Shown here one piece after another: positions 1 to 64,000 of a stretch of DNA of 64,000 nucleotides (position 1 is its first letter; each line of letters starts with the position of its first letter). The stretch covers positions 620,001 through 684,000 of the forward strand of contig OZ037876.1 in assembly GCA_964035575.1 (NCBI GenBank). Direction: 5' to 3'. Source of the DNA: Rhynchopus sp. YZ270_cl-10. Taxonomy: Eukaryota; Euglenozoa; Diplonemea; Diplonemida; Diplonemidae. The notes below the pieces were generated by a model. The model saw nothing but the letters and a program-made list of their open reading frames with translations, ran no database searches and was not told the DNA's origin. The position numbers and the translations under genes were made by a program.

Positions 1-3000
1 GCGCTTTGCCGGAGTATGCGATGGCTTCGGCCTGCTCCAAGACAGCGTTGGCGGAGCGCTCTGCACGCTCACGCTCGATGCGCTGGTTGTCGACCATGCG
101 GAGGAGGTGCGCCTTCATGTTGTTGAGCTCGCATTCCACCTCATCACGCTCGTGGAGGAGCGTCGTCCCTTGCGTCTCTGTCAGCGCCAGCATACTTTGC
201 TTCATGGTGCGCAGCTCGCTCTCCATGCGTTGTGTCTCCGCTTTCATCTGCCTCTCCTTGCTTGCCTGCACATTCCGCATGCTCTCCATCTCGCTCTCCA
301 TCCTCGACCGACTCTCGGAAATCCGTCTCCCTCTCGCCTCCTGCCTCTCGTCCACATCCTGCACCTTCGCGCGCACCTTCTGCAACTCATGCAGCACCGC
401 AAGATCGCCCTCCTGTGCATACCGCAGCACACCGTCCACACGCTCTGCATCCCTCTGCGTTGCATCGCCTACCTCTGCCTGTAAAGACGACACCTGGTGC
501 TGGAGGTGCTCCCGGTCGTTGTTGCCTTGGTGTTCCTGTGAAATGGTAGATAGCAAGGGGGGAGGAGGAGGAGGAGAGGTGTCGGGATGTGACATACAAG
601 CTGTCGGTTCTGCAGCTCCATCGCCCGCACGCTCTGTCTAAATTGGTTAAGCTCGTTCTCGAGACGGTGTTTGTCGCCGAGGTTCTGGTGATGTGGTGTT
701 TCGAGAGATTGAAAATGGGGGAAATCAGTAATACCTTATCCATAGCCATATTCTCGAGACTGTGGAGATGGTTCTGAAGGGCAGCGATCTTTGCCTCATT
801 GTCAATACGGGCAATGCTCTTCTGCCGGCTCTGTGGGTATTGTCATATTGTTTGAACCATTTTTCCCCCCTCCCACCCTTGAGTATATTTGGTCAACTCC
901 ACATACCCTCTCTACGTCGATGGTACCCATCTCCGCCAAGGCTTGCCGCAAGGATGCTATCTCCCCCATCATCGCCTCTCTCTGCGCCTTCTCCTCATTC
1001 GCCATGCTCAGCTGCTGATGCAGCCCCCTTGCAATCACCTCTGTGTCCTCCCGCAACGTTGCTATAGGGTCTTCCCTCCGCTTCCTCCTGCTTGGACTTA
1101 AACTCCCTGCGTTTACATCAAGCCCTGCCAGCGCACCTCCAGGCAATGGTGAAGGCACTGTGGGCAGATCGGCTACTCTATGGTTCTGATGAAAGGCATG
1201 GCTTTCGACGGAGGGTGTTCTAGGGGGTGGTGCGAAGTGGCTATCGACAGATCCGTACCGGTATTTGTGTGGTTCGTACATGGTGGAAAGGGAGGCTTGG
1301 CTGCCTGATGCGCGGCGTGATTGGATTGGTTGCAACCCTCCTAGATCGCGGATGACCCGCATCGCTTCGGGGACCGGTATTCTGCTTTGGTTGTTAAGCT
1401 CCAAGAAGCGGTGCGACACTGCAGATACGTCCGGTACGTCAGAGATTGCAAATGATGCGACAGCGTTGCCTGCCGTGTCATGCTTCACAGCACCCACCTC
1501 AACACAACGAGGCTGCACCGAAATCGCTGCCGCGATATCGCATGAGAGCGCGAGCTTAACTTTCTTCAAATTTTCGTGCCCCAAAGCATGCACCCACGGT
1601 GCTTCTACAGGGAGGGTTAACTCCAAAGGCGGGCTGTGTTCTGTGGGTTGTTGTGTCCGTTCGTACACAGGAATGTCGCTCATCATCTCGTTGAGAAGCG
1701 CGGCCGCTTTGATCTCTGCGTTTTGTGCCCGTTGGTGTTCCTGCACCGCAAGCTTTCCTGCAGGGCTCCCCCGCCCCCAGGGAAGCTCCACATAGTCCGG
1801 TGGAGGCGATGCTATATGATGTGGTTCGAAGTCAGGAAGCGGTGCCTGCGAGACGCTTTCTTCACGAAACGACATCGGGATGGATGTGATGTCAACAGGG
1901 TCCACCGGGGACGGCGACGGCAGCGGGATTGACATGGTAACAGAAGGCGAGATCCTACCCCGCACAGAGCTGGTCTGCCTTTCGTGGAGACTGCTTGGTG
2001 CAAACTGTGGGGTGCGTTGTCTTGCTTGCGTGTGGGTGCTAGAATGGGCGTTCAAAACTGGTTGCGATGATGTAGACTGCTTCTGCTGAGGCTGGTGAAG
2101 TGTAGCGGAGTGCCACCCTGAAGCGGTCAGGGCAGGTTTCTGCACAGCAACGGAAGTCTCCCTCGGTGTGCTGCACTGTGATTGTGCCCCAGAAAGAACC
2201 GACCCTTCTACTGGAGTTCCGCTCGGAACAGACCTCCATGTGTTCAGTGGACGGTCCGCGGGTGTGCCGCTTGGTACCGACTGCCATCCACCGCTGAGGA
2301 CATCCAATGGGGCGGAGCTTGGCTTTGCTTCAGCGGATCTTTCGTATGGGAGGGTTTGCGACTCTTGGTGGTCACCTGAAAACCGCGCAGTTCCGGAGAG
2401 CGAGGTGCTGGAGGTACCTTCGCTGGGGCGGGCGTCGAGCAGACCACCGCCACCGCCACCTCCGACACCCTGCGGCGGAAGGGTGTCAAACGCATGCATC
2501 TCCTCGCTCCCGGGAAGCGGGATCTCCGCGGTGTAGGAGAAGGCCTCCATGGGCATCTCCGGTGGGGTGGCCTCGCGAATAGGGTGTATCACCTGCGGGA
2601 GTGTTGCCGTCACCTCCTGTGTGTCCTGTGCAAGTGCCTGCATATGAGACACCGCCTCCGCCTCGTCGCACGGTGGCGTAAAGGTTTCCTGCCCCTCCAA
2701 CACCCCCTGCAGTGGTGTGTGCATCGGTGTCTCCTCCGTTTGCAACGGCAGTGACGACGGGGTGTGCATCGGCTGTGAAAGCGGTGTTGTCTCCATCATC
2801 ACCGACAGCTCCACAGCAGACAGCACTGGGGTGACGATACGCGATCCTGGTGCAGACCCCGTATTGCCAACCCGCACTACCGGCTCAACAACCTCCTCAA
2901 CTGGCGTCTGCTGACGATGTGGCACATTCACAAAGGGCAATGCCGCATTTTTCACTGGCTGCGTCTGTGAATATGACGTGGACTGCGTCTCGGCAGTAGA

Positions 3001-4095
3001 TGCATGCTGTGAGAGTGGTGCTGCCGGAGGCGCAAATTGATCCGAAAATGCAGTAAAGCTGTTCAACTCCGCTTCTCCAGGTGGCGGAGGCTGTGTCTCC
3101 ATCTGCGACGGGAAGTCCGCAAGATCATCTCTCTCCCCTTCCACCTCTACACCCAACGTCCTCAGCGGCATATGCACTGTCACCGTGGAACGGTCCTCCG
3201 CCGACCGCGGCGCGAACTCTGGCAGCAATGAGGCTGCCTGCCTGCGGGCCTCTTCTGGCATCGTAAATGGGTGGGCCTGCTCCACCATCTCATACCCAAC
3301 AGAGTTGTGCACACGGTGCGCGCTGTGTCCTGAACCCTGCTGGACCGGAGCAGATACAGTCACGACACTTGATTCGCGGATTGGCGCAAAGTGGTCAGCA
3401 GTTGTCGTAGGAAGCATCTGTGGTCCGTCTATCACTCTAGAATGCATAGCCTCCGAAGGTGTGGCCGGTGTATCAGGCACAGGTGGCGGGGCAGGTCTCG
3501 ATGTCTTCTTTGTCTTCGCTTTCCGCTCCGCATGGTGTTCGTCTGCATCAGGCCGCGTCTTCCTCTCCTTCTTCTCCTCCGGCAGCGATGCAGGCACAAT
3601 CGTATCTTCCGGGGGTGTGGACACTTCGTCATCCAGGGTGCACACCTCCTTTGCGACCTTCCTTTTGTAGGAAGGGGGCTTGCGGAGTTGGACCGGATAC
3701 CGTGCGGTGCCGATCTTCTCGGTGACAGTCAGGTTGTGTACACGGAGACGGCGTTGGCAGTGGTAGGAGAAAAGCGTGCAGAGGATGGAGACGATGCTGT
3801 TGTATTCGTCGGTTTGCACGCAGACATCGTATTGCGTGGGGACCTTGATCGCAACCTGGTGTTCGGACGCATTGACAAAGACTTCACGCACAAACTCTAT
3901 CGAAAAGTGCCGACATATATCACCCGATGTGCGTGCCGTGAACACCTCCCCCGCGGAGATGACCACAATCCGCTTCTCCTTCTCCCACTTCTTATTGTAC
4001 TTCGTCACCTCCCCAAAGAAGTACACTGGCACCGTCTGCAGCCCCACGAAGGCCTCTCTGTACTGTGCCGGGATGCTTACTGTGGGCAAGTCCAT
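1..4095 (-). CDS. PH-like domain plus long coiled-coil protein (3' end outside window)
   Basis: Starts at ATG 4095 and runs off the left edge, with at least 1,310 residues visible. Exons are about 4095-877, 830-735, 684-598 and 535-1. The introns (46, 50 and 62 bases) begin GTGGGA, GTATTA and GTATGT, end in CAG, and keep the coiled-coil frame when removed. Residues 1-130 have alternating beta-strand character (VPVYFFGEVTKYNKK...KRIVVISAGEVFTART) resembling the small PH-like module at the N terminus of some kinetoplastid cytoskeletal proteins; this is inference. Residues about 150-1000 are proline/serine/threonine rich and probably disordered, with a seven-glycine run. From about residue 1030 the chain is a charged heptad-rich coiled coil (SLRQALAEMG, ENELNQFRQSV, ERDEVECELNN). 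Likely a structural or scaffold protein. No catalytic motif is seen. Next gene upstream starts about 200 bases away, a tight spacing. Confidence 0.85.
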
Positions 4096-4298
4096 TGTTG
4101 GAAGTTGGAGGGCCACCCCCCCACGCTTGCCCCTGGTGGTTGGTGGGTGTGGTGGTGGTAGAAGGAAGGAGGAAGGAGGGAGGAGGGGAAAAGGCTGGCC
4201 AGTGGTTTTGGGTTAAATGATGTGTAAATTGGGGATGCGTTAGCCGTCCCGTCGGATTGAAACATTCCCCACCCATTTTCCCCACAGGATGAGAGTTT

Positions 4299-7200
4299 TC
4301 ATTTATTTTTTCTGATTGACTTCGCGGACTTGAGTGGCGCTCGTGGTGAAGCGAGCGACCTCGAGGATTTTTTAGGTGATCCGAGCCGAGGGGAGGCAAG
4401 ACGCGAAGCAACCCTTGGCGAAGCAACTTTTGGCGAAGCAACCCTTGGAGAAGCAACCTTTGGCGAGCTACTGCTAGTGGGCAGACGCGGTTTCCCTTTG
4501 ATCCGAAACGACTTCGCCTCTGGTGAGATGGGCGAACCTCCACTTGAGTCTGAGCTGGACGCGTAGGTTTGGTTTACATAGGGACGCATCGGCCACGCGA
4601 GACCCTTTAGCTTGCCCGATTTCTTGGCCCGTGAAGAGTGCATCGAATGCTGCGACTCCAACATAGCGCGCTTGCCCACCTTGGATGCGTACTTAGACTT
4701 CATCCGCTTCAGGTTCCTGTGTGTCGGTATCACCATGCGCATGCGGTTGGACATCACAAGGTACATCTGGAACTGTTCTTCGCAAAGCTCAAGGTGTGCC
4801 TCCTCCTGCATCTGCATGACCTGCAGTTGAAGCATACTAAGTAACGTAAAGTCATGCTCAACAAGCAAGAAGGTGAGTGCCGTGGCGTGCCGTTGGAGGA
4901 ACAGCCGGCAGCGTTCTTCGTCCTTTTTGATCACACGGCGCTGTGCGAGAACAACAGCCAAGCTTGAGGAGCGCTTAAAAGACTTAAGGAGAATCGCCTG
5001 AAAGTTCTCCCCCTCCCACTCAAGAATGTTCTGCCGTGCGAAAAGCTCCTTGCACAGATGCGTCTCGGTCCACACATTGAGGTAATCTGTGAAATATGTT
5101 TCGACACACTTCCGCGACTCTATCGCTAGCGCATGCCGCCCTTTCACCTCATCGATGTTCAGTGTCGTTGCGCTGATCACAAACATCCGTGTACGTGAGG
5201 ATCGGAATATCCGTTGAATGCGCACCGCGGCCTTGAAGTGCGCCTCGCTCTGCAGGCTTTCTTCAATGGCATCGATTGCGATCAGTCCGCAAAACCCGTC
5301 GAATCTTGCAAATTTATCGAACAAACGGCGTTCCCATTTTGTGAGAAGCAGGTTGAATGAGCAGCGTACTTGGACATTCCTCACCGGTAGGTCGTGCAGC
5401 ACTGCACCCCCTGGTGTTGCGAGCACGCGGTGGAGTGTTGTGACCACCTCAAAGTCGTACTGTGCGTCGTACACAACCTCCAGGGATATGTCGTCTCCGT
5501 ACGTCAGCTGCACACGAAGGGGATCACTCGAGGTGTCTGCATCCGTTACAGGGCTCCCGCAGTCAGTACCGATAGGGTTCCCCGTGGACAGAGAGGGTAT
5601 CAGCAGGTTGATGGCAGCATCCACCCATGCACGCTGGGAGAGGTGCTCAAGGCGAAGCTGTAGGATAGCTGACTGTCTCTCAAGAGAGCACGTCGCCAAG
5701 GCAAGGGAAAGCGAGCACTCCCTCCGAATGTGCTTCACCCCGCTCACAACAGGAAGCTTGCTGACCTTGTCGTTTACAGCATCAAAGTCAAGAAAGTTGA
5801 GGATCTTTGACGGGTCGACATGGCCAGAGCTGCTGCTAATGCTGACACTCGAGTCAACATCCCGTCCATCCTCAAGCTGCTTCTCACGCTTCCTCCGTTT
5901 AATCTCATTGAACTGCTGCAGCTCATCCCGCAGGTTGTCCTCATCAAACTCAACCTCAACCACCTCATCCCCAGACGTCCCGGTACTCGTACTCGTCTCG
6001 TAGCTGTCGCTGTCGTCGCCCTCTTCTTCTTCCTCTTCCTCTTCGTCGCTCTCTTCCATTTCGTTGCTGTCCGGCGGGAAGTCTGGTGAAAACGAAGGTC
6101 TTTGGTTCCGGACACTCCCGGACACTTCCGAGCCACCGAAGATGGGAAATGGGGAAAGCGGGGAGATTGAGCTCCCTAGGGATAGCTGCTGTGGTGGGAA
6201 GAGAGACAATACTGGGGCGGCTGCGGGTGTGGATATGGACGACGTGCGCCGCGCAGTGATCTCGCCGACAGCGATGACCGGGATGTCGTCTGCAGCGATT
6301 GGGATCTCCGGGAAGGATGCTTTGTTTTTCCGCTTCGCCTTCCGCATTGAACGTCCCTTCTTTGCCGGACTCTTCGGACTTACTGGACTCAGCGGACTCA
6401 ACGGACTCTGACCCCCTGAGGAATTCAACGAATCCTCCATACCGCCATCACGGAGAAGACAGTTCCGACTCGCAGACTTCATCAACCCGAGGACAGGCTC
6501 GTCTTCCTCACTACCATCATCTCCCGCAGCACTGCCCGCCTTTGAAGGTGGTGCCTCCAGCATAGGAGCCTCTGCAAAAAGAAATGCGCCTGGTGATCTT
6601 CCCTCCGGCGACGACAGTACGGGGGTGCGGGGCTGCTCTATGATGCACGGAGGCGGCTCTGACACTTCAATGCAGATCTGTGGAGGCGTTGGTGCAAAGA
6701 CTGACGACGCACGCTTTACAGACGGCTTCCGTTCATGCCAGACACTTGGCCGAGAAGGCACTATGGTGTTGCGCGCGACCTGACCAGGGGTAGGTGCTGA
6801 GACACCAATCTTGGAGATCATGGAGACACGCTGTTTGTACCCCGGACTGTCCTTCCCTTCGCGCGAGATGAGGACACGGTATTTCTTCACATAGACCTCG
6901 GCTTTGCGGACCCACGGTGACGCTAGAAGCGAGTTATTCCCCCCATGCATCATATGTTCCGCCTTCGCACGCAAATTGACAAACTTGATATTCGCCAGCG
7001 CCGCAATCTGATGCATCCCCACACCACGATACATAGCAAACGGCACAAACCCGGTAGCGCTATACCGCTGCACCTCTCGAGACAGTTTGAGCTCGTCCCT
7101 GGCCTGGATGAGTTTCGTTTTTTCTTTAATCATTTTCTGTCGATGCGCACCACTCAACTTGATTTCACCAATCTGAAGCCGAGATGCGGAGGTTGCCGTG

Positions 7201-8864
7201 ATAAACCCATACTTCTCGAGCTTTAGGGAGAAGAATATGTTGAGCGAGTTGAGAAGAATTCGGGTGTCGTTCATTTCGGTGTTGCGGAGCACTTCCAACA
7301 TGAAGAAGGCAAGACCACCACCCCAGGTAGGGGTTGCGTGGCCATTTGCCGCCTCTTTGATAGGTGCACGCGCCTCAAACCAGGTTCCGGTACCGCCACG
7401 GCCGCAGACGACACAGTATCCTCTACTGCGAGAGACGTCGCGGTATTGCTTTGTGTGCGGCTCGCCTAGGCCAACCATGGGCTCGTCGCGTCCGCATGGG
7501 TATCCGTCTACGAAGAAGAGCGGTTTGTTGCCGTTGGCATCGCGCTTTTCACAGAGCATCTGCAACAACAGGTCTGGGTCCAGCTCCTCTATACTGCTGT
7601 CCTCAGCCTGCAGATACGACATCCCGTTTGTGAACGACTCCACATTGCTCACAACCCGCCCCAAAAAGAAGACCAGCAAACACGGATCTTCCTCCGCGTC
7701 ATCCTCTTTCTTAGGAACCGCCTTCAAGGAGGCTTGTATTGCACTGCAAATATGAGATTTTGTTGGCCGGGTTGGCGAGTTTTTGTGCAAATAATCTGTA
7801 CTATAGCCATGCACCTTGAGAAGTCGTACAAGATCGATTGAGTCCTGGGTGACGCGGGGGCAAGGTGGGAAGGAGCTGTCGTCGTAGGAAGACACTGCGA
7901 TGACGACAGCGTGGTAGCGGCCGTTGTAGATTTGCGTTGTGATGGAGTTGGAGCGGGGGTTGATGATTGAGCTGTTGCGGAGGAGGTGGGTGGAGACGCG
8001 TTCTGTGTCGGTGTTGACGTTGAGGAGAGGAGAGTTCGCGGCCTCTTCACTGCTGGAATCGCTCTGGTGCCCGGTCTGCCACAATGGCGACGCGAACTTC
8101 GCCAGCTGCCCCATCTTCTCCCTCGCAATCGTCCACTTCGACACCGGCTTCTCTGCTTCCGCAAAGCTTTGCTGCGAGACCCTGCTCCTCCGCGAGCTAC
8201 CACCAGAGCTTCTCGAAGGCGACCGACTACTCTTCCGCAGCTTCGACTCTTGACACATCTTCGCCAATGATGAGCACACCGAGGCAACCGAAACAGAAAC
8301 CTTCTTGGATGTCGGTGTGCTGAGGTTGCTCTTCACGTTGGCGTTGGGAGCAAGGTTCGTCGGGCTGCCCCGGAGCGAAGGGAGGTACGTAGGGGACGGC
8401 AGATGGTCGCTGTCTGCGGGGTTGATTTCTATTGCAAAGCCTGAGGGTGTTGCAGGGGTGTGTGGCACTGCGACACCCATGCCCCTTGCGAGGCGTTGTG
8501 TGCCTAGGCGTGTTGAAAAGAGTTCTTGGAGAAGTCTTCGTCGGTGCTGTTGTGTGCGGGATCGAGGAGAGGGTGGTAGTTGGAGGGGAACGCAGCTCAG
8601 GGCGGGGGTGTTGTAGGTGCGGCGGATGGTTGCGCGGTTCGCGTAGTTCGTTGCGTTTGGGTTGCGTGGTTGGTATGATATTGCTTGGGGGCGACCCTGG
8701 GCACGCCGCCGTCGTTTGCTCCTGCGTGTTGTGCGTGCCTCATTGCTGTTGTTCCCATCGCTTGTGTACTCAATACACCCTGTCTGTGTCAGCTTCGCCT
8801 CCTCCCACAGAGTATTCCCGCAGTACACCTGCTGAACCTGTTGACTCCCCTGGGGCACCCACAT
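4299..8864 (-). CDS. Caspase-fold (C14-like) protein with degenerate catalytic site, IQ motif and Ser-Pro tail
   Basis: Single open frame of 1,521 residues from ATG 8864 (the reading frame begins slightly upstream without an ATG). Residues about 1-300 are basic and serine rich. Residues about 310-560 match the peptidase C14/metacaspase pattern: HAVVIAVSSYDD, then the D-x-x-D-L-x-x-L-L-x-x-x-G-Y helix (SIDLVRLLKVHGYS), then LLVFFLGRVV, then PLFFVDGYPCG. In active members the last two would be F-S-G-H-G and D-C-C-H-S-G, so the catalytic His reads Arg and the Cys position reads Tyr. This suggests a non-proteolytic pseudoenzyme. An acidic stretch (EEEEEEEEGDDSD) lies near residue 950, an IQ-type calmodulin-binding motif (AAVRIQRIFRSSRTR) near 1215, and the C terminus is a basic ASPKV/ASPRV repeat. 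Probably a scaffold or regulatory protein; substrate and location unknown. Confidence 0.85.
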   Translation of the reverse strand: MWVPQGSQQVQQVYCGNTLWEEAKLTQTGCIEYTSDGNNSNEARTTRRSKRRRRAQGRPQAISYQPRNPNATNYANRATIRRTYNTPALSCVPLQLPPSPRSRTQQHRRRLLQELFSTRLGTQRLARGMGVAVPHTPATPSGFAIEINPADSDHLPSPTYLPSLRGSPTNLAPNANVKSNLSTPTSKKVSVSVASVCSSLAKMCQESKLRKSSRSPSRSSGGSSRRSRVSQQSFAEAEKPVSKWTIAREKMGQLAKFASPLWQTGHQSDSSSEEAANSPLLNVNTDTERVSTHLLRNSSIINPRSNSITTQIYNGRYHAVVIAVSSYDDSSFPPCPRVTQDSIDLVRLLKVHGYSTDYLHKNSPTRPTKSHICSAIQASLKAVPKKEDDAEEDPCLLVFFLGRVVSNVESFTNGMSYLQAEDSSIEELDPDLLLQMLCEKRDANGNKPLFFVDGYPCGRDEPMVGLGEPHTKQYRDVSRSRGYCVVCGRGGTGTWFEARAPIKEAANGHATPTWGGGLAFFMLEVLRNTEMNDTRILLNSLNIFFSLKLEKYGFITATSASRLQIGEIKLSGAHRQKMIKEKTKLIQARDELKLSREVQRYSATGFVPFAMYRGVGMHQIAALANIKFVNLRAKAEHMMHGGNNSLLASPWVRKAEVYVKKYRVLISREGKDSPGYKQRVSMISKIGVSAPTPGQVARNTIVPSRPSVWHERKPSVKRASSVFAPTPPQICIEVSEPPPCIIEQPRTPVLSSPEGRSPGAFLFAEAPMLEAPPSKAGSAAGDDGSEEDEPVLGLMKSASRNCLLRDGGMEDSLNSSGGQSPLSPLSPVSPKSPAKKGRSMRKAKRKNKASFPEIPIAADDIPVIAVGEITARRTSSISTPAAAPVLSLFPPQQLSLGSSISPLSPFPIFGGSEVSGSVRNQRPSFSPDFPPDSNEMEESDEEEEEEEEGDDSDSYETSTSTGTSGDEVVEVEFDEDNLRDELQQFNEIKRRKREKQLEDGRDVDSSVSISSSSGHVDPSKILNFLDFDAVNDKVSKLPVVSGVKHIRRECSLSLALATCSLERQSAILQLRLEHLSQRAWVDAAINLLIPSLSTGNPIGTDCGSPVTDADTSSDPLRVQLTYGDDISLEVVYDAQYDFEVVTTLHRVLATPGGAVLHDLPVRNVQVRCSFNLLLTKWERRLFDKFARFDGFCGLIAIDAIEESLQSEAHFKAAVRIQRIFRSSRTRMFVISATTLNIDEVKGRHALAIESRKCVETYFTDYLNVWTETHLCKELFARQNILEWEGENFQAILLKSFKRSSSLAVVLAQRRVIKKDEERCRLFLQRHATALTFLLVEHDFTLLSMLQLQVMQMQEEAHLELCEEQFQMYLVMSNRMRMVIPTHRNLKRMKSKYASKVGKRAMLESQHSMHSSRAKKSGKLKGLAWPMRPYVNQTYASSSDSSGGSPISPEAKSFRIKGKPRLPTSSSSPKVASPRVASPKVASPRVASRLASPRLGSPKKSSRSLASPRAPLKSAKSIRKNK
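4395..4461 (-). repeat. 15-base coding tandem repeat in the C14-like gene
   Basis: Four to five copies of a 15-base unit (plus-strand GAAGCAACCCTTGGC with small changes) encode the ASPKV/ASPRV pentapeptide repeats near the C terminus. The third-position variants CCC/TTT alternate between copies, suggesting duplication in pairs. Confidence 0.8.
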
Positions 8865-9536
8865 AGTCCCCACCAATCACCCTTCTCGTTCATCCCCTCC
8901 AAGCAACGAAATATTTGGAATAAATTCTCGGGGTCTGATTAGGGTTTGTGTAGATATCTCTAGAGATTGTCCAGAAGGCAGGATGAAAAAGGATAGAAAA
9001 GCTGCTTATTTGAGCACCACGCCAACAAATGAGAGGAGGTACGCTACAGCGAGAAGTTGTGTAAATGAGAATAGTGGTATAGAGAAAAAAACGGTGAAAT
9101 TCTCTGTAGAAGATGGGGTCGGGAGGAGGTTGTGTGGGGAGCGCTGCTTTATTGTGGTCACCTGTTCTGTAATCATTTTGAGCGCCACCAGATGTCACTA
9201 CACAAATTCCCTTGAAGTCGCAGTACAGGAAGCGGCGTGCCTTGGGAGCAGTCAGGCAGCATCGTGCCACCCATGTCGCAGGTGAAATTCTGTGTGTGCT
9301 ATCTTGCCGCAGTTCGAGAAGGAAGCGGTGTGTGTGTGTGTGGTGCGAGGGTGGTACTGAGGGTATCATAAAACATAAAGGGCGGGGGAGTTTTGTCGAC
9401 TTGAATTGAAGAAAAAAAAGTTCTTGGAATATAGTGTAGTTGTCACCTATTACAGTGCAACATCCAAATGTGCTTTTTTCTCTTCAGGATGAGGGGTGTG
9501 GGGAACAGAATATTGGATCCCTTAATAAAAGTTGTT

Positions 9537-9573
9537 AAGATACGACTAAGCCTCGAGAGCATGTAGTCATCTT
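9537..9573 (+). repeat. Short hairpin repeat, CTAAGCC type
   Basis: AAGAT pairs with ATCTT and GACTA with TAGTC around an AGCCTCGAGAGC loop. It lies upstream of the C14-like gene and reads opposite to it. Confidence 0.6.
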
Positions 9574-9702
9574 TAAAAAAATATCAATAAAAAAAAGCAC
9601 GTTGTGCATTTTGTATTGAATTTTTGATGGTTTTAAAAAATGGCGGGATGCCTCTCATCAGTTCCTTTGCGATATGTCTCCCCAAAAAAAAAATAAATCC
9701 CC

Positions 9703-9731
9703 AGATGTATGTACCTCATGTGCACACATCT
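9703..9731 (+). repeat. Short hairpin repeat, GTGCACACATCT type
   Basis: AGATGT at the left pairs with ACATCT at the right around a TACCTCATGTGC loop. It follows an A9 tract. Confidence 0.55.
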
Positions 9732-9951
9732 CAAATACGTTCGAGAGTGTTGTTTTTTTTTTTTTACTTTATTTTATTGTGCGTTTTTGTGTATTTTTTT
9801 TTGAAAACCCATTTTTCTCGTTTGGGGAGGTGTTGAGGGAAAAGGGAGGGGGAAAGAAGGGGAGTTGCTGTGAAGATATAATCAAAAGGAGGGATCACTG
9901 GTAACAGAGATGGTTCCTTTCTTTGCTGCGCCCTTTTTTAAAATATCTTAC

Positions 9952-10011
9952 TTTTTTTTTTTTTTGAAAAATTGTTGGAATAGTGCAGTTGCCACATGTG
10001 CAAGCTCCACT
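9952..10011 (+). repeat. T-tract hairpin repeat
   Basis: T14 followed by GAAAAATTGTTGGAATAGTG, then GTTGCCACATGTGCAAGCTCCACTG. Shorter relative of the copies at 11837 and 13438. GGA/TCC and TTGC/GCAA pair in nested fashion. Confidence 0.65.
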
Positions 10012-11069
10012 GTTTTTTTGGGGATTTTCATGGGATGTGAGACGGGCTCGGCCCGGGCTCGGGACCCAGACTAGAACCGACAGCGTTTCCATACCCCTGG
10101 ACTATCAGGCTGCACATGGAGGATCGTTCAAAGAACGAGAAGAAAAAAGAAAAAAAAACAAAAGGTCAAAACATGCAATTATGCAAAAAAATAAAAAGGG
10201 GTGTGCAAATTTATTTTTGTTCATAACATGACAGTCGTCATCCACCCCACAATTCTGGAGGGAAAATGACCAAAAAAGGGGAAACAAAAAAAAAACGATC
10301 TTTTTTTCACCCTATGTTGATGGACTAAGTGTAGGTACCTTCTGGAGGTGACACTACGTCTGAGAAGAAAAAAAAAAGCTTGAAAGTGCGAATAACGGGC
10401 CGAATGACCGCCATGCAGTAGGGGGGGAATACTGTTACAAAGAAACAGCCCTGCCCGCTCGTCATAGAGTTGCGCAGGTTTTTTTTTTGGTACAGATGCA
10501 TCATAATGAGTGTTGAAATGTGATAAAACGCAGTTCGGTCGTGCTCATGCAAAGGGTAGGACGTGAGTGATCCGTACCAAAAGAGAACGGATCATAAAGG
10601 ATTTCAACATAATAATTATGAAATCAATAAATCGCTAGCAGAAATTTTCGTGTGCTTAGTCACCTTAATAACCTCTCGTCATCAGTTTGCATTACAACAC
10701 TATTTTTACGCGGAAGAAAAAAACTGTCTCGTTGCGTTATCACCTAAAAAATCCCATAAAAAATACGTTTAAGGGAGAGAGAGGGGGCAAAAAGGGATCA
10801 CCGCGTTTTTTGTAATGTTCACCCAAAACCCCCTTTGTTGGATTTTCCCCAGAGATAAATCCTTGAACTGTACTTCCTATGTAACCTTAATTTAGTTTGG
10901 GGGATGAACAAAATTAGGCAAACTTAAGATGGGGGAGGGAGAGGGTGGGAGGGGGCAAAGGGGGGAACAAGCGACAAGGGGACAAGAAAAAAAATTGAAA
11001 AAAATAAAAGGATGAACGGTCCTCAGAGGGGCGCGTTTACATCCTTCAAGGAAAAAACAGAAATGTTGG

Positions 11070-11106
11070 TCAGATGATTCTAAGCCTGTCGTGCTTAGTC
11101 ACCTTC
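11070..11106 (+). repeat. Short hairpin repeat, CTAAGCC type
   Basis: CAGATGATTCTAAGC ... GCTTAGTCACCTT. The CTAAGC/GCTTAG stem is perfect and the outer AGATGA/TCACCT stem contains an A-C mismatch. Confidence 0.7.
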
Positions 11107-11400
11107 AAGTAAGTAAGGTTGTGCCAAAAAAAAAGCTGCTGTGGACGACAGACACAACACCCCCGCAGACATGCCGAACTGTAGAGGACACTTTAGACAG
11201 AAAAAAAAAAAGCCTTTTGAAAAAAAAACGGAAATGGACGGACCTTTCACACCTTTTTATTATATTTTTATGACAAAAAAAATCGCCCACGTACTCCGTC
11301 CAAACTCAAATTTGGCATTTTTTTTTTTACCCCGAAAACCAGATAGACTTTGGTTCGTCCACTCCAGCAGCTTTAAAAGGGGGGGAAGAAAGAAGTTGAA

Positions 11401-11434
11401 AGTGCAAACGCCTCACCGTACATCGGCGGACACT
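11401..11434 (+). repeat. Short hairpin repeat, AGTGCAAACGCC type
   Basis: Preceded by AAGTTGAA. The unit starts AGTGCAAACGCCTC and ends GGCGGACACT; AGTG pairs with CACT and CGCC with GGCG. Same subtype as 17991 and 51473. Confidence 0.65.
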
Positions 11435-11836
11435 GAAAGGAAAATGATTTTTTTTTTTTTGTTGCGACAGCACTTTTGGTGTGTCTTTTTATTTTTTTGC
11501 AATATTTCCGCTGCCTTTTCTTTGGCCAATCACCATGCAAATTATGAATTTGTAGGGAACGGCAAATCTTCAGTTTGGAGGGGAAAAAATCTGTACCCAA
11601 AACGTCGCCCAAAACAAAAAAGGGCGCTAAATTTCAAATGTTTAGATGTAGAATCATCCTCAACTTTTGGACTGAATGTGCATTTTTTTTTCTCTTTTTG
11701 TTGTTGCTGTGTCGACAATCGCCTAAGGACCCGCTTGGGGAACCTAGGGTCTGGACTCAAATGTTGGCCGAAGCCTTTTGTACTACCGAAGGTCTTAACG
11801 TCAGTCGTCCTGAACCCTTGAGAGCAACTTTTATTA

Positions 11837-11908
11837 TTTTTTTTTGATAAATTGTTGGAGTAGTGTCGTTGCCTCGGTTGTGTTGCCACAGTTGTGCAAT
11901 CTCCACTG
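11837..11908 (+). repeat. T-tract hairpin repeat, long form
   Basis: T10, then GATAAATTGTTGGAGTAGTG, then GCCTCGGTTGTGTTGCCACA and GCAATCTCCACTG. GGAG pairs with CTCC and TTGC with GCAA. Nearly identical copies are at 12316 and 13438, indicating recent spread. Read on the minus strand the unit ends in a poly(A) tract, like a very small retroposon. Confidence 0.75.
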
Positions 11909-11910
11909 TA

Positions 11911-11970
11911 ATTTTTTTTTCTTGAAAACTTGGTTGTATTAGTGTAGCCACCCTAGAGTGTGCTCCACTA
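11911..11970 (+). repeat. T-tract hairpin repeat, short form
   Basis: TTTTTTTTCTTGAAAACTTG, then GTTGTATTAGTGTAGCCACC and GAGTGTGCTCCACT. Immediately follows the long-form copy at 11837-11908, making a head-to-tail pair. A second near-identical short form is at 12929. Confidence 0.75.
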
Positions 11971-12315
11971 TACTAAACATTCTTTACGTCACCGCAGACG
12001 AGCGAGATAATTTTTTTTTTCAAAACTCCCAAAAGGTTTTCATAAACCGTCATAAACCACTCCCCTAAAAAAAATTGTATTCTTTGGAAAATTGACAACG
12101 TGTAGACATTGTGTATCACGCCGTCAAATTTTCACCGCATTCTTTATGAATTCTTTTGAGATAACACTTCTAAGGAGCTTCCCCCCTTTTATTCTTCACT
12201 TCTGTACAGTGAGGTGGGGCTTCAACAATAGATTGACATTTGCCCTGTTGCTCCAAGCATATGTAGACAATACACCAAGACAAAAAAGACACACATGAAA
12301 GCTTCTCTAGAAGCA

Positions 12316-12388
12316 TTTTTTTTTGAAAAAAAATGTTGGAGTAGTGTAGTTGCCTCGGTTGTGTTGCCACAGTTGTGCAATCTCCACT
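12316..12388 (+). repeat. T-tract hairpin repeat, long form
   Basis: T9 tract, GAAAAAAAATGTTGGAGTAG, then the same GCCTCGGTTGTGTTGCCACA core and CTCCACT end as 11837. Differs from it mainly in the A/T lead. Confidence 0.75.
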
Positions 12389-12688
12389 TTCTTTTTTACC
12401 ATCCTCTTGTGGTCAACGTTGTTATCGAATCATAACGCTCTCTGTGGTGTCTAGTTCTTTTTACTACCCTTGATCTGATCCTTTCGTCATTTTTTTTTAA
12501 AAAAAAAACTCTTTATTCCACAAAACCTATGCCACACAACAGCTATTTTCTCACAGTTTGTATCTAAATATGAATATATTCAATTTTATTGTTTCTTTTC
12601 TTTCGTTCTTTGAATTAGTGTAGGTTATCCTCCTCCCCCCCCTTCCCTCAGTGCAACCACAACTGTTAAAATGCAATTAGGAAAAACC

Positions 12689-12715
<27 letters not shown>
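12689..12715 (+). repeat. Poly(A) tract of about 27
   Basis: Uninterrupted adenine run between ordinary spacer sequences; no unit that could have donated a tail is recognisable directly upstream. Confidence 0.9.
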
Positions 12716-12719
<4 letters not shown>

Positions 12720-12928
12720 CACCAAATTCGAATATGAAACACAACAACAAACGGGAAAAACAGACATACCGAATAATGGGTGTTTTGTTACCAAACAAAT
12801 ACCTGTCAGCAGACAAAGGCTTGTGTGCACACAAATGACCACCCTTTTAAGGGCCCGGGATGCTGTGTTGTACACCTTTTATATATAAAAAAATAGTGTT
12901 TTTTGTACGACAGCTAGCTTCTGAACCC

Positions 12929-12990
12929 CTTTTTGATTTTTGAAAACTTGATTGTATTAGTGTAGCCACCCTAGAGTGTGCTCCACTAAT
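12929..12990 (+). repeat. T-tract hairpin repeat, short form
   Basis: TTTTTGATTTTTGAAAACTT, then GATTGTATTAGTGTAGCCAC and CTAGAGTGTGCTCCACT. Matches 11911-11970 almost base for base after the T tract. Confidence 0.75.
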
Positions 12991-13437
12991 ACAAGTTTTT
13001 TTTTTGTTCCTGCTTCTTTGTTGATAATATGTTGCCATACGAGGATGAAGTTAAGCCTCATCTCTATTCCAATCGTTATCGCGAAACAAAAAAAAAATAT
13101 GGATCAGTCCTCAAACAACCCTCGTCATTTGAAAAGCTTTTTGTTAAACAAATTCTCATAGGGAATGGGAAGAGGGGGGTTTTTTTAATGAATTTTTTGT
13201 TAATTTTGCTTTTGTACTCTTGTTTTTTTGTTTTTTTTTTTTTTTTGAAAACTTTTTTTTTTTACCATTCCTTTTTAGGGAACGGAGCATGCACGGTCCG
13301 TCGGCGGGCTTAATAGGAAGTTGCCTTTTCCTAAACATGCACACAACTGGCATCAAAGGGGAGGTGTCGTCACTCACCTGTATCATCATTGAAATACCAT
13401 TGCTTACCAATGGTACACTCCAATATTGTTGCCCCTG

Positions 13438-13525
13438 TTTTTTTTTTTTTTTTTTTTTTTTTGATAAATTGTTGGAGTAGTGTAGTTGCCTCGGTTGTGT
13501 TGCCACAGTTGTGCAATCTCCACTG
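13438..13525 (+). repeat. T-tract hairpin repeat, long form with T23 lead
   Basis: About 23 T residues, GATAAATTGTTGGAGTAGTG, the GCCTCGGTTGTGTTGCCACA core and CTCCACTG, immediately followed by another T run. Identical core to 11837 and 12316. Confidence 0.75.
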
Positions 13526-13627
13526 TCTTTTTTTTTTTTTTTTTTTTGGGTGTAGCCCAGGCTCTCCGCTAGGATTTCCGATTTTGAAAATATTCTGTTG
13601 ATGGTCCACGTTGGTGGGGTACATGCT

Positions 13628-13652
13628 TGCGCCGCAGGCGCACGGTACGCAA
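13628..13652 (-). repeat. GC-rich dispersed module
   Basis: Reverse complement reads GTTGCGTACCGTGCGCCTGC then GGCGC. The same module is at 14580-14604 and 16481-16501, and a variant with GCTTCGC in place of the GC hairpin is at 14679-14698 and 53449-53466. GCGCC and GGCGC can pair. Confidence 0.6.
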
Positions 13653-13803
13653 CTTTTTTTTTTACCAACGCCCGATTTTGACTTTTTTGGGACGTTTGAG
13701 GACTCACCTCTCCATATCTTCTTCTCCTGAGCTTTTTTGACAGGTAGAACGGGTCTGAACCACTTAGCAGAACTTTTTTTTTTTTTCTTTTTTTCCCCAT
13801 TTT

Positions 13804-13835
13804 CAAAAAGTTCTGTTGACAATCAACAGAACTTT
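13804..13835. repeat. Perfect 13-base palindromic hairpin
   Basis: AAAGTTCTGTTGA, a CAA loop, then TCAACAGAACTTT. The half-motif ATTCTGTTGATGG is repeated at about 13591. Confidence 0.8.
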
Positions 13836-13861
13836 AGTACCTAGCGGAGTGCCTGGTGTAG

Positions 13862-15114
13862 CCAGGGAAATAGCTTGGTTTTCCTCCAAAATCAGGAATT
13901 ATGCGAAAACGAAATTTTTTTTCCGCCCGGTCGAAAGCGGTCGTTGCGCTTCGCGCAAGCCTCCCTGAGTGGAGAGGCGAAAGGTCAATTCGCGATAACC
14001 AAAAACGGAATGTAATCCCTTATTACGGAGCTTGGTCTTGCACCTTACGTTCCACTAACCGTATGGAAAAAAATAAATGGCGCCGCAGGCGAAAAAAAAA
14101 TAGGGTACGGTGTAAAAATGCTGGTTTACAACCACACAGTCACTCAACAAACCCTTTTTTGCGGAGCAAAAAAGGAAAATGGCGCCGCAGGCAAAAAAAA
14201 ATTAAGGGGTACGGCACATCTGCAAGCGCAGCGAGCGAAACTTTTAAGATTTCATCATTCCAGTCATTTGGGAGATCTGGGGGTCGGGCGAGGGGCCCCC
14301 AAAAGTGCCCAAAAATCCCAGGGTTCTATACAGGTCCGGTCACTCGGTCGGTCTGACCGAGTCAGACGTTGACTCGGTCAGCCGTTATTTTTTTTTTTTT
14401 TTATAAATCTCAGATTTTTTTCCCAAATCTTGGGGTGGAAATTTTGGTACCTCACACGAGCCTCTGAGAGTGACCAGAAATGGCCTCATGAACAAAGTGA
14501 CCCGTCACAGCCAAAACGCGACTCAATTGGTCAAACGCCGAAGGAAAAGGAAGCATGCAGCATGGCGAAATAATAAAAGTAGCGTACCGTGCGCCTGCGG
14601 CGCAAGATTGCAACTCACCCTTCCCATGATATACTTTTGCAGTAAAAATGTTCAATTTTAAGCGCAATTTTTAGAAATGTTGCGTACCGTGGCTTCGCTT
14701 TGGGTGCCGTGACCGCCCTTTCTTTGTTATAAATGTACTGAGGCTACAGACAATTCGTGTACCACTTGTGCCTGGTGCACGAATTGCTTCAATGAAGTGC
14801 CGAACTCCGCAGTTGGATAACCGAGGAATTCTCACATTCCGCCGGAGGCCCCCAACTTGAGCTGGGTTGGGGACCCGGGCTCGACCGAGTTTCAGCGAAA
14901 AACCCCAAAACCTATATAATTCCCTGTGGAGGGGGGAAAAATTTTTTTTGGGCTGACCGAGTCAAACCGATTCTGACCGAGCCAGCCCCTCGTGGGCGGA
15001 ATGCTGTATAGAACCCTGAAATCCCCTCTTTTTTTTTTTTTTTTTTTTTTTTTTCCCCAAAAATCCAGAATTATGCGATGTCGCATAATTCGGTATATGG
15101 AGCTATTTCCCTGG
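13862..15114. mobile_element. Nested inverted-repeat (foldback) element, about 1.25 kb
   Basis: Three separate motif pairs are nested in mirror order: CCAGGGAAATAGCT at 13862-13875 with its complement at 15101-15114; CAGGGTTCTATACAG at 14319-14333 with 15004-15018; GACTCGGTCAGCC at 14371-14383 with 14951-14963. Both outer arms also carry GAATTATGCGA. The left arm is about 400 bases longer than the right, so something has been inserted or lost. Inside are two copies of a GGCGCCGCAGGC unit about 100 bases apart (14080 and 14180). No coding capacity and no clear target duplication are seen. Could be a non-autonomous DNA transposon or a chance inverted pair of dispersed repeats. Confidence 0.5.
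15068..15091. repeat. Perfect palindrome GAATTATGCGA / TCGCATAATTC
   Basis: Two 11-base arms around a TG centre, inside the right arm of the 13862-15114 inverted repeat. A single arm is present at 13895-13905. Confidence 0.8.
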
Positions 15115-15212
15115 GTGTAGCGAAAGGGGAATAGGCACAATGCTGCCAATTACGAAGAAATTAGTTTCAAAAACTTTCAAATCAAAGCAGAAAACGAAAA
15201 ATAGAAAAGATA

Positions 15213-15247
15213 AAGATGAACCGAAGACTCTCATACTAGGTCACCTT
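15213..15247 (+). repeat. Short hairpin repeat, CTAAGCC-type variant
   Basis: AAGATGAACCGAAGACTCTC then TACTAGGTCACCTT. The outer AAGATGA/TCACCTT arm is kept, while the inner stem is degraded. Confidence 0.5.
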
Positions 15248-15985
15248 GGGGGGAAATAAAAGAGAAAAATAAAAGAGAAATAAAACGAACCTCATATTGC
15301 GCAAACGCATCTCAAGGGGGACGAGGGGAAATGAAGGGAAAAAAAAAAACAAAACAAAACGTGTTTATTTAAAACCGAACCGTACGATCTTCAGCTGTTT
15401 ATCTCAGTTGTCATTTTTTTTTTTCTTCTATTTTTCCCCTTTTTAAAATGAAAACTCGGTTGCCTAAGATGCAGACATCTTTTTTCTCACCACCCTATTT
15501 TTTCAATGGATTTTTTTTTTTTTTTTTTTTGCCCCATTCCCCAACGTTGGACTTCACAGAAAGAGAGAGGGAAAAATAAACGTACGAAAACACCCCACCC
15601 AAGCACATTATTTATCGCGGGAAAAAAAATTTAAAGAAAATTCGTTGTTTTGTTTTTGTGTTTTTTGTTTGGTTGCTTTTTTTTTTTTTTTGTTGAAAAT
15701 TTTGAACAACAGCTTTGTTCCACACGGAATGCCTAAACGCCTCCATCATCTTTCTGGTGGACCCGCCCTTACCGGTCACACCATATTTCCTTTAAATTGG
15801 AAATCTTTTGGCTCACACACCCCCCGCCAATATAAACCGAAGTTACTGCGGGGTTCAGGATTTACCCCAACACGTATGCAATGGTTATGCACATGGCACC
15901 ATGCTTTAGCGGATAGCTTTCTACTACACACTCTGAAACCTTCTAACGTTGCAAAGAAAAAGGGGAATAAACGAAAAAAGAAATA
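15248..15985. other. Spacer, low complexity
   Basis: A/T runs (T20 near 15510) and an open frame at 15645-15986 on the plus strand whose first third is poly-Phe. It has no domain and ends in a lysine run encoded by an A tract, so I do not call it a gene. Confidence 0.5.
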
Positions 15986-17175
15986 AGGGTAGCACAATTA
16001 AAAATATTGTTTAGTGTCCTGCGCGCGAACAGATTTTTGGAAATCCAAAAAAAAAAAATAATTGGGACACAACTACAAAAAAAATAATTTTTATGGTTGG
16101 TAGGTTGAAGTCAGGACGGACGAAGTCTCGGAGGGCCCTAAGGGGGAAGGTAGGTAGGGCACTTCTGTCTGGGAAAAAGTGACCAGAAAAAAAAAAAAAT
16201 GTTGGGGTCCCGTGCTCCCAAATGTGCGAAATAAGCAAGAAATAAGCATTTTTGCGCACACGTGTATAAAAAAAAAATCCGCCTCCGGCGGGGTTCGTTT
16301 TCGAGGATTTTCAGAGATCTCACGTTATGAAGATTTCCTTAAGAAACCATTGAATCTCATATTTCAGAATAATAGTACCTTAGAGTGTTTTTGGACACAC
16401 ATGTGACCCCACCGTGGAGAGCAATCGGCTCGTGCAATCAAAAGAAAGTGGAGAAAAGGTACAAGAATAAAAAAAGTTGGGTACCGTGCGCCTGCGGCGC
16501 TGCCTGTTCCCTACCAGTTTCTACAGGCAAACACTTGCCCCCTTTACCTTACACTGACGGGTTTTGACCAAAACCAAGAACTTGTCCATTTCGGCAAATT
16601 GACCCCACCACAGAACGGACGGATTCCGAAAATGCAAATGCCGGTGTTTTCGCGCATTTTCATGTTTCAAGACGTCAGGATCAGGGAGAGAAAATCTGGT
16701 TGTGGGATTTACCTTGGCCCTCTTTACCCTACATGGATTTTGACCAAAACCAAGAATTTGGCCATTTCGGCAAAGTGACCCCACCACAGTGCGGACGGAT
16801 TCCGGAAATCCCAATCGCGGTATGTTTTCGGGCTGAAAACCCACTGTTTTTTCAGGGGAAAAAATTGCTTCCAAATCTCGGAATTTTCCGAATTTTCCTG
16901 AAAATGACCCTTGTTTACGAGTATGGGTTCATATTTTGCGAAAATTTAAGTCACTAAAATTTTGTCCATTTTTCCGTATTCACCCCACCACAAGCCGGGA
17001 TTGGCTCAGAAATGCAACAAAACGCCCCAGAGATAGGAAATAGCCTGAAAAGAGGGCAAAATAGGTGAGGGAAAAATTATTTTTTTTTGACTAGTTATTT
17101 TTTTTTTTGCGTGCGTGCGAACAGATTTTTGGGGAGCGGTGGGACACTAAACAAGGTTTTTAATTGTGCTACCCT
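15986..17175. mobile_element. Non-autonomous DNA transposon-like element, 1,190 bp, with TIRs and 5-bp target duplication
   Basis: Left end 15986 begins AGGGTAGCACAATTAAAAA and continues to TTGTTTAGTGTCC. The complement of the right end (17175) reads the same over about 34 bases with two mismatches. AAATA lies immediately outside both ends (15981-15985 and 17176-17180), a perfect 5-base target duplication. Inside each TIR, GCGAACAGATTTTTGG occurs in the same orientation near both ends (about 16026 and 17116). The interior holds a degenerate tandem repeat (see 16562-16990) and one GC-rich module at 16481. No transposase frame is present, so it is probably mobilised in trans. The superfamily is unresolved. 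Confidence 0.8.
16562..16990 (+). repeat. Degenerate tandem repeat, period about 175, inside the TIR element
   Basis: TTTTGACCAAAACCAAGAA, CCATTTCGGCAAA, TGACCCCACCACAG and CGGACGGATTCCG recur in order at about 16562 and 16737. A weaker third copy sits near 16963. Related sequence (CGACCCCACCA, GGACAGATTCCGGAAAT) is inside the unrelated-ended foldback at 27877-28788. Confidence 0.7.
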
Positions 17176-17196
17176 AAATAAAGAAAGAAAACTTCA

Positions 17197-17228
17197 AAGA
17201 TGAATATGCCTCTCGTGCACACACATCT
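17197..17228 (+). repeat. Short hairpin repeat, GTGCACACATCT type
   Basis: AAGATGAATATGCCTCTCGTGCACACACATCT, with AGATG pairing to CATCT. It lies 17 bases beyond the target duplication of the TIR element. Confidence 0.7.
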
Positions 17229-17324
17229 AAAGGGAGAAGAACGAGGGGGACATGAAGACCCAAGTATGCTTTTACAAGTTGATAAGATAACCCTTATGCA
17301 AGCCTCTGCTGTATCACCTTAAAA

Positions 17325-17372
17325 GTGAAGTTGATAGTGCAAACGCCTCTGGGACGCAGAGCACTGACACTC
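17325..17372 (+). repeat. Short hairpin repeat, AGTGCAAACGCC type
   Basis: GTGAAGTTGATAGTGCAAAC then GCCTCTGGGACGCAGAGCAC and TGACACTC. AGTGC pairs with GCACT. Identical to 49003-49050 except for two extra bases in the right arm. Confidence 0.75.
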
Positions 17373-17451
17373 CGCGGGTTAAAAAACTTTGAAAGATAAA
17401 CGTCTCTCATGTAGACCAGATTTTCAGTTGTAAGGCACAGCAGCAACCTGT

Positions 17452-17484
17452 AAGATGAATGTGTCTCTCGTGCACACACATCTT
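17452..17484 (+). repeat. Short hairpin repeat, GTGCACACATCT type, best copy
   Basis: AAGATGAATGTG, loop TCTCTCGTGC, then ACACACATCTT. AAGATG pairs perfectly with CATCTT and TGTGT with ACACA can extend the stem. Confidence 0.75.
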
Positions 17485-17583
17485 CGTCACTGTCGTTGTC
17501 GTGCGCGAAAAGAAAACATTTTGGTCCACACGAAGGTAATATGCCAAGCCTCATGCCCGGTCACCTTCAATAGAAAAAGAGTA

Positions 17584-17817
17584 TTTGTTGAAATTTTCCA
17601 ACTTTTTGTTGCACTTTTTTTTTCAAAATGAGTAGCTTTTCTTATTTGCACCTTTTGGCGGGCGTTTGTTTGGCAACACATGAAATTCCGTATGCAAAAA
17701 AGTGCTTCAAAGTTGGAAAATTTCAACAAAGCTATGTTTTCACCTCGGAAAAGTCGTTTTCTCTTGCTCCGTGATGAGTGTGCACTCAGAAAACACTCAT
17801 CAAGAAAACGACTTTTC
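17584..17817. repeat. Two adjacent foldbacks
   Basis: First: TTTGTTGAAATTTTCCAACTTT at 17584-17605 with its perfect complement at 17709-17730. Second: GAAAAGTCGTTTTCT at 17748-17762 with its complement at 17803-17817, and inside it TGATGAGTGT/ACACTCATCA (17772-17802). The second extends weakly outward through GCTAT-CACC/GGT-ATAGC to about 17840. No coding capacity. Confidence 0.75.
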
Positions 17818-17990
17818 TGGTCGGTAAAAAAATAGCTAATTTTTTTTTTGTCTGTAAATTGTTGCGCATAATATAGGTCAACCCTGGTTTTAGCCTTTTT
17901 TTTCACGTTGGAAAAACAAAAAAAAAACAAAACGAAAGGTTTGTAAGATGATTCCAAGCCTCGCTCAGTCACAAAAAAGAGAAGTTGAAA

Positions 17991-18029
17991 AGTGCAAACG
18001 CCTCACTGTACATCGGCGGACGTAGGCAC
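17991..18029 (+). repeat. Short hairpin repeat, AGTGCAAACGCC type
   Basis: AGTGCAAACGCCTCACTG, then TACATCGGCGGACGTAGGCAC. GTGC pairs with GCAC and CGCC with GGCG. A CTAAGCC-type remnant (17943-17971) lies directly upstream, making a pair. Confidence 0.65.
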
Positions 18030-18905
18030 AAAAAAAACCCCCTCCCTTTTAGCTTACCATAAAATAATGCAGTTTTCTTTGAGTTTTTTTGCGATTTGGG
18101 GATTGTGGGGTTTAGAACAAAAAGAAATGGCGTATTACACAATCTGGGTAAAATCACAGGCGGAGGGGAAAATTCACGCTCTTGGGTGGGTGGGGTTTTA
18201 ACAGACCACGTTTGCTCAGGGGTGTGTGGGAGAGATGGTGGTGGGGGAAACGAACAAAACTTTTGAAAAAAGGACGCAGATTTTTAAATTAAAGGCAAAA
18301 CCTGGGTGGAATCGCCACATTAAAATCTGAACACCCTTTTCCTGTCGTTTTTTTTATTAGAGTGGTACGCACACAAAACCCCTTTTCACGTGCTGTGTAG
18401 CAGTGAAGGGGGGCGTTGTTATTATTTTGTTGTAATCTGAAAACGGTCAGGCACCACGCCAGTGGTCTGCCCGCATTTAAAAAAAGAAGAAAAAGAACAG
18501 AATCGCTCAAGTGTTGGGCAATTTTTATTGTGTGTGTGTGTGTGTCTCCCCCCGATCCCCCTTTCCGCTCACCTTTTTTTTTGGGTTTTGGTACAAAAAA
18601 AATAAGAGAAATTTTAATGAATGTGTCTCTCGTGCATCCTCATATATTTGTTTCATATACTAACTATTCTACTGAATAGAAGGTGCATCCTCATATAAAA
18701 AAAGTAATGAAATTTGGTAAAATGATGCGAGCCGACTCTCCTGCTTAGTCGCCTCCCAAGAAAACAGAAGTACTACCTAGACGAAAAATCTTTATCTTTG
18801 TATCTTTGGCATGCGTCTGTAAGGACAGCCTTGGCTGATACTTTCTGTATGAGCATACGATCGCCTTCATGGCACGTAGTTGCCTGAGTACAAAAAAAGA
18901 AAACA
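18030..18905. other. Spacer downstream of the Gly/Lys-tailed gene
   Basis: Contains a GT microsatellite at 18529-18545, a GTGCACACATCT-type hairpin remnant at about 18616-18650 and a CTAAGCC-type remnant at about 18722-18757. No gene is recognised. Confidence 0.5.
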
Positions 18906-20490
18906 TCACCAACCGCGTTCGTTGTCATATTCCTTCCTTCTCTTTGGCACACCGTTCACCAGGTTGTTCACATTTTGATGCACCTGGCCTTGGGTTCCTA
19001 CCATACCCTTCCCTCTATGCTCCCCTCCTCCATTTCCTCCGCGTTTCCCTTTTGCTCCGTTTTGGCCGCCACGTTTTCCGAAAGGGCGCTGTCCTTTTCC
19101 ACCGGTTCCCCCTCCACTGCTACCTTTTCCTTGGCCAAGGGGGCGCCCTGAGACGGGACGCATATGGGAATGTCCTCTGTTGTTGCATTGCAGATCCCCG
19201 GTGACGATGGGGAAGTCGTTTTCGTACGGCGGGTAGTCCACGGTGCTGTTCTGCATATCCTTCTGGTCGGTCTGTTCCCATGCCTGCCTCTGCTCTTCGT
19301 AACCCCCTCCGTACAAGGGAGTGCCTTCTGCTGTGAAAGGCAGGGTGGTCTGTTGCTGCACCCTAAAGCGCGGCCATGCGTTCTCATCCACCCCACGCCA
19401 CGGAGGGAGACTGTCGGAGCTGACCCCAAAGGGAAGGCCTGCCGGGCTGACCTCCTTGCGCTGCTGTGTTACCCCGGACATAACAGTCCCCATCACGGTC
19501 CCGTCGTCCTCCTTCGAGAATTTGTCATATTCAAATGACCCGTAGTTGTACTGCTGTGGATAGTACTCCTGCAAATGAAACTCTTCCGGCGCTGCTTTTG
19601 GGCGGAACTCTGGAAGAGATGCGTTGAGATGGGTGAAAGGGATTGGATCGGTCATGGCAGGCATGGGGTTGACGTTGGCACGGTCGCTCCATGTGTCTGA
19701 GGATGATTCAGGGTCTGCGAGGAGCTCGCGGAGGCCTTGGAGGTCTCCGGTGAGTGCGTGGAGGAGCTCGTCGTCGTGGATTTCATTGTCGTTGTGTGTG
19801 TCCTTTGTGTCGAGGAGGGAGAGGCAGGCTGGCATCGGTGTGGTGTGTGCTGCAGGTGTGGCGAATGGTGGCGAGCGTAGGCTCAACGGAGGCTGCGGCG
19901 AGCTGAACGAAGACGTCGCAGAAGCGGACGACGAAGGCGGGTGTGCACCACGACCCAGCTTCTCCGGCACATCATCCAATACACTCGTCACTGCAGCGTT
20001 CAACCGCCACTCCCACACCTCCTCGCTTTCCTCGCTGTGCGTCAGGTTCTGTTGTAAAAGGGGTAGAGGGGAGGGAGGGAGAGGTGTTTTGCATACAGCG
20101 CTCGGCGGGTATCCGGTAACGTCGGTTGCGTTGCTGGAGGGTGAGCGCTGTGGGTTGGGTTTGATGTGTGCTTTGAAAAGTTGACCATATAGTCTTGCAT
20201 ACCTCGCTCTCTGAGCTGCCACGGGCGGAGGAGCGGAGGTTGTCCAATGCGAGGCTTACCTGCGGGTCTGCAAGGTTGTTGTGGAACACATGGTGTGTCT
20301 TCGCCTGCAGCAGCGCGTCGACATCAACGCCACTACCATCACCATGCTTCCCACCAACAGGCAGGTTCGTCCATGTGTTGATCGCAGGCGGGAACACCAT
20401 TTCCTCCTCTATCGTCCTCCCCGCCGCGAACGGGTCGCGCACCTGAACCGGCTCACACTCATCAAAACAAGACACCGCGAAGACAGGCAT
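18906..20490 (-). CDS. Hypothetical protein with disordered body and Gly/Lys/Arg-rich C terminus
   Basis: ATG at 20490 lies 16 bases after CATAACACAG, a possible leader acceptor. Three exons: 20490-20203, 20147-20097 and 20048-18906. The introns start GTATGC and end in CAG (55 and 48 bases). The 48-base intron is a multiple of three without a stop, so retention would also give an open frame; it is read as an intron because of its donor, pyrimidine tract and acceptor. The spliced product is about 490 residues. I recognise no domain. The N terminus (MPVFAVSCFDECEPV) is followed by polar, proline/serine-rich sequence and an acidic middle (DTKDTHNDNEIHDDELLH). The last 90 residues are rich in GGG, GKG, KRGG and RG steps, like the tails of RNA-binding proteins. 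An RNA-associated role is a guess from the tail only. Confidence 0.75.
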
Positions 20491-20524
20491 TTATTGTGTA
20501 ACACTGTGTTATGGTGTGGTATGT

Positions 20525-20547
20525 GGAGAGAGAGAGAGAGAGAGAGC
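20525..20547 (+). repeat. GA microsatellite in the leader region of the 20490 gene
   Basis: About eleven GA units. On the gene's sense strand this is a (CT)n tract upstream of the ACACAG acceptor-like site, so it may serve as a polypyrimidine tract. Confidence 0.8.
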
Positions 20548-20990
20548 TAGGGAGGAGAGGGAAAGAGTATTATTTTGGGTTGCCTTGCCCAGCAGTGTCG
20601 TAGAGTACTGTCAGGAGGAAATGAAGGAATGAAGAAAAAAAAAGTAGAATAGTTCTTTTTTTCTCAGTGAACCATGCGCGGTTTCAAAAAAAAAAAAAAA
20701 ATCGTTGTTTTTTTTTTTTGTTTTGCTTATTTTTTTAAAAAATAAAGGATACATTATCCCTCCCCAGTTTCTTATTTTCGGTTCTGTTTAGGAATGGGGG
20801 GGTTTAAACCGGGGGGTTTGTTAGTTTTTTTTATTTTTCCCTATTTTTTTAAAAAAAAAGTATCGGAATATTCCACAACCCGCAAGCTTCCCCTTCACGG
20901 CGCAAAGCCCTATTTTTGTTCCAACCTCTGTTTGTTTTTATTTTATGCTCCACTTCTCGATTGTGGCAGAGAAGCAAAACAAAACGTTGG

Positions 20991-21027
20991 TAAGATGATC
21001 ACATGACTCAGTCTTGGTCACATCTTA
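20991..21027 (+). repeat. Short hairpin repeat with perfect 7-base outer stem
   Basis: TAAGATG at the left pairs with CATCTTA at the right; inside, ATGACTCAGTCTTGGTCA keeps a TGA/TCA contact. It is a variant in which the usual GCCTC loop is replaced. Confidence 0.65.
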
Positions 21028-21759
21028 CCTGAAAAAAAAACTTTTTCTTTTCTGCACTGTCACAGGGGATTTTTTTTTTCTTCCTTTATATTCTGAAAAT
21101 GTACTTCAAATGCCGCACCGTTCACAGTCTGGTATGACTTGAAGCAGTATCAAGTGGAGTCAAATGTTACCCCCCCCATCCCCAATCATATGTTTAAGCG
21201 AGCACAGAAGACGCGATACCCTGCTTCTGTTGGGTGTCTAGACTAACAATCGAGCTTTCAAATAAAAAACAAAATAAAAATGGGTTCATGGAAAAAATAA
21301 CAGTACTGCAATGTGGTTTCCCTAGGCTTCATAAAATTGGACACCCAAAAAAGTTGCAATACTTTTAAATAGTTGACCAGACAAAAAATATTTTTGATTG
21401 GATCAAGAAAAAGACAGCTATTGATAGAGGATCCTCAGCCTCATGATTTTCGCCACTTCGAGAAGAAAAAAAAGAAGGAAAAAACGGCACAAAACTCACA
21501 GAGTATGAGTACATGCGCCCTTCCCTCATATGTCGCCAGCCTTGGAAGCTAGAAGAGGGAAGTCTCTAAAAGTGAAAAGCGTGACAGATGTGTATATCCA
21601 ATCGTTGTACCAGCATTTTTTTTTTTTTGAAAAAAAAAGGGGGGAGGTGGAAAAAAACCCCTCCCCCTCCGCGGAAGGTGGAGAATACACAGGCCTCGCT
21701 ATCAGTAACATTGTGTGGCGTAGAAAAACGTAAACAAGAGAGAAAAACAAAAACTTGAC

Positions 21760-21798
21760 AGTGCAAACGCCTCGCCGGGCACCGGAGGGCGTACACTG
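21760..21798 (+). repeat. Short hairpin repeat, AGTGCAAACGCC type
   Basis: Preceded by AAACTTGAC. AGTGCAAACGCCTCGCCGGG then CACCGGAGGGCGTACACT. AGTG/CACT and CGCC/GGCG pair and CCGG is self-complementary in the loop. Confidence 0.6.
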
Positions 21799-23271
21799 AG
21801 GGGGGGGGTGAAAATTTTTTTTCTTCTGAAAGATGAATATCTCCTGTTGTGCCAAAAATATACTCTGATTGCATCATCCATAAAAGGAGAATACAGTAAC
21901 ATCTTCGAGAAGGGAAACAAGGATTAAGCGGAGTAGGTACGGGGGACATGGAAAAGGAAGAGGAGGTCAGGAGAAATATACAGAAGCAAAAAGAAAAAAA
22001 AAACCTTACTGCCCCAGTAAACATCATTTTTTTTCTATTTTTCAAAAAAAAAAAAAAAAAAACTTCTTTTACTTCCCAACCTTTCTCAATAACTAGTGGT
22101 ACGTCTCACTTCTCCCTATTTCCTCATTCCTACGCCGTTATTTATCTCACACTCTCTCTTTCCCCCCCACCCTCCGTCCCCCCATTGAAACCCCATTTCG
22201 TTCTTAATTGATTTTTTTTTTCTTTTTTTTACTTTGTATTTTATATTTAGGCGGAAAAAAATGATAGTTAGGTACGACTCGTTTTTCTTTGCTTTCTTCC
22301 CCCCCTAGAGCTAATGATTTTTTTAATAGCCTTTTTTACACTCCTTTCTTGTTGACATGGGGGGAAGGGGAAGATAAATTGAATGAACAAAAAAGGAACG
22401 CGAATACTGCCCCATGGGGTGTTTAGAACCAGGCCTGATATCGCCTTTTCTTTTTTTAAAAGTGTCACCTCACCTTAACACTCACCTATTGATGGTGTTG
22501 CGGAGCACGGTTGGGTGAGTGAACGACGTGACACTTTTTACCCACAAAGTACTGAGCGTAAAAAAAAAATAAAAATAAAGGAGACTGCTTGCAGTGCGAT
22601 TAGTAAAGAGAAAGAAAAAAAAATGTAAGATCCTCAGAAAAAAGAAAAAAAAGAAAAAAAGACCAAGGTGCAGCGTGGGTGGCTCTTGCGAGAAAAAAAA
22701 AAAGCAAAAAATCGGTGTCTGGCTAAAAATAGAACATTTCCAGCTTATCCCTGTTGCCATGTACGTAAATACGTAGGGAATCTGCTCAATTATTTGGCGT
22801 CCCCAACATTAGTGATAACACATTTACACCACAGTACATATTTTTGCACAAATTACTCTTAAGTTTTTTTTAAAATTTTACTATTAAAAATGCAAGCTTG
22901 AGGTGCAAATAAGTACACGGTGTACTGGTTATGGGCATGCCAGTACTTTGACCGAACAGTTTTTTTGACCGGTCAACCTGAGAAAATATACGAAGGTTCT
23001 GCTGGAGACACAAAAAACTTAGTAAGTACTGATTTTTGTCTTGACCCGTCCACCGTGTCCTGATTTCGGGGAAGGAAAGAACTATTGTTCGCGGCCTACC
23101 CATGGCACCCTTATAACATCCCGTATGAGTGTTTCGTTTAATCTCTTGCACAAAAGGCGAGGGGGAAAAGAAAACTTGAAAAGATGAATCTGTCTCACAA
23201 CACCTTGGAGAGGTGATGCCAAAAGCAATGCCCAACGTAAGTGTAAGGAGAAAATAAAAAAAATGTTGAAA

Positions 23272-23305
23272 AGTGCAAACTCACCGTCCATCGAACGCAG
23301 GCACT
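23272..23305 (+). repeat. Short hairpin repeat, AGTGCAAACGCC type
   Basis: AGTGCAAACTCACCGTCC then ATCGAACGCAGGCACT. The AGTGC/GCACT stem is intact and CGCC has drifted. Confidence 0.6.
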
Positions 23306-23882
23306 GGTTCTCCGCATGGGTTATCGAACCCCAGAAAGAACAAATAAAGTCCATCAGCTGGGGAATGGCCTCCCCACTCAGGACACGACGACTGAAAATA
23401 AAGTTTTTGCTTTTTTTTTAAAAGAGAACCCTCAGGGTTTCCGCTACAATCCCAGTTTTCATTTTTCTAGTTTTTTTCAAAAAGCTCCCCAAATGAAGCT
23501 CTGATAAACCTTTAAGCCTCATGGGCGAGACCACCTTAAGAAAATAAGATTCGAAGGTTTGATGGGCCTCGGGGCGGGGGCGGGGGGCGGGGGGGTGGAA
23601 GGGGGGGAATGACACGCTCCTTCATTTTAAAACTGTATTTTTTTTTTTATTTTAGATTTTAGAAAAGTGAAAATCAATGTACAAACGTATAAGCAGACGT
23701 CGGCACTGGGTTTTTTAAAAAAAATTTCCCCAAGACAAAATGGAAAGTGGAAGAGGGGGAAACTGAGTCAGCAATCAACCTTTGGTAATGTGTTTCTACA
23801 CGAGGTGGAGGAACGTTTCCTATCCGTTATTTTGTGCAGGGCGGGTCAAGGCAAATATTTTTTTAAAAAAGGCAAAGCTTCT

Positions 23883-23917
23883 AAGATGAACTGAAACGTC
23901 TCACGCTCAGTCACCTT
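23883..23917 (+). repeat. Short hairpin repeat, CTAAGCC-type variant
   Basis: AAGATGAACTGAAACGTCTC then ACGCTCAGTCACCTT. CTGA pairs with TCAG and AAGATGA with TCACCTT. Confidence 0.6.
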
Positions 23918-25090
23918 TTTTTTTAAAAAAATTCGCCTTTACCCAACACAGGACCAGTCTCGCCCCCCTCTTCCCCCATCTTGTTGTATAGTTGTGACAC
24001 CAGGCAGCGCACTGATTGTTGCACACTAAATAATAATGTGCTGTGTGCTGAACCGTGGGTCGTGCTTAAAAAATGAATACTGAGTAAGCCTGCTTTTTTG
24101 GGGATAACAGTTTGAAAGCAGTACGTGCTGTTTCCATTTAAAAAAAAAAAAAAACGTAAACATCCGATGCCTTTTAAAGCAAGGATGTACCCCCTCCCCC
24201 TCTGCTACGCTCATTTGATGGGTGACACTTATCATCTGCCACTCCTTTCGTGCTCATCATTGCCTGCACAACGTTGTCAGGTCCAGGTGGAATAGCAAAA
24301 AAGCGGGAATGCATACTATTTATTATGATAACCCACCGTGGGATTTATGCACCCTACACCGTAGCCCATACTGTAGGTCACGCTGAACCTTTTGGAGCTA
24401 CATTTTGTTGTGATTATCCTCCCCCCAAAAAAGACAAGGCTTTGTTTGTACACTTATCCGGTGTAAAACTAAAACAGAAACTCTCTGAAGTTAAATGGAA
24501 GGGATATTCAGTATACATCTAACACCAAAGCGCTGCTCATGACTTTTTAGACAAATATTTTTCTAGAAGAAATCTTCAAATCTTCAAAAAGAAGAAGAGA
24601 AAAAAACTTAAAGGAGGAGAAGATGTGTGATGATTGAGAGTTCGATATTTTTAATAAGAACCACAGCAAAGCGACACAAAACAGGCTCAAAGAGCGAAAG
24701 GCGGTCGTAGCAGATGACAAAGGGAAGATGAAAAACATGCCTCACACAAGGGACACATTGCACACCTTCAAAATTTTCGTAAACAGCTGGGGAGGAAGAG
24801 GAGGGAAGAGAACTTAAAGGAGTTTTTTTTTTTCTTTTATTTTCGCTCAAAACAAGGGTGGGGAGATGGCCTCTTGAAGGCCGAACATATAAAAAAAAAA
24901 GAGAAAAGTTGGTCAGATCACCTAAAAATAGCAACCAGAGGGGGAAAAACTAGCCCTCCTCCTTTATTTTCTTCTTTTTTTGTTTGATATTATTATTTTT
25001 TTTATTCCGTTTTTTTCCGGATCAAAACGAACACACTCATCTCTTCAAACATAACTGCAGTACAGGAGGAGCCCCCATCTTCCCACCCCC

Positions 25091-26387
25091 CTATTTCACG
25101 GATGCTGACCGACTCATTGATGTGGTGGGTGACTCTTTTCTGTCGATTTGCTTCGGCTCGTGTTTGGGGCTTTCTTCTTCTTCTGGCTTCTTTTGACGCT
25201 TCGTGATGGAGTCCTTGCCCATGAAGTACTGATACAAGACACCTCCCAGAATTGTAAGTCCTGCACACAGGATGCCGACCCCCGAGGCGTGGTGTGTCCA
25301 CACGATACGGTTCACAATCAACGTCAAAAACTTATTTATGACCCCCAAAACCGTGAACGACGTTGGGTTCAGCGCCTTACGTGTGTTCAACCCAAAGAAC
25401 GAAATGGCCACCCCGACCACACAGGAAATGAAGACCGGGATAAAGACCTCACGCTCCCTCAGAAGGGTGAACGCCTTGGTGTCGAACGAGCCCTGTTTTG
25501 TTTTGTCGTATAAAAAAAAATGTTAGAATAGTGTAGTGCCTCAAGCACCACTTGCAATTTTTTTATTTGGGAAAAAAAACACATACCCCCGTAATGTTGA
25601 TATCACCTGTCGCGACCGACCCGATCGGGAAGAAGGCGAGCGCGATAGCGTTGTTGTAAAAGACAAGCCCCCAGCGTGTGAGGGACACATCTTCGACGAC
25701 CTTTTTGATGAGGATTGTGTCGATCGCCATGGCGAGCATGTAGAGGATCGCGTACATGTAGGCAGCCCACTTGAAGTCGGAGTCGGTCATGATGTAGACA
25801 ATAGAAGAGGCGACGATGAGCACCATCGACATCAGCGTCTTCACAGAGGGGACCGGGGTGCCCATGATCTTGATCTCGAGGAAGCACGTTATCAATGGCA
25901 CGCATGCACGCACAACAATGTATGTGTCCACATTCGCATGCTGCAGCAACTTCAGATTCGCCGCCACGCTAATGTAGAACATCACCACCGCAGGCAGAAA
26001 CTGCCACATCTTCGACCCCTCCAGCTGGTCCACCTCATCCACCTTGAACAGCCCAATCAACCACGCTATCAATGCAGAGAACCCAAACTGCAGTGCAGTC
26101 AGGTTCGCTCCGTACGAGTAGTGCAACTGTATGAAGTGTTGATTAGAGGGGGGAGGGAAAGGGAGGGAAAGGGGAGGGGTGAGACATACAAGCGCCCATT
26201 TGTTGATCACAACAAGCAGCCCCGCACTGATGGAGTACCCAACGGTCAAGAAAATGATGTACCCATACGCCTGGATTATTTCATTATACATCATGTGTAG
26301 GGAGGGGGGGGCGGTACGCTGTGGTACGCTGTTGTGGTGTGGGGGTGTCAAAATGGATGTAAACGAGACCAGACTTACAGTGGCCAT
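25091..26387 (-). CDS. TPT/SLC35-family membrane transporter (nucleotide-sugar or triose-phosphate type)
   Basis: Coding exons are about 26294-26190, 26126-25587 and 25492-25091. The introns are 63 and 94 bases with GTATGT donors and ACAG acceptors, and joining keeps phase 0. The start is uncertain. ATG 26294 gives MMYNEIIQAYGYIIFLTVGY and a complete first membrane helix. ATG 26387, either read through or joined by a short GTAAGT intron ending at CCACAG, adds about 11-31 residues. The product has about ten hydrophobic segments, the family INKWAL motif after helix 1, an ALQFGFSALIAWLIG helix, and near the end NPTSFTVLGVINKFLTLIVN followed by a Gly-rich helix ending GGVLYQYF, typical of Golgi GDP-mannose/UDP-sugar carriers. 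The C terminus is a polar cytosolic tail (KKPEEEESPKHEPKQ). The substrate cannot be read from sequence. The second intron carries a hairpin repeat. Confidence 0.85.
25512..25564 (+). repeat. T-tract-type hairpin repeat inside an intron of the transporter gene
   Basis: AAAAAAAAATGTTAGAATAG, then TGTAGTGCCTCAAGCACCAC and TTGCAATTTTTTT. It matches the TTGTTGGAGTAGTGTAGTTG-CCTC core. It sits between donor (25586) and acceptor (25493) and accounts for more than half of the intron. Confidence 0.7.
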
Positions 26388-27876
26388 TAGGAAAAAGGGA
26401 GTAATGCATAAAACAAAAGTCCAAAAGGCGGGTAAAGGGCGAGGGGGAACTTTTTTTTAAAGCAACGACGCCATCAGAAAGAACACCTGAAGGTAGCAGT
26501 GGGCTTCACTAGGACACATCATCCAATGTGTGAAATAAAGGCGAAGTGTGGTGAAAAGAGTTGAACGGTGATTGAGCCTCGCGGTTCAACCAATGCATTC
26601 AAAACAAAAAAAAGAAGCATAAATTGAGAAGAACTGAAAAAACCTAAAGAAGAAGAATACTAAAACAAAGCAAAAAAAAAAAAAAAAAATACCATCCATT
26701 CTACAAAAACGAATCTCATCTATTGGGGGGCCAGATGATTTAATTGGGGGACAAATTTTGCGCAAAAAAAAAAATCCTGAAAACATTCATTCGCCCAACT
26801 GATCTAAACAACATTTATCGGAAAGAGATCTTGTGCTTTTTTTTTCCATTGAACACAAAGCACCCTTATGTCTTTTGTAGACCAAGAAGCCAGCGCATGA
26901 TAGAAACAAGAATTTTCTTTTTTGGAGTGATACATTATTCGAAGTGTGACTGACACCTCCTCAAACCCCAACTGACCCCTGACGGGTCAACTGGCCTTAT
27001 CTAACAAAATATCAGTCCCAATATTCGCGTATTTTAACTCGCTCTGGGTCATTACCTCCTGCATTTTGCGCGTCCCACATAGAAATCTTGCAAAAAAATT
27101 CGCACATTTTTTTTTTTTGTTCATTGCAACAACAAAGTAGAGGTAACAATCGATGTAATCAATACAAAAGAAAACGTTTTTCGCTGATTTTCTTTTTTTT
27201 CCCTTTCTCTTCTTTGTTTCCCCCCCCCCCCCCCCCTATATTGCGTATCTTTACTCCAATCTGTGCAGTGGTCCCATGCTCGCATCCCTTTCGACGGCGA
27301 TAAGAAACCGCATCTGTCTCTCTGGGATTGTGGCACTGAAAAACTACTGCACAAGAACACCCCCATCCATCCAAGATAGCACACCAAACCTGACCAAAAA
27401 ATTTAAAAAAAATTAAAAAAAGCCCGAACCAAAGAAGTCCACAACCAAAACTGTGCAAACTCCCTCACCGAATGACCTAAGACACCGCTACTACTCCAGC
27501 ACGACGACTTTTAGTCAACTAAGGATGACCTTCACGCGAATGAAGCTGGAGTCTGCAGTTCATCTAATTTTGGACTACAAGGACTTTACGAGAGAGCAAA
27601 ACCTGGACAGTGTAGACTACTTGCATGTCAGTTGCACTAATCTAACAGATCAAAGAAAAAATGGGGAGGGGTTTGTAAGATGAACCTAAGCCACGTCTCA
27701 CCAATCAATTCCGGAAAATTAGGAAGTACATTCCGAACTTTTAGCGTGGCAGGATGGCTCAATGCGATAGGTATTGATCTTCTTAAAATTGTAGGAATTG
27801 TCAAGCTGTCATCTAAGCAACAGTTTTCTTCTCTTGACACGTTGCGAAAAAAAAAAAAAAAAAGTAATTGATACAC
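26388..27876. other. Spacer without recognisable genes
   Basis: A/T-rich; a C16-17 run at about 27220-27236 and a CTAAGCC-type hairpin remnant at about 27674-27705. No supported coding frame. Confidence 0.5.
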
Positions 27877-28788
27877 CATGGATGTACAAAGTACTTGATT
27901 ACTTTTTTTTTACTTTTTTTGGTGTACTTCAAGTACTTGATCGATTTAAAAAAAAAAGAAAAAAATATTTTTTTCTTGCTTCAAGTACTTTTTTTCCTTC
28001 AAGTACTTTCACTTTTTTTGTACTTGATTACTTTTTTTGTTGCATCAAGTACTTGAATTGGCAAAAAAAGCAAAAAAAATGGAAAAGTAAACCCCCCTCA
28101 CAGCTATTGTTTACATATTTTTATGTAAATAGTATTTGTGCATGTAAATAATACATGTAAATAATTTAAATGTAAATAGTACATGTAAATAATTATCACT
28201 CATGTATTGTTTACATTTTCCACACCTCCCCTGTAGGGTAACCGAAGGTGAAGTGAGGTATAGTATTGAAATTGATGTGGGTGTAGGGTCAATTTTACAA
28301 ACTCGGATTTTGTGAAAATTTTTGGCCGAAAATGGGCCCCACCTAGTGACCGGGCTCATATTTTCCAAAATTTAAGTGGTCAAAAAATTGTCCAATTTTC
28401 AACATCGACCCCACCATTTTCTGGACAGATTCCGGAAATTCCAAAAAATTGTGTTTTTGGTCACGAATCCGCACCCCGTCACCAAAAACCGGCAAAAAAA
28501 AGGGGGTGTAAATAAATAATTCGAATGTAAATAGTAATTGGATGTAAATAATAGCTGTGAATAATTATATGTAAACAATACCTGTATGTAAACAATAGTT
28601 GGGAGGGGGGTTTACTTGAATTTATTCAAGTACTTTTCCATTTTTTTGCCGAATCAAGTACTTGATGCAAAAAAAAAAGTAATCAAGTAAAAAAAAAAAA
28701 AAAAACGGGTCAAGTACTTGAAGTATCAAGTACTGGGGTTTTTCTACTTTTTTTTACTTTCTGGAAAAAAGTACTTTGTACATCCATG
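27877..28788. mobile_element. Large foldback element, about 910 bp, with multi-part inverted arms
   Basis: CATGGATGTACAAAGTACTT at 27877-27896 has a perfect complement at 28769-28788. Further in, many AAGTACTTGA units occur in both arms, then GTAAACCCCCCTC (28087-28099) mirrors 28603-28615 with CTATTGTTTACA adjoining in both arms. Inside that, TGTAAATA/TGTAAATAAT short tandem units flank both sides (28124-28215 and 28506-28600). The centre (about 28220-28505) has no inverted partner and resembles the interior of the TIR element at 15986-17175. No coding frame and no clear target duplication were found. It looks like a foldback or non-autonomous DNA transposon. Confidence 0.75.
28124..28215 (+). 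repeat. Short tandem TGTAAATA-type units, left arm of foldback
   Basis: Imperfect 10-13 base units TATGTAAATAGTA, TGCATGTAAATAATACA and similar. A partner block lies at 28506-28600. Not arranged as a telomere repeat array and not terminal. Confidence 0.65.
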
Positions 28789-29598
28789 ATACACTTCACC
28801 AAACAAAAAAAAATCCTCTTTTTGTGGTTCGTCCCCTTTCTAGAGGAAACAGAACTCGAAGGATTGGGGAAAAGGGGAAAAGGGAACCCTCAGAAAACCA
28901 GGAAAAAAAAAAATGACTTGAAATACAAAGCCCTCTCGTGACAGAGTGCCTTTTAAAAAAAAAGCCATACACACTGCATCAGGGGGGAGTTGACCCCGCC
29001 CCATTAACAAAAGATATACGAGCAGTGAAAGGTTTCACGGGAGAGGGGGGGAAATCATCGCTGGTGCGGTGAGGTGAAGGAAAATAAAGCAAAAAATGTT
29101 CAAAAAAATGACTAAAAAAAAGGGTCGTAACAAAACTACTCCAGCTTTAAGACGGAACACTAGCCTTCTACAAAATAAATGAAAAAAAACGGAACTGAAA
29201 AAACCAAAGCTGCGCGATTGTACACAAAAAACGGAATATAGGATTGCCACCTTGGACAAAAAAAATTTTTTTTGGGAGTTCTTTGGGTGTTCTCTCCTCA
29301 TTTTCTTTTTCTTTTTTGAAAACTTGGTTGGTATTAGTGTAGACACCCGATGAGCTCCACTATAATTTTTTTCTTTGCATAAAAACGAGTAGACATAATG
29401 GGAGAAACACATCTGAACCAAAATATGAGGAACAATAAAACGGGGCACGATAAACGCTAGGCGAGGAAGGCAGATAGAAAAAAAAAAAACAAAACACTCC
29501 TCTTTCTTCATGAAACACTCAAAAAACCCCAAAAAAAAAAAAATGATCAGATGAACCCAAAACGACCACGCCTAATCAATGCTTTCAATAAAAACACC
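28789..29598. other. Spacer downstream of the first kinase gene
   Basis: A/T-rich. Contains the T-tract hairpin at 29311 and a weak hairpin remnant at 29545-29585. No gene recognised. Confidence 0.5.
29311..29363 (+). repeat. T-tract hairpin repeat, short form, diverged
   Basis: CTTTTTTGAAAACTTGGTTG, GTATTAGTGTAGACACCC and GATGAGCTCCACT. Same class as 11911 and 12929 but older looking, having lost part of the central loop. Confidence 0.65.
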
Positions 29599-32500
29599 TC
29601 AGGCAATGGGGGTCCCAGGGCCCTCACTGGAACCCGAATGTTTGCAGGACCATTCGTGGGCATCGTCTTCCCCGGGGGTCTCTTCCTTTTCCTTGTCTTC
29701 TTTCTTTGCGGGAGATGTATCGCCCAATGGGGGGTTAGTTTCGAAGACTGCTGTCACGCTCTGGTGCACTGCGGGTGTGTCCATATCCATATCGATATCC
29801 AGAGAGACTGGAGACCCAGCAGGGGGTGACACTACCCCTGACATAAGACTGAACTGTGTGCCCATAGCCGGTGCAATGACCATGCTTCCAGGTGGTGGTG
29901 AGAGAGGTGGGCCTACACCTTCTGTCAGTGTCGCAACCTCGCTGAAGAGCGTCATCTGTGGAGGAAAATACAGTTGAGAAATACAAAAGTCTGACAGTGC
30001 GGTACAGGGGGCTGTACCTTACCCGGGTGGACCCCAACCCAATTAAGGTTTGCAGGTAAAGATGAAGCCTTGGTCACCTGAGAGATTCGATGACTTAGTG
30101 GAGAGCTTTAGCAAAGCTATGTTGGGTCTTTGGGGAAAAAAGTTTGGTGGCATTGGGTATAGTAAGCAATGTGTGAAGATAGAGGGCATACCTCGGGTCC
30201 CAGGAGCCCCGCTGCGGACGCACCCCTCGCAGGTTGTGCGTCTGCGAGCTGCAGCCACCGTTGCATGCACTCTGTGTCCATGCCTGTCCCGATGCCGCCA
30301 GCGTGGCGCCGCACCCCAGCGGCGCTGCTCTCCACCTCATCGGTCAGGGCATAGCTTTGCCCAGAGCCTGACGCAGCTTCCTTCATCCATTCTTGCTGCA
30401 ACAGTGTCTGTGGGGTTTTGAGTATGGAAATGCAGGTTGGAAAAAAAATTATGTGCGACATACCGTAGCGCAGGGACGTTCGTCAGGGTTTCTTTCAAAG
30501 CACATCTGCAAAAAGGCGCCGAGGGACCCCGAAATATCATCGGGAATGTTGTTAGGTGGCTCATTCGAATGGCTGACGTGGTACATCGCCATGAAGATGG
30601 AGTCGAATTCCCGCCATGGTGGCTTGCCTCTGTGGGGTTTGATATGAGTTGATTGGAATATGACAATGTGGTAGCAACATACCCGTTAATGGCTTCGACA
30701 GTGGTGCAGCCGACGGACCAGATGTCCGCCTTCGCGTTGTACCCATTGTTTTTGATGACTTCTGGCGCCATCCAGTAAGGTGATCCCACGCACGTCCCGG
30801 CGGCCTTTGTCTTGCTTGAGGCTTCCTTCGCACACCCAAAGTCTGCAAGCTTGACCCGCCCGTTCGCGTCCAGCAGCACATTCTCCCCCTTGATGTCTCT
30901 GTGGATGACACCCTTCGAGTGGAGGAACTCAAGGCCCTGAAGGATCTGCGCGACATATAGCTTCACAACGTCCTCCGAGAGACGCTCCGAGCACTTCTTG
31001 ACAAGGGATGTGAGCGACCCGCCGACGGCGTACTCCATGAAGATGTTGATCGCGTGGTTGCGTTCGTCCATGAAGAAGGCTTTGTATTCGATGACGTTTG
31101 GGTGGCGCAGCTTTTTGAGGAAGTCTACTTCGCGTTTGACTGCGAGGATCTCTTGTTTGACGTCGTCGCTGTTTACTTGCAGGTCTATTACCTTGACGGC
31201 GACGAGCTGGCCACCACGGAGCACACCAGTGTACACGGACCCGAAGGAGCCACGACCAAGCAGCTGCCCACGCACCCAGCCTTCGAAGATGGTGTCAGCC
31301 TCTGCCGCCTCCCCGTGGTCTTCATCTTGCACACCACGCATCTCGGTGCCGTGCACGCCAAGGTCCTCTTCCGCCGCAGGGGCGCAGATCTTATCAAAGT
31401 ACGCCCCCTCCTTAGTCCCAAGGTAGTACGGCATCGCGTACGTCTCCTTCAGTGCACGGAATCCGTCCAGCTCCTTCAGCCATTGAATCTGAAGCAAACG
31501 GAGGCGAAGCAGGTCAGGCTTCTCCCCAGCCTCGGCATCGCCATCCGAGGTGTACTGTCTCCGTCTGAGACCACCGATGTCAGTCTTCAGCTTCTTGAGA
31601 GAGGCCTGTCTGAAGGCTGTGCGCGACGCAAGGTCGGTGCCTTCCTCTGCATCCTCCGGCAGCGCTGTGTCCTTGTCGGTGTGTCGTCTGATGAGCTGGT
31701 GCACAACAACACAGAATATCAATCCAAGGAAGAGGATCGCAGACAGCCACCCTGGTTGATCGCGGCACGGCATCTCGTTCGCACCCATCTCCAGCCCAAC
31801 AGCAAAGGAAAGGAACACCGCCCAGACACCCATGCTCTGAAACAACACCCGATGGCGGTTCACATTGTAGAAGATAGACGGTGAAGACGCAGCTGCGACA
31901 GCGAGATAGGTCATCTGGATCGCAAGCGATAGGGCGAGCAGTGCCATCATGTCAGTGTGGAACACAGCCAGGCAGAGAACCTGCATCTGAAGAAGCACGA
32001 TGCGCGTCGCTTCAAATACACGTTTGTAGCGGATGTCCAGGTCATGTCTGTACGGGGGGTGGCCAAACGGTGTGGTCAGGTTCGACCCCGAATGGAAGCA
32101 TAAGAACGCCAGCAACAGGGTTGCCGTGCATGAGAAAAACATCAGTGTGTCGTGCGCAGTGCCCCAGCAGGTCACGTTGTCATCCGCAAGCATGACAAGC
32201 ACATTCGACTTGGGGTCCCTTCTGCAGGAGAAGGGGTGGGACAGGACCAACAGAAGTGGTATGTAAAAGAAGTTGCACAGCGCGCACATTGTTCTGTGGA
32301 CGTGGTAGAAACGTGCCATGCGTGTCTTCTGCAGATTCTCAAGAGAGGCGAGGAGGGACTTGAGGCGGAATCTGTTGCGCGGTTTAGACTCATCTGTTGC
32401 GCACCAGAGGGGAAGCCAGAGCAGCACCCAGACGTACACCAGGATGACACAAAGCGCGTACAATGTGTAAAAGGATTTGCCCTTTAAATCCATAAAAAAC

Positions 32501-35271
32501 ATCACCTTTTGCGTATACAGCTGGAAGTTGCGAACACTCGAGTTCCACTGCGCCGTCGGGTGGAACGCAACGCAAAACAGCCATATCGATTCCACAATCA
32601 TCACAAACGCGACCACCATGTTTGGGAGGAACTGCCGTGCTTCATCCCATCTCAGCCGCAGGCGTATCGGTGGCTGTTCTGCCAACGATGTGGTAAAAGC
32701 ACGCACACAGCCGAGCCCTTGCACCTGACCGCGGAAGCACAGCAGAATCGAGAAAAATGAGATCGCGCAGATGACGAACGCTGTGACGGTGACCATCGTG
32801 CGTTCTGACGTACGGCGGACGTTCAGCTGCAGTAACAACTTCTTGTCGCGGATTACCGGCTCCACAGAGACACCTGCGCCAGAGCATCCGTGCTGCTCTA
32901 TCGACGGCTCATCTCGTTGCGACTTCCCCGACCACGACACCAAAGGAATGTACTGCCCAGACCGCTCTGGGTATACAGGGCTTGTGCAGGTGAGACGCAG
33001 CACGTTGCCTTCGTTGAGAAAGTCATTATTCACTAAGAGGAGGTTCGTGCAGGATGTGAGCTCCAATTCTGCTTCAATGTCTCCGCCAAGCACGGCAGTG
33101 TCGACTTCTAGCACTGGGGTGCTTTCTGATGAGTCTGTACCGCTGATTTGTATCGTGGAGCCTTCTGTTGCGTTCAAGGTGCCCATGATTCTGGTGGTGT
33201 GGTTGCCTTGGACGGAGAGTGTGGCCTGTGCATCGAGTGCGAGGTCTTTCGCAAACAGATAGTCCACCCGCCCGCTAAACGCCAGCGACGACGCCGCAGT
33301 CAGCACCACCGCCACCCTCGAAAACAACAGCTCACCGAGGCCTTCCTCACGCTGCACAACATGGCTTCCCCCCAAAAGAAGCGTACCGTTCCCGGACACC
33401 CCAGCAGGGTCCTGCCAGGTCCCTCCATTAGGAAAGTATGTACAGCCACTCAACTCTAATTGCCCGACTTTAACGGAGATAGGAAAGAAAATGTGGAGTG
33501 CGGTTGTGCAGGCCCCGTCTTCTGTGCGTTGGGTGTCGTGGAGGAGCGCCTTGGTTTGGCCTTTGTTCTTGAAGATGAGTTGGACGAAGGAGCGGGGGGT
33601 GACACCGCGTTCCGAGAGCGGGTAGGTGTTGCTTCCGACGAGGGCAGAGTCACCTGAGAGTGTGATGGTGAGGGGCGTGCCTGCACCTCGGCGGGTGGGG
33701 CTGAGGCCTGGGTCGTGATCGACGGAGGAGCTCCCATTCCCGGTCTCAAGCCTACTCGAAGGTGCCTTAGCCCGGTCCTGCTGATGGACCGTCACATTGT
33801 CCACCCGCCACGCAACAGGCCCATCAAAGACTACTTCTGTGGCAGTGCTGGTCCCTCCGGTGGTCACTTCATCTGAAAGTAGCTTTCCATTTAACAGTTC
33901 GGTGCGAATGTTTTCACCAAAGGTAAGTTTTGACTCGGTGAAATATATGTCCGAGCTTTTTCCTAGAATGAAACGCGAAAGATGCCCTCCAGAAGCGTTG
34001 ATGTCGACTGTCGCCGCCTTCACAGCGACAACGGAGTTGCATACTGCGAAGGTTGAAGTGTCGAGGTTGGCAGTGACGTTGCCGCTGAGAACCATCTCGT
34101 CTGAGTCCTGCACCATCAGGGTAGACAGGCCTGCCAATGAGAGCGAGGCTGCTTGCAGTGCACCCCAACGGAGATGCAGCGCGGCGGAGGTCATCTTGAT
34201 CGAGGTGGGGGGTAGCGCAATGTCTGTAGGCGGGGCCACGTAGAAGAGCTCCCTTGCTGTGCCATCGGTGTAGAAGCCTAGCACAACGGCAGTGCGCCCC
34301 TTCTCCACAATAAAGGAAGACCCTCGGTGGTTCATAAGAAACAGTGAAAGCACGACCACGCGGTTTGCATTTACCCCCACATCCCAATGCAACTGCACCT
34401 CACCAGATGCAAGGGTCGTGTTGGTGTAGTGTACATTGCAAATAGCTTCGTTCTGACGAATCTCCACAGGGGTGCTCTCATTCGCCACTGCAAACTCCGT
34501 TAAACTGCCCCTCTCAAACGCAACCTCCGACCCATTTTCTTCCTCGACCGCTTCGTTCAGTGTTGTAACAAAAATGGCGCCTTTGTTAATCAAAGAAATC
34601 CGCTGCTGAGTGGTCATATGGGTGTCGACAATGGTACTGCCTTGGGAGATATTCATTTCTCCACAGTTTTCTATTTCGCAGGAAACATTCAGCGGGCGTG
34701 GGTCCTGAGGGAAGAGCGCTCCAGCAGATGTCAGGCAGGTCGACTGAATGCGAGGGTGGATACGGAGGGTGGAGTAGGGGAGAATCAGGAAGGACCCTTT
34801 TGAGACAAGGTATATGCCGTAGATGGAAACTTCTCCTGAGATTTTCATTTTATCGATGACGGTGAAGCGAACGGGAGATGGAGCTTCGTAGAGTGTATCA
34901 CAGCGAGTCTGAATGGTTGCGTTCTGTGCAAATAATGTCCCAACCTTATGGGACCAACGGGACGTAGAGTAGACAGTACGATGTGAGACATCCAATACAG
35001 CAATGTTCAATGAAGCGCTCAATACGACAGCTACCGCATCGGAAGTCACCTCACTCAAATTCAGCCGAACGTATTCCATCGAAACGTTCTGTTCAGTTGC
35101 CAGCTCAAAAAGATACGCATCAGTAACAACAAAAGCATTGTCATCAGTAATAGGTGAAGGAGAGACAGGCGGTGCTGTCAGCTCCACAGCTTCCATTGTA
35201 GGGTCGCATCCAACGAAGGAAATCTGGATTGCCAGGAAGACAAAAAGCGTGAATTTCGTTTCGAAACGCAT
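29599..35271 (-). CDS. Receptor-like membrane MAPKKK-type protein kinase, paralogue 1
   Basis: About 1,775 residues. ATG 35271 opens a signal peptide (MRFETKFTLFVFLAIQISFV); the frame extends upstream only through low complexity. Exons: 35271-30683, 30629-30464, 30407-30192, 29955-29599; introns 53, 56 and 236 bases with GTATGT/GTATGC donors and CCACAG acceptors. Residues about 20-820 are an N-glycosylation-rich ectodomain of short beta-strand repeats, probably beta-helix. About 822-1195 hold roughly eight hydrophobic segments. A cytosolic linker contains YAMPYYLG, shared with the second copy. Kinase domain about 1332-1595: GRGSFGSV, VAVK, HRDIKGENVLL, DFG, GSPYWMAPE, WSVGCTTVE, PPWREFDS; all catalytic residues are present and the pattern is STE11/NPK1-like. 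The last exon adds a Pro/Ser-rich tail. Role inferred: surface sensor feeding a MAP kinase cascade; ligand unknown. Confidence 0.85.
30830..31050 (-). other. Likely gene-conversion tract shared with the second kinase
   Basis: This 221-base coding segment (from the DFG region up to INIFMEYAV) matches 41791-42011 with three mismatches by eye, while flanking kinase sequence is clearly more diverged and the ectodomains do not align. The identity includes synonymous positions. Confidence 0.8.
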
Positions 35272-36285
35272 TTTTGTCAAAAAAAAAAAAAGAGAAAAAA
35301 TAAAATAAATAGAACGCTCAATGAGGCATGCGGTAGTGCTTTGAGGGGGGAAAGGAAAACAAAAAAAATATATCCAAAAATGTGTATGAGAAGAAAAAAA
35401 AGAGGGAAAAAAAATCCCCTCCTGAGTTGTGATTGAAGGGGTGGGAGGGGCGGGAGGTAGTGGGGGGTCAAAAAAAAAAAATACCTTGACATTTGAAACC
35501 CTAACGAGCCGTTTTATGTTTTGGTTGCTTTTTTTTTTGAATAGAATCACCCCACTGACGTGGGTTTCTGTAGTATATTTTCATTGTTTTTTTATGGTAT
35601 TTGATGGAAAAATTTTTTTTGTTAGAGTTGCTGGTAACCCTGAGTTCCTCATCTCTGCCTCTCTTTTTCTACAATGGCTGCAGGATGACAATATTTTGAA
35701 ACCTATGCCATTTTTTTTTTTTTGAAATCTGCAAGGGAAACGTATGGACCAAAAACACCAATCCCTAAGCGATTATATGACCATTTGTTCTTTTTTTTGC
35801 TGCGTAAACAAAAAAAGTGAACTTGATAGTGCAAAAACACCTCGACAGACGCAGGGGTGCTTACCTGAAAACTGTAGGCTGGTACACAATCATTTCCCCA
35901 TCCTAATCTTTTTTTTTTGCTGTGTCAACAAAAAAAATTGGTGCGGTTCGAGGCACCTTCTTGCGGACCGGTGAATTGTGTTATTTTTTTTCTCGCAGGA
36001 ATCGACAATCACATCGACAATCACCACATCGCAAAAAGGATATCGTTCCGTACAACAATACCGCCTTTGCTTTTTTTAAAATCAGGTCTAAGGGCATTTA
36101 CAGACAACACACCATTTTTCTAAGAGTGTGGTAAAGAGGTGATAAAACGAGGGTCTAGCAAATCTGGGGTAGGTTGTGCGTGGGAAGGGGGGAAACTATC
36201 TTGACTGAAAATAAAAATAGAGTGTATGTAAGATGAAAACGATTGTCAAATATAAACAAAACAAAACAAAAAAAAAAAAAATGCG

Positions 36286-36319
36286 AAAGATGAAATATGC
36301 CTCGCGGGGGCACACATCT
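36286..36319 (+). repeat. Short hairpin repeat, GTGCACACATCT type
   Basis: AAAGATGAAATATGCCTCGC then GGGGGCACACATCT; AGATG/CATCT stem, after an A13 run. Confidence 0.6.
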
Positions 36320-36380
36320 CACACGGCACACACAAAAAAAAGAGAGAAAAAAAAAGGGAAAAATAAAGAGAAAATTTTGT

Positions 36381-36412
36381 AAGACGAACCTAAGTCTCAC
36401 TGTAGTCACCTT
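36381..36412 (+). repeat. Short hairpin repeat, CTAAGCC-type variant
   Basis: AAGACGAACCTAAGTCTCAC then TGTAGTCACCTT, preceded by AAAATTTTGT. The right inner arm is shortened. Confidence 0.55.
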
Positions 36413-37876
36413 GAAAAAAAGGGGGGGCTTGAAATATAGAGAACGCATGAAACCCAATAAAAAAAAGAAAATGATATCACAACAAAGCGAAGGGGGGGTC
36501 TATATTTCAAGAGCCCAATCCAAAAAATGGAATACCATTTTGCTAAATCGAATTTTTTCTCTCTTTTTTTTTTTTGAAGTGAAAATGGGAAAAACAAACC
36601 TAAAAACGGATCGGGTGCTCAGAATTACGTGCCTTGCACACACATCTACAGGTGTGTTTCTGTATCACATTAACTTCACAAAAAAAAAAAAGGGAAGGGT
36701 GAGGGAAAACTTGAAGGATGAATACTACCGATACATACATCTGAGTGGAGGTTCAAAGCTAGCTGCGTCCGTAACACAAAAAGAGGGGGGGGAAGCGGGC
36801 CGTGTGAGAGAGGTGCTTTTTTTTTTTTTGGAGAAGAGGATGGGATTTGTGTGGATCAAAAGAGGAAAAAAGATACACTGTTTTTTTTTAAAACTGTCCA
36901 GCATTTTTTTTTCCTGCAAATACAGCTTGATTCACATGGCGTGTAGATGGACATACACACATCATCTGACGGGAGAGAAACTCACAGCATGAATAACCAT
37001 CACGCAGACTTTGTGTGGTACGTTATCAAAAAACCGTGTGATAAAAAAAAAAAAAAAGGAAAAAAATATATTGATAAGATGATCCCCTGCACATCGTTGA
37101 TCACTTTTCAAAAGAAATTATTTGGACATCCGTAAACGCAATGTTACTTTTTACTTTCCTTCCCTCTTCCACTTCCCTTAGTTTTATTTTCCGCCCCCTC
37201 CAAAAAAACCGCATTTTTTTTTTGACAATATTTAATTTTCAAAAAGAAACCAAAACAAAAGCCTCAAGGAGTATATCACTTTTGTTTTGTAACATTTTTT
37301 TTTTTCCGTAAAGAAACACGCTCCCCAATTTTTTTTCAATCCTTAGTTTCTCTATAGAGTGATTGAAGTAGAATGATTGAAGGGGTTTACTACAAGGTTA
37401 CTATTTATTTTTTTTGGCATCAACATCACTGCACTTAGTCTGAAGGAAAACGAGAACACCAGGCACGGTCACCTGTTTGCTCATTATTTTGAACGGCAAG
37501 AGCATGGGCATGGGGGGGGACATCAGGTAGACGAAACATTGCTATATATAAAGAGTAAGGTTTGATGATATGTCCTGTACTGAGTCAACCTAAAGAAGGG
37601 GGGTAGAACACCAAAACATAGAAACTGACTTCAGGAAAATGATAGTATAATAAGAAAGAAAAGTTGTCACATGAATGCACCATCTTTGAGAAAAAAACGA
37701 GGGGGGAAATGGGGGGTTTTCGTTAGTCGCTCCGCGAAGCTGATGATTTTTTTTTTCTACCCCTGCAGTATAGTGTTGTAGTGTGGAGAGAGAAAAAAAA
37801 GGTAAACAAAGCTAGCGGGCCCCGTCAGTCGTTTCTATTTCCTATTGCCAAGAATTTGGTATAAAGAAAAGTTTAT

Positions 37877-37910
37877 AAGATGATCCTAAGCCTCTCGTGC
37901 TTAGTCACCT
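37877..37910 (+). repeat. Short hairpin repeat, CTAAGCC type, near-consensus
   Basis: AAGATGATCCTAAGCCTCTC then GTGCTTAGTCACCT, preceded by AAAAGTTTAT. The CTAAGC/GCTTAG stem is perfect. A second shorter unit (37922-37951, AGATGA...TCACCT) follows directly. Confidence 0.75.
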
Positions 37911-38548
37911 AAAAGAGAATCAGATGAAATTGAATTCATACGTAATCACCTAATAAAAAGGAGACAAACCGATAAAAAAATAGTGGTTCTTGCCGCAGGC
38001 ATTTTCCGACTACTCATATACGATGCGAACTCCGGAATGAAATCACAAAGTACCCTGCGGGCAACAACAGAAGAGCAGAAGATAAGACAAAGAAACCTTA
38101 CGGCTTGCCTGCACCATAGGGGCAACGGGGAGGGGCGGTGCACTACCGCTCTTCAGCCGCCCCAACTTCCGCTGAAGAGTTGTGAGCTTACAGGATACTC
38201 CCGTTCGCTGCACCCAACTCTGTGAACCATTACCGAGAGAAAAGAAGGGGGAGGGGGGAGAGGAAACACGTCCCTCTCTCTCTTGGCATCCCATGCTGTG
38301 ATACTGGGGTGTCACCCTGAGGGATTTACTGTAATACATGGACCTTACAACACACCAAATCAAGATGTGGCAGAGCGATCTCTGGCCTTGACTGTTGGTC
38401 AAAAAAAGGGGTTGTCTGATGTTGACAGTGGTCCATTAGGAAAAAAACGACATTTCATATGGCCAGGCCTTTTCTGTGTATCATCAAGCGCCTCCCTGGA
38501 GAAGAGTGTGGAAAAAAAAAATACCCAAAACGAAAAAGGATCTTTTGT

Positions 38549-38585
38549 AAGGTGAAAACCTAAGCCTCGAGTGCTTAGTCACCTT
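38549..38585 (+). repeat. Short hairpin repeat, CTAAGCC type, fully paired copy
   Basis: AAGGTGA pairs perfectly with TCACCTT and CTAAGC with GCTTAG; loop CTCGAGT. Compared with AAGATGA elsewhere, the G here restores a pair with the conserved C of TCACCTT, which is covariation-like support for a selected hairpin. Confidence 0.8.
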
Positions 38586-38991
38586 GAGATAAATGGATAG
38601 CTGTCAACACCAAAGGATGCAGACACAAAAACGACAAAAAGAAATATTGAGATTAAAAGTGTTAACGTCTCTGCGGACGCACAGAGACATTAAAGAAAAG
38701 AGAAATTATTTTTGTCAGATGAACGTAAGCCTCTGTGTTACCTCTAACAACAAAAAGAAAAGAAAATACAGCATCTGACAACGTTGCATGCGAGCAGACA
38801 ACCCCCAAACCCCACCCACATATGAAGTGACCCCACACTGCTCACCTCTGAAAAGAAAAAAAACAAAAAGAATGGAAGTTAAAAAAAAAAAAAAAATGCA
38901 AGCACCTCACACAAGCGGAGATTCACGTTTTCTTTCTCCTTTTGTTGTGTCGACAATAGCCGAAGTACTCACATTTTTCTGTCCATCCAGA

Positions 38992-39158
38992 TACACGACG
39001 TTGAAGTAAATTACTTTACTTGTGGTTTTACATGTCATTTTTTTTACTTGTGTTTAAGCTGTACGCTTACGTTTTTACGTGTGCCACAAGTAAACTATTT
39101 TCACAAGTAAAATTACATGTAAAACCACAAGTAAAGTCATTTACTTCAACGTCGTGTA
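38992..39158. mobile_element. MITE-like element, about 165 bp, with long TIRs and TA flanks
   Basis: TACACGACGTTGAAGTAAAT at the left and its complement at the right continue as near-perfect inverted repeats through CTTTACTTGTGGTTTTACAT, about 40 bases per arm, with a centre rich in ACTTGTG/CACAAGT. If the outer TA is the duplicated target, the element proper is CACGACG...CGTCGTG, as in Tc1/mariner-type MITEs. No coding capacity. Confidence 0.75.
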
Positions 39159-39811
39159 GAAGTGCAAACAACCCCCCCTCCCAAGGATACTATAACATGA
39201 TATAATCACAAAACCGCCCCCACCCAAAAAAAAAAATATTCCTTTTTTGTATTGGCTGTGCTCCATTAGGGAGGACAGACTGTCTGTTTTCTTTGTGGAT
39301 AAAATCAATTAATGGGGGTACTTCCTGTACGGAATATTGTCTTTTTTTTTGTCTCATCGACAGTCACAAAAAAACAAAATAGAAAACGACTTCAGGATAT
39401 GACAGTTAAATGCCGACAGTTCAATTCCGTCGTTTTCCATTTCTATTCGTCAATGCTTGATATCACAAAAAAAAAAAAAAGAACTTAAACCTTGCTGTAA
39501 TCTTGATCACAATGCAAAAGATTTTCGCAGTTCTGTACGACAGTTTCACCGTTGAAAGGTCTGTGTATGTATACAGATGCACCCACATATCCCGCCCCTC
39601 TGTTGCAAAATTGTATTAAAGAGGTGTAGAATTTTGGGCAAGAAAGCCAAAACGCACTTCATTGTGGAGGTGTAGAAATGATGTGAATTTGGGTATTGCC
39701 GTACAAGAGCAACGTCGTTTCGTACAAAAAAAAAAAATTAGTTGTCTATACTTTCCGATGATTGAAGAGAAAGTACGAGGACGTACAAGAAAAGAGAGAG
39801 AGAGAAAAGTT

Positions 39812-39851
39812 GGAAAGATGCGGCTAAGCGCCACGTACCCAGGCACCTTCC
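39812..39851 (+). repeat. Short hairpin repeat, diverged stem
   Basis: GGAAAGATGCGGCTAAGCGC then CACGTACCCAGGCACCTTCC. GGAA/TTCC and TGC/GCA pairs are kept although the arm sequences differ from other copies. Confidence 0.6.
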
Positions 39852-39869
39852 AACAAAAAAAAATGCTGA

Positions 39870-39923
39870 GAGTGGAGCTGCATAAGAGGGCAACTACACT
39901 GTTCCAACAATTTGTCAAAAAAG
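39870..39923 (-). repeat. T-tract hairpin repeat in reverse orientation
   Basis: Reverse complement reads CTTTTTTGACAAATTGTTGG, AACAGTGTAGTTGCCCTC and TATGCAGCTCCACT. It is the only clear copy of the family reading on the minus strand. Confidence 0.65.
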
Positions 39924-40001
39924 AGAAAAAAAAAGGGGGGGGAAAGGGTCAAGACACCATAAACTAATAGATGGAAAACAAAAAATAAGAGGGGTGTTTC
40001 T

Positions 40002-40033
40002 GAGATGATCCTAAGCCTCGCTCTCAGTCACCC
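40002..40033 (+). repeat. Short hairpin repeat, CTAAGCC type
   Basis: GAGATGATCCTAAGCCTCGC then TCTCAGTCACCC; here CTGAGA/TCTCAG forms an alternative stem. Confidence 0.55.
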
Positions 40034-40215
40034 TAAAAAATATTCCATACGATCCAAAAAGACAATAAAAAAACCCCCCCCACAGAAGACTATAGAAGAC
40101 TTGGAAAGAAAACGATGGAAATAAGGTAAAGGAAAAGGGGAAAAAAAAGCACATAAAACAATGGATTGGGACGGGGTACCCGGGCCGGTCAAAAAAAAAA
40201 GAGAACAATTTTTTT

Positions 40216-40252
40216 AAGATGAACCGAAGCCCTCACAGTGTTCAGTCACCTT
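40216..40252 (+). repeat. Short hairpin repeat, CTAAGCC-type variant
   Basis: AAGATGAACCGAAGCCCTCA then CAGTGTTCAGTCACCTT, followed by a T14 tract. The outer arm is intact. Confidence 0.6.
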
Positions 40253-40897
40253 AATTTTTTTTTTTTTGAAAGCATTTTGACCACCCGTCTTAGGTTTAAT
40301 CGCTCAGTCGGTATTCCCCCATGAGGCCTTTGTGATATTTTGGTTTTCCAAAATTAGTTGAAAAAAAAAAAATTGCTGGTATTATGTCAGTGGCTGGCAC
40401 TGGTTTTAGCTAGAACTCAAAAAAGAAATGCTCCAACAATTTCGCACGATACTGCTCCTGGAAGCAATGCAATACGTTAGTTTACTAAAGTGACGGCAAA
40501 AACTATTGCCTTTTAATCTGTTGGGTTCGGCCAAATGCCACACAAAGAAGTCAGTACTATCGAGGGCGGGGTGGAAGGGTGGAAGGGTGGGAGGGGGGGT
40601 TAGTATTGTTTTCGTTAGAAAGTACAAACGCCTCAGGCAGATGGCAAGACGTCACAGAATATACCGGAAACCCAAAAAAGTGAATTTGATAACATGCAGA
40701 CACTTCAAGGCAGATGTAGGCACGTAGGGGGCAAATACAAAATCAGCGGAGCTTGCACTAAAGAAGACACTAACAATTTATCAAGGTGTTGGTGTGAATA
40801 TTTTAAGCATGCGTTTTTGACGCTGAAAACGAAGTAAAGTTTGAAAAAGGTATCGCAAGCATTTGGCCAGCTTTTGCACCTCTGCTTTCCCCGATCC

Positions 40898-43800
40898 TCA
40901 TTCGGAAACAGACGTTTTGCTCCGGACAACTTCCGAGCCTTCCGATTCGATTTGGTCAGAGGGGTCCCGTTTTTTCTTGAGAGGGTTTGAGGGGACGTGG
41001 ATGCTCTTCACTGTGCGTATGTCGAGGTCCATTTCACCGTTGGGTGGGGACGGGAGGGAGCCTGCGCTTTGCATGGCTTCGTGCAGTCTGCAAGAGTCTG
41101 TTGGTGAGAGGACACGTGGCGTCACCGTTTCGGGTGAGGTGCTTGCGTTCACGCTTGTGTGCTCTGGGTTCTGCGAAGTCGACCTTTCGCTTTTGTGCTC
41201 CTCAGTGTGCATGTTCAACGCCAGCTCGCGGTTGAAGTCGGCAGAATCCAACTTAACAGGCGACTCATCTCCACGCGAATCAGCGCTGCTGAAATGGTCC
41301 TCCGTTTCAACCGTGAGGGAAACGGCCGAAACCCAGGGGTGCTGTCTGAGGTTCTGTGGAGGAGGAAGTGGTGTGGGAAAAGGTCAGTGTGCTCGGTGCA
41401 TACCTTCGCGCTGATCCGGTCCAACCTGTCGCGTTCAAAGCACGCCGACAGGAACGACTTGCAGCCATCCGAGATGTCGGTGGGGCAGTTGTTCGGTGGG
41501 TCCGTGGAGTGGCTGATTTGGTACATCGCTGTGAAGACGGAGTCGAACTCAAGCCAAGGGGGGTGGCCGCTGTGGGTTGTAATTTGGAGGGGGGAAACAA
41601 CAAGAAGAATAACAATTACCCTAAAGTAGTTCAAGTCACATACCCGTTGAGCACCTCCATGGTCGTGCAACCGACGGACCAGATGTCCGCCCTGTCATCG
41701 TATCCGTTGTTTTTGATGACCTCAGGCGCCATCCAGTACGGCGACCCGGCAAAGGTCCCGCACAACTGCGACGCTGCAGAGTGGTCGCGTGCACACCCAA
41801 AGTCTGCAAGCTTGACCCGCCCGTTCGCGTCCAGCAGCACATTCTCCCCCTTGATGTCTCTGTGGATGACACCCTTCGAGTGGAGGAACTCAAGGCCCTG
41901 AAGGATCTGCGCGACGTAGCGCTTCACAACGTCCTCCGAGAGACGCTCCGAGCACTTCTTGACAAGGGATGTGAGCGACCCGCCGACGGCGTACTCCATG
42001 AAGATGTTGATGGACTTGCTGCGTCTGTCGAAGTAGCAGGCTTTGTAGGCTATGACGTTTGGGTGGCGCAGTTTTTTAATAAAGTCTACTTCCTTTTGCA
42101 CCATGCGCACTTCTGAGGATAAGGGGCTTACGTCTGCACGGAGGTCTATTACCTTGACTGCAACAAGCGAGCCACACCTTAGGATACCCATGTAGACGGA
42201 CCCGAAGGAGCCGCGTCCGAGGAGCTGCCCTTTGGCCCATCCTTCGTACTTCTCGCAGGAGGCGTCTGCTGCGAGCGTCGTGTCGGTGGTGGTGGTCATG
42301 CTTTGGAAGGTCTCGCGTGCGAAGGTGTCGACCACGTCCTTCCAGGACACGCCTTGCATGCTGCGCCCCTGGTAGTACGGCACCAGGTACTCCTCCTTCA
42401 GACGCCTGTAGGTGTTGATCTCACGCCGCAGCTTCAGCTGCAGCTCGCTAACGAGCTGTGTGTTGGATGACGCCGCCTGGTTCTCGGACGCACGCAACGC
42501 ATACTGCGATGATGGAGAGGAGTAATTGTCGTACACACCTCTGCTGGAGGGCGACCCGCTCAGCACGGTGTCCATGTACACCCCCCTGAACTGCCTGCTG
42601 CACACCTGCGCAATAGACCCCTTAACGGCGTGGATCAGCTCCAGCTTCTCGGCTGTGCTCTTAACAAGATCCGCGTCGCCACCTTCCAGCGGGTACTTCG
42701 CCCAGTAGATGTAGCTGCACGTCGAAAAGGCAAGCCCGCCAACGAGCATCATCACAATCCCGTTTTCGGTGTCTTCGCAGGGAATCTTGTGTTGTCCATG
42801 GTGCAGGGCAACGACACAGCCGGAGAGGGTTGCCCAGAGGCAGAAGCCCTGGCCACAGAGACGTATGCGGTTCACGTTGAAGTACGCGCATGGGTAGCTG
42901 ATGTAGGAGACGAGGAGGTAGGCCAGCTGGATGGCGGCAGAGATCAGGAGGAACTCAATGATCTCGCTTTCGAAGATGTTGATTGCCACGACCTGGAGGT
43001 GCAGCAGAAGCACGCGGCACATCTCAAACCCGCGTTTGTGTCGGACGTCCAGGTCCTGCCTGAAGGGCGGATGCCCAAACGGCGTTGTTGTGTTGTTTGC
43101 CGAATGGAATGCAAGCGAGGTGATCAGAAGCATGCTCAGACACGCCACAATGATGCACTTCGCATGCCCCTTGTCCCCCCAGCACTCAATGTCCGGCAGC
43201 ACCCGCATCACCCGCTTCCCTGTCTCGAGGTTCTGTTTGCAGTCGTACGGGATGGAGAGGATCAGGAAGAAGTCCACAAGCAGCAGGTTCACCAGGATGG
43301 AAGCAAACCTGTGGAACGCAAGGGTGCAGACACCCATGCAGCGCGACACCCTGCGCATGCCTGTTAGCTTGAGGTCCTCTGCTTCCTCCTTTTCTGCTTG
43401 CAGGGTGGAGAGCATCGGCTTCTGCTTTGTCAGGAACTGGAAGAAGGGTGTGTTTGGGATCCACAGAATCGCCCAAGCAAAGGTGAAGAGGGCGCAGGTT
43501 CCAAACAATGCACGAAAGGCGTCGCCGTCAATACCCTTGTACAAACGCACCTCACCCACAAAGTCTTGAAAGCGTGCGAACTTCGACGGCCATGGCACAC
43601 CAGGGTGGAACGCCACACAGAACAGAAAGAACCATTCATAGAGCATCGCGAAGGCAGCCATGAAGTTTGCCGAGAACAGCCTGACCTCCATCCAGCTGAG
43701 GGAGAGGTGGATGGGCGGTGCACTCCAGAGCGTTGCAAAGGGCTTGCGTGAGGGTGACCCGATGATGAAGTCGCCCGCCACAACGATGAGTGTGATCATG

Positions 43801-46800
43801 AAGACAAACCACCCCACCACGGCACCCTTCCAGTGCCCGGTCTCCTCTGTGAAGGTGAACTGCATGAGCAGCTTCTGGTCCTTGCGCACAATGCCGAGAT
43901 CGATGTTACGTTCTGCAGCAACACAGTTTTCAATGACAACACACTGTTCCCCATCAAGCGACCCACCCCACGACAGAATGCGTGAGTACTCCCCAGAGGT
44001 GTCCGGCAGCATGAGGACGGAGGAGTCGGTGCATTCGTACGTAGCGTTGTCTGTTATGTGCACATCCTTTGCCACGTAGATGGTGTCGATGCAGTTGTCG
44101 ATGCGCAGTGTGCTGGAGAGGATGCCGCCAAAGTGGAAGTTTTGGATGGACAGTGCATCGGATTGTGTGTCTGGGGTTTCTAAGATGCTGAGCGTGCTGT
44201 TGTGTTCGAGGTCGAGGTTGTTGATGGAAACGCTGCTGCGCACTTCGAGGGTGGCACCGGGTTTGACATGGACACGGTCTGGGAGGATAGCGTAGCGCGC
44301 GTCTACGTGGAAGGTGCCTTCAATGGTGATGCCGTTGAGGTTGCGCGCGAGGCTGCACCTAGCTGCGTGCACACCGTTGTGCCCGCATTGTGTTGTGTGC
44401 GCGCCACGGAAGGTCAGCTTTGTGTGTGGAGGTGGGGGTGGTACAAGAAACGCATTTCCCGTGAACAGCCCTCCCTCAGACGTCGATGTGGCCCAAGAGC
44501 CCCCACGCTGAAAGATAATGCAGCCGCTCACCAATATTGTGGTCTCCTCTGCGTTGCAGAAGAACGGTACCGTCAAGGTGTGCACGCATTCGTCGCGGAA
44601 GTGGCGGATGTCAGAGTCGGTGTTCGTCCGAAACGAAATCGCGGTGTGCTTCGCAAAGTGCAGCTCCGGAAGCGCCCCGACGTCGTCCCCAAAGTACTCA
44701 ATCTCAACATCCCGCCCACCAAACAGCGTCGCCGCATAGTTAAAATAAAACATCAAAACATGGCTCCCCTCATCCTCAATGCGGACCCGCACTTCACTCA
44801 TATCCCAGGCCGCGGAGTGCAGAAACTCAAACTGCGGTTGGTTGCGCCTTGCATATGCTATGGTCCCCTTCACCAAAAACACATTTGTCCTTTCACCAAA
44901 CGTTATCATACGTTTTGGTGTCAAGATATCGACAGCAAAGGCTACCGACAAATACCCCTCATGGATGGGGTTGGCATTGAACGATGCATCGTCGATGGTG
45001 CTGTTTCCGCAGAAGTAGATACGACTGCCCCGCCCCTCCGCGTCGAGGGAGCTGAGGCTAGACGACCACGTCACGATTCTTGAAGCATCTGCCTCAAAGT
45101 TTGACGCATTCGCAACTAAATTTGCGATGGTCACATCAGCATTGTCGAAGAGAACGCTTGCGTCGTACTGCGTCTGCTCTATAGTGGTGAGATTCGATAT
45201 TTCCAAATCCTTGAAGAAAATGTTTGTATTCGCGATATCTGTATGCGAGCCCTTATTGAACCACACCTTAGACAAAACGTTGATGAGAGGGGTAGGGGTA
45301 ACTTTACACTCCCCAGCAACCAGTCCACTTGCCAGAACTGCATCGCTCGGCTGCACAGTGAAGTTGACAGTACCAAACCGTGCGGACTCAAAACGGAGAA
45401 ATCCATTATTCACAATACCGTGTTCACCATCAAGGCTTGCATCTTCAAAAACATTCTGTACGAAGGAGTCGTGTATCTCCATATGCGCAGCATGTAGGTT
45501 GAGCAGGCGAGACCCTCCACAGCCAGAGTCAAAGAACAGAGCAGAGCGCAGAGTCGCAGTACCCTGCGAAGAGACAGCGATCACCCCACAAAGAATGTTG
45601 TACGTGAACGGCGAGAGCTTGCGGTAGGTTTCCAAGGTGCTGACATTCATGGTGTTGTGAAGCTTTGATCTGTTGTGGATCTCCCGGCGGATGCTTTCAA
45701 GCTCTGCTGAGGTATGTGGTTCATCGAGACCGTCCGTTATAACCAACTCTTCATGGACCACCACGGGAAGGGTTGCAATAACGGAGCAAGCAACCACGTG
45801 GAGCTTGCCTACCTGGAAGGGTGCGTCTGCGCGGTGCTCATCGGAGGAGCCGAAGACAATGCGTTTGTTGCGGAAGTGCATCTCCTCAATGCCGGGCACT
45901 GCCTGGGGGAAGTAGATAACACTCGCATTGGTGATCTCCGAGAAGTTCAGCTTTGTATTCCCATTCTTCAGTTCGTGATCCCTAATATACTCAGAGGTGA
46001 CCGTAAATGAGTTGTGGTACTTTAGGTTCAAATCATCGTACAGCGTGCCCATATAACACACTGCATAGAGCCCCGCAGCTGCGCCTTCGGGAAGCTCATA
46101 AAAAAATCTCCTTGCGTGCAGTAGCTGTTCGTTTGTATTCACGAAGTCGCTCGTTTGGGACTGCTTGGTGTGGTACACTAACCCTGGCAGGTCCTCCCCC
46201 TTCTGGCATATTGATCTGTTCAACGCCTCCTTGTCGTATCCGATGTACATGATTGATATGTACCTTGTTGATGACGACAGCTCGGCACCGCGGAGGACAA
46301 ATGTTACCTCCTTCCCATTAACCTCGGGGGAAACAAGCCTGAGGGGACCTTTCACTACAAATGGGTCTTCCAAAACTTCGAAGCTGGTCATGCCCACTCC
46401 TACGTCCACACAGAGCGCGTACAGTCCTGGGAACACTGCGATCGTATCGATTACTTTGTCTTGAAACGCTGTGCACTGCACAAGAAGTGCCCCTTCTGCA
46501 TCATCTTCAAGACATATGCTTGAATTTGTGAAGGTGATTGCTGCGTTATCAACTGCGGCGTATGACTCCTCTGGTGGGTCATAACGCACCGCCTTGAGGC
46601 TGCGGTTGTACCATGCATGCGTCTGTGCCCCGGTCACTGTAAGCCGCATCTGGTTTCCAACGTCAGTAGAGGTGCGTGGGGTCAAACGAAACCCTGCCAG
46701 CCCAGGATCCACCACAAAATGCAGTTGTGCAACCGGCCGCGCATATCTGCACGGAGATCCCATGGTAATGCTTGGAGCATCCGGAAGAACAGTAAGAACA

Positions 46801-47261
46801 GATGTGTTCGTGGCATTAGTGATGTCCTTGAGGGCAATGTCAGAGACGTCAGCTCTCCAGATCAGATCGCGTATCAGAACGTAGTCATTCGGGCATGGAT
46901 CAAAGGTAATGCGATACACAAGGCGGCCCGCTTCGGTTCTTCCTCTGAGGGTAATAGCAAGGTTGTCCCGCACCTTTTCTAGGCATGGTTTGAAGCCTTC
47001 GTCGGGGTAGAGGTAGGGACCTGTAGTTGACCATCTGCGTTTGCGGACGCTGTTCTCTCCCGCTACTCCACCCTCCATTTCTGCCCCAAAAGGGAGCACC
47101 ATATCAAAAAAGCCTCCCTCCAATTTAAATGTCTCAATGTCAATTCCATCGATCATCCCATTCCGCAGAAACAATCCTCCATTAAACACATCAAAGGAAG
47201 CAAAAACACATTGTAATAACCCGATAAATGCAATAAAACGGTGTATGTGAATAAGATTCAT
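40898..47261 (-). CDS. Receptor-like membrane MAPKKK-type protein kinase, paralogue 2
   Basis: About 2,079 residues from ATG 47261, with signal peptide MNLIHIHRFIAFIGLLQCVF. Exons: 47261-41644, 41569-41404, 41353-40898; introns 74 and 50 bases (GTATGT/GTATGC donors, CCACAG acceptors). The middle exon is 166 bases, exactly as in paralogue 1, and both introns sit at the same kinase-domain positions. The ectodomain (about 22-1145) is longer than paralogue 1, with many N-x-S/T sites and repeated short beta-strands. About eight hydrophobic segments lie at 1149-1520, followed by a linker with YLVPYYQG. The kinase domain at about 1674-1945 has GRGSFGSV, VAVK, HRDIKGENVLL, DFG, GSPYWMAPE, PPWLEFDS and a final LRQHPWVS, all catalytic residues intact. 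The tail is polar and lacks the extra exon of paralogue 1. Predicted surface kinase of the STE11 class; ligand unknown. Confidence 0.87.
41791..42011 (-). other. Likely gene-conversion tract shared with the first kinase
   Basis: Partner of 30830-31050. The three mismatches fall in a 5-base stretch coding YVAQIL-proximal residues (AKLYV versus KRYV context). Conversion direction cannot be told from two copies. Confidence 0.8.
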
Positions 47262-47379
47262 GACATCGGGGGGGTTAATATATAAGTGAAGACGAATAAC
47301 TCAAATGAAGAAGAAAAAAAGGGTGTGAAAAAAAAGCACTGAACCTCTTTTATGGTTCAAGAAACAAACAGTGAAAAAT

Positions 47380-47381
<2 letters not shown>

Positions 47382-47414
<33 letters not shown>
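47382..47414 (+). repeat. Poly(A) run of about 33
   Basis: Longest homopolymer in the window. On the sense strand of the kinase gene it is a poly(T) tract about 120 bases upstream of the start codon. Confidence 0.9.
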
Positions 47415-47417
<3 letters not shown>

Positions 47418-47677
47418 AGATGGAAAGGGAGAAAAAAGAAGGTTTGTGTATTGGACGTTCTGTTGAGTGGTGTGAGGATGGGGGTATAGAAAATAGAGTC
47501 AAAAAAGGGAGAATTAAAACAGAAAAAAATTGTGAGAGGATAAACTGCATTTTTTTTTTTCCCCTCGAGGGGGGGGCTAGAGGGAGCTGAGGATACAGAA
47601 GGGGAAGGGGAAAGACACCAATGATGTAGCAGTCGATGTATGTTACAAAAAAAACAAAAAATAAAAAATATAGTGTT

Positions 47678-47712
47678 AAGATGATCCCAAGCCTCACTGT
47701 GCTTAGTCACCT
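47678..47712 (+). repeat. Short hairpin repeat, CTAAGCC type
   Basis: AAGATGATCCCAAGCCTCAC then TGTGCTTAGTCACCT. One inner pair is C-A, otherwise consensus. It lies about 420 bases upstream of the second kinase start. Confidence 0.7.
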
Positions 47713-47895
47713 ACATCACGAACAGGGCGTGGAGGACTGGGGGGGGGGAGAGGTGTGCGTGTTGCGAGAGAAAACTTTGCGTTTCCTACAAACGAAAACG
47801 ACACCTCCCCTTCCTGGAGTCGCCCCCCCTCCTACCCTTTATAAAAAAAAAGGTGGATTCCTAAACTAAGGATAATATAAAAAAAGGGGGGATTT

Positions 47896-47933
47896 TGAAA
47901 GATGAATCTACCGCACTGAACACCCATCTTTCA
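47896..47933 (+). repeat. Short hairpin repeat with perfect 9-base stem
   Basis: TGAAAGATG pairs with CATCTTTCA around AATCTACCGCACTGAACACC. Longest uninterrupted stem in the family. Confidence 0.75.
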
Positions 47934-48157
47934 GATGAACAAAATGAGAACTTTAAAAAAAATGATGTTTTCAAACCGGGTCTCTAGGAGAACACATCCC
48001 TTGTCAAACTGAGACATTGTGCCTATTGGCTTGGCCCATACGAGGGTTTTGTGTCCGAAGGAAGAGAGAGAGAGAGAGAAAAATACTAATTTTTCACACA
48101 GGTTGAAAATGCACTTCTTCTGCCAAATACGCGTTAATGAAAGAAAGCAGGTTTTGT

Positions 48158-48192
48158 AAGATGATTCCAAGCCTCATTGTGCTTAGTCATCT
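48158..48192 (+). repeat. Short hairpin repeat, CTAAGCC type
   Basis: AAGATGATTCCAAGCCTCAT then TGTGCTTAGTCATCT. Here the right arm reads CATCT, restoring the pair with AGATG: the reciprocal change to that in 38549-38585. Confidence 0.75.
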
Positions 48193-48217
48193 GGAGAAAG
48201 GGAAAAAAAGTGAAGTT

Positions 48218-48246
48218 AGTGCAAACGCCTCTGGGATGCAGGCACT
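48218..48246 (+). repeat. Short hairpin repeat, AGTGCAAACGCC type
   Basis: AGTGCAAACGCCTCTGGG then ATGCAGGCACT. It follows the CTAAGCC-type unit at 48158 by 25 bases, a tandem of two subtypes. Confidence 0.7.
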
Positions 48247-48870
48247 AAAAAAAAGTTTCCTCGTGATTTTTTTTTTGAGAGCACTTCGCTTATGTTTTGC
48301 ATTATTTTCAAAAATATGCGCGAACGTAACTCTGCACTAAAACGCAGATGCGAAGATAAAAGTTTTCATCACATATAAAAGAGAGCGTAAGATGATGGGC
48401 ATAAACTTAGTCACCTAAACACAGGTTCATATCATACTGTAATCGTAAACATTATCGAAAAAGGTCGAACTTCCAGAAAAATCCTGAAAAGGTCGAACAT
48501 TATTACGGTCGATATTTTTTACGCTTACGGTAAATACAACCTTATAACTGATGAGCACCATGTCATTTGAAGAAAAATAAGTATACTGCGAAAAGGTATT
48601 TCAACATGTGCATTCAATAAATTGATAGCATATGTCCCAGACAGAAAATACAAACATATCACTCATCACACGAAAAAAAAAAAATTGACTTGAAATACAA
48701 AGCCCTCTCGTGAACAGTGTACTTTGGTGCGTAAAAAAACGCGAGAGAAGTTGTAGTGAAACGCACCCACCTCGACCGGTTTGAGGCATGGGCTCTGCAA
48801 AGTGTATTCAAAATGCTTTGTTTCTATTTCCTCCTTCATGAGGTGACAGAAAACAAAGAAAAAAAAATGT

Positions 48871-48901
48871 AGTATGAATTGTGCCTCTCGTGCACACATC
48901 T
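48871..48901 (+). repeat. Short hairpin repeat, GTGCACACATCT type
   Basis: AGTATGAATTGTGCCTCTCG then TGCACACATC; the GTGC/GCAC inner stem is clear and the outer arm drifted. Confidence 0.6.
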
Positions 48902-49002
48902 TCAAGCAATGGGCTACCATGGGTCCAAAAGGGTGGGGGTGCTCCCCACCTCTTTGAAAGACCCTCCATTCCTTAGTTGCAGGGCTGCCTCTCCCAAATA
49001 AA

Positions 49003-49050
49003 AGTGAAGTTGATAGTGCAAACGCCTCTGGGACGCAGGCACTGACACTC
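49003..49050 (+). repeat. Short hairpin repeat, AGTGCAAACGCC type, best copy
   Basis: GTGAAGTTGATAGTGCAAAC, GCCTCTGGGACGCAGGCACT and GACACTC. AGTGC/GCACT plus GCCT/AGGC-type pairs. Matches 17325-17372 almost exactly, 32 kb away. Confidence 0.75.
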
Positions 49051-49918
49051 CAAATAAAATAAAACCCGATTAGTAGATCACGTCAACTGATGATTTTGAT
49101 AACTTTACTCAAAAAAATAATAGCAAATCTGTTGCTAGGGTCTATTGACAGAACGCCCTATGAGGTATAACATCTCTTCCCAGTGTAGGGAGAAAAGTCA
49201 GAATGAAAGAAAATAAGAAAAATCGAGAATATCAAATCAACACAAAACGCCGACTGCCCCCTTCTATTTTTTTTACCGGGTTCTGAGGAAAAAGGGGTGC
49301 TGTTGTATTATTTTTTTTTTGTTCATAGAATACAGTTAGAGATAGGGTTGGGTCGATTATGTCTTGAAACTGGTTTTCGATCCCGGTTTTCCAAAAGTCC
49401 GGGCTTCTTTTTGAAAAAAAAACCACAATTGGGCCATCTATGATCGTCTCCGTGAGACACACAATAGGCTGTGAGTCTATGAGAGCTTGCTGAGAGCTAG
49501 TGAAAAAAATCTCTCCCCGTTCTTAGGTGGCCCAATCTAATTACAAAGTGGTAACCCGAATGAAGGTGCACTTGGATGCTTTTGAAGGGAACAAAACTCT
49601 TCATATGCGTCGCTGTCCTACGGGGGTCGGAGGAGTTCGGAAAACCCCTGAAAAATAGAAAATCAATTTCAGGCGCAAAAACCCTCCCTATCTAAACCTT
49701 GCAAACCATGATTGAGAGCACGAAAGAGAAAGAAAAGAAAGGGGGCATGGGGAGAGGGGAAAGAGGGAAGAGCAAAAAAAAAAAAGGAACACTAACCAAC
49801 AAAACCAAACATAACAGATTGCATTCAAAAAGAAAGCTTGAATAATGAATGTGCAGAACACAAGGGCACAGCACAGGGCTCAATTGCTGTGAGGAAAAAA
49901 AAGCAAAGAAAGGTTTGT

Positions 49919-49954
49919 AAGATGAACCTAAGCCTCTTATACTTAAGACACTTT
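49919..49954 (+). repeat. Short hairpin repeat, CTAAGCC type
   Basis: AAGATGAACCTAAGCCTCTT then ATACTTAAGACACTTT, preceded by AGGTTTGT. Confidence 0.6.
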
Positions 49955-50907
49955 GTATAAAGATAAACTAGGACTAACGACAACTTTGAACAGTTTTTTG
50001 ACTGAGGGGGGGCTAAGTGGAGATTGGGGCTGAGATGACTTTTGAACACAGCCAGTTTTATTTCTGAGGGGGTTTGAAAATGAAAAAATGGGTGAAACAG
50101 GACATGAGCCTGGTAGTTGATACTGTGTATTTTTTTTTCTTCTTCTTTATTTCTTCTTTGCTTTTCCTTATTACTAATCACTTTATGTCAGGGGAAGACA
50201 AGAATAGAAAACTTGGAGGAATGGGTCTCTCGTGAAAAATCCAAACGAACGCGGGTTAACGTTAAGGAGATTACTTGTGGACAAAAAGAACTGTACGTTT
50301 GCCATTCGACTGATGCAACTTGCCACGACTGTGGGTAGTGTTCCTCACAGGAGGAAGCCAGCTCTGTCTGTAGATGCGTAGAACGAACGGAAGTGTGGGT
50401 ATGATTGTATGCTGTGTTGTGTCTAGTATGGGAAGACACAAAATAGAACAACAAAAAGGGGTAAAATGCTATCGCAGTTGCCAAGACAACAGTGTCGGTG
50501 TAGGTGATGGTATACTAACCTACGCTGTTCACTGCCAAAACACCATGTGTGCAAATATGTGCCTTCTGTACGAATGCAGGGAATCTGGCCCAACCCGGCA
50601 TTCCCTGACGCACAAGCTCAACATATTTCATCCACATTGGTATAGTGAAAACAAAACAGTACAAAAACACCCTGAAGATGCTGCACCATGTTGTAGAACC
50701 CTCTCAAAACTGGAAAAAAGGGATAATTTCCCTCTAATCTCTCAATACAAGTTCTCTGCTGGTAGCGGACTTGTATTTTGATCACTTTTTTTAACAATTA
50801 TTTTTGTATCGCACTGAGCTGTGGGTTGTGCCCAAGATCGCCCCAAAGGCAATAAAAGAGGTGAACCCTTAATAACCCTAAATAAGAAAAAAAAAAAAGA
50901 GAAAATT

Positions 50908-50940
50908 ATAAGACCACAGCCTCTCGTGCTTCGTCATCTT
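50908..50940 (+). repeat. Short hairpin repeat, CTAAGCC-type variant
   Basis: ATAAGACCACAGCCTCTCGT then GCTTCGTCATCTT; retains the GCCTCTCGTGCTT loop. Confidence 0.55.
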
Positions 50941-51472
50941 AAAAAAATAGGTTGTTCTGTGGGAGGTTTTTTTTCGTGTCGACAATCGCCCAAAGGCTGT
51001 TGTACTGAAAAGATAAGACGCAAAAATCGTCCTTAACTCAAGAAAATAACTTTTAGCTTTTGTTTGTTCTTTTTTGCATTCAGCGTGGATTTTATTTTTA
51101 CTTCGAAGAACAATGTGTTTGAGTTTTTTAGAACCCGGCGGCAGTGGTCAAATCCAATTTGGATGAATTCCTTTAAATGAAGAAAGGACATAACAGGATA
51201 TTGGACTGTCCGAGACGACTCTTGCAAGAAAAAAACGCAGATTTTTTGTCTCTGAAGAGGTAGCAAACCGGGCATAATGGCAGTGTACGTTTCCTTTGTG
51301 GGAAAAAAATAAACAACTGCAAACAAACAAAAAAACAAGAACACGGCTGTGGTTAAAACTGCCCCTGGGAAGGCCTTGGCGGCCTATCGTACCCGAGGAG
51401 TTGGTCCAGATGAGAAAAAAAAGGGGGGCAAAAAATGAATTTATACGCACTGTGAGAAAAAAAAATGGAGAA

Positions 51473-51512
51473 AGTGCAAACGCCTCACTGTTCATAGGCG
51501 GACGCAGGCACT
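51473..51512 (+). repeat. Short hairpin repeat, AGTGCAAACGCC type
   Basis: AGTGCAAACGCCTCACTG then TTCATAGGCGGACGCAGGCACT. AGTGC/GCACT and CGCC/GGCG both pair. Confidence 0.7.
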
Positions 51513-52220
51513 GAAATAAATGAAGGGAGAGCAATTAGTTCGGTACAGGGCCCGAGTAGGGTTTCCTCGTAACGAGACTGCCTGAGATTTTTTTTTTTTT
51601 TGAAAATTAAGATTGGAAAGGTGTACTTTGTTGTGTTGTTGCCACCTTTGCGTGCAAGGTCCGCTTTGTTTGGTGCGGTTCGGTCCTCGGCATCTCTTCC
51701 CTGTTGTCTGGAGTGATCATTTTATCTCCATCTATTGTAGTGTATAGGTGAAAACGAAAGTAGCTGGTAGAAAGCTACAAAGAAACGTTGAAGTTGTGGA
51801 AGAATGAACTCTTTGACCATAAGTGAACACCAGCAAAAAAAATCATCCTAAGATGTGGTGTGTGGTGAGTGAGTGAGTGAGTTGCAAAAAATAAAATAAA
51901 AAAACTATTTATTCCAGTGAAATAAGAACGATTTTATTTCACGCACCACAAAAAAAAAAGGGGGGGAAGCCAAAGAGTTACAAAGGTGCCTTTTTTCGGA
52001 AGGGAGGGGGAAACTTGAAAAAAAATGGGCACACACATTTTATGGAAAAAATGGTGACGAAGCATCCTTGGGTGCCAACACTAATGAAAGACTAAGTTTT
52101 CAAAGAAAAAATCAGGGGGGAAAAAATACTCGCAATCAGCGTGATTGGGGAATTGGTTTTTTCTTATTTTTTATCAAAGGAAAAAAACAGCAGCAAACGA
52201 CTTTGGTCAAAAAAAAAATT

Positions 52221-52252
52221 GAAAGATGAATTTCCCTATCGTGCACATATCT
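52221..52252 (+). repeat. Short hairpin repeat, GTGCACACATCT type
   Basis: GAAAGATGAATTTCCCTATC then GTGCACATATCT; AGAT/ATCT stem. Confidence 0.55.
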
Positions 52253-52308
52253 ATAAGAAAAAACTTGGTTGGGGCTAGAAGGTGCGTGATTGTAAAAAAG
52301 AACCATTG

Positions 52309-52338
52309 TAAGAATGTGCCTCTCGTGTGCACACATCT
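52309..52338 (+). repeat. Short hairpin repeat, GTGCACACATCT type
   Basis: TAAGAATGTGCCTCTCGT then GTGCACACATCTC; TGTGC/GCACA pairing. Lies 57 bases after the 52221 copy. Confidence 0.6.
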
Positions 52339-53826
52339 CTGCAAAAGGCTTGAACACAAAGTTCATTGTGTGTGTGTGCGTGTGTTTTTTTTCTGTTTTA
52401 TCCCGTTCATTTGTAGATGGAAAGAGGTGTGTCGGCAGACACTTAAACAAGAGGCTGAATCCCCCTACCCCCTTCCCACCTTGTACCGGGACACATGTGT
52501 TTAGCATCGACTGAGTATGTTCTGATTGCCACAACACAAAAGCAAAAAAGTGAATAACACAAAAAATATTTTGAGCTGAAAAGCACCACGCCCTTCTGGA
52601 TAAGTGTCGCTGCAAAATAATAAAGGCGAGCGTACAAAGGAAAGATACAAAAAAAAAAAACGAGATGATGGGTGGGGGAAATACCCATCCCAATACGAGC
52701 ATGTTGCTGCCATTTTCTTTTTTTAGAAACTTTATTTTGAATTGACAGACCAGGCACATAGGTCTCTGTAAAAGACGAAGGTTGCGGAACTCTGGTCTCA
52801 TACCCTTTTTTATAAACAAAAAAGCCAACGCATTGTGCTTAACCCATTGCAAAGCGAAATGTGAAACGGGTGGCACCTATGGGGGGGGAAAAACGAGCTG
52901 GCGAGAGAAAAAACCATTTTAAAAAAATCGGGTTATATTTTTTTTTGGAAAGGAGCTTTGGAGAGGGGACAGATGGTTGCTGCGTCGCATTTGGAGGGGG
53001 GTATGCGGAGGACAGCAGTTAAAAAAAACAGAAAAGAAAAAAACTTAAAGATAATGCATCTCTCATGACCAAGGATATCTCTAAATCCGTCCCTTTTTGG
53101 CCAAATTCCGAAATCCCAATCCAAAAAATTCCCTGTTTTTTTGGTATAGTTTTTGGGCTGTTTTTTGACTTTTTTGTGGGGGGAAAAAAAAAATTTCCCG
53201 ACATGTCGTCAGGGCTCTCGCCGGGGTTCATTTGGGGTCCCGAGCTTTCCCCCCGTAAAAGCGGTCGCTGCGCGCGCTTCGCGCGCGCGACTCCCTACCA
53301 GTGCAGGGAGGCGTGGCGCTTTCTCCCCTCTGATGCACAAAAGGTGGGGAGGGGTGAACCACAATCCGTAGTGTGTCAGCCTTATCAGTAACCTCGGCAC
53401 ATTTATGAAAGAAACGGCAGTCAGCAATGGCTCCCAAAGGTCCCTGGCGAAGCCACGGTACGCAACATTTGAGATCTCCTCCGTCTTCCAACCCTCATAA
53501 TTGAATGCGATTGACACGTCTTCTCCTTCTTCTTGTGCACAACCTCAAATGTCTCTGATGCTGGACGTTTGCCTGCAACTAACGTGAACATCCGCACCCA
53601 CAACTACAGCAACCGCCTGCAGAGCCAGTTTTTTCCTCAAAAATCCGGGATTTTTTTTTTTTCCTTTTCCCCTTTTTTCGCTTTATTTGATCGCGTTGAT
53701 CGATCGCATCCCACAGGCGAAACTCTCTGGGGGTGGGGTGGAGTAGAATGTACTTGAAATTGCTGTAGGGAAAAACAGGGAATTTTTTTCAGGGAATTTT
53801 TTTATTTTTCCGAAATCCCAATCCCT

Positions 53827-54149
53827 GGTGCTATCCGGGGGGCGGCGTTTCACAAAATTTCACAAAATTTCAATCAAAATCACAACTTTTCACAACTATT
53901 CACAACTTTTCACAACTTTCACAACTTTTCACAATTTTCAATCAAAATCACAACTTTTCACAACGTTTCACAACTTTTCACAACATATAGTTGTGAAAAG
54001 TTGTGAAAAGTTGTGAAACGTTGTGAAAAGTTGTGCAAAGTTGTGAAATGTTGCGAAACGTTGTGACACGTTGTGCATAGGATTGAAATTGTGTGATATT
54101 TTGTGAAAATTTGTGAAACTTTGTGAAACGCCGCCCCCCGGATAGCACC
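53827..54149. mobile_element. Foldback element, 323 bp, inverted arms built from CACAACTTTT units
   Basis: GGTGCTATCCGGGGGGCGGC and GTTTCACAAA at the left have a perfect complement at the right end. The whole unit folds about a centre near 53988 (CAACATATAGTTG). Each arm of about 155 bases is made of 10-11 base units TTTCACAAC/TTTTCACAAC. AATCCCAATCC lies 2-3 bases outside each end (53814-53824 and 54153-54163), consistent with an 11-base target duplication or insertion into a repeated sequence. No coding capacity. Confidence 0.85.
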
Positions 54150-54218
54150 ATTAATCCCAATCCAGAATTAGAAAAATCCCTGCTCATGACACATCAAAAA
54201 AAAATGAGGAAAAAAGAT

Positions 54219-54255
54219 TCTGAACGAACGCTAAACCCTCAGTGCTTTGGTCACC
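54219..54255 (+). repeat. Short hairpin repeat, CTAAGCC-type variant
   Basis: CTGAACGAACGCTAAACCCT then CAGTGCTTTGGTCACCT. It lies about 160 bases downstream of the stop of the EF-hand gene at 54417. Confidence 0.5.
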
Positions 54256-54416
54256 TGGAGAAAGGAGTCATTTGAAAAAAAAAAAAAGGTGAAAAATCTC
54301 TCTCTCCTCACCTCTCAACCAAAGGGGTTTACCTAGCTGTATAGGGAGAAAATGGAGTTTTTTTTAAGAACCACTTTCCCCAGGGTAATATGGTTATCCC
54401 TTCTTTTTAAGGGATT

Positions 54417-55898
54417 TTAGACACTAATCGGTGAGGCTGGCTTCCAACGTTGTGGGGAGGACCAAAAATCCTGTCGTGGGTTTTCCGATGGGAGTCTGGA
54501 GGGGCTGGAGCGGTGGCTGCGGGGTGGTCGTGAAGGGGGCTGGTTTGGGGAGATGTGAAGGGAGGAATGGCGCGAGGAGCCTCCTATCGAGGTGGTTTCG
54601 ACACCGAAGAGGGGGGCGAAGGTGGGCACGTCTTGCTCTGCGATGGCGTTGTCCGAGAGAGCCTTCCTCTGACGCATCTCGCGCCTGACGTATTTGTGTA
54701 CCGAATCCAAATCCGTCTCAGCGTTGCTTAACAACGTGCGTGCATCGGCGAGAAGCAATCCTTTGGATGGGTTTGCACCAAGCTCCCTGCAGGTTTCATG
54801 AAACTGTACCCGGTTTAATGGAATTCCATCTGCTTCAGTTAAATATTCATTTAGCTCTTCAAGAGACCAATAGCCGTCTTGGTCTGTGTCAAAGAATTTG
54901 TAGATTAGTTCGGTTTTTGTTGCAAACTCATTTGCCGCAGGGTTTGCGTCGAAGCCATCAGAGTCCACACTGCCGCCTCTGATGAGGTGCGATCTTCGCT
55001 CCACGTTGCGGTCGAGCTTGCGGAGGTCGGTGTCTTTGTGGACATCTGTTTCGATTTTTTTTTCGGTTTTTCGGTCCCTCCATTCAACAAGAATTGGTTC
55101 GTCTTCGTCGTCATCTACGCCCATTACGACTCCGAATGGCCCTTCGAGATTGCTCTTTAGCACAACTATGTCTCCAGGTTTGAGCGCCTTTCCATTTCCA
55201 AAGAGGGTTTCCGTGGTAGGCTGCTTCTTATGTGTGGGGAGAGGTGGGGTGAGCAGTTCTCCCTCAGACGAGGCAACCTTTGGAGGTCCTCCACTACTCC
55301 CACTGCTGCGTTTGCTGTGGGTTAATCCCTTTGGCGGTGCAAGAAAGTCCAACGCTGCAACCGGAAACCACGCTGTCGCAGACGGGTTTTCAAAAAGAAG
55401 TAACAAAGTCATATCGGCCTCTTCATCCTCAACCACCATCGCCTTCCGGCCTAACCCCCTCCAATATTTTTTGTCCCAAACCAACGACGGTGTTTGCTTC
55501 ATCATTGATTCCAAAGAAGTGACAGGCAGATCGCGGACCTGAACGGACCACCCCATAAAACTCTCGAAGGTATCCCCCACCTCCTTCCTCCACTCCTCGG
55601 GGACGTAGTTGTAGAATTTGCCTTTGTTCGAATTGTTCAGCGCATACTTCCCTGCAAAGCTTGTTGACGGTGGAAGGGAAGTATTATTCAAAGACATAGC
55701 AGATCCAGAAGGATCCAAAGGCGGAGTATGCAGCGCAGCGGACCTCCGTTTCCCCCCAGGCAAAGACCCATCACTACTCCCCGTCGGCCGCAGACGGGAC
55801 CCAGGAGTGATATTACTCTTCCCCCCAAAGGTCACACTCGCCTCCATCACCTCATCCTCCTTCTCCTTCTTCTTCTTCCGTAAAATTCCAAACCCCAT
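54417..55898 (-). CDS. Single EF-hand protein with SH3-like segment
   Basis: Intronless, 493 residues from ATG 55898 (MGFGILRKKKKEKEDEVME). A pyrimidine tract followed by ACATTTTCAG lies about 60 bases upstream, a possible leader acceptor. The N terminus has a lysine cluster and then a Ser/Pro-rich region. Residues about 90-190 form a conserved-looking segment (FYNYVPEEWRKEVGDTFESF). Residues about 235-295 (KPGDIVVLKSNLEGPFGVVM...ILVEWRDRKTEKKI) look like a small SH3-like barrel. One canonical EF-hand loop, DTDQDGYWSLEEL, is near residue 340, with no second clear loop. The C terminus is Ser/Pro/Arg-rich. Probably a calcium-regulated adaptor; I do not recognise a named family. The next gene upstream ends about 235 bases away. 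Confidence 0.8.
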   Translation of the reverse strand: MGFGILRKKKKEKEDEVMEASVTFGGKSNITPGSRLRPTGSSDGSLPGGKRRSAALHTPPLDPSGSAMSLNNTSLPPSTSFAGKYALNNSNKGKFYNYVPEEWRKEVGDTFESFMGWSVQVRDLPVTSLESMMKQTPSLVWDKKYWRGLGRKAMVVEDEEADMTLLLLFENPSATAWFPVAALDFLAPPKGLTHSKRSSGSSGGPPKVASSEGELLTPPLPTHKKQPTTETLFGNGKALKPGDIVVLKSNLEGPFGVVMGVDDDEDEPILVEWRDRKTEKKIETDVHKDTDLRKLDRNVERRSHLIRGGSVDSDGFDANPAANEFATKTELIYKFFDTDQDGYWSLEELNEYLTEADGIPLNRVQFHETCRELGANPSKGLLLADARTLLSNAETDLDSVHKYVRREMRQRKALSDNAIAEQDVPTFAPLFGVETTSIGGSSRHSSLHISPNQPPSRPPRSHRSSPSRLPSENPRQDFWSSPQRWKPASPISV

Positions 55899-56132
55899 TT
55901 ATATGCGAAAGAGGGGGGTCGTGTGTGTGAGGGAAACAAAAGATTCCCCTCTGAAAATGTAGGTGAGGGGGGAGGGGAGGGGATGGGAAGGGGGGTGAGG
56001 GGCGAGAGAGAGAGGGAAAAATGAAAATAAAATAGAGAGGCTTTTGTTCTAGATTCTAGGGAGGGAGGGAAGCGGCGAAGGCCACCAAATGGGGGAGAGG
56101 GGAAAGAGGAAGAGGGGGGTTTTGTACAACCC

Positions 56133-59113
56133 TTATTTGCTGGAGTAGACTCCGTTGAAGTCGAATCTTGCGAGCATGACGCTTGCAGCACTGCTGCCAC
56201 CGTGCTGCCGGAGTGTCGCGACGAAGAACTGTAAAGAGAAGGTTTTAAAAAAGTGCAAAACGAGAAAGTACTATGTTTACATCGTAAATGTTATGGTGAG
56301 CCTCACGCCAATAGAAATGCAATGTGAAAAAAGTGAGTAATGTGCAAAATGATACCTTCATGTGTCGTGTGAACTGCGACATGATCTCTGTGTCAAGTGT
56401 TGCTGGTAAGGTTCTCTGCAGATCAGACAGCTTGGATTGGATGTGGAACGGCTGTGTCCCTATGGCTTCCAGCTTCATGCAGTCGCGGTACATCTTCGTG
56501 CACTCATCAAAGCGGATGGCGAGCTTCACAACAGAGAGAATCGTGGTCCAGTGCTCTCTGTGTCCAGAGGAGAAGTTCACCGCATCGAGCAGAGAGTGTG
56601 CAAGCTCCCGATGACCCGTCCGCAGCGATTCAATATCTGTCGCACGCTCAATCTTTGCGATGCCGGCCACCCACATTGCGTGTGTCTGTGAGAGTGTCAT
56701 ATAAAAGGAACGGTGAAATAAGCATGCGTCACCTTGATATCTGCACGACTCTAAAATGTAAAAATAGAATCTGACTTCGGGAATCGACAAGTGAATAAAA
56801 AGAAGGGATAAGTTTTTAAGGGGGAGAAAAAGCGCATACCTTCTGAAGCAAATGGTCGCTGAGGGCCTGCATAAAGTGGAGAAGGTGCAGTTTGGTTGCG
56901 ACAATGGACTTCTCGAGGGCGTTTGGCTTGCGGGACAGCTTTGGGAGCTTCATTGAGACTAGGATGTGTTGTGCGTATGCAATGGTGAGGAGCACTTGCG
57001 ACACACGGGTGTAGCATTGGGTGACGTCTGCAGGGAAGACGACGTTAAGTGCAGAGTAGGTTCCGTGGGTGAAGACGTCAAGCGCGAAGGAGGAGATGAT
57101 GCGGAGTGATGTAGGCGGGGACGGCCTGTCCAGGGGCAGACGTGGTGTGGGGTCGTTCGGGTTGAACCGCAGGCACGCAACGTTGGCCTCATCAGGCTCC
57201 CACCTGCAGTGCACCTTCGCCGCATTGCGCTGGTCCACCTCCGACGCTTTGTTCACCAACCACGACCCAACAAAATGAGAGTGCATAACCTCTGCCGGCG
57301 GCTTCCCCTGCCAATCCCCCTTCCTCGCCAAAGGGAACAAAAAGGTTGTGCAAAAGTACTGCATCACATTTCCACGACGCAATAAAAAGACGGATTCGAT
57401 CAAATCCAACCTTGCTTTCATATCGCAATGTGTGTGAAGGTTTGTGACCAGCGCGTCCCCGACACTTCGGCTGTAGGTTTCGACAACGTCATTGACGGCG
57501 TCCTGCAGAGAGATGCAGAGAGGGGGCTGCTGCAGGGCTTCATGCGTTTCGTGCTGATGCTGTTCCATGCCGAGGTGGATGGAGACAAGCTCTGACGGCG
57601 TGAACTGCAGGATGCTAGGGATGCTCCCATTCAGCTGCAACGTGTTTTTGAGGAAGCTCCCCTCCCGCGCCACGGAGACAAGAAGGCGCCGCTGGAACTC
57701 ACTATAGAAATCAATACTGGGGGTGTGGCAGGTCTCCGCGGCCGAGGTAAGCTTCTTCGCGTTGTTGTCACTCTGCTCTGCCCCTGCACGGAACTGTGCA
57801 GACGCCTTTATGCTGGACACAATCAACTTCGACCGCAACGACGCCAAAAACCGCACCGACTTTCCTGTATACAGCACCACGTTCGCGATGTCAGGGGAGA
57901 TAAAACAGGGAAGCTTTTCACGATTTACTGCCCACTTCGTGTCCCACTCCGCGTAAGGATCACCACCACGCCGTGCAGACTCTGAGATGAAGAGCATTGG
58001 CTCCTGGGTGATCCCTGAGAGGAGGCGTCCGGTGCTAATCCACCTTCCGATCTCGGTGAGGTAGGGGCGCAAGCAGACGGAAAATATGGTGAACGCTAGC
58101 GGCGAAGCGCTGCAGTTCTCACTACGGCGCTGCTCTGTTGTCTTGTAGAGCTTTGATAACAGCACCGTTGCGCCGTACTTATCTTTTGTGAGCTCGAGCG
58201 CAGCCTTCACAGTATATTCACACTGTCGTAACCAGACCTTCACATTGCTCTCCCGCAACACTCTGTTGAGAACCAGAATGTTGCATAAATTTGGGTCACT
58301 TCTCATTTTCTCTTCCACCAAAGAGAAGTACCGGAAACAACACTGGAGAGTATTTTTGATGACCTGGGTGAGGGGCGGACAGAGAGGGGCAACGCCATTC
58401 GTGGCGTTCGCTGCCCCTTCTCGCAGGGCGTACGGTGTAGGACAGCTGCGTCTGAGAAGCGCGACCGCGTATTGCGTGCGCAGAATCGCGGTCGCTGCTG
58501 CAAGCAAATCCTGTGTACACGCCCGCAACGTCGCTGCAGTCATTCCCCCCACCTCCACATCGCCTTTATACTTCACCTGAAAGGACCGCAGCTTTGCAAG
58601 CTCCTGCATCAAAGCAATGCCGGACTCCGTCTCTCTCGACAAAAACCCTTCTGAAAATGACCCCAACAAACTATCCCCACCCTCCGTCGAGAGCACCAAA
58701 TACCCCGACGGCAGCCCCTGAAGGAGACGCACCAGCTCCAATGAGAGCGCCTGTTCACGGAGAAAGAGGGTTGTTACCTTGGGGAGGCCGGTGATGAGTG
58801 AGGCAGAGAAGGGGTAGAGTGGCGAGGTGTGGTCTGCTGCAGTGCCAGGGGTGGGTTGTCTACGTGACGCATTGGAGATGTAGGTGTGTAGGGGAACCGG
58901 GTTGAGTGCAGACCACGCAAAGTGGCGGTCCTGCTGTGTGTCCGCGTTGTCGGGAAGCTGCAGAAGACAGTCTTGCCGCTCTGAACCGCACGATTCATCG
59001 GACATCCGTTCCTCCTCGTCATCCTCACAGTCTGCGTTGTCGTACTCCGCGAGCCACTGTTTATATTCATCATCTTCTTCATACAGAAAATCAAATTCAC
59101 CTTCTTCTTGCAT
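56133..59113 (-). CDS. Gamma-tubulin complex component (Spc97/Spc98 GCP family)
   Basis: Three exons: 59113-56840, 56685-56356 and 56228-56133; introns 154 and 127 bases (GTATGC and GTATCA donors, ACAG acceptors). ATG 59113 lies 16 bases after CACCAG. The product is about 900 residues with an acidic start (MQEEGEFDFLYEEDDEY). GCP-family signatures appear in order: LVRLLQGLPSGYLVL with an elongated helical region, then RPYLTEIGRWISTGRL...EPMLFIS, LLVSVAREGSFLKNTLQLNG, ILQFTPSELVSIHLG, VFLLRRGNVMQYFCTTFLFP, LHFMQALSDHLLQ, and a C-terminal VMLARFDFNGVYS equivalent to the family ending LxxRLDFNxFY. These proteins form the gamma-tubulin complex that nucleates microtubules at centrosomes or basal bodies. 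The overall layout is closer to GCP2/GCP3 than GCP4, but the paralogue is not settled. Confidence 0.88.
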
Positions 59114-59219
59114 TGTTTTTGTCTCTCTTCTGGTGAATGAATAGGGGTTAGTGAGGCGAGGAGAGAAGAGGCGAGAGGAGAGGGGAGGGGAAAAGAAATA
59201 TAGAAAAGTGCCTTTTTTT

Positions 59220-60524
59220 TTAGCGTTGTCGGAGATGCAGTACAATATAGTCCATCCCTTTCCCCTCCGTATCGTCCTCCTCCACCCCTGCGTCCAGCGG
59301 GAGGAGAACTGAAATACACGATGTTTCATTTTTTGAAGGGGGTTTAACCGATTTGGTTGCTTTGATTGCGTAGGTAGGGGGTCTCGCGACATCAACCGAG
59401 AAGTTGAATGGGGAGTAGTGTTTACCCCTTTGGAGAACCCGCGGACACATCTTTGCGAGGTTCACACAGCACAAAAGAGTACTGTCAAGAAGGGACACAA
59501 CGAACACTGCCACCGGGGGAAGCATCCCGGCAGGACACACTAAGCACATTGCGGTGTCGTCATCCGTCGCTACGCAGTCCATGAGAAAGAGGCGAATTCG
59601 TGTTGCCCGCCCCAACACAATTTTATTCAGATCCTCCGTAGTCCACGACACCACCCGCTCTTCTTCTAGCAAGGCATGCGGTGAATGCCGTGACATATAA
59701 GATTCCTTTGCAGAATTCTTTGTGCTGACAACAGTTTCCCCTAAAGGCGACACCGAATACTGCAAATAGGGAAGCACATTGAGGCGGTTGGGTTGGCTCA
59801 ACAGAATACAGAACGACTTAAAGCCGGACATCAAAATCACCGCATCCTTTGTACACACATAGTAGCTGGTCTCTAGACCGTTCCATTTGAGCATCTCCTC
59901 TTCAGAGTAGGTAATGCGGTCGGTTTGCTCTAATTTGCTTCGTTTGTGAGGATGAAAGGAGGATTGTTCATCGCAAATTTGAATCATATCCCCGATTTTT
60001 AGAAGAGTTTTGTGTTGAAATTTGTGGTAAATGATGAACGGAAGCATCGTGCTGAAGTCAAGAAGCTTTTCAAGAACGTCTGGGAAGAGGCTGTTCAGAT
60101 CTTCAACAAGAACTTCAGATTCAGCAAACACTGCCTCCTTTGGGATACGCCTGGTGACCAATGACGGCGGTGCTGCAGTCTGAAGAATGATCTCAAAAAG
60201 CCGCCTCCCCGCCACACACCACCAATACGCATCAGTGTGCACATTCAGCATTGCAGGGGGCACCCCTACAGTACACCCCACCCCACTCCCCTTCTCTATG
60301 ACAAGCTGTGCCTGTGTCTCTCCCCTCGAAGTAAAAAGGTGCAAAGGGACCACACCGTCATGGCATTCTAACGTAACGTCATAAGGCAGCCGCCACCCTA
60401 CTTCATGCCGGCGAGAGCTGACAACACAGGAATCCCACAGACGGCATACTAAACGCACTGCAAGGACCTCCTCCACCCCAAACCAGCGAAGACATTCTGA
60501 TAAAACATCCCCACCAAGGCCCAT
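59220..60524 (-). CDS. F-box-like protein
   Basis: Intronless, 434 residues from ATG 60524. ATTTTAAACAG lies 13 bases upstream of the ATG after a pyrimidine tract, a good leader-acceptor candidate. Residues 3-40 (LGGDVLSECLRWFGVEEVLAVRLVCRLWDSCV) match the F-box pattern, with the L-V-C-R-x-W ending. The rest has short hydrophobic strands without WD40, LRR or Kelch signatures that I can see. F-box proteins usually dock substrates to SCF ubiquitin ligases through Skp1; that role is inferred from the N-terminal motif only. The stop is about 107 bases from the start of the gamma-tubulin complex gene, the tightest gene pair in the window. Confidence 0.75.
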   Translation of the reverse strand: MGLGGDVLSECLRWFGVEEVLAVRLVCRLWDSCVVSSRRHEVGWRLPYDVTLECHDGVVPLHLFTSRGETQAQLVIEKGSGVGCTVGVPPAMLNVHTDAYWWCVAGRRLFEIILQTAAPPSLVTRRIPKEAVFAESEVLVEDLNSLFPDVLEKLLDFSTMLPFIIYHKFQHKTLLKIGDMIQICDEQSSFHPHKRSKLEQTDRITYSEEEMLKWNGLETSYYVCTKDAVILMSGFKSFCILLSQPNRLNVLPYLQYSVSPLGETVVSTKNSAKESYMSRHSPHALLEEERVVSWTTEDLNKIVLGRATRIRLFLMDCVATDDDTAMCLVCPAGMLPPVAVFVVSLLDSTLLCCVNLAKMCPRVLQRGKHYSPFNFSVDVARPPTYAIKATKSVKPPSKNETSCISVLLPLDAGVEEDDTEGKGMDYIVLHLRQR

Positions 60525-60573
60525 GGTGTTACATATTCTGTTTAAAATTGGGGGGAAAAAGAAAAAGTTTAAA

Positions 60574-60602
60574 AAGATGAACCTAGCCTCTCTGTGCTAA
60601 GA
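60574..60602 (+). repeat. Short hairpin repeat, CTAAGCC-type variant
   Basis: AAGATGAACCTAGCCTCTCT then GTGCTAAGA. It lies between the F-box-like gene and the decayed reverse-transcriptase fragment, and the right outer arm is missing. Confidence 0.5.
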
Positions 60603-60619
60603 ATGAGCGATATTTAAAA

Positions 60620-60965
60620 AAAAATTGGCGCAGCAGGGCGACCCGGCAGGACCACTTCTTTTCTCCTTAGGGATCAAGGAACTGACGGAGGAGGTGAAGG
60701 CGGTGCCGGGTATTGATGCCAGCCTGGTACCTCATGCCACGAGACCTGGGCTTGCCAGTGTGTGCCCATGGGGACCCGGAAGACGGTGCGTGCGAAGCGT
60801 GCGAGGGCCAGTCCATGAGGGTGCGGTACGGTGGGTTCGCATTTTTGGGGGAGCCCATCGGGGATGATGTGTTCTGCGAGAAGTACATGGATACGAAGGT
60901 GAAGAAGTTCGCAGAGCAGCTCCGCCTGCTCAAGAACCTCAAAGACGTGCAGGTCGGGTTGACGA
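60620..60965 (+). mobile_element. Decayed reverse-transcriptase fragment, non-LTR (LINE)-like
   Basis: After an A9 run, the plus strand codes QQGDPAGPLLFSLGIKEL, the conserved RT motif block (x-Q-G-D-P-x-x-P-L-L-F). About 130 bases on, in another frame, it codes GFAFLGEPIGDDVFCEKYMD, matching the L-G-x-P-I-G step that follows the RT active-site region in LINE-like and related enzymes. The block between them, which should include the catalytic YxDD-type segment, is shortened. The copy is truncated at both ends and frame-shifted, so it is a dead fragment. The exact clade is unclear. It is one of very few plus-strand coding remnants in the window. Confidence 0.65.
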
Positions 60966-61229
60966 GAGTGAATACCACTACAACATCAGCATGGCCGACA
61001 TGACAATGCAGGGCATTGTGGACAGGCTGAATTCACTGAAAGATGTGAACTTTGCCAGCTGGTAAAAAGATGTGGAATGGACCAACAAGACGAGTAAGAT
61101 GTTCCTGTACACACGTACCAAAGTCTACTGAAGGAGTGGAAGGGCACTCTGGACAAGAACGTCGTGACCTTGCTTGAAAAGGACACCCCAGGCTTGAGGG
61201 TGGCTCTTAGTGACTACATTAAGATGTGA
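60966..61229 (+). pseudogene. Unidentified coding fragment joined to the RT remnant
   Basis: Directly after the RT-like part, a frame reads SEYHYNISMADMTMQGIVDR then LNSLKDVNFASW. After a stop and a frame change it continues LLKEWKGTLDKNVVTLLEKD and TPGLRVALSDYIKM before a terminal TGA. Codon use looks gene-like and the predicted structure is helical. I do not recognise the parent. It could be the C-terminal part of a host gene captured with the retroelement or part of the element itself. Confidence 0.45.
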
Positions 61230-61403
61230 TGAGTGTGGGGTGTTGTTATTGAAGAAAAAAAAAATTAAAAAAAAAGGGAAATATTTTAGATTGTGAGGGG
61301 GTAAATGAAGGGGAGAACGACTCCACCCATATTAGAAAAAAGCGGAAGCTTTTTTAAAAGGGTCACCCTTTGGTGTAAATGAGGGGGTTTTAAAAGGTGG
61401 TCC

Positions 61404-63303
61404 TTAGTGGTGGAGCTCTATTCTTTTGATGCCTGTGATGCCTTGCTTCATGAGGTTTTTCATCATGGCGGGGATGTCGTCTGCTCTGATGCCTAGGTCG
61501 TTTTTGATTTCTTTGACTTCTTGCTTGCCGGATGCGAAGGTGACGAGAACACGGCGGCAGGAGGTGTTTTGTGCTTGGCCTACACCGCCGGAGATGTGCC
61601 ACGCGTTTCTGATCATGAGCTCGAAGTACGTGTCGCTGTCTATGCCCGCAGAGAGGTCCCCATAGTAGTCAATGAACTCCTCGAGAGTGATCGTCCCGTC
61701 GCAGTTCCTGTCCCAGTCCTCAATGAATTCTTGCATGACCTCCTCAGGTGTGCTCTCCTTCGCCATCACAGCAGGGTGTTTGTATACATCATAGATCTCA
61801 GCCAATTCACTGAAAGGTACCCGCCCAGACCCGTCCCGGTCAAGTCTGCTGAAGGCGAGTTTCACAAGTTCTACCCGTGCCCGTTTCATAGGCCCCCGTA
61901 CACCACGAACAAACTCTGTGACAGAAATGCTGCCATCGCCGTCGCGATCAAAGAACTGAAAGACAACCTCCAGCTCCTGCGCGGTGACGGAAAGCTGGTA
62001 GACCTGCAGACCTTCCTTTACCTCAGAGGGGGAGAGCTGTGTGTGTGGTGTCGTTTTTTTCCAAAAAAAATTCAAAAAATCACATCAATTTCAACATACC
62101 TTGTGGTTCCCGTTGTCATCCATGATCCGGAGGACTCGCGAAAGTCCTCTGAAGCCACGTTTCCCGCCACGCTTCAGGATCTTATTGCGGATGCGGTCTA
62201 GGACTGGGTCGCCTGTTGACGCAAGCGCTTCCTCGTCAGGGATGTTGACTAGCTTTGGCGGCTCTGCCAGCTGCCGTGCCTCCTTCTGGTAGAACCCGAA
62301 GTCAGCTCGCTGTGTGGTCTCCCACGTATGCGGGAGGTATTTGTTGCGCGTCTGCGGCTCCGGCGCACGACCACCTTTCATGTGATCCGTGTCGTAGTCT
62401 CTGTCGTTCAAAGGACGTGCCCGAGTGGCATACACCTCTGCCGCCGCCACTGGATGCTCGGGATGCGTTGGAAGGCCATGTGGCTGTGGGAGGTGTTAGG
62501 TGTGTGGTATTTGCAACAGAGTTGATTGTGTGTGTCTGGCATACATCGTACTCCGGCGTCCCGTTCGGAGCAAAGCGCGGCCTTGCTGTGTCATTGAGCT
62601 GAAAGGCCTCCATCACCATCATCTCAAAGTAGTCGTCGTTTTCAACATTCTGGCTGAGTCTGAAGACGGATGGCAATTTATTTTTTTGATCGGACAATGA
62701 TTAGACACGATTATTTGAGTAAAGTGAAAAAAAGGAACCCATGGGGAACTTGGGGCCACACTCAAAAAAACAAAATCGCACATACCCTGCATAGAATGCG
62801 TCAAACTCCTCCTGCGAGATGAGGCCGTCAGGGTTGGTTGCGTCATCAAAGTTTTCGAGAAAGTCGCGCGCAACCTGCGCCTCGCTCTTCTCACCACTGA
62901 GCACTGCTGGGTGCGTCGCTGTACTGTAGCGTGCCCGGAGCTCGTTGATGTCGACCTGGCCACTGCCATCCACATCAAGGGCTTGGAACGCCTTCCGCAC
63001 AATGTTCTTGCGACGAGGGTTCATGGCAAGACGCAGGCCGCCAAGGAACTCCGCCAACGACAACTGCTTGTCACCATCCTTGTCGAAGGCGACCATGATG
63101 TACTGCACCTCCTTATCCGTCAGCGTCACGCCCCAACCGAGGAGCCCCTCCTTCAACTCCACCGCAGACAGCGTGCTGTTCCCGTTCTTGTCCATCCGGC
63201 GAAAGTCCTGTGTAAACTCGCGTATACCATTGTTCCCACGCTGCATCGCCGCCCTCTTTATCTTGCTCATAATAGGGTCCTCCAGCCATTGCCTTGACGT
63301 CAT
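61404..63303 (-). CDS. Tandem calcyphosin-like protein with eight EF-hand loops
   Basis: Four exons: 63303-62786, 62659-62545, 62483-62100 and 62036-61404; introns 126, 61, 63 bases (GTATGT/GTATGC donors, CAG acceptors). Joining FYAG from exon 1 to LSQNVENDDYFEMMVMEAF in exon 2 makes one 549-residue protein, although each half looks like a separate gene. Module 1 (about 1-210): MDKNGNSTLSAVEL, FDKDGDKQLSLAEF, LDVDGSGQVDINEL and a divergent fourth loop (FDDATNPDGLISQEEF). Module 2 (about 290-470): MDDNGNHKLSPSEV, FDRDGDGSISVTEF, LDRDGSGRVPFSEL, WDRNCDGTITLEEF. Both modules end YxxxLSxxxxxDxYFExMxxxA. A C-terminal extension (VTFASGKQEVKEIKNDLG) follows. Calcyphosin-type proteins bind calcium and are often ciliary; that role here is inference. 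TTTTTCTCAG lies 2 bases before the ATG. Confidence 0.87.
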
Positions 63304-64000
63304 TGCTGAGAAAAAGCAAAAAAAGAAAAAAAAATGAATGCCCTGTAGATTTGTGTGTAATGAAAAAGAAAAAAATGATCGTACCAATCCTCTTACGGTG
63401 TTCATGGCAGAAGGGGATATGGGAAGTTTATGTGAAGTCTACATGGTGAACACTATCTTTACTTATCATGAAAGAGTTAGAGAAAATGGCAAATAAAAAA
63501 AATATGGGATTTGCACGTACACAGAGAGAGAAGCTTTTTTTTTTTTTTCTCTTGAGGAAATAAAGAGTCGGGGGCGGTAGTAGTGATAATATTTTCCCTT
63601 TTTTTCGTTCATTGAATTCAAATGGTTTGAAATAGAAAAAAAAAATAGGACAAAAATCGAAAAGTGTTGATGGCGCTCCCAAAGGGGGCGCTTTGATTTT
63701 GAAGAGCCTCTGGCAATTCAGTTATTCCTTATGTTTTTTTTTCCCCTTCTAAAAATCAAAGCAAAAGGCGATGGGGGTGTGAACAAAGGTAAAGGTTTTT
63801 AAGTGCAGACACCTCAACTGGACGTGGACACCAAATACCCCCCTTCGCGGCTGAACAAAAAAAAGGGAAGACATTTGAGAAATAGTATCACCCCCCGGGA
63901 AACAAAAACAAAAAACGAACCGAGCTGAAACACGACGAATAAATTGAAATAAAGACAATTTGTAAGATGAATGTATCTTCCATGAGGACACACGTCTCCA
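63304..64000. other. Upstream spacer
   Basis: A/T-rich with T12 and A9 runs. A weak AGTGC-type remnant sits at about 63800-63830 (AAGTGCAGACACCTCAACTG). No gene recognised. Confidence 0.5.
63963..63998 (+). repeat. Short hairpin repeat, GTGCACACATCT type
   Basis: TAAGATGAATGTATCTTCCA then TGAGGACACACGTCTC; preceded by ACAATTTG. Outer AGATG/CGTCT pairing is partly G-T type. Confidence 0.5.

Follow-up and report, generated by a model that had tools for sequence, protein, structure and literature searches.

The gene spacers of this diplonemid carry many hairpin repeats of about 55 nt, and all 91 matches to a covariance model of them, R1, are gene-sense (67 of 67 outside the window, the window being the whole 64,000-nucleotide stretch of DNA analyzed). 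This one-way orientation hints at spread via RNA, not DNA. The reading preferred here, to which we give about an even chance of being correct, is RNA-mediated spread of a superfamily of such repeats, with direction set by transcription.

The 152-Mb genome has a spliced-leader (SL) array, and its genes lie in long one-strand blocks. Those of the window run on the minus strand, which is the gene-sense strand there. Gene introns read GTATG...CAG (by eye). No tRNA was found in the window or in 30 sampled loci, and a dinoflagellate origin is rejected, the dinoflagellate leader sequence being absent at up to 1 mismatch.

Architecture and number of the units

The commonest unit, type A, reads in sense RNA as AAGGUGA-CUAAGC-A-C[GAGA]G-GCUUAG-GN-UCAUCUU followed by the tail AUAAACUUUUCUUUU, about 55 nt in all. 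The predicted fold of types A and B has two helices, a 2-nt 3' bulge, and a tetraloop, C[GAGA]G; the tail consists of AAC and then a U/C-rich run. Types A, B, and E do have one 9-mer in common, CACGAGAGG, each with a different stem. Type C is laid out as AGTGC...GAGGCGTTTGCACT, then AACTTC, and type E as GTACACTGTT-CACGAGAGG-GCTTTGTATTTC. The window copies are as follows (bits are R1 scores; "upper end read" means read from the sequence).

37874..37913, minus: type A, near-consensus, tail to about 37861; 51.7 bits; predicted fold -12.2 kcal/mol sense versus -7.7 antisense
11068..11107, minus: type A; 43.7 bits
38546..38587, minus: type A, G-C for the family G.U (originally placed at 38549); 43.2 bits
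47675..47715, minus: type A; 43.1 bits
48155..48195, minus: type A, A-U for the family G.U (originally placed at 48158); 37.4 bits
40213..40254, minus: type A; 38.7 bits
39999..40036, minus: type A; 36.9 bits
23880..23919, minus: type A; 38.1 bits
15213..15249, minus: type A; 37.4 bits
49916..49955, minus: type A, 5' arm decayed; 35.1 bits
36378..36414, minus: type A; 34.1 bits
9534..9575, minus: type A; 27.7 bits
17533..17569, minus: type A; 26.6 bits
17281..17322, minus: type A-like; 25.2 bits
39812..39851, minus: type A-like, non-seed; 24.4 bits
18716..18757, minus: type A; 24.2 bits
17194..17231, minus: type B, loop CACGAGAGG, stem unlike A; 38.9 bits; predicted fold -14.0 sense versus -6.4 antisense
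17449..17486, minus: type B; 37.4 bits
36284..36322, minus: type B; 22.4 bits
48878..48898, minus: type B loop and inner stem; loop/pattern match
52307..52341, minus: type B, non-seed, loop found; 19.2 bits
50907..50942, minus: type A/B, non-seed; 19.6 bits
17942..17977, minus: type A, weak, non-seed; 16.2 bits
27674..27713, minus: type A, weak, non-seed; 16.0 bits
63961..64000, minus: type A/B, weak, non-seed; 15.5 bits
48218..48246, minus: type C; pattern match
49015..49043, minus: type C; pattern match
51473..51512, minus: type C-long; pattern match
17336..17365, minus: type C; pattern match
11392..11435, minus: type C-long; pattern match, upper end read
17981..18029, minus: type C-long; pattern match, upper end read
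48692..48725, minus: type E; pattern match, upper end read
28920..28952, minus: type E; pattern match, upper end read
13470..13523, minus: type D (the T-tract class of the original prediction); pattern match, folds better on plus
12334..12387, minus: type D; pattern match
11853..11908, minus: type D; pattern match, upper end read
12940..12998, minus: type D2; pattern match, fold z -7.0 sense, -5.8 antisense
11924..11970, minus: type D2; pattern match
39866..39915, plus: D-like, antisense to the genes (the exception); 5 mismatches, ends read from sequence
60541..60604, minus: A-type, immediately before the ATG at 60524; by eye
30050..30082, minus: decayed A-type in a likely intron of a kinase gene, sense; by eye
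25520..25560, minus: hairpin, TTCTAAC, and T-tract in a likely intron of a transporter gene, sense; by eye

How many units are there? R1 was seeded with 18 copies from the window. At E <= 1 it recovers 24 A/B-type units there (the 18 seeds by construction and 6 new ones) and another 67 in loci L001 to L025 (250 kb, outside the window), all on the minus strand. The original prediction of at least 40 dispersed spacer hairpins with a common core holds: A/B units together with C, D, D2, and E make about 40 in the window, bearing in mind that fuzzy-pattern counts (C, D, D2, E, the 9-mer, and the fold-strand tallies) vary with the mismatch limits chosen. Genome-wide, the units are far more widespread than first reported. 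Thirty-four fixed bases are matched at 942 places, and a 23-base core, at up to 2 mismatches, at no fewer than 4,156 (2,097 + 2,059), with 0 + 0 for the reversed pattern. An ungapped scan of 344 kb, allowing up to 17 mismatches in 40 scored positions and with the gene strand assumed for 20 kb (L026 to L029), gives 79 sense matches and 1 antisense; with the consensus reversed, the counts are 2 and 1.

Copies match one another over about 55 to 60 nt, 94 at most. There is no excess of 5' truncation: 43 copies have both halves, 9 only the 3' half, and 17 only the 5' half, some of these 17 being chance matches. Retroposition with 5' truncation is therefore rejected. The motif GATAACGAT lies upstream of units, and 6 of its 8 sense places are followed by one; a compound element of unit and motif is rejected, since most units lack the motif. 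The SL RNA also has a stem and then AACTTTG, and it was considered as an ancestor and rejected, the unit sequence having no match to it (by eye). An exact 25-mer of unit A is absent from viral_contigs and genome_contigs.

Orientation relative to the genes

In L021 to L025 the longest ORFs are on the minus strand, like the units there; in L032 all 3 R1 matches are plus, and so are the long ORFs. Of 127 kinase genes, 46 lie no more than 300 kb from a unit among the matches listed, which are at most 2 bases off consensus, and the nearest such unit is on the strand of the gene in 46 of 46 (25 of 25 for genes with one within 100 kb). On C1 to C10, the units among the matches listed fall into clean strand blocks. 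With these copies so close to consensus, the youngest copies are therefore one-way already. The antisense members are one D2 on C20, the D-like copy at 39866..39915, and one bare 9-mer; two weak antisense C matches do not look unit-like.

The strict orientation is specific to the hairpin units. Other repeats are found both ways: repeat pairs of at least 150 bp, coding included, are in the same orientation in 66 cases and opposite in 31. Among 157 repeated noncoding 12-mers, 123 are strand-locked, 11 occur on both strands, and 23 are neither, and the strand-locked ones build mainly into unit families. Targeting to T-tracts is rejected as the source of orientation, as runs of at least 8 on the sense strand are too even (398 of T versus 290 of A).

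Could fast purging of antisense copies produce the sense bias instead? Any repeat mechanism might insert in both directions, with antisense copies quickly lost as harmful in transcribed spacers. Leishmania offers a parallel, its SIDER2 repeats running mostly with their polycistron, as described in PMC2424063. However, the complete agreement of near-consensus units with kinase strand among the matches listed, and the persistence of other repeats in both directions, make this highly improbable.

Orientation is the strongest feature of the units, and it is absent from the original prediction.

Fold strand, pairing, and decay

The original prediction drew the hairpins on the wrong strand: it is mostly the minus, gene-sense strand that folds, where A.C mispairs become G.U. 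Of 52 pattern matches, 44 fold more stably on the sense strand and 7 less so. The sense fold is favored in A (12/12), E (9/9), D2 (5/5), F (3/3), C (6/7), and C-long (6/6), the last two patterns possibly including common copies, but in only 2/5 of B and 1/5 of D, where the antisense fold is better in 3/5 and 4/5, respectively. The predicted fold of E does not show the GAGA tetraloop. Sense-strand cells hold 33 G.U and 10 A.C. In an unbiased folding scan of the window, folds below -12 kcal/mol number 556 on the plus strand versus 336 shuffled and 578 versus 306 on the minus strand; stable spacer folds are thus modestly in excess, and the strands differ little.

Are the resident copies selected for their fold? 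The copies at 38549 and 48158 had been taken as compensatory changes, a view that fails because the family pair G.U already pairs in sense RNA; they turn it into G-C and A-U, respectively. The broader claim, that stems differ between subtypes while pairing is kept, stands around the common loop and is weakened by the small number of independent stems. In a set of 38 copies anchored on the loop, 22 of them distinct, pairing reaches 72.7% of cells versus 62.5% with the 3' letters redealt, and double-change cells number 24 versus 13.6 shuffled (0/500 for both). There is no excess in these copies of pairs with a double change (5 versus 4.4; 242/500) or of further pair types (12 versus 13.1; 424/500). 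When the copies are collapsed into 8 clusters, pairing cells number 17 of 40 versus 16.2 expected, with 2290/5000 as high. In alignment A3, fitted by covariance model, double-change cells reach 38 versus 13.7 shuffled (0/500), but a two-column shift of the partners yields just as many (40). The 18 seed copies show nothing clear (83.0% pairing versus 81.1% shuffled; 35/500).

Type A copies decay nearly neutrally. In those with 3 to 13 mismatches, one-sided stem changes leave 50 cells paired and 119 broken, and two-sided changes leave 6 paired and 9 broken (indels included). Against two substitution nulls, 332 of 390 pair versus 325 and 321 (p about 0.03 and 0.04). Genome-wide, pair 9-23 is A-U in 942, G.U in 61, A.C in 15, and G-C in 1, and pair 5-29 is G-C in 942, G.U in 10, A.C in 9, and A-U in 2. 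Changes are about half as frequent in the 3' arm (36 over 14 positions) as in the 5' arm (65 over 13). With near-neutral decay and only a slight pairing excess, selection on folded resident copies is not borne out, and covariation is rejected as proof of it.

Placement and alternative explanations

Where do the units sit? All but 1 of 77 lie outside ORFs of at least 200 codons, and their distances to the next and previous ORF resemble those of random noncoding positions. Together with near-neutral decay, this placement suggests that structure is important for the making of copies rather than at the sites where they reside. It also bears on the idea that hairpin, AAC, and pyrimidine tail form a processing signal, a 3' splice acceptor or decoy (cis or SL trans) cutting the spacer RNA, with selection retaining only sense copies. 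Such a signal is the main rival reading, though an unlikely one: by eye, the unit tail resembles the 3' ends of likely window introns (TAAAACCTTCTCTTTACAG; CTCAAC...CACAG), and in two genes a type A unit immediately precedes the start codon, an AG lying in the interval. These are at L032 7874-7944 and at window position 60524, where the tail of 60541..60604 can be read, by eye, as a candidate 3' splice acceptor whose final AAACAG lies 13 bases ahead of the ATG. The lower variability of the 3' arm would also fit. However, units are not in excess near ORF starts or ends (a gene-start signal is rejected on this ground), an A/B-type unit adjoins the start in only 1 of 11 upstream stretches of window ORFs (one of them within coding sequence), in several units no AG is suitably positioned (by eye), and the copies decay nearly neutrally. 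Very unlikely, too, are small structured noncoding RNA genes (for example, single-hairpin H/ACA-like ones) with many pseudogenes, co-transcribed in polycistrons. H/ACA-like and AGA-like RNAs are described in trypanosomatids (PMC2613932), and sense orientation, a hairpin with a short conserved tail, and several subfamilies would suit such genes. Thousands of near-identical, randomly placed copies are not gene-like, however, and Rfam gives no match at gathering level in the window and, in L024 at E <= 1, only weak microRNA matches located off the units.

A DNA-level alternative is a miniature transposon acting on single-stranded DNA, its direction coming from whichever strand transcription or replication exposes. 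Bacterial REP/RAYT and HUH elements act on single-stranded DNA, the units are short palindromes, and their orientation is locked to megabase-long blocks that are possibly replication domains too. Among the ten copies with the fewest changes, one (L004:859) is flanked on either side by TCTTTTGTTT, a possible 10-base target duplication. In the other 9, none is clear by eye. The flanks of these ten copies are of low complexity. A strict empty-site search with the joined flanks of 57 units gave 1 spanning match, low-complexity and against another unit copy; a loose search gave 356, with many matches to self or to low-complexity sequence. As the consensus also pairs G.U on one strand, rather than G.T and A.C equally, a DNA route appears quite unlikely.

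A proposed model of spread through RNA

In the preferred reading, spread through RNA, we infer a source RNA consisting of the two-helix hairpin and a short tail. Transcription would set the direction of the event that copies this RNA into the genome. Two routes can be envisaged. In the first, the RNA would enter nascent polycistronic pre-mRNA by ligation or reverse splicing, and reverse transcription and recombination would then bring it into the genome. In the second, it would insert into the strand that a transcribed R-loop exposes. Copies would point with the genes because transcription fixes the direction of insertion, and stems would differ between subfamilies yet pair because the fold matters for the source RNA. 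Once inserted, resident copies would be mostly inert and then decay. Several results speak against this reading: the fruitless empty-site search, the lack of an excess of 5' truncation, the better antisense fold of most B and D copies, the E fold without a GAGA tetraloop, and the few antisense members; the sense bias might also stem from purging. A bolder version, which we hold to be speculative and unlikely, makes the units RNA parasites of the polycistronic transcript, inserting into nascent pre-mRNA by splicing-type chemistry, being reverse transcribed, and leaving sense copies only; these could seed euglenozoan noncanonical introns.

If direction is fixed at insertion, one genome holds thousands of natural records of RNA-level insertion, a route proposed for intron gain and hard to observe. 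The units would also mark transcription direction across the genome. If selection purges antisense copies instead, spacer RNA is under strong, unsuspected constraint.

Comparison with known systems

Like domain V of group II introns and other GNRA-capped hairpins, types A and B are predicted to form two helices over about 34 nt, with a GNRA tetraloop and two bulged nucleotides on the 3' side; as the units have no recognized catalytic triad or other intron domains, this appears to be a resemblance only. Bacterial REP/BIME hairpins are, like the units, very short, abundant, palindromic, and extragenic, but the units are eukaryotic, locked in direction to gene blocks, and paired in RNA fashion. 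MITEs insert in both orientations, whereas the units are almost all gene-sense, D and D2 having one antisense member each. No known RNA family match (Rfam; window and L024) links the units to H/ACA-like snoRNAs.

SIDER2 elements are likewise euglenozoan dispersed noncoding repeats directed mostly with the polycistron (PMC2424063). They are about 0.5 kb and predominantly in 3' UTRs, according to the abstracts, whereas the units are about 55 nt, spaced from ORFs like random noncoding positions, and in several stem subfamilies; they have neither the hundreds of bases nor the excess of 5'-truncated copies of SIDERs and SINEs. Introners, including fungal ones read as RNA-based reverse-splicing elements, are also short dispersed units, and some families have no target duplications or terminal repeats, as described in PMC9860276. 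The present units, however, lie in spacers and likely introns rather than as introns in coding DNA, lack any obvious GT...AG frame, and do not interrupt coding sequence with both splice sites. Noncanonical introns of hemistasiid diplonemids and euglenids are short elements with pairing ends, too; those of A. motanka have a median of 37 nt, and a MITE-like origin is proposed for them (PMC12621601). Here, in contrast, genes have GTATG...CAG introns and the units avoid long ORFs.

Gene Block and Leader Genes

The genome comprises 152.4 Mb in 126 contigs, and the window corresponds to contig C44:620001-684000. Proteins encoded in the window include kinases, a gamma-tubulin complex protein, a transporter, and EF-hand proteins, among others, and every one lies on the minus strand. 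Two large kinase genes sit close together (30337-35550 and 41631-47261), with further kinase matches shortly past the window (C44:690908 and C44:695193). In the 264 kb around the window, 51 of 63 stop-to-stop open reading frames (ORFs) of >300 codons are on the minus strand, and 10 of the 12 on the plus strand are nested within a minus ORF. Two plus ORFs in this otherwise minus gene block may be plus genes or chance.

Plus-strand ORFs (coordinates of the 264-kb C44 region)
208859-210349, plus: 497 codons, longer than its minus partner
221799-223070, plus: 424 codons

By eye, the likely introns of the window read GTATG...CAG; PMC12621601 gives (G)/GTATG donors for three Diplonemidae. A euglenozoan spliced-leader core has 449 + 288 matches genome-wide at one mismatch or fewer (737 in total; control, 1 + 0), and one array has the sequence CCAACGATTTCTAAAGCTACAGTTTCTGTACTTCATTG and then GTATGG. 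These features point to a diplonemid. Spliced-leader RNA genes are clustered at a spacing of about 0.42 to 0.74 kb in many of the places listed (for example, sampled locus L033 and C1:1392686 onwards). Lone cores with no GT donor after them occur at two other loci (L030 1501-1520 and L031 1501-1520) and resemble retrocopied mRNA 5' ends or decayed leader genes.

Structure and Number of the Units

Read in the sense direction, a type A unit is (A)AGGTGACTAAGCACGAGAGGCTTAGGNTCATCTTATAAACTTTTCTTTT, and its copies match one another over about 55 to 60 nt. The fold predicted for types A and B has two helices and a C[GAGA]G tetraloop, with a bulged A and, on the 3' side, a 2-nt bulge; E is predicted to have a wider loop. 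The original prediction gave all subtypes a common core. That holds for A, B, and E, which have the 9-mer CACGAGAGG in common on differing stems (38 sense versus 1 antisense occurrence in the sampled loci), but C, D, D2, and F form different hairpins, the majority of which terminate in AAC and then a U/C- or U/A-rich run. The A/B/E loop contains ACGAGAGG, which is also the sarcin-ricin loop octamer of large-subunit rRNA; perhaps the identity reflects no more than the GNRA tetraloop context. A motif like GCGATAACGATTGTGAT, found upstream of units at L010, L011, L024, L025, and the window end, directly precedes a type A or B unit at 6 of 8 sense motif places. Units often adjoin other short repeats end to end.

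How numerous are they? A pattern of 34 fixed bases matched at 942 places genome-wide, and 4,156 places matched a 23-base core at two mismatches or fewer (reversed patterns, 0). A covariance model built from 18 window copies (E ≤ 1) detected 91 units across 314 kb; another 26 kb yielded 1, and 10 kb yielded 3. Simple extrapolation from this sample, mostly one neighborhood, gives roughly tens of thousands per genome.

Orientation

All 91 covariance-model matches are sense, including the 18 model seeds and 67 non-seed matches outside the window. At L032, where the gene block runs on the plus strand, 3 of 3 matches are on plus. A sequence-only scan gave 79 sense versus 1 antisense, with gene strand assumed for 20 kb of the sample. 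Among the matches listed, 46 of 127 kinase genes have a unit within 300 kb, and strands agree in 46/46 (25/25 within 100 kb). Among the same matches, the contigs C1 to C10 show clean, long, one-way blocks of unit strand, with the left part minus and the right part plus in 8 of 10, which we read as divergent transcription starting mid-contig, the arrangement of trypanosomatid chromosomes.

Antisense exceptions
Contig C20: one copy of D2
Window 39886: D-like copy
Type C: two weak matches, not unit-like in appearance
Type C2: one weak match
Bare 9-mer: one occurrence

Non-unit repeats are present in both orientations. Repeated noncoding 12-mers (157 words, 182 kb) comprise 123 strand-locked words, a class requiring at least seven loci, 11 both-strand words, and 23 in neither class. 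The strand-locked words assemble chiefly into pieces of A, C, D, E, and F, and the both-strand words chiefly into one GC-rich repeat.

Other repeats in the window
13620-16500: GC-rich dispersed repeat with GTTGCGTACCGTGCGCCTGCGG, both orientations, unlike the hairpin units
53870-54120: longer palindromic repeat of a different kind, CACAACTTTT
27880-28760: longer palindromic repeat of a different kind, AAGTACTTGA
39005-39130: longer palindromic repeat of a different kind, ACTTGTGGTTTTAC

Folding Strand

The hairpins had been written on the plus strand, where AAGATGA/TCACCTT contains an A.C mispair; on the minus strand this becomes AAGGUGA/UCAUCUU with G.U. The copy at 37874-37913 folds at -12.2 kcal/mol on minus versus -7.7 on plus, and that at 17194-17231 at -14.0 versus -6.4 kcal/mol. 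Across eight unit patterns, the sense fold is the stabler one in 44 of 52 matches and the weaker one in 7, a count in which C and C-long may have copies in common; the antisense fold is more stable in 4/5 D and 3/5 B copies. The preference for G.U over A.C pairs in most subfamilies, not B or D by folding energy, suggests that the fold is formed by RNA of the gene-sense strand. The "opposite single changes" claimed for two copies are each one step away from a G.U pair, not compensation.

Placement, Decay, and Proposed Mode of Spread

Is the fold itself under selection? One-sided stem changes in type A leave 50 cells paired versus 119 broken, indels included. When the 15 copies (of 45) that probably carry indels are removed, paired cells number 332 of 390, compared with 325 (P = 0.03) and 321 (P = 0.04) under two nulls. 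Such changes look nearly neutral. Genome-wide, two doubles at pair 5-29 versus 0.1 expected (G.U 10, A.C 9) are a small sign of compensation. Pair 9-23 has G.U 61 and A.C 15 genome-wide, with 1 double versus 1.0 expected; the 61 G.U copies may form a subfamily. The predicted preservation of pairing between subtypes exceeds shuffles by some measures but not by others, and few independent stems underlie the test.

The main rival explanation is a processing signal retained by selection. In two genes a unit sits at the expected splice-acceptor position, which chance placement can produce. Of the 77 units in the 264-kb region, 76 fall outside every sense ORF of ≥200 codons, and the intervals from unit to the following and preceding ORF are like those of random noncoding positions. 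Given random placement and near-neutral decay, most resident copies do little, and the common direction is therefore best explained by how insertion occurs. Slow purging of antisense copies is argued against because nearly identical copies are already one-way. Together with the sense-strand fold, these points favor RNA-mediated spread, and we judge the chances about even that units spread via RNA with direction fixed by transcription. A splicing-type reaction could supply the insertion chemistry; it is attractive because the tail, AAC plus pyrimidines, looks like the 3' end of an intron. A search with the joined flanks of units found no empty site, and 1 of 10 copies has a possible target duplication.

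Comparison with Known Elements

The literature searched, main texts and few subscription papers, contained no published description of such units. Fungal introners have been interpreted as reverse-splicing RNA elements (PMC9860276). Short noncanonical introns whose ends pair occur in hemistasiid diplonemids, and a MITE-like origin has been suggested for them (PMC12621601). As described there, neither these nor the SIDER2 repeats of Leishmania are hairpins of tens of bases, near-strictly sense throughout spacers. Like the units here, SIDER2 repeats mostly share the direction of their polycistron (PMC2424063).
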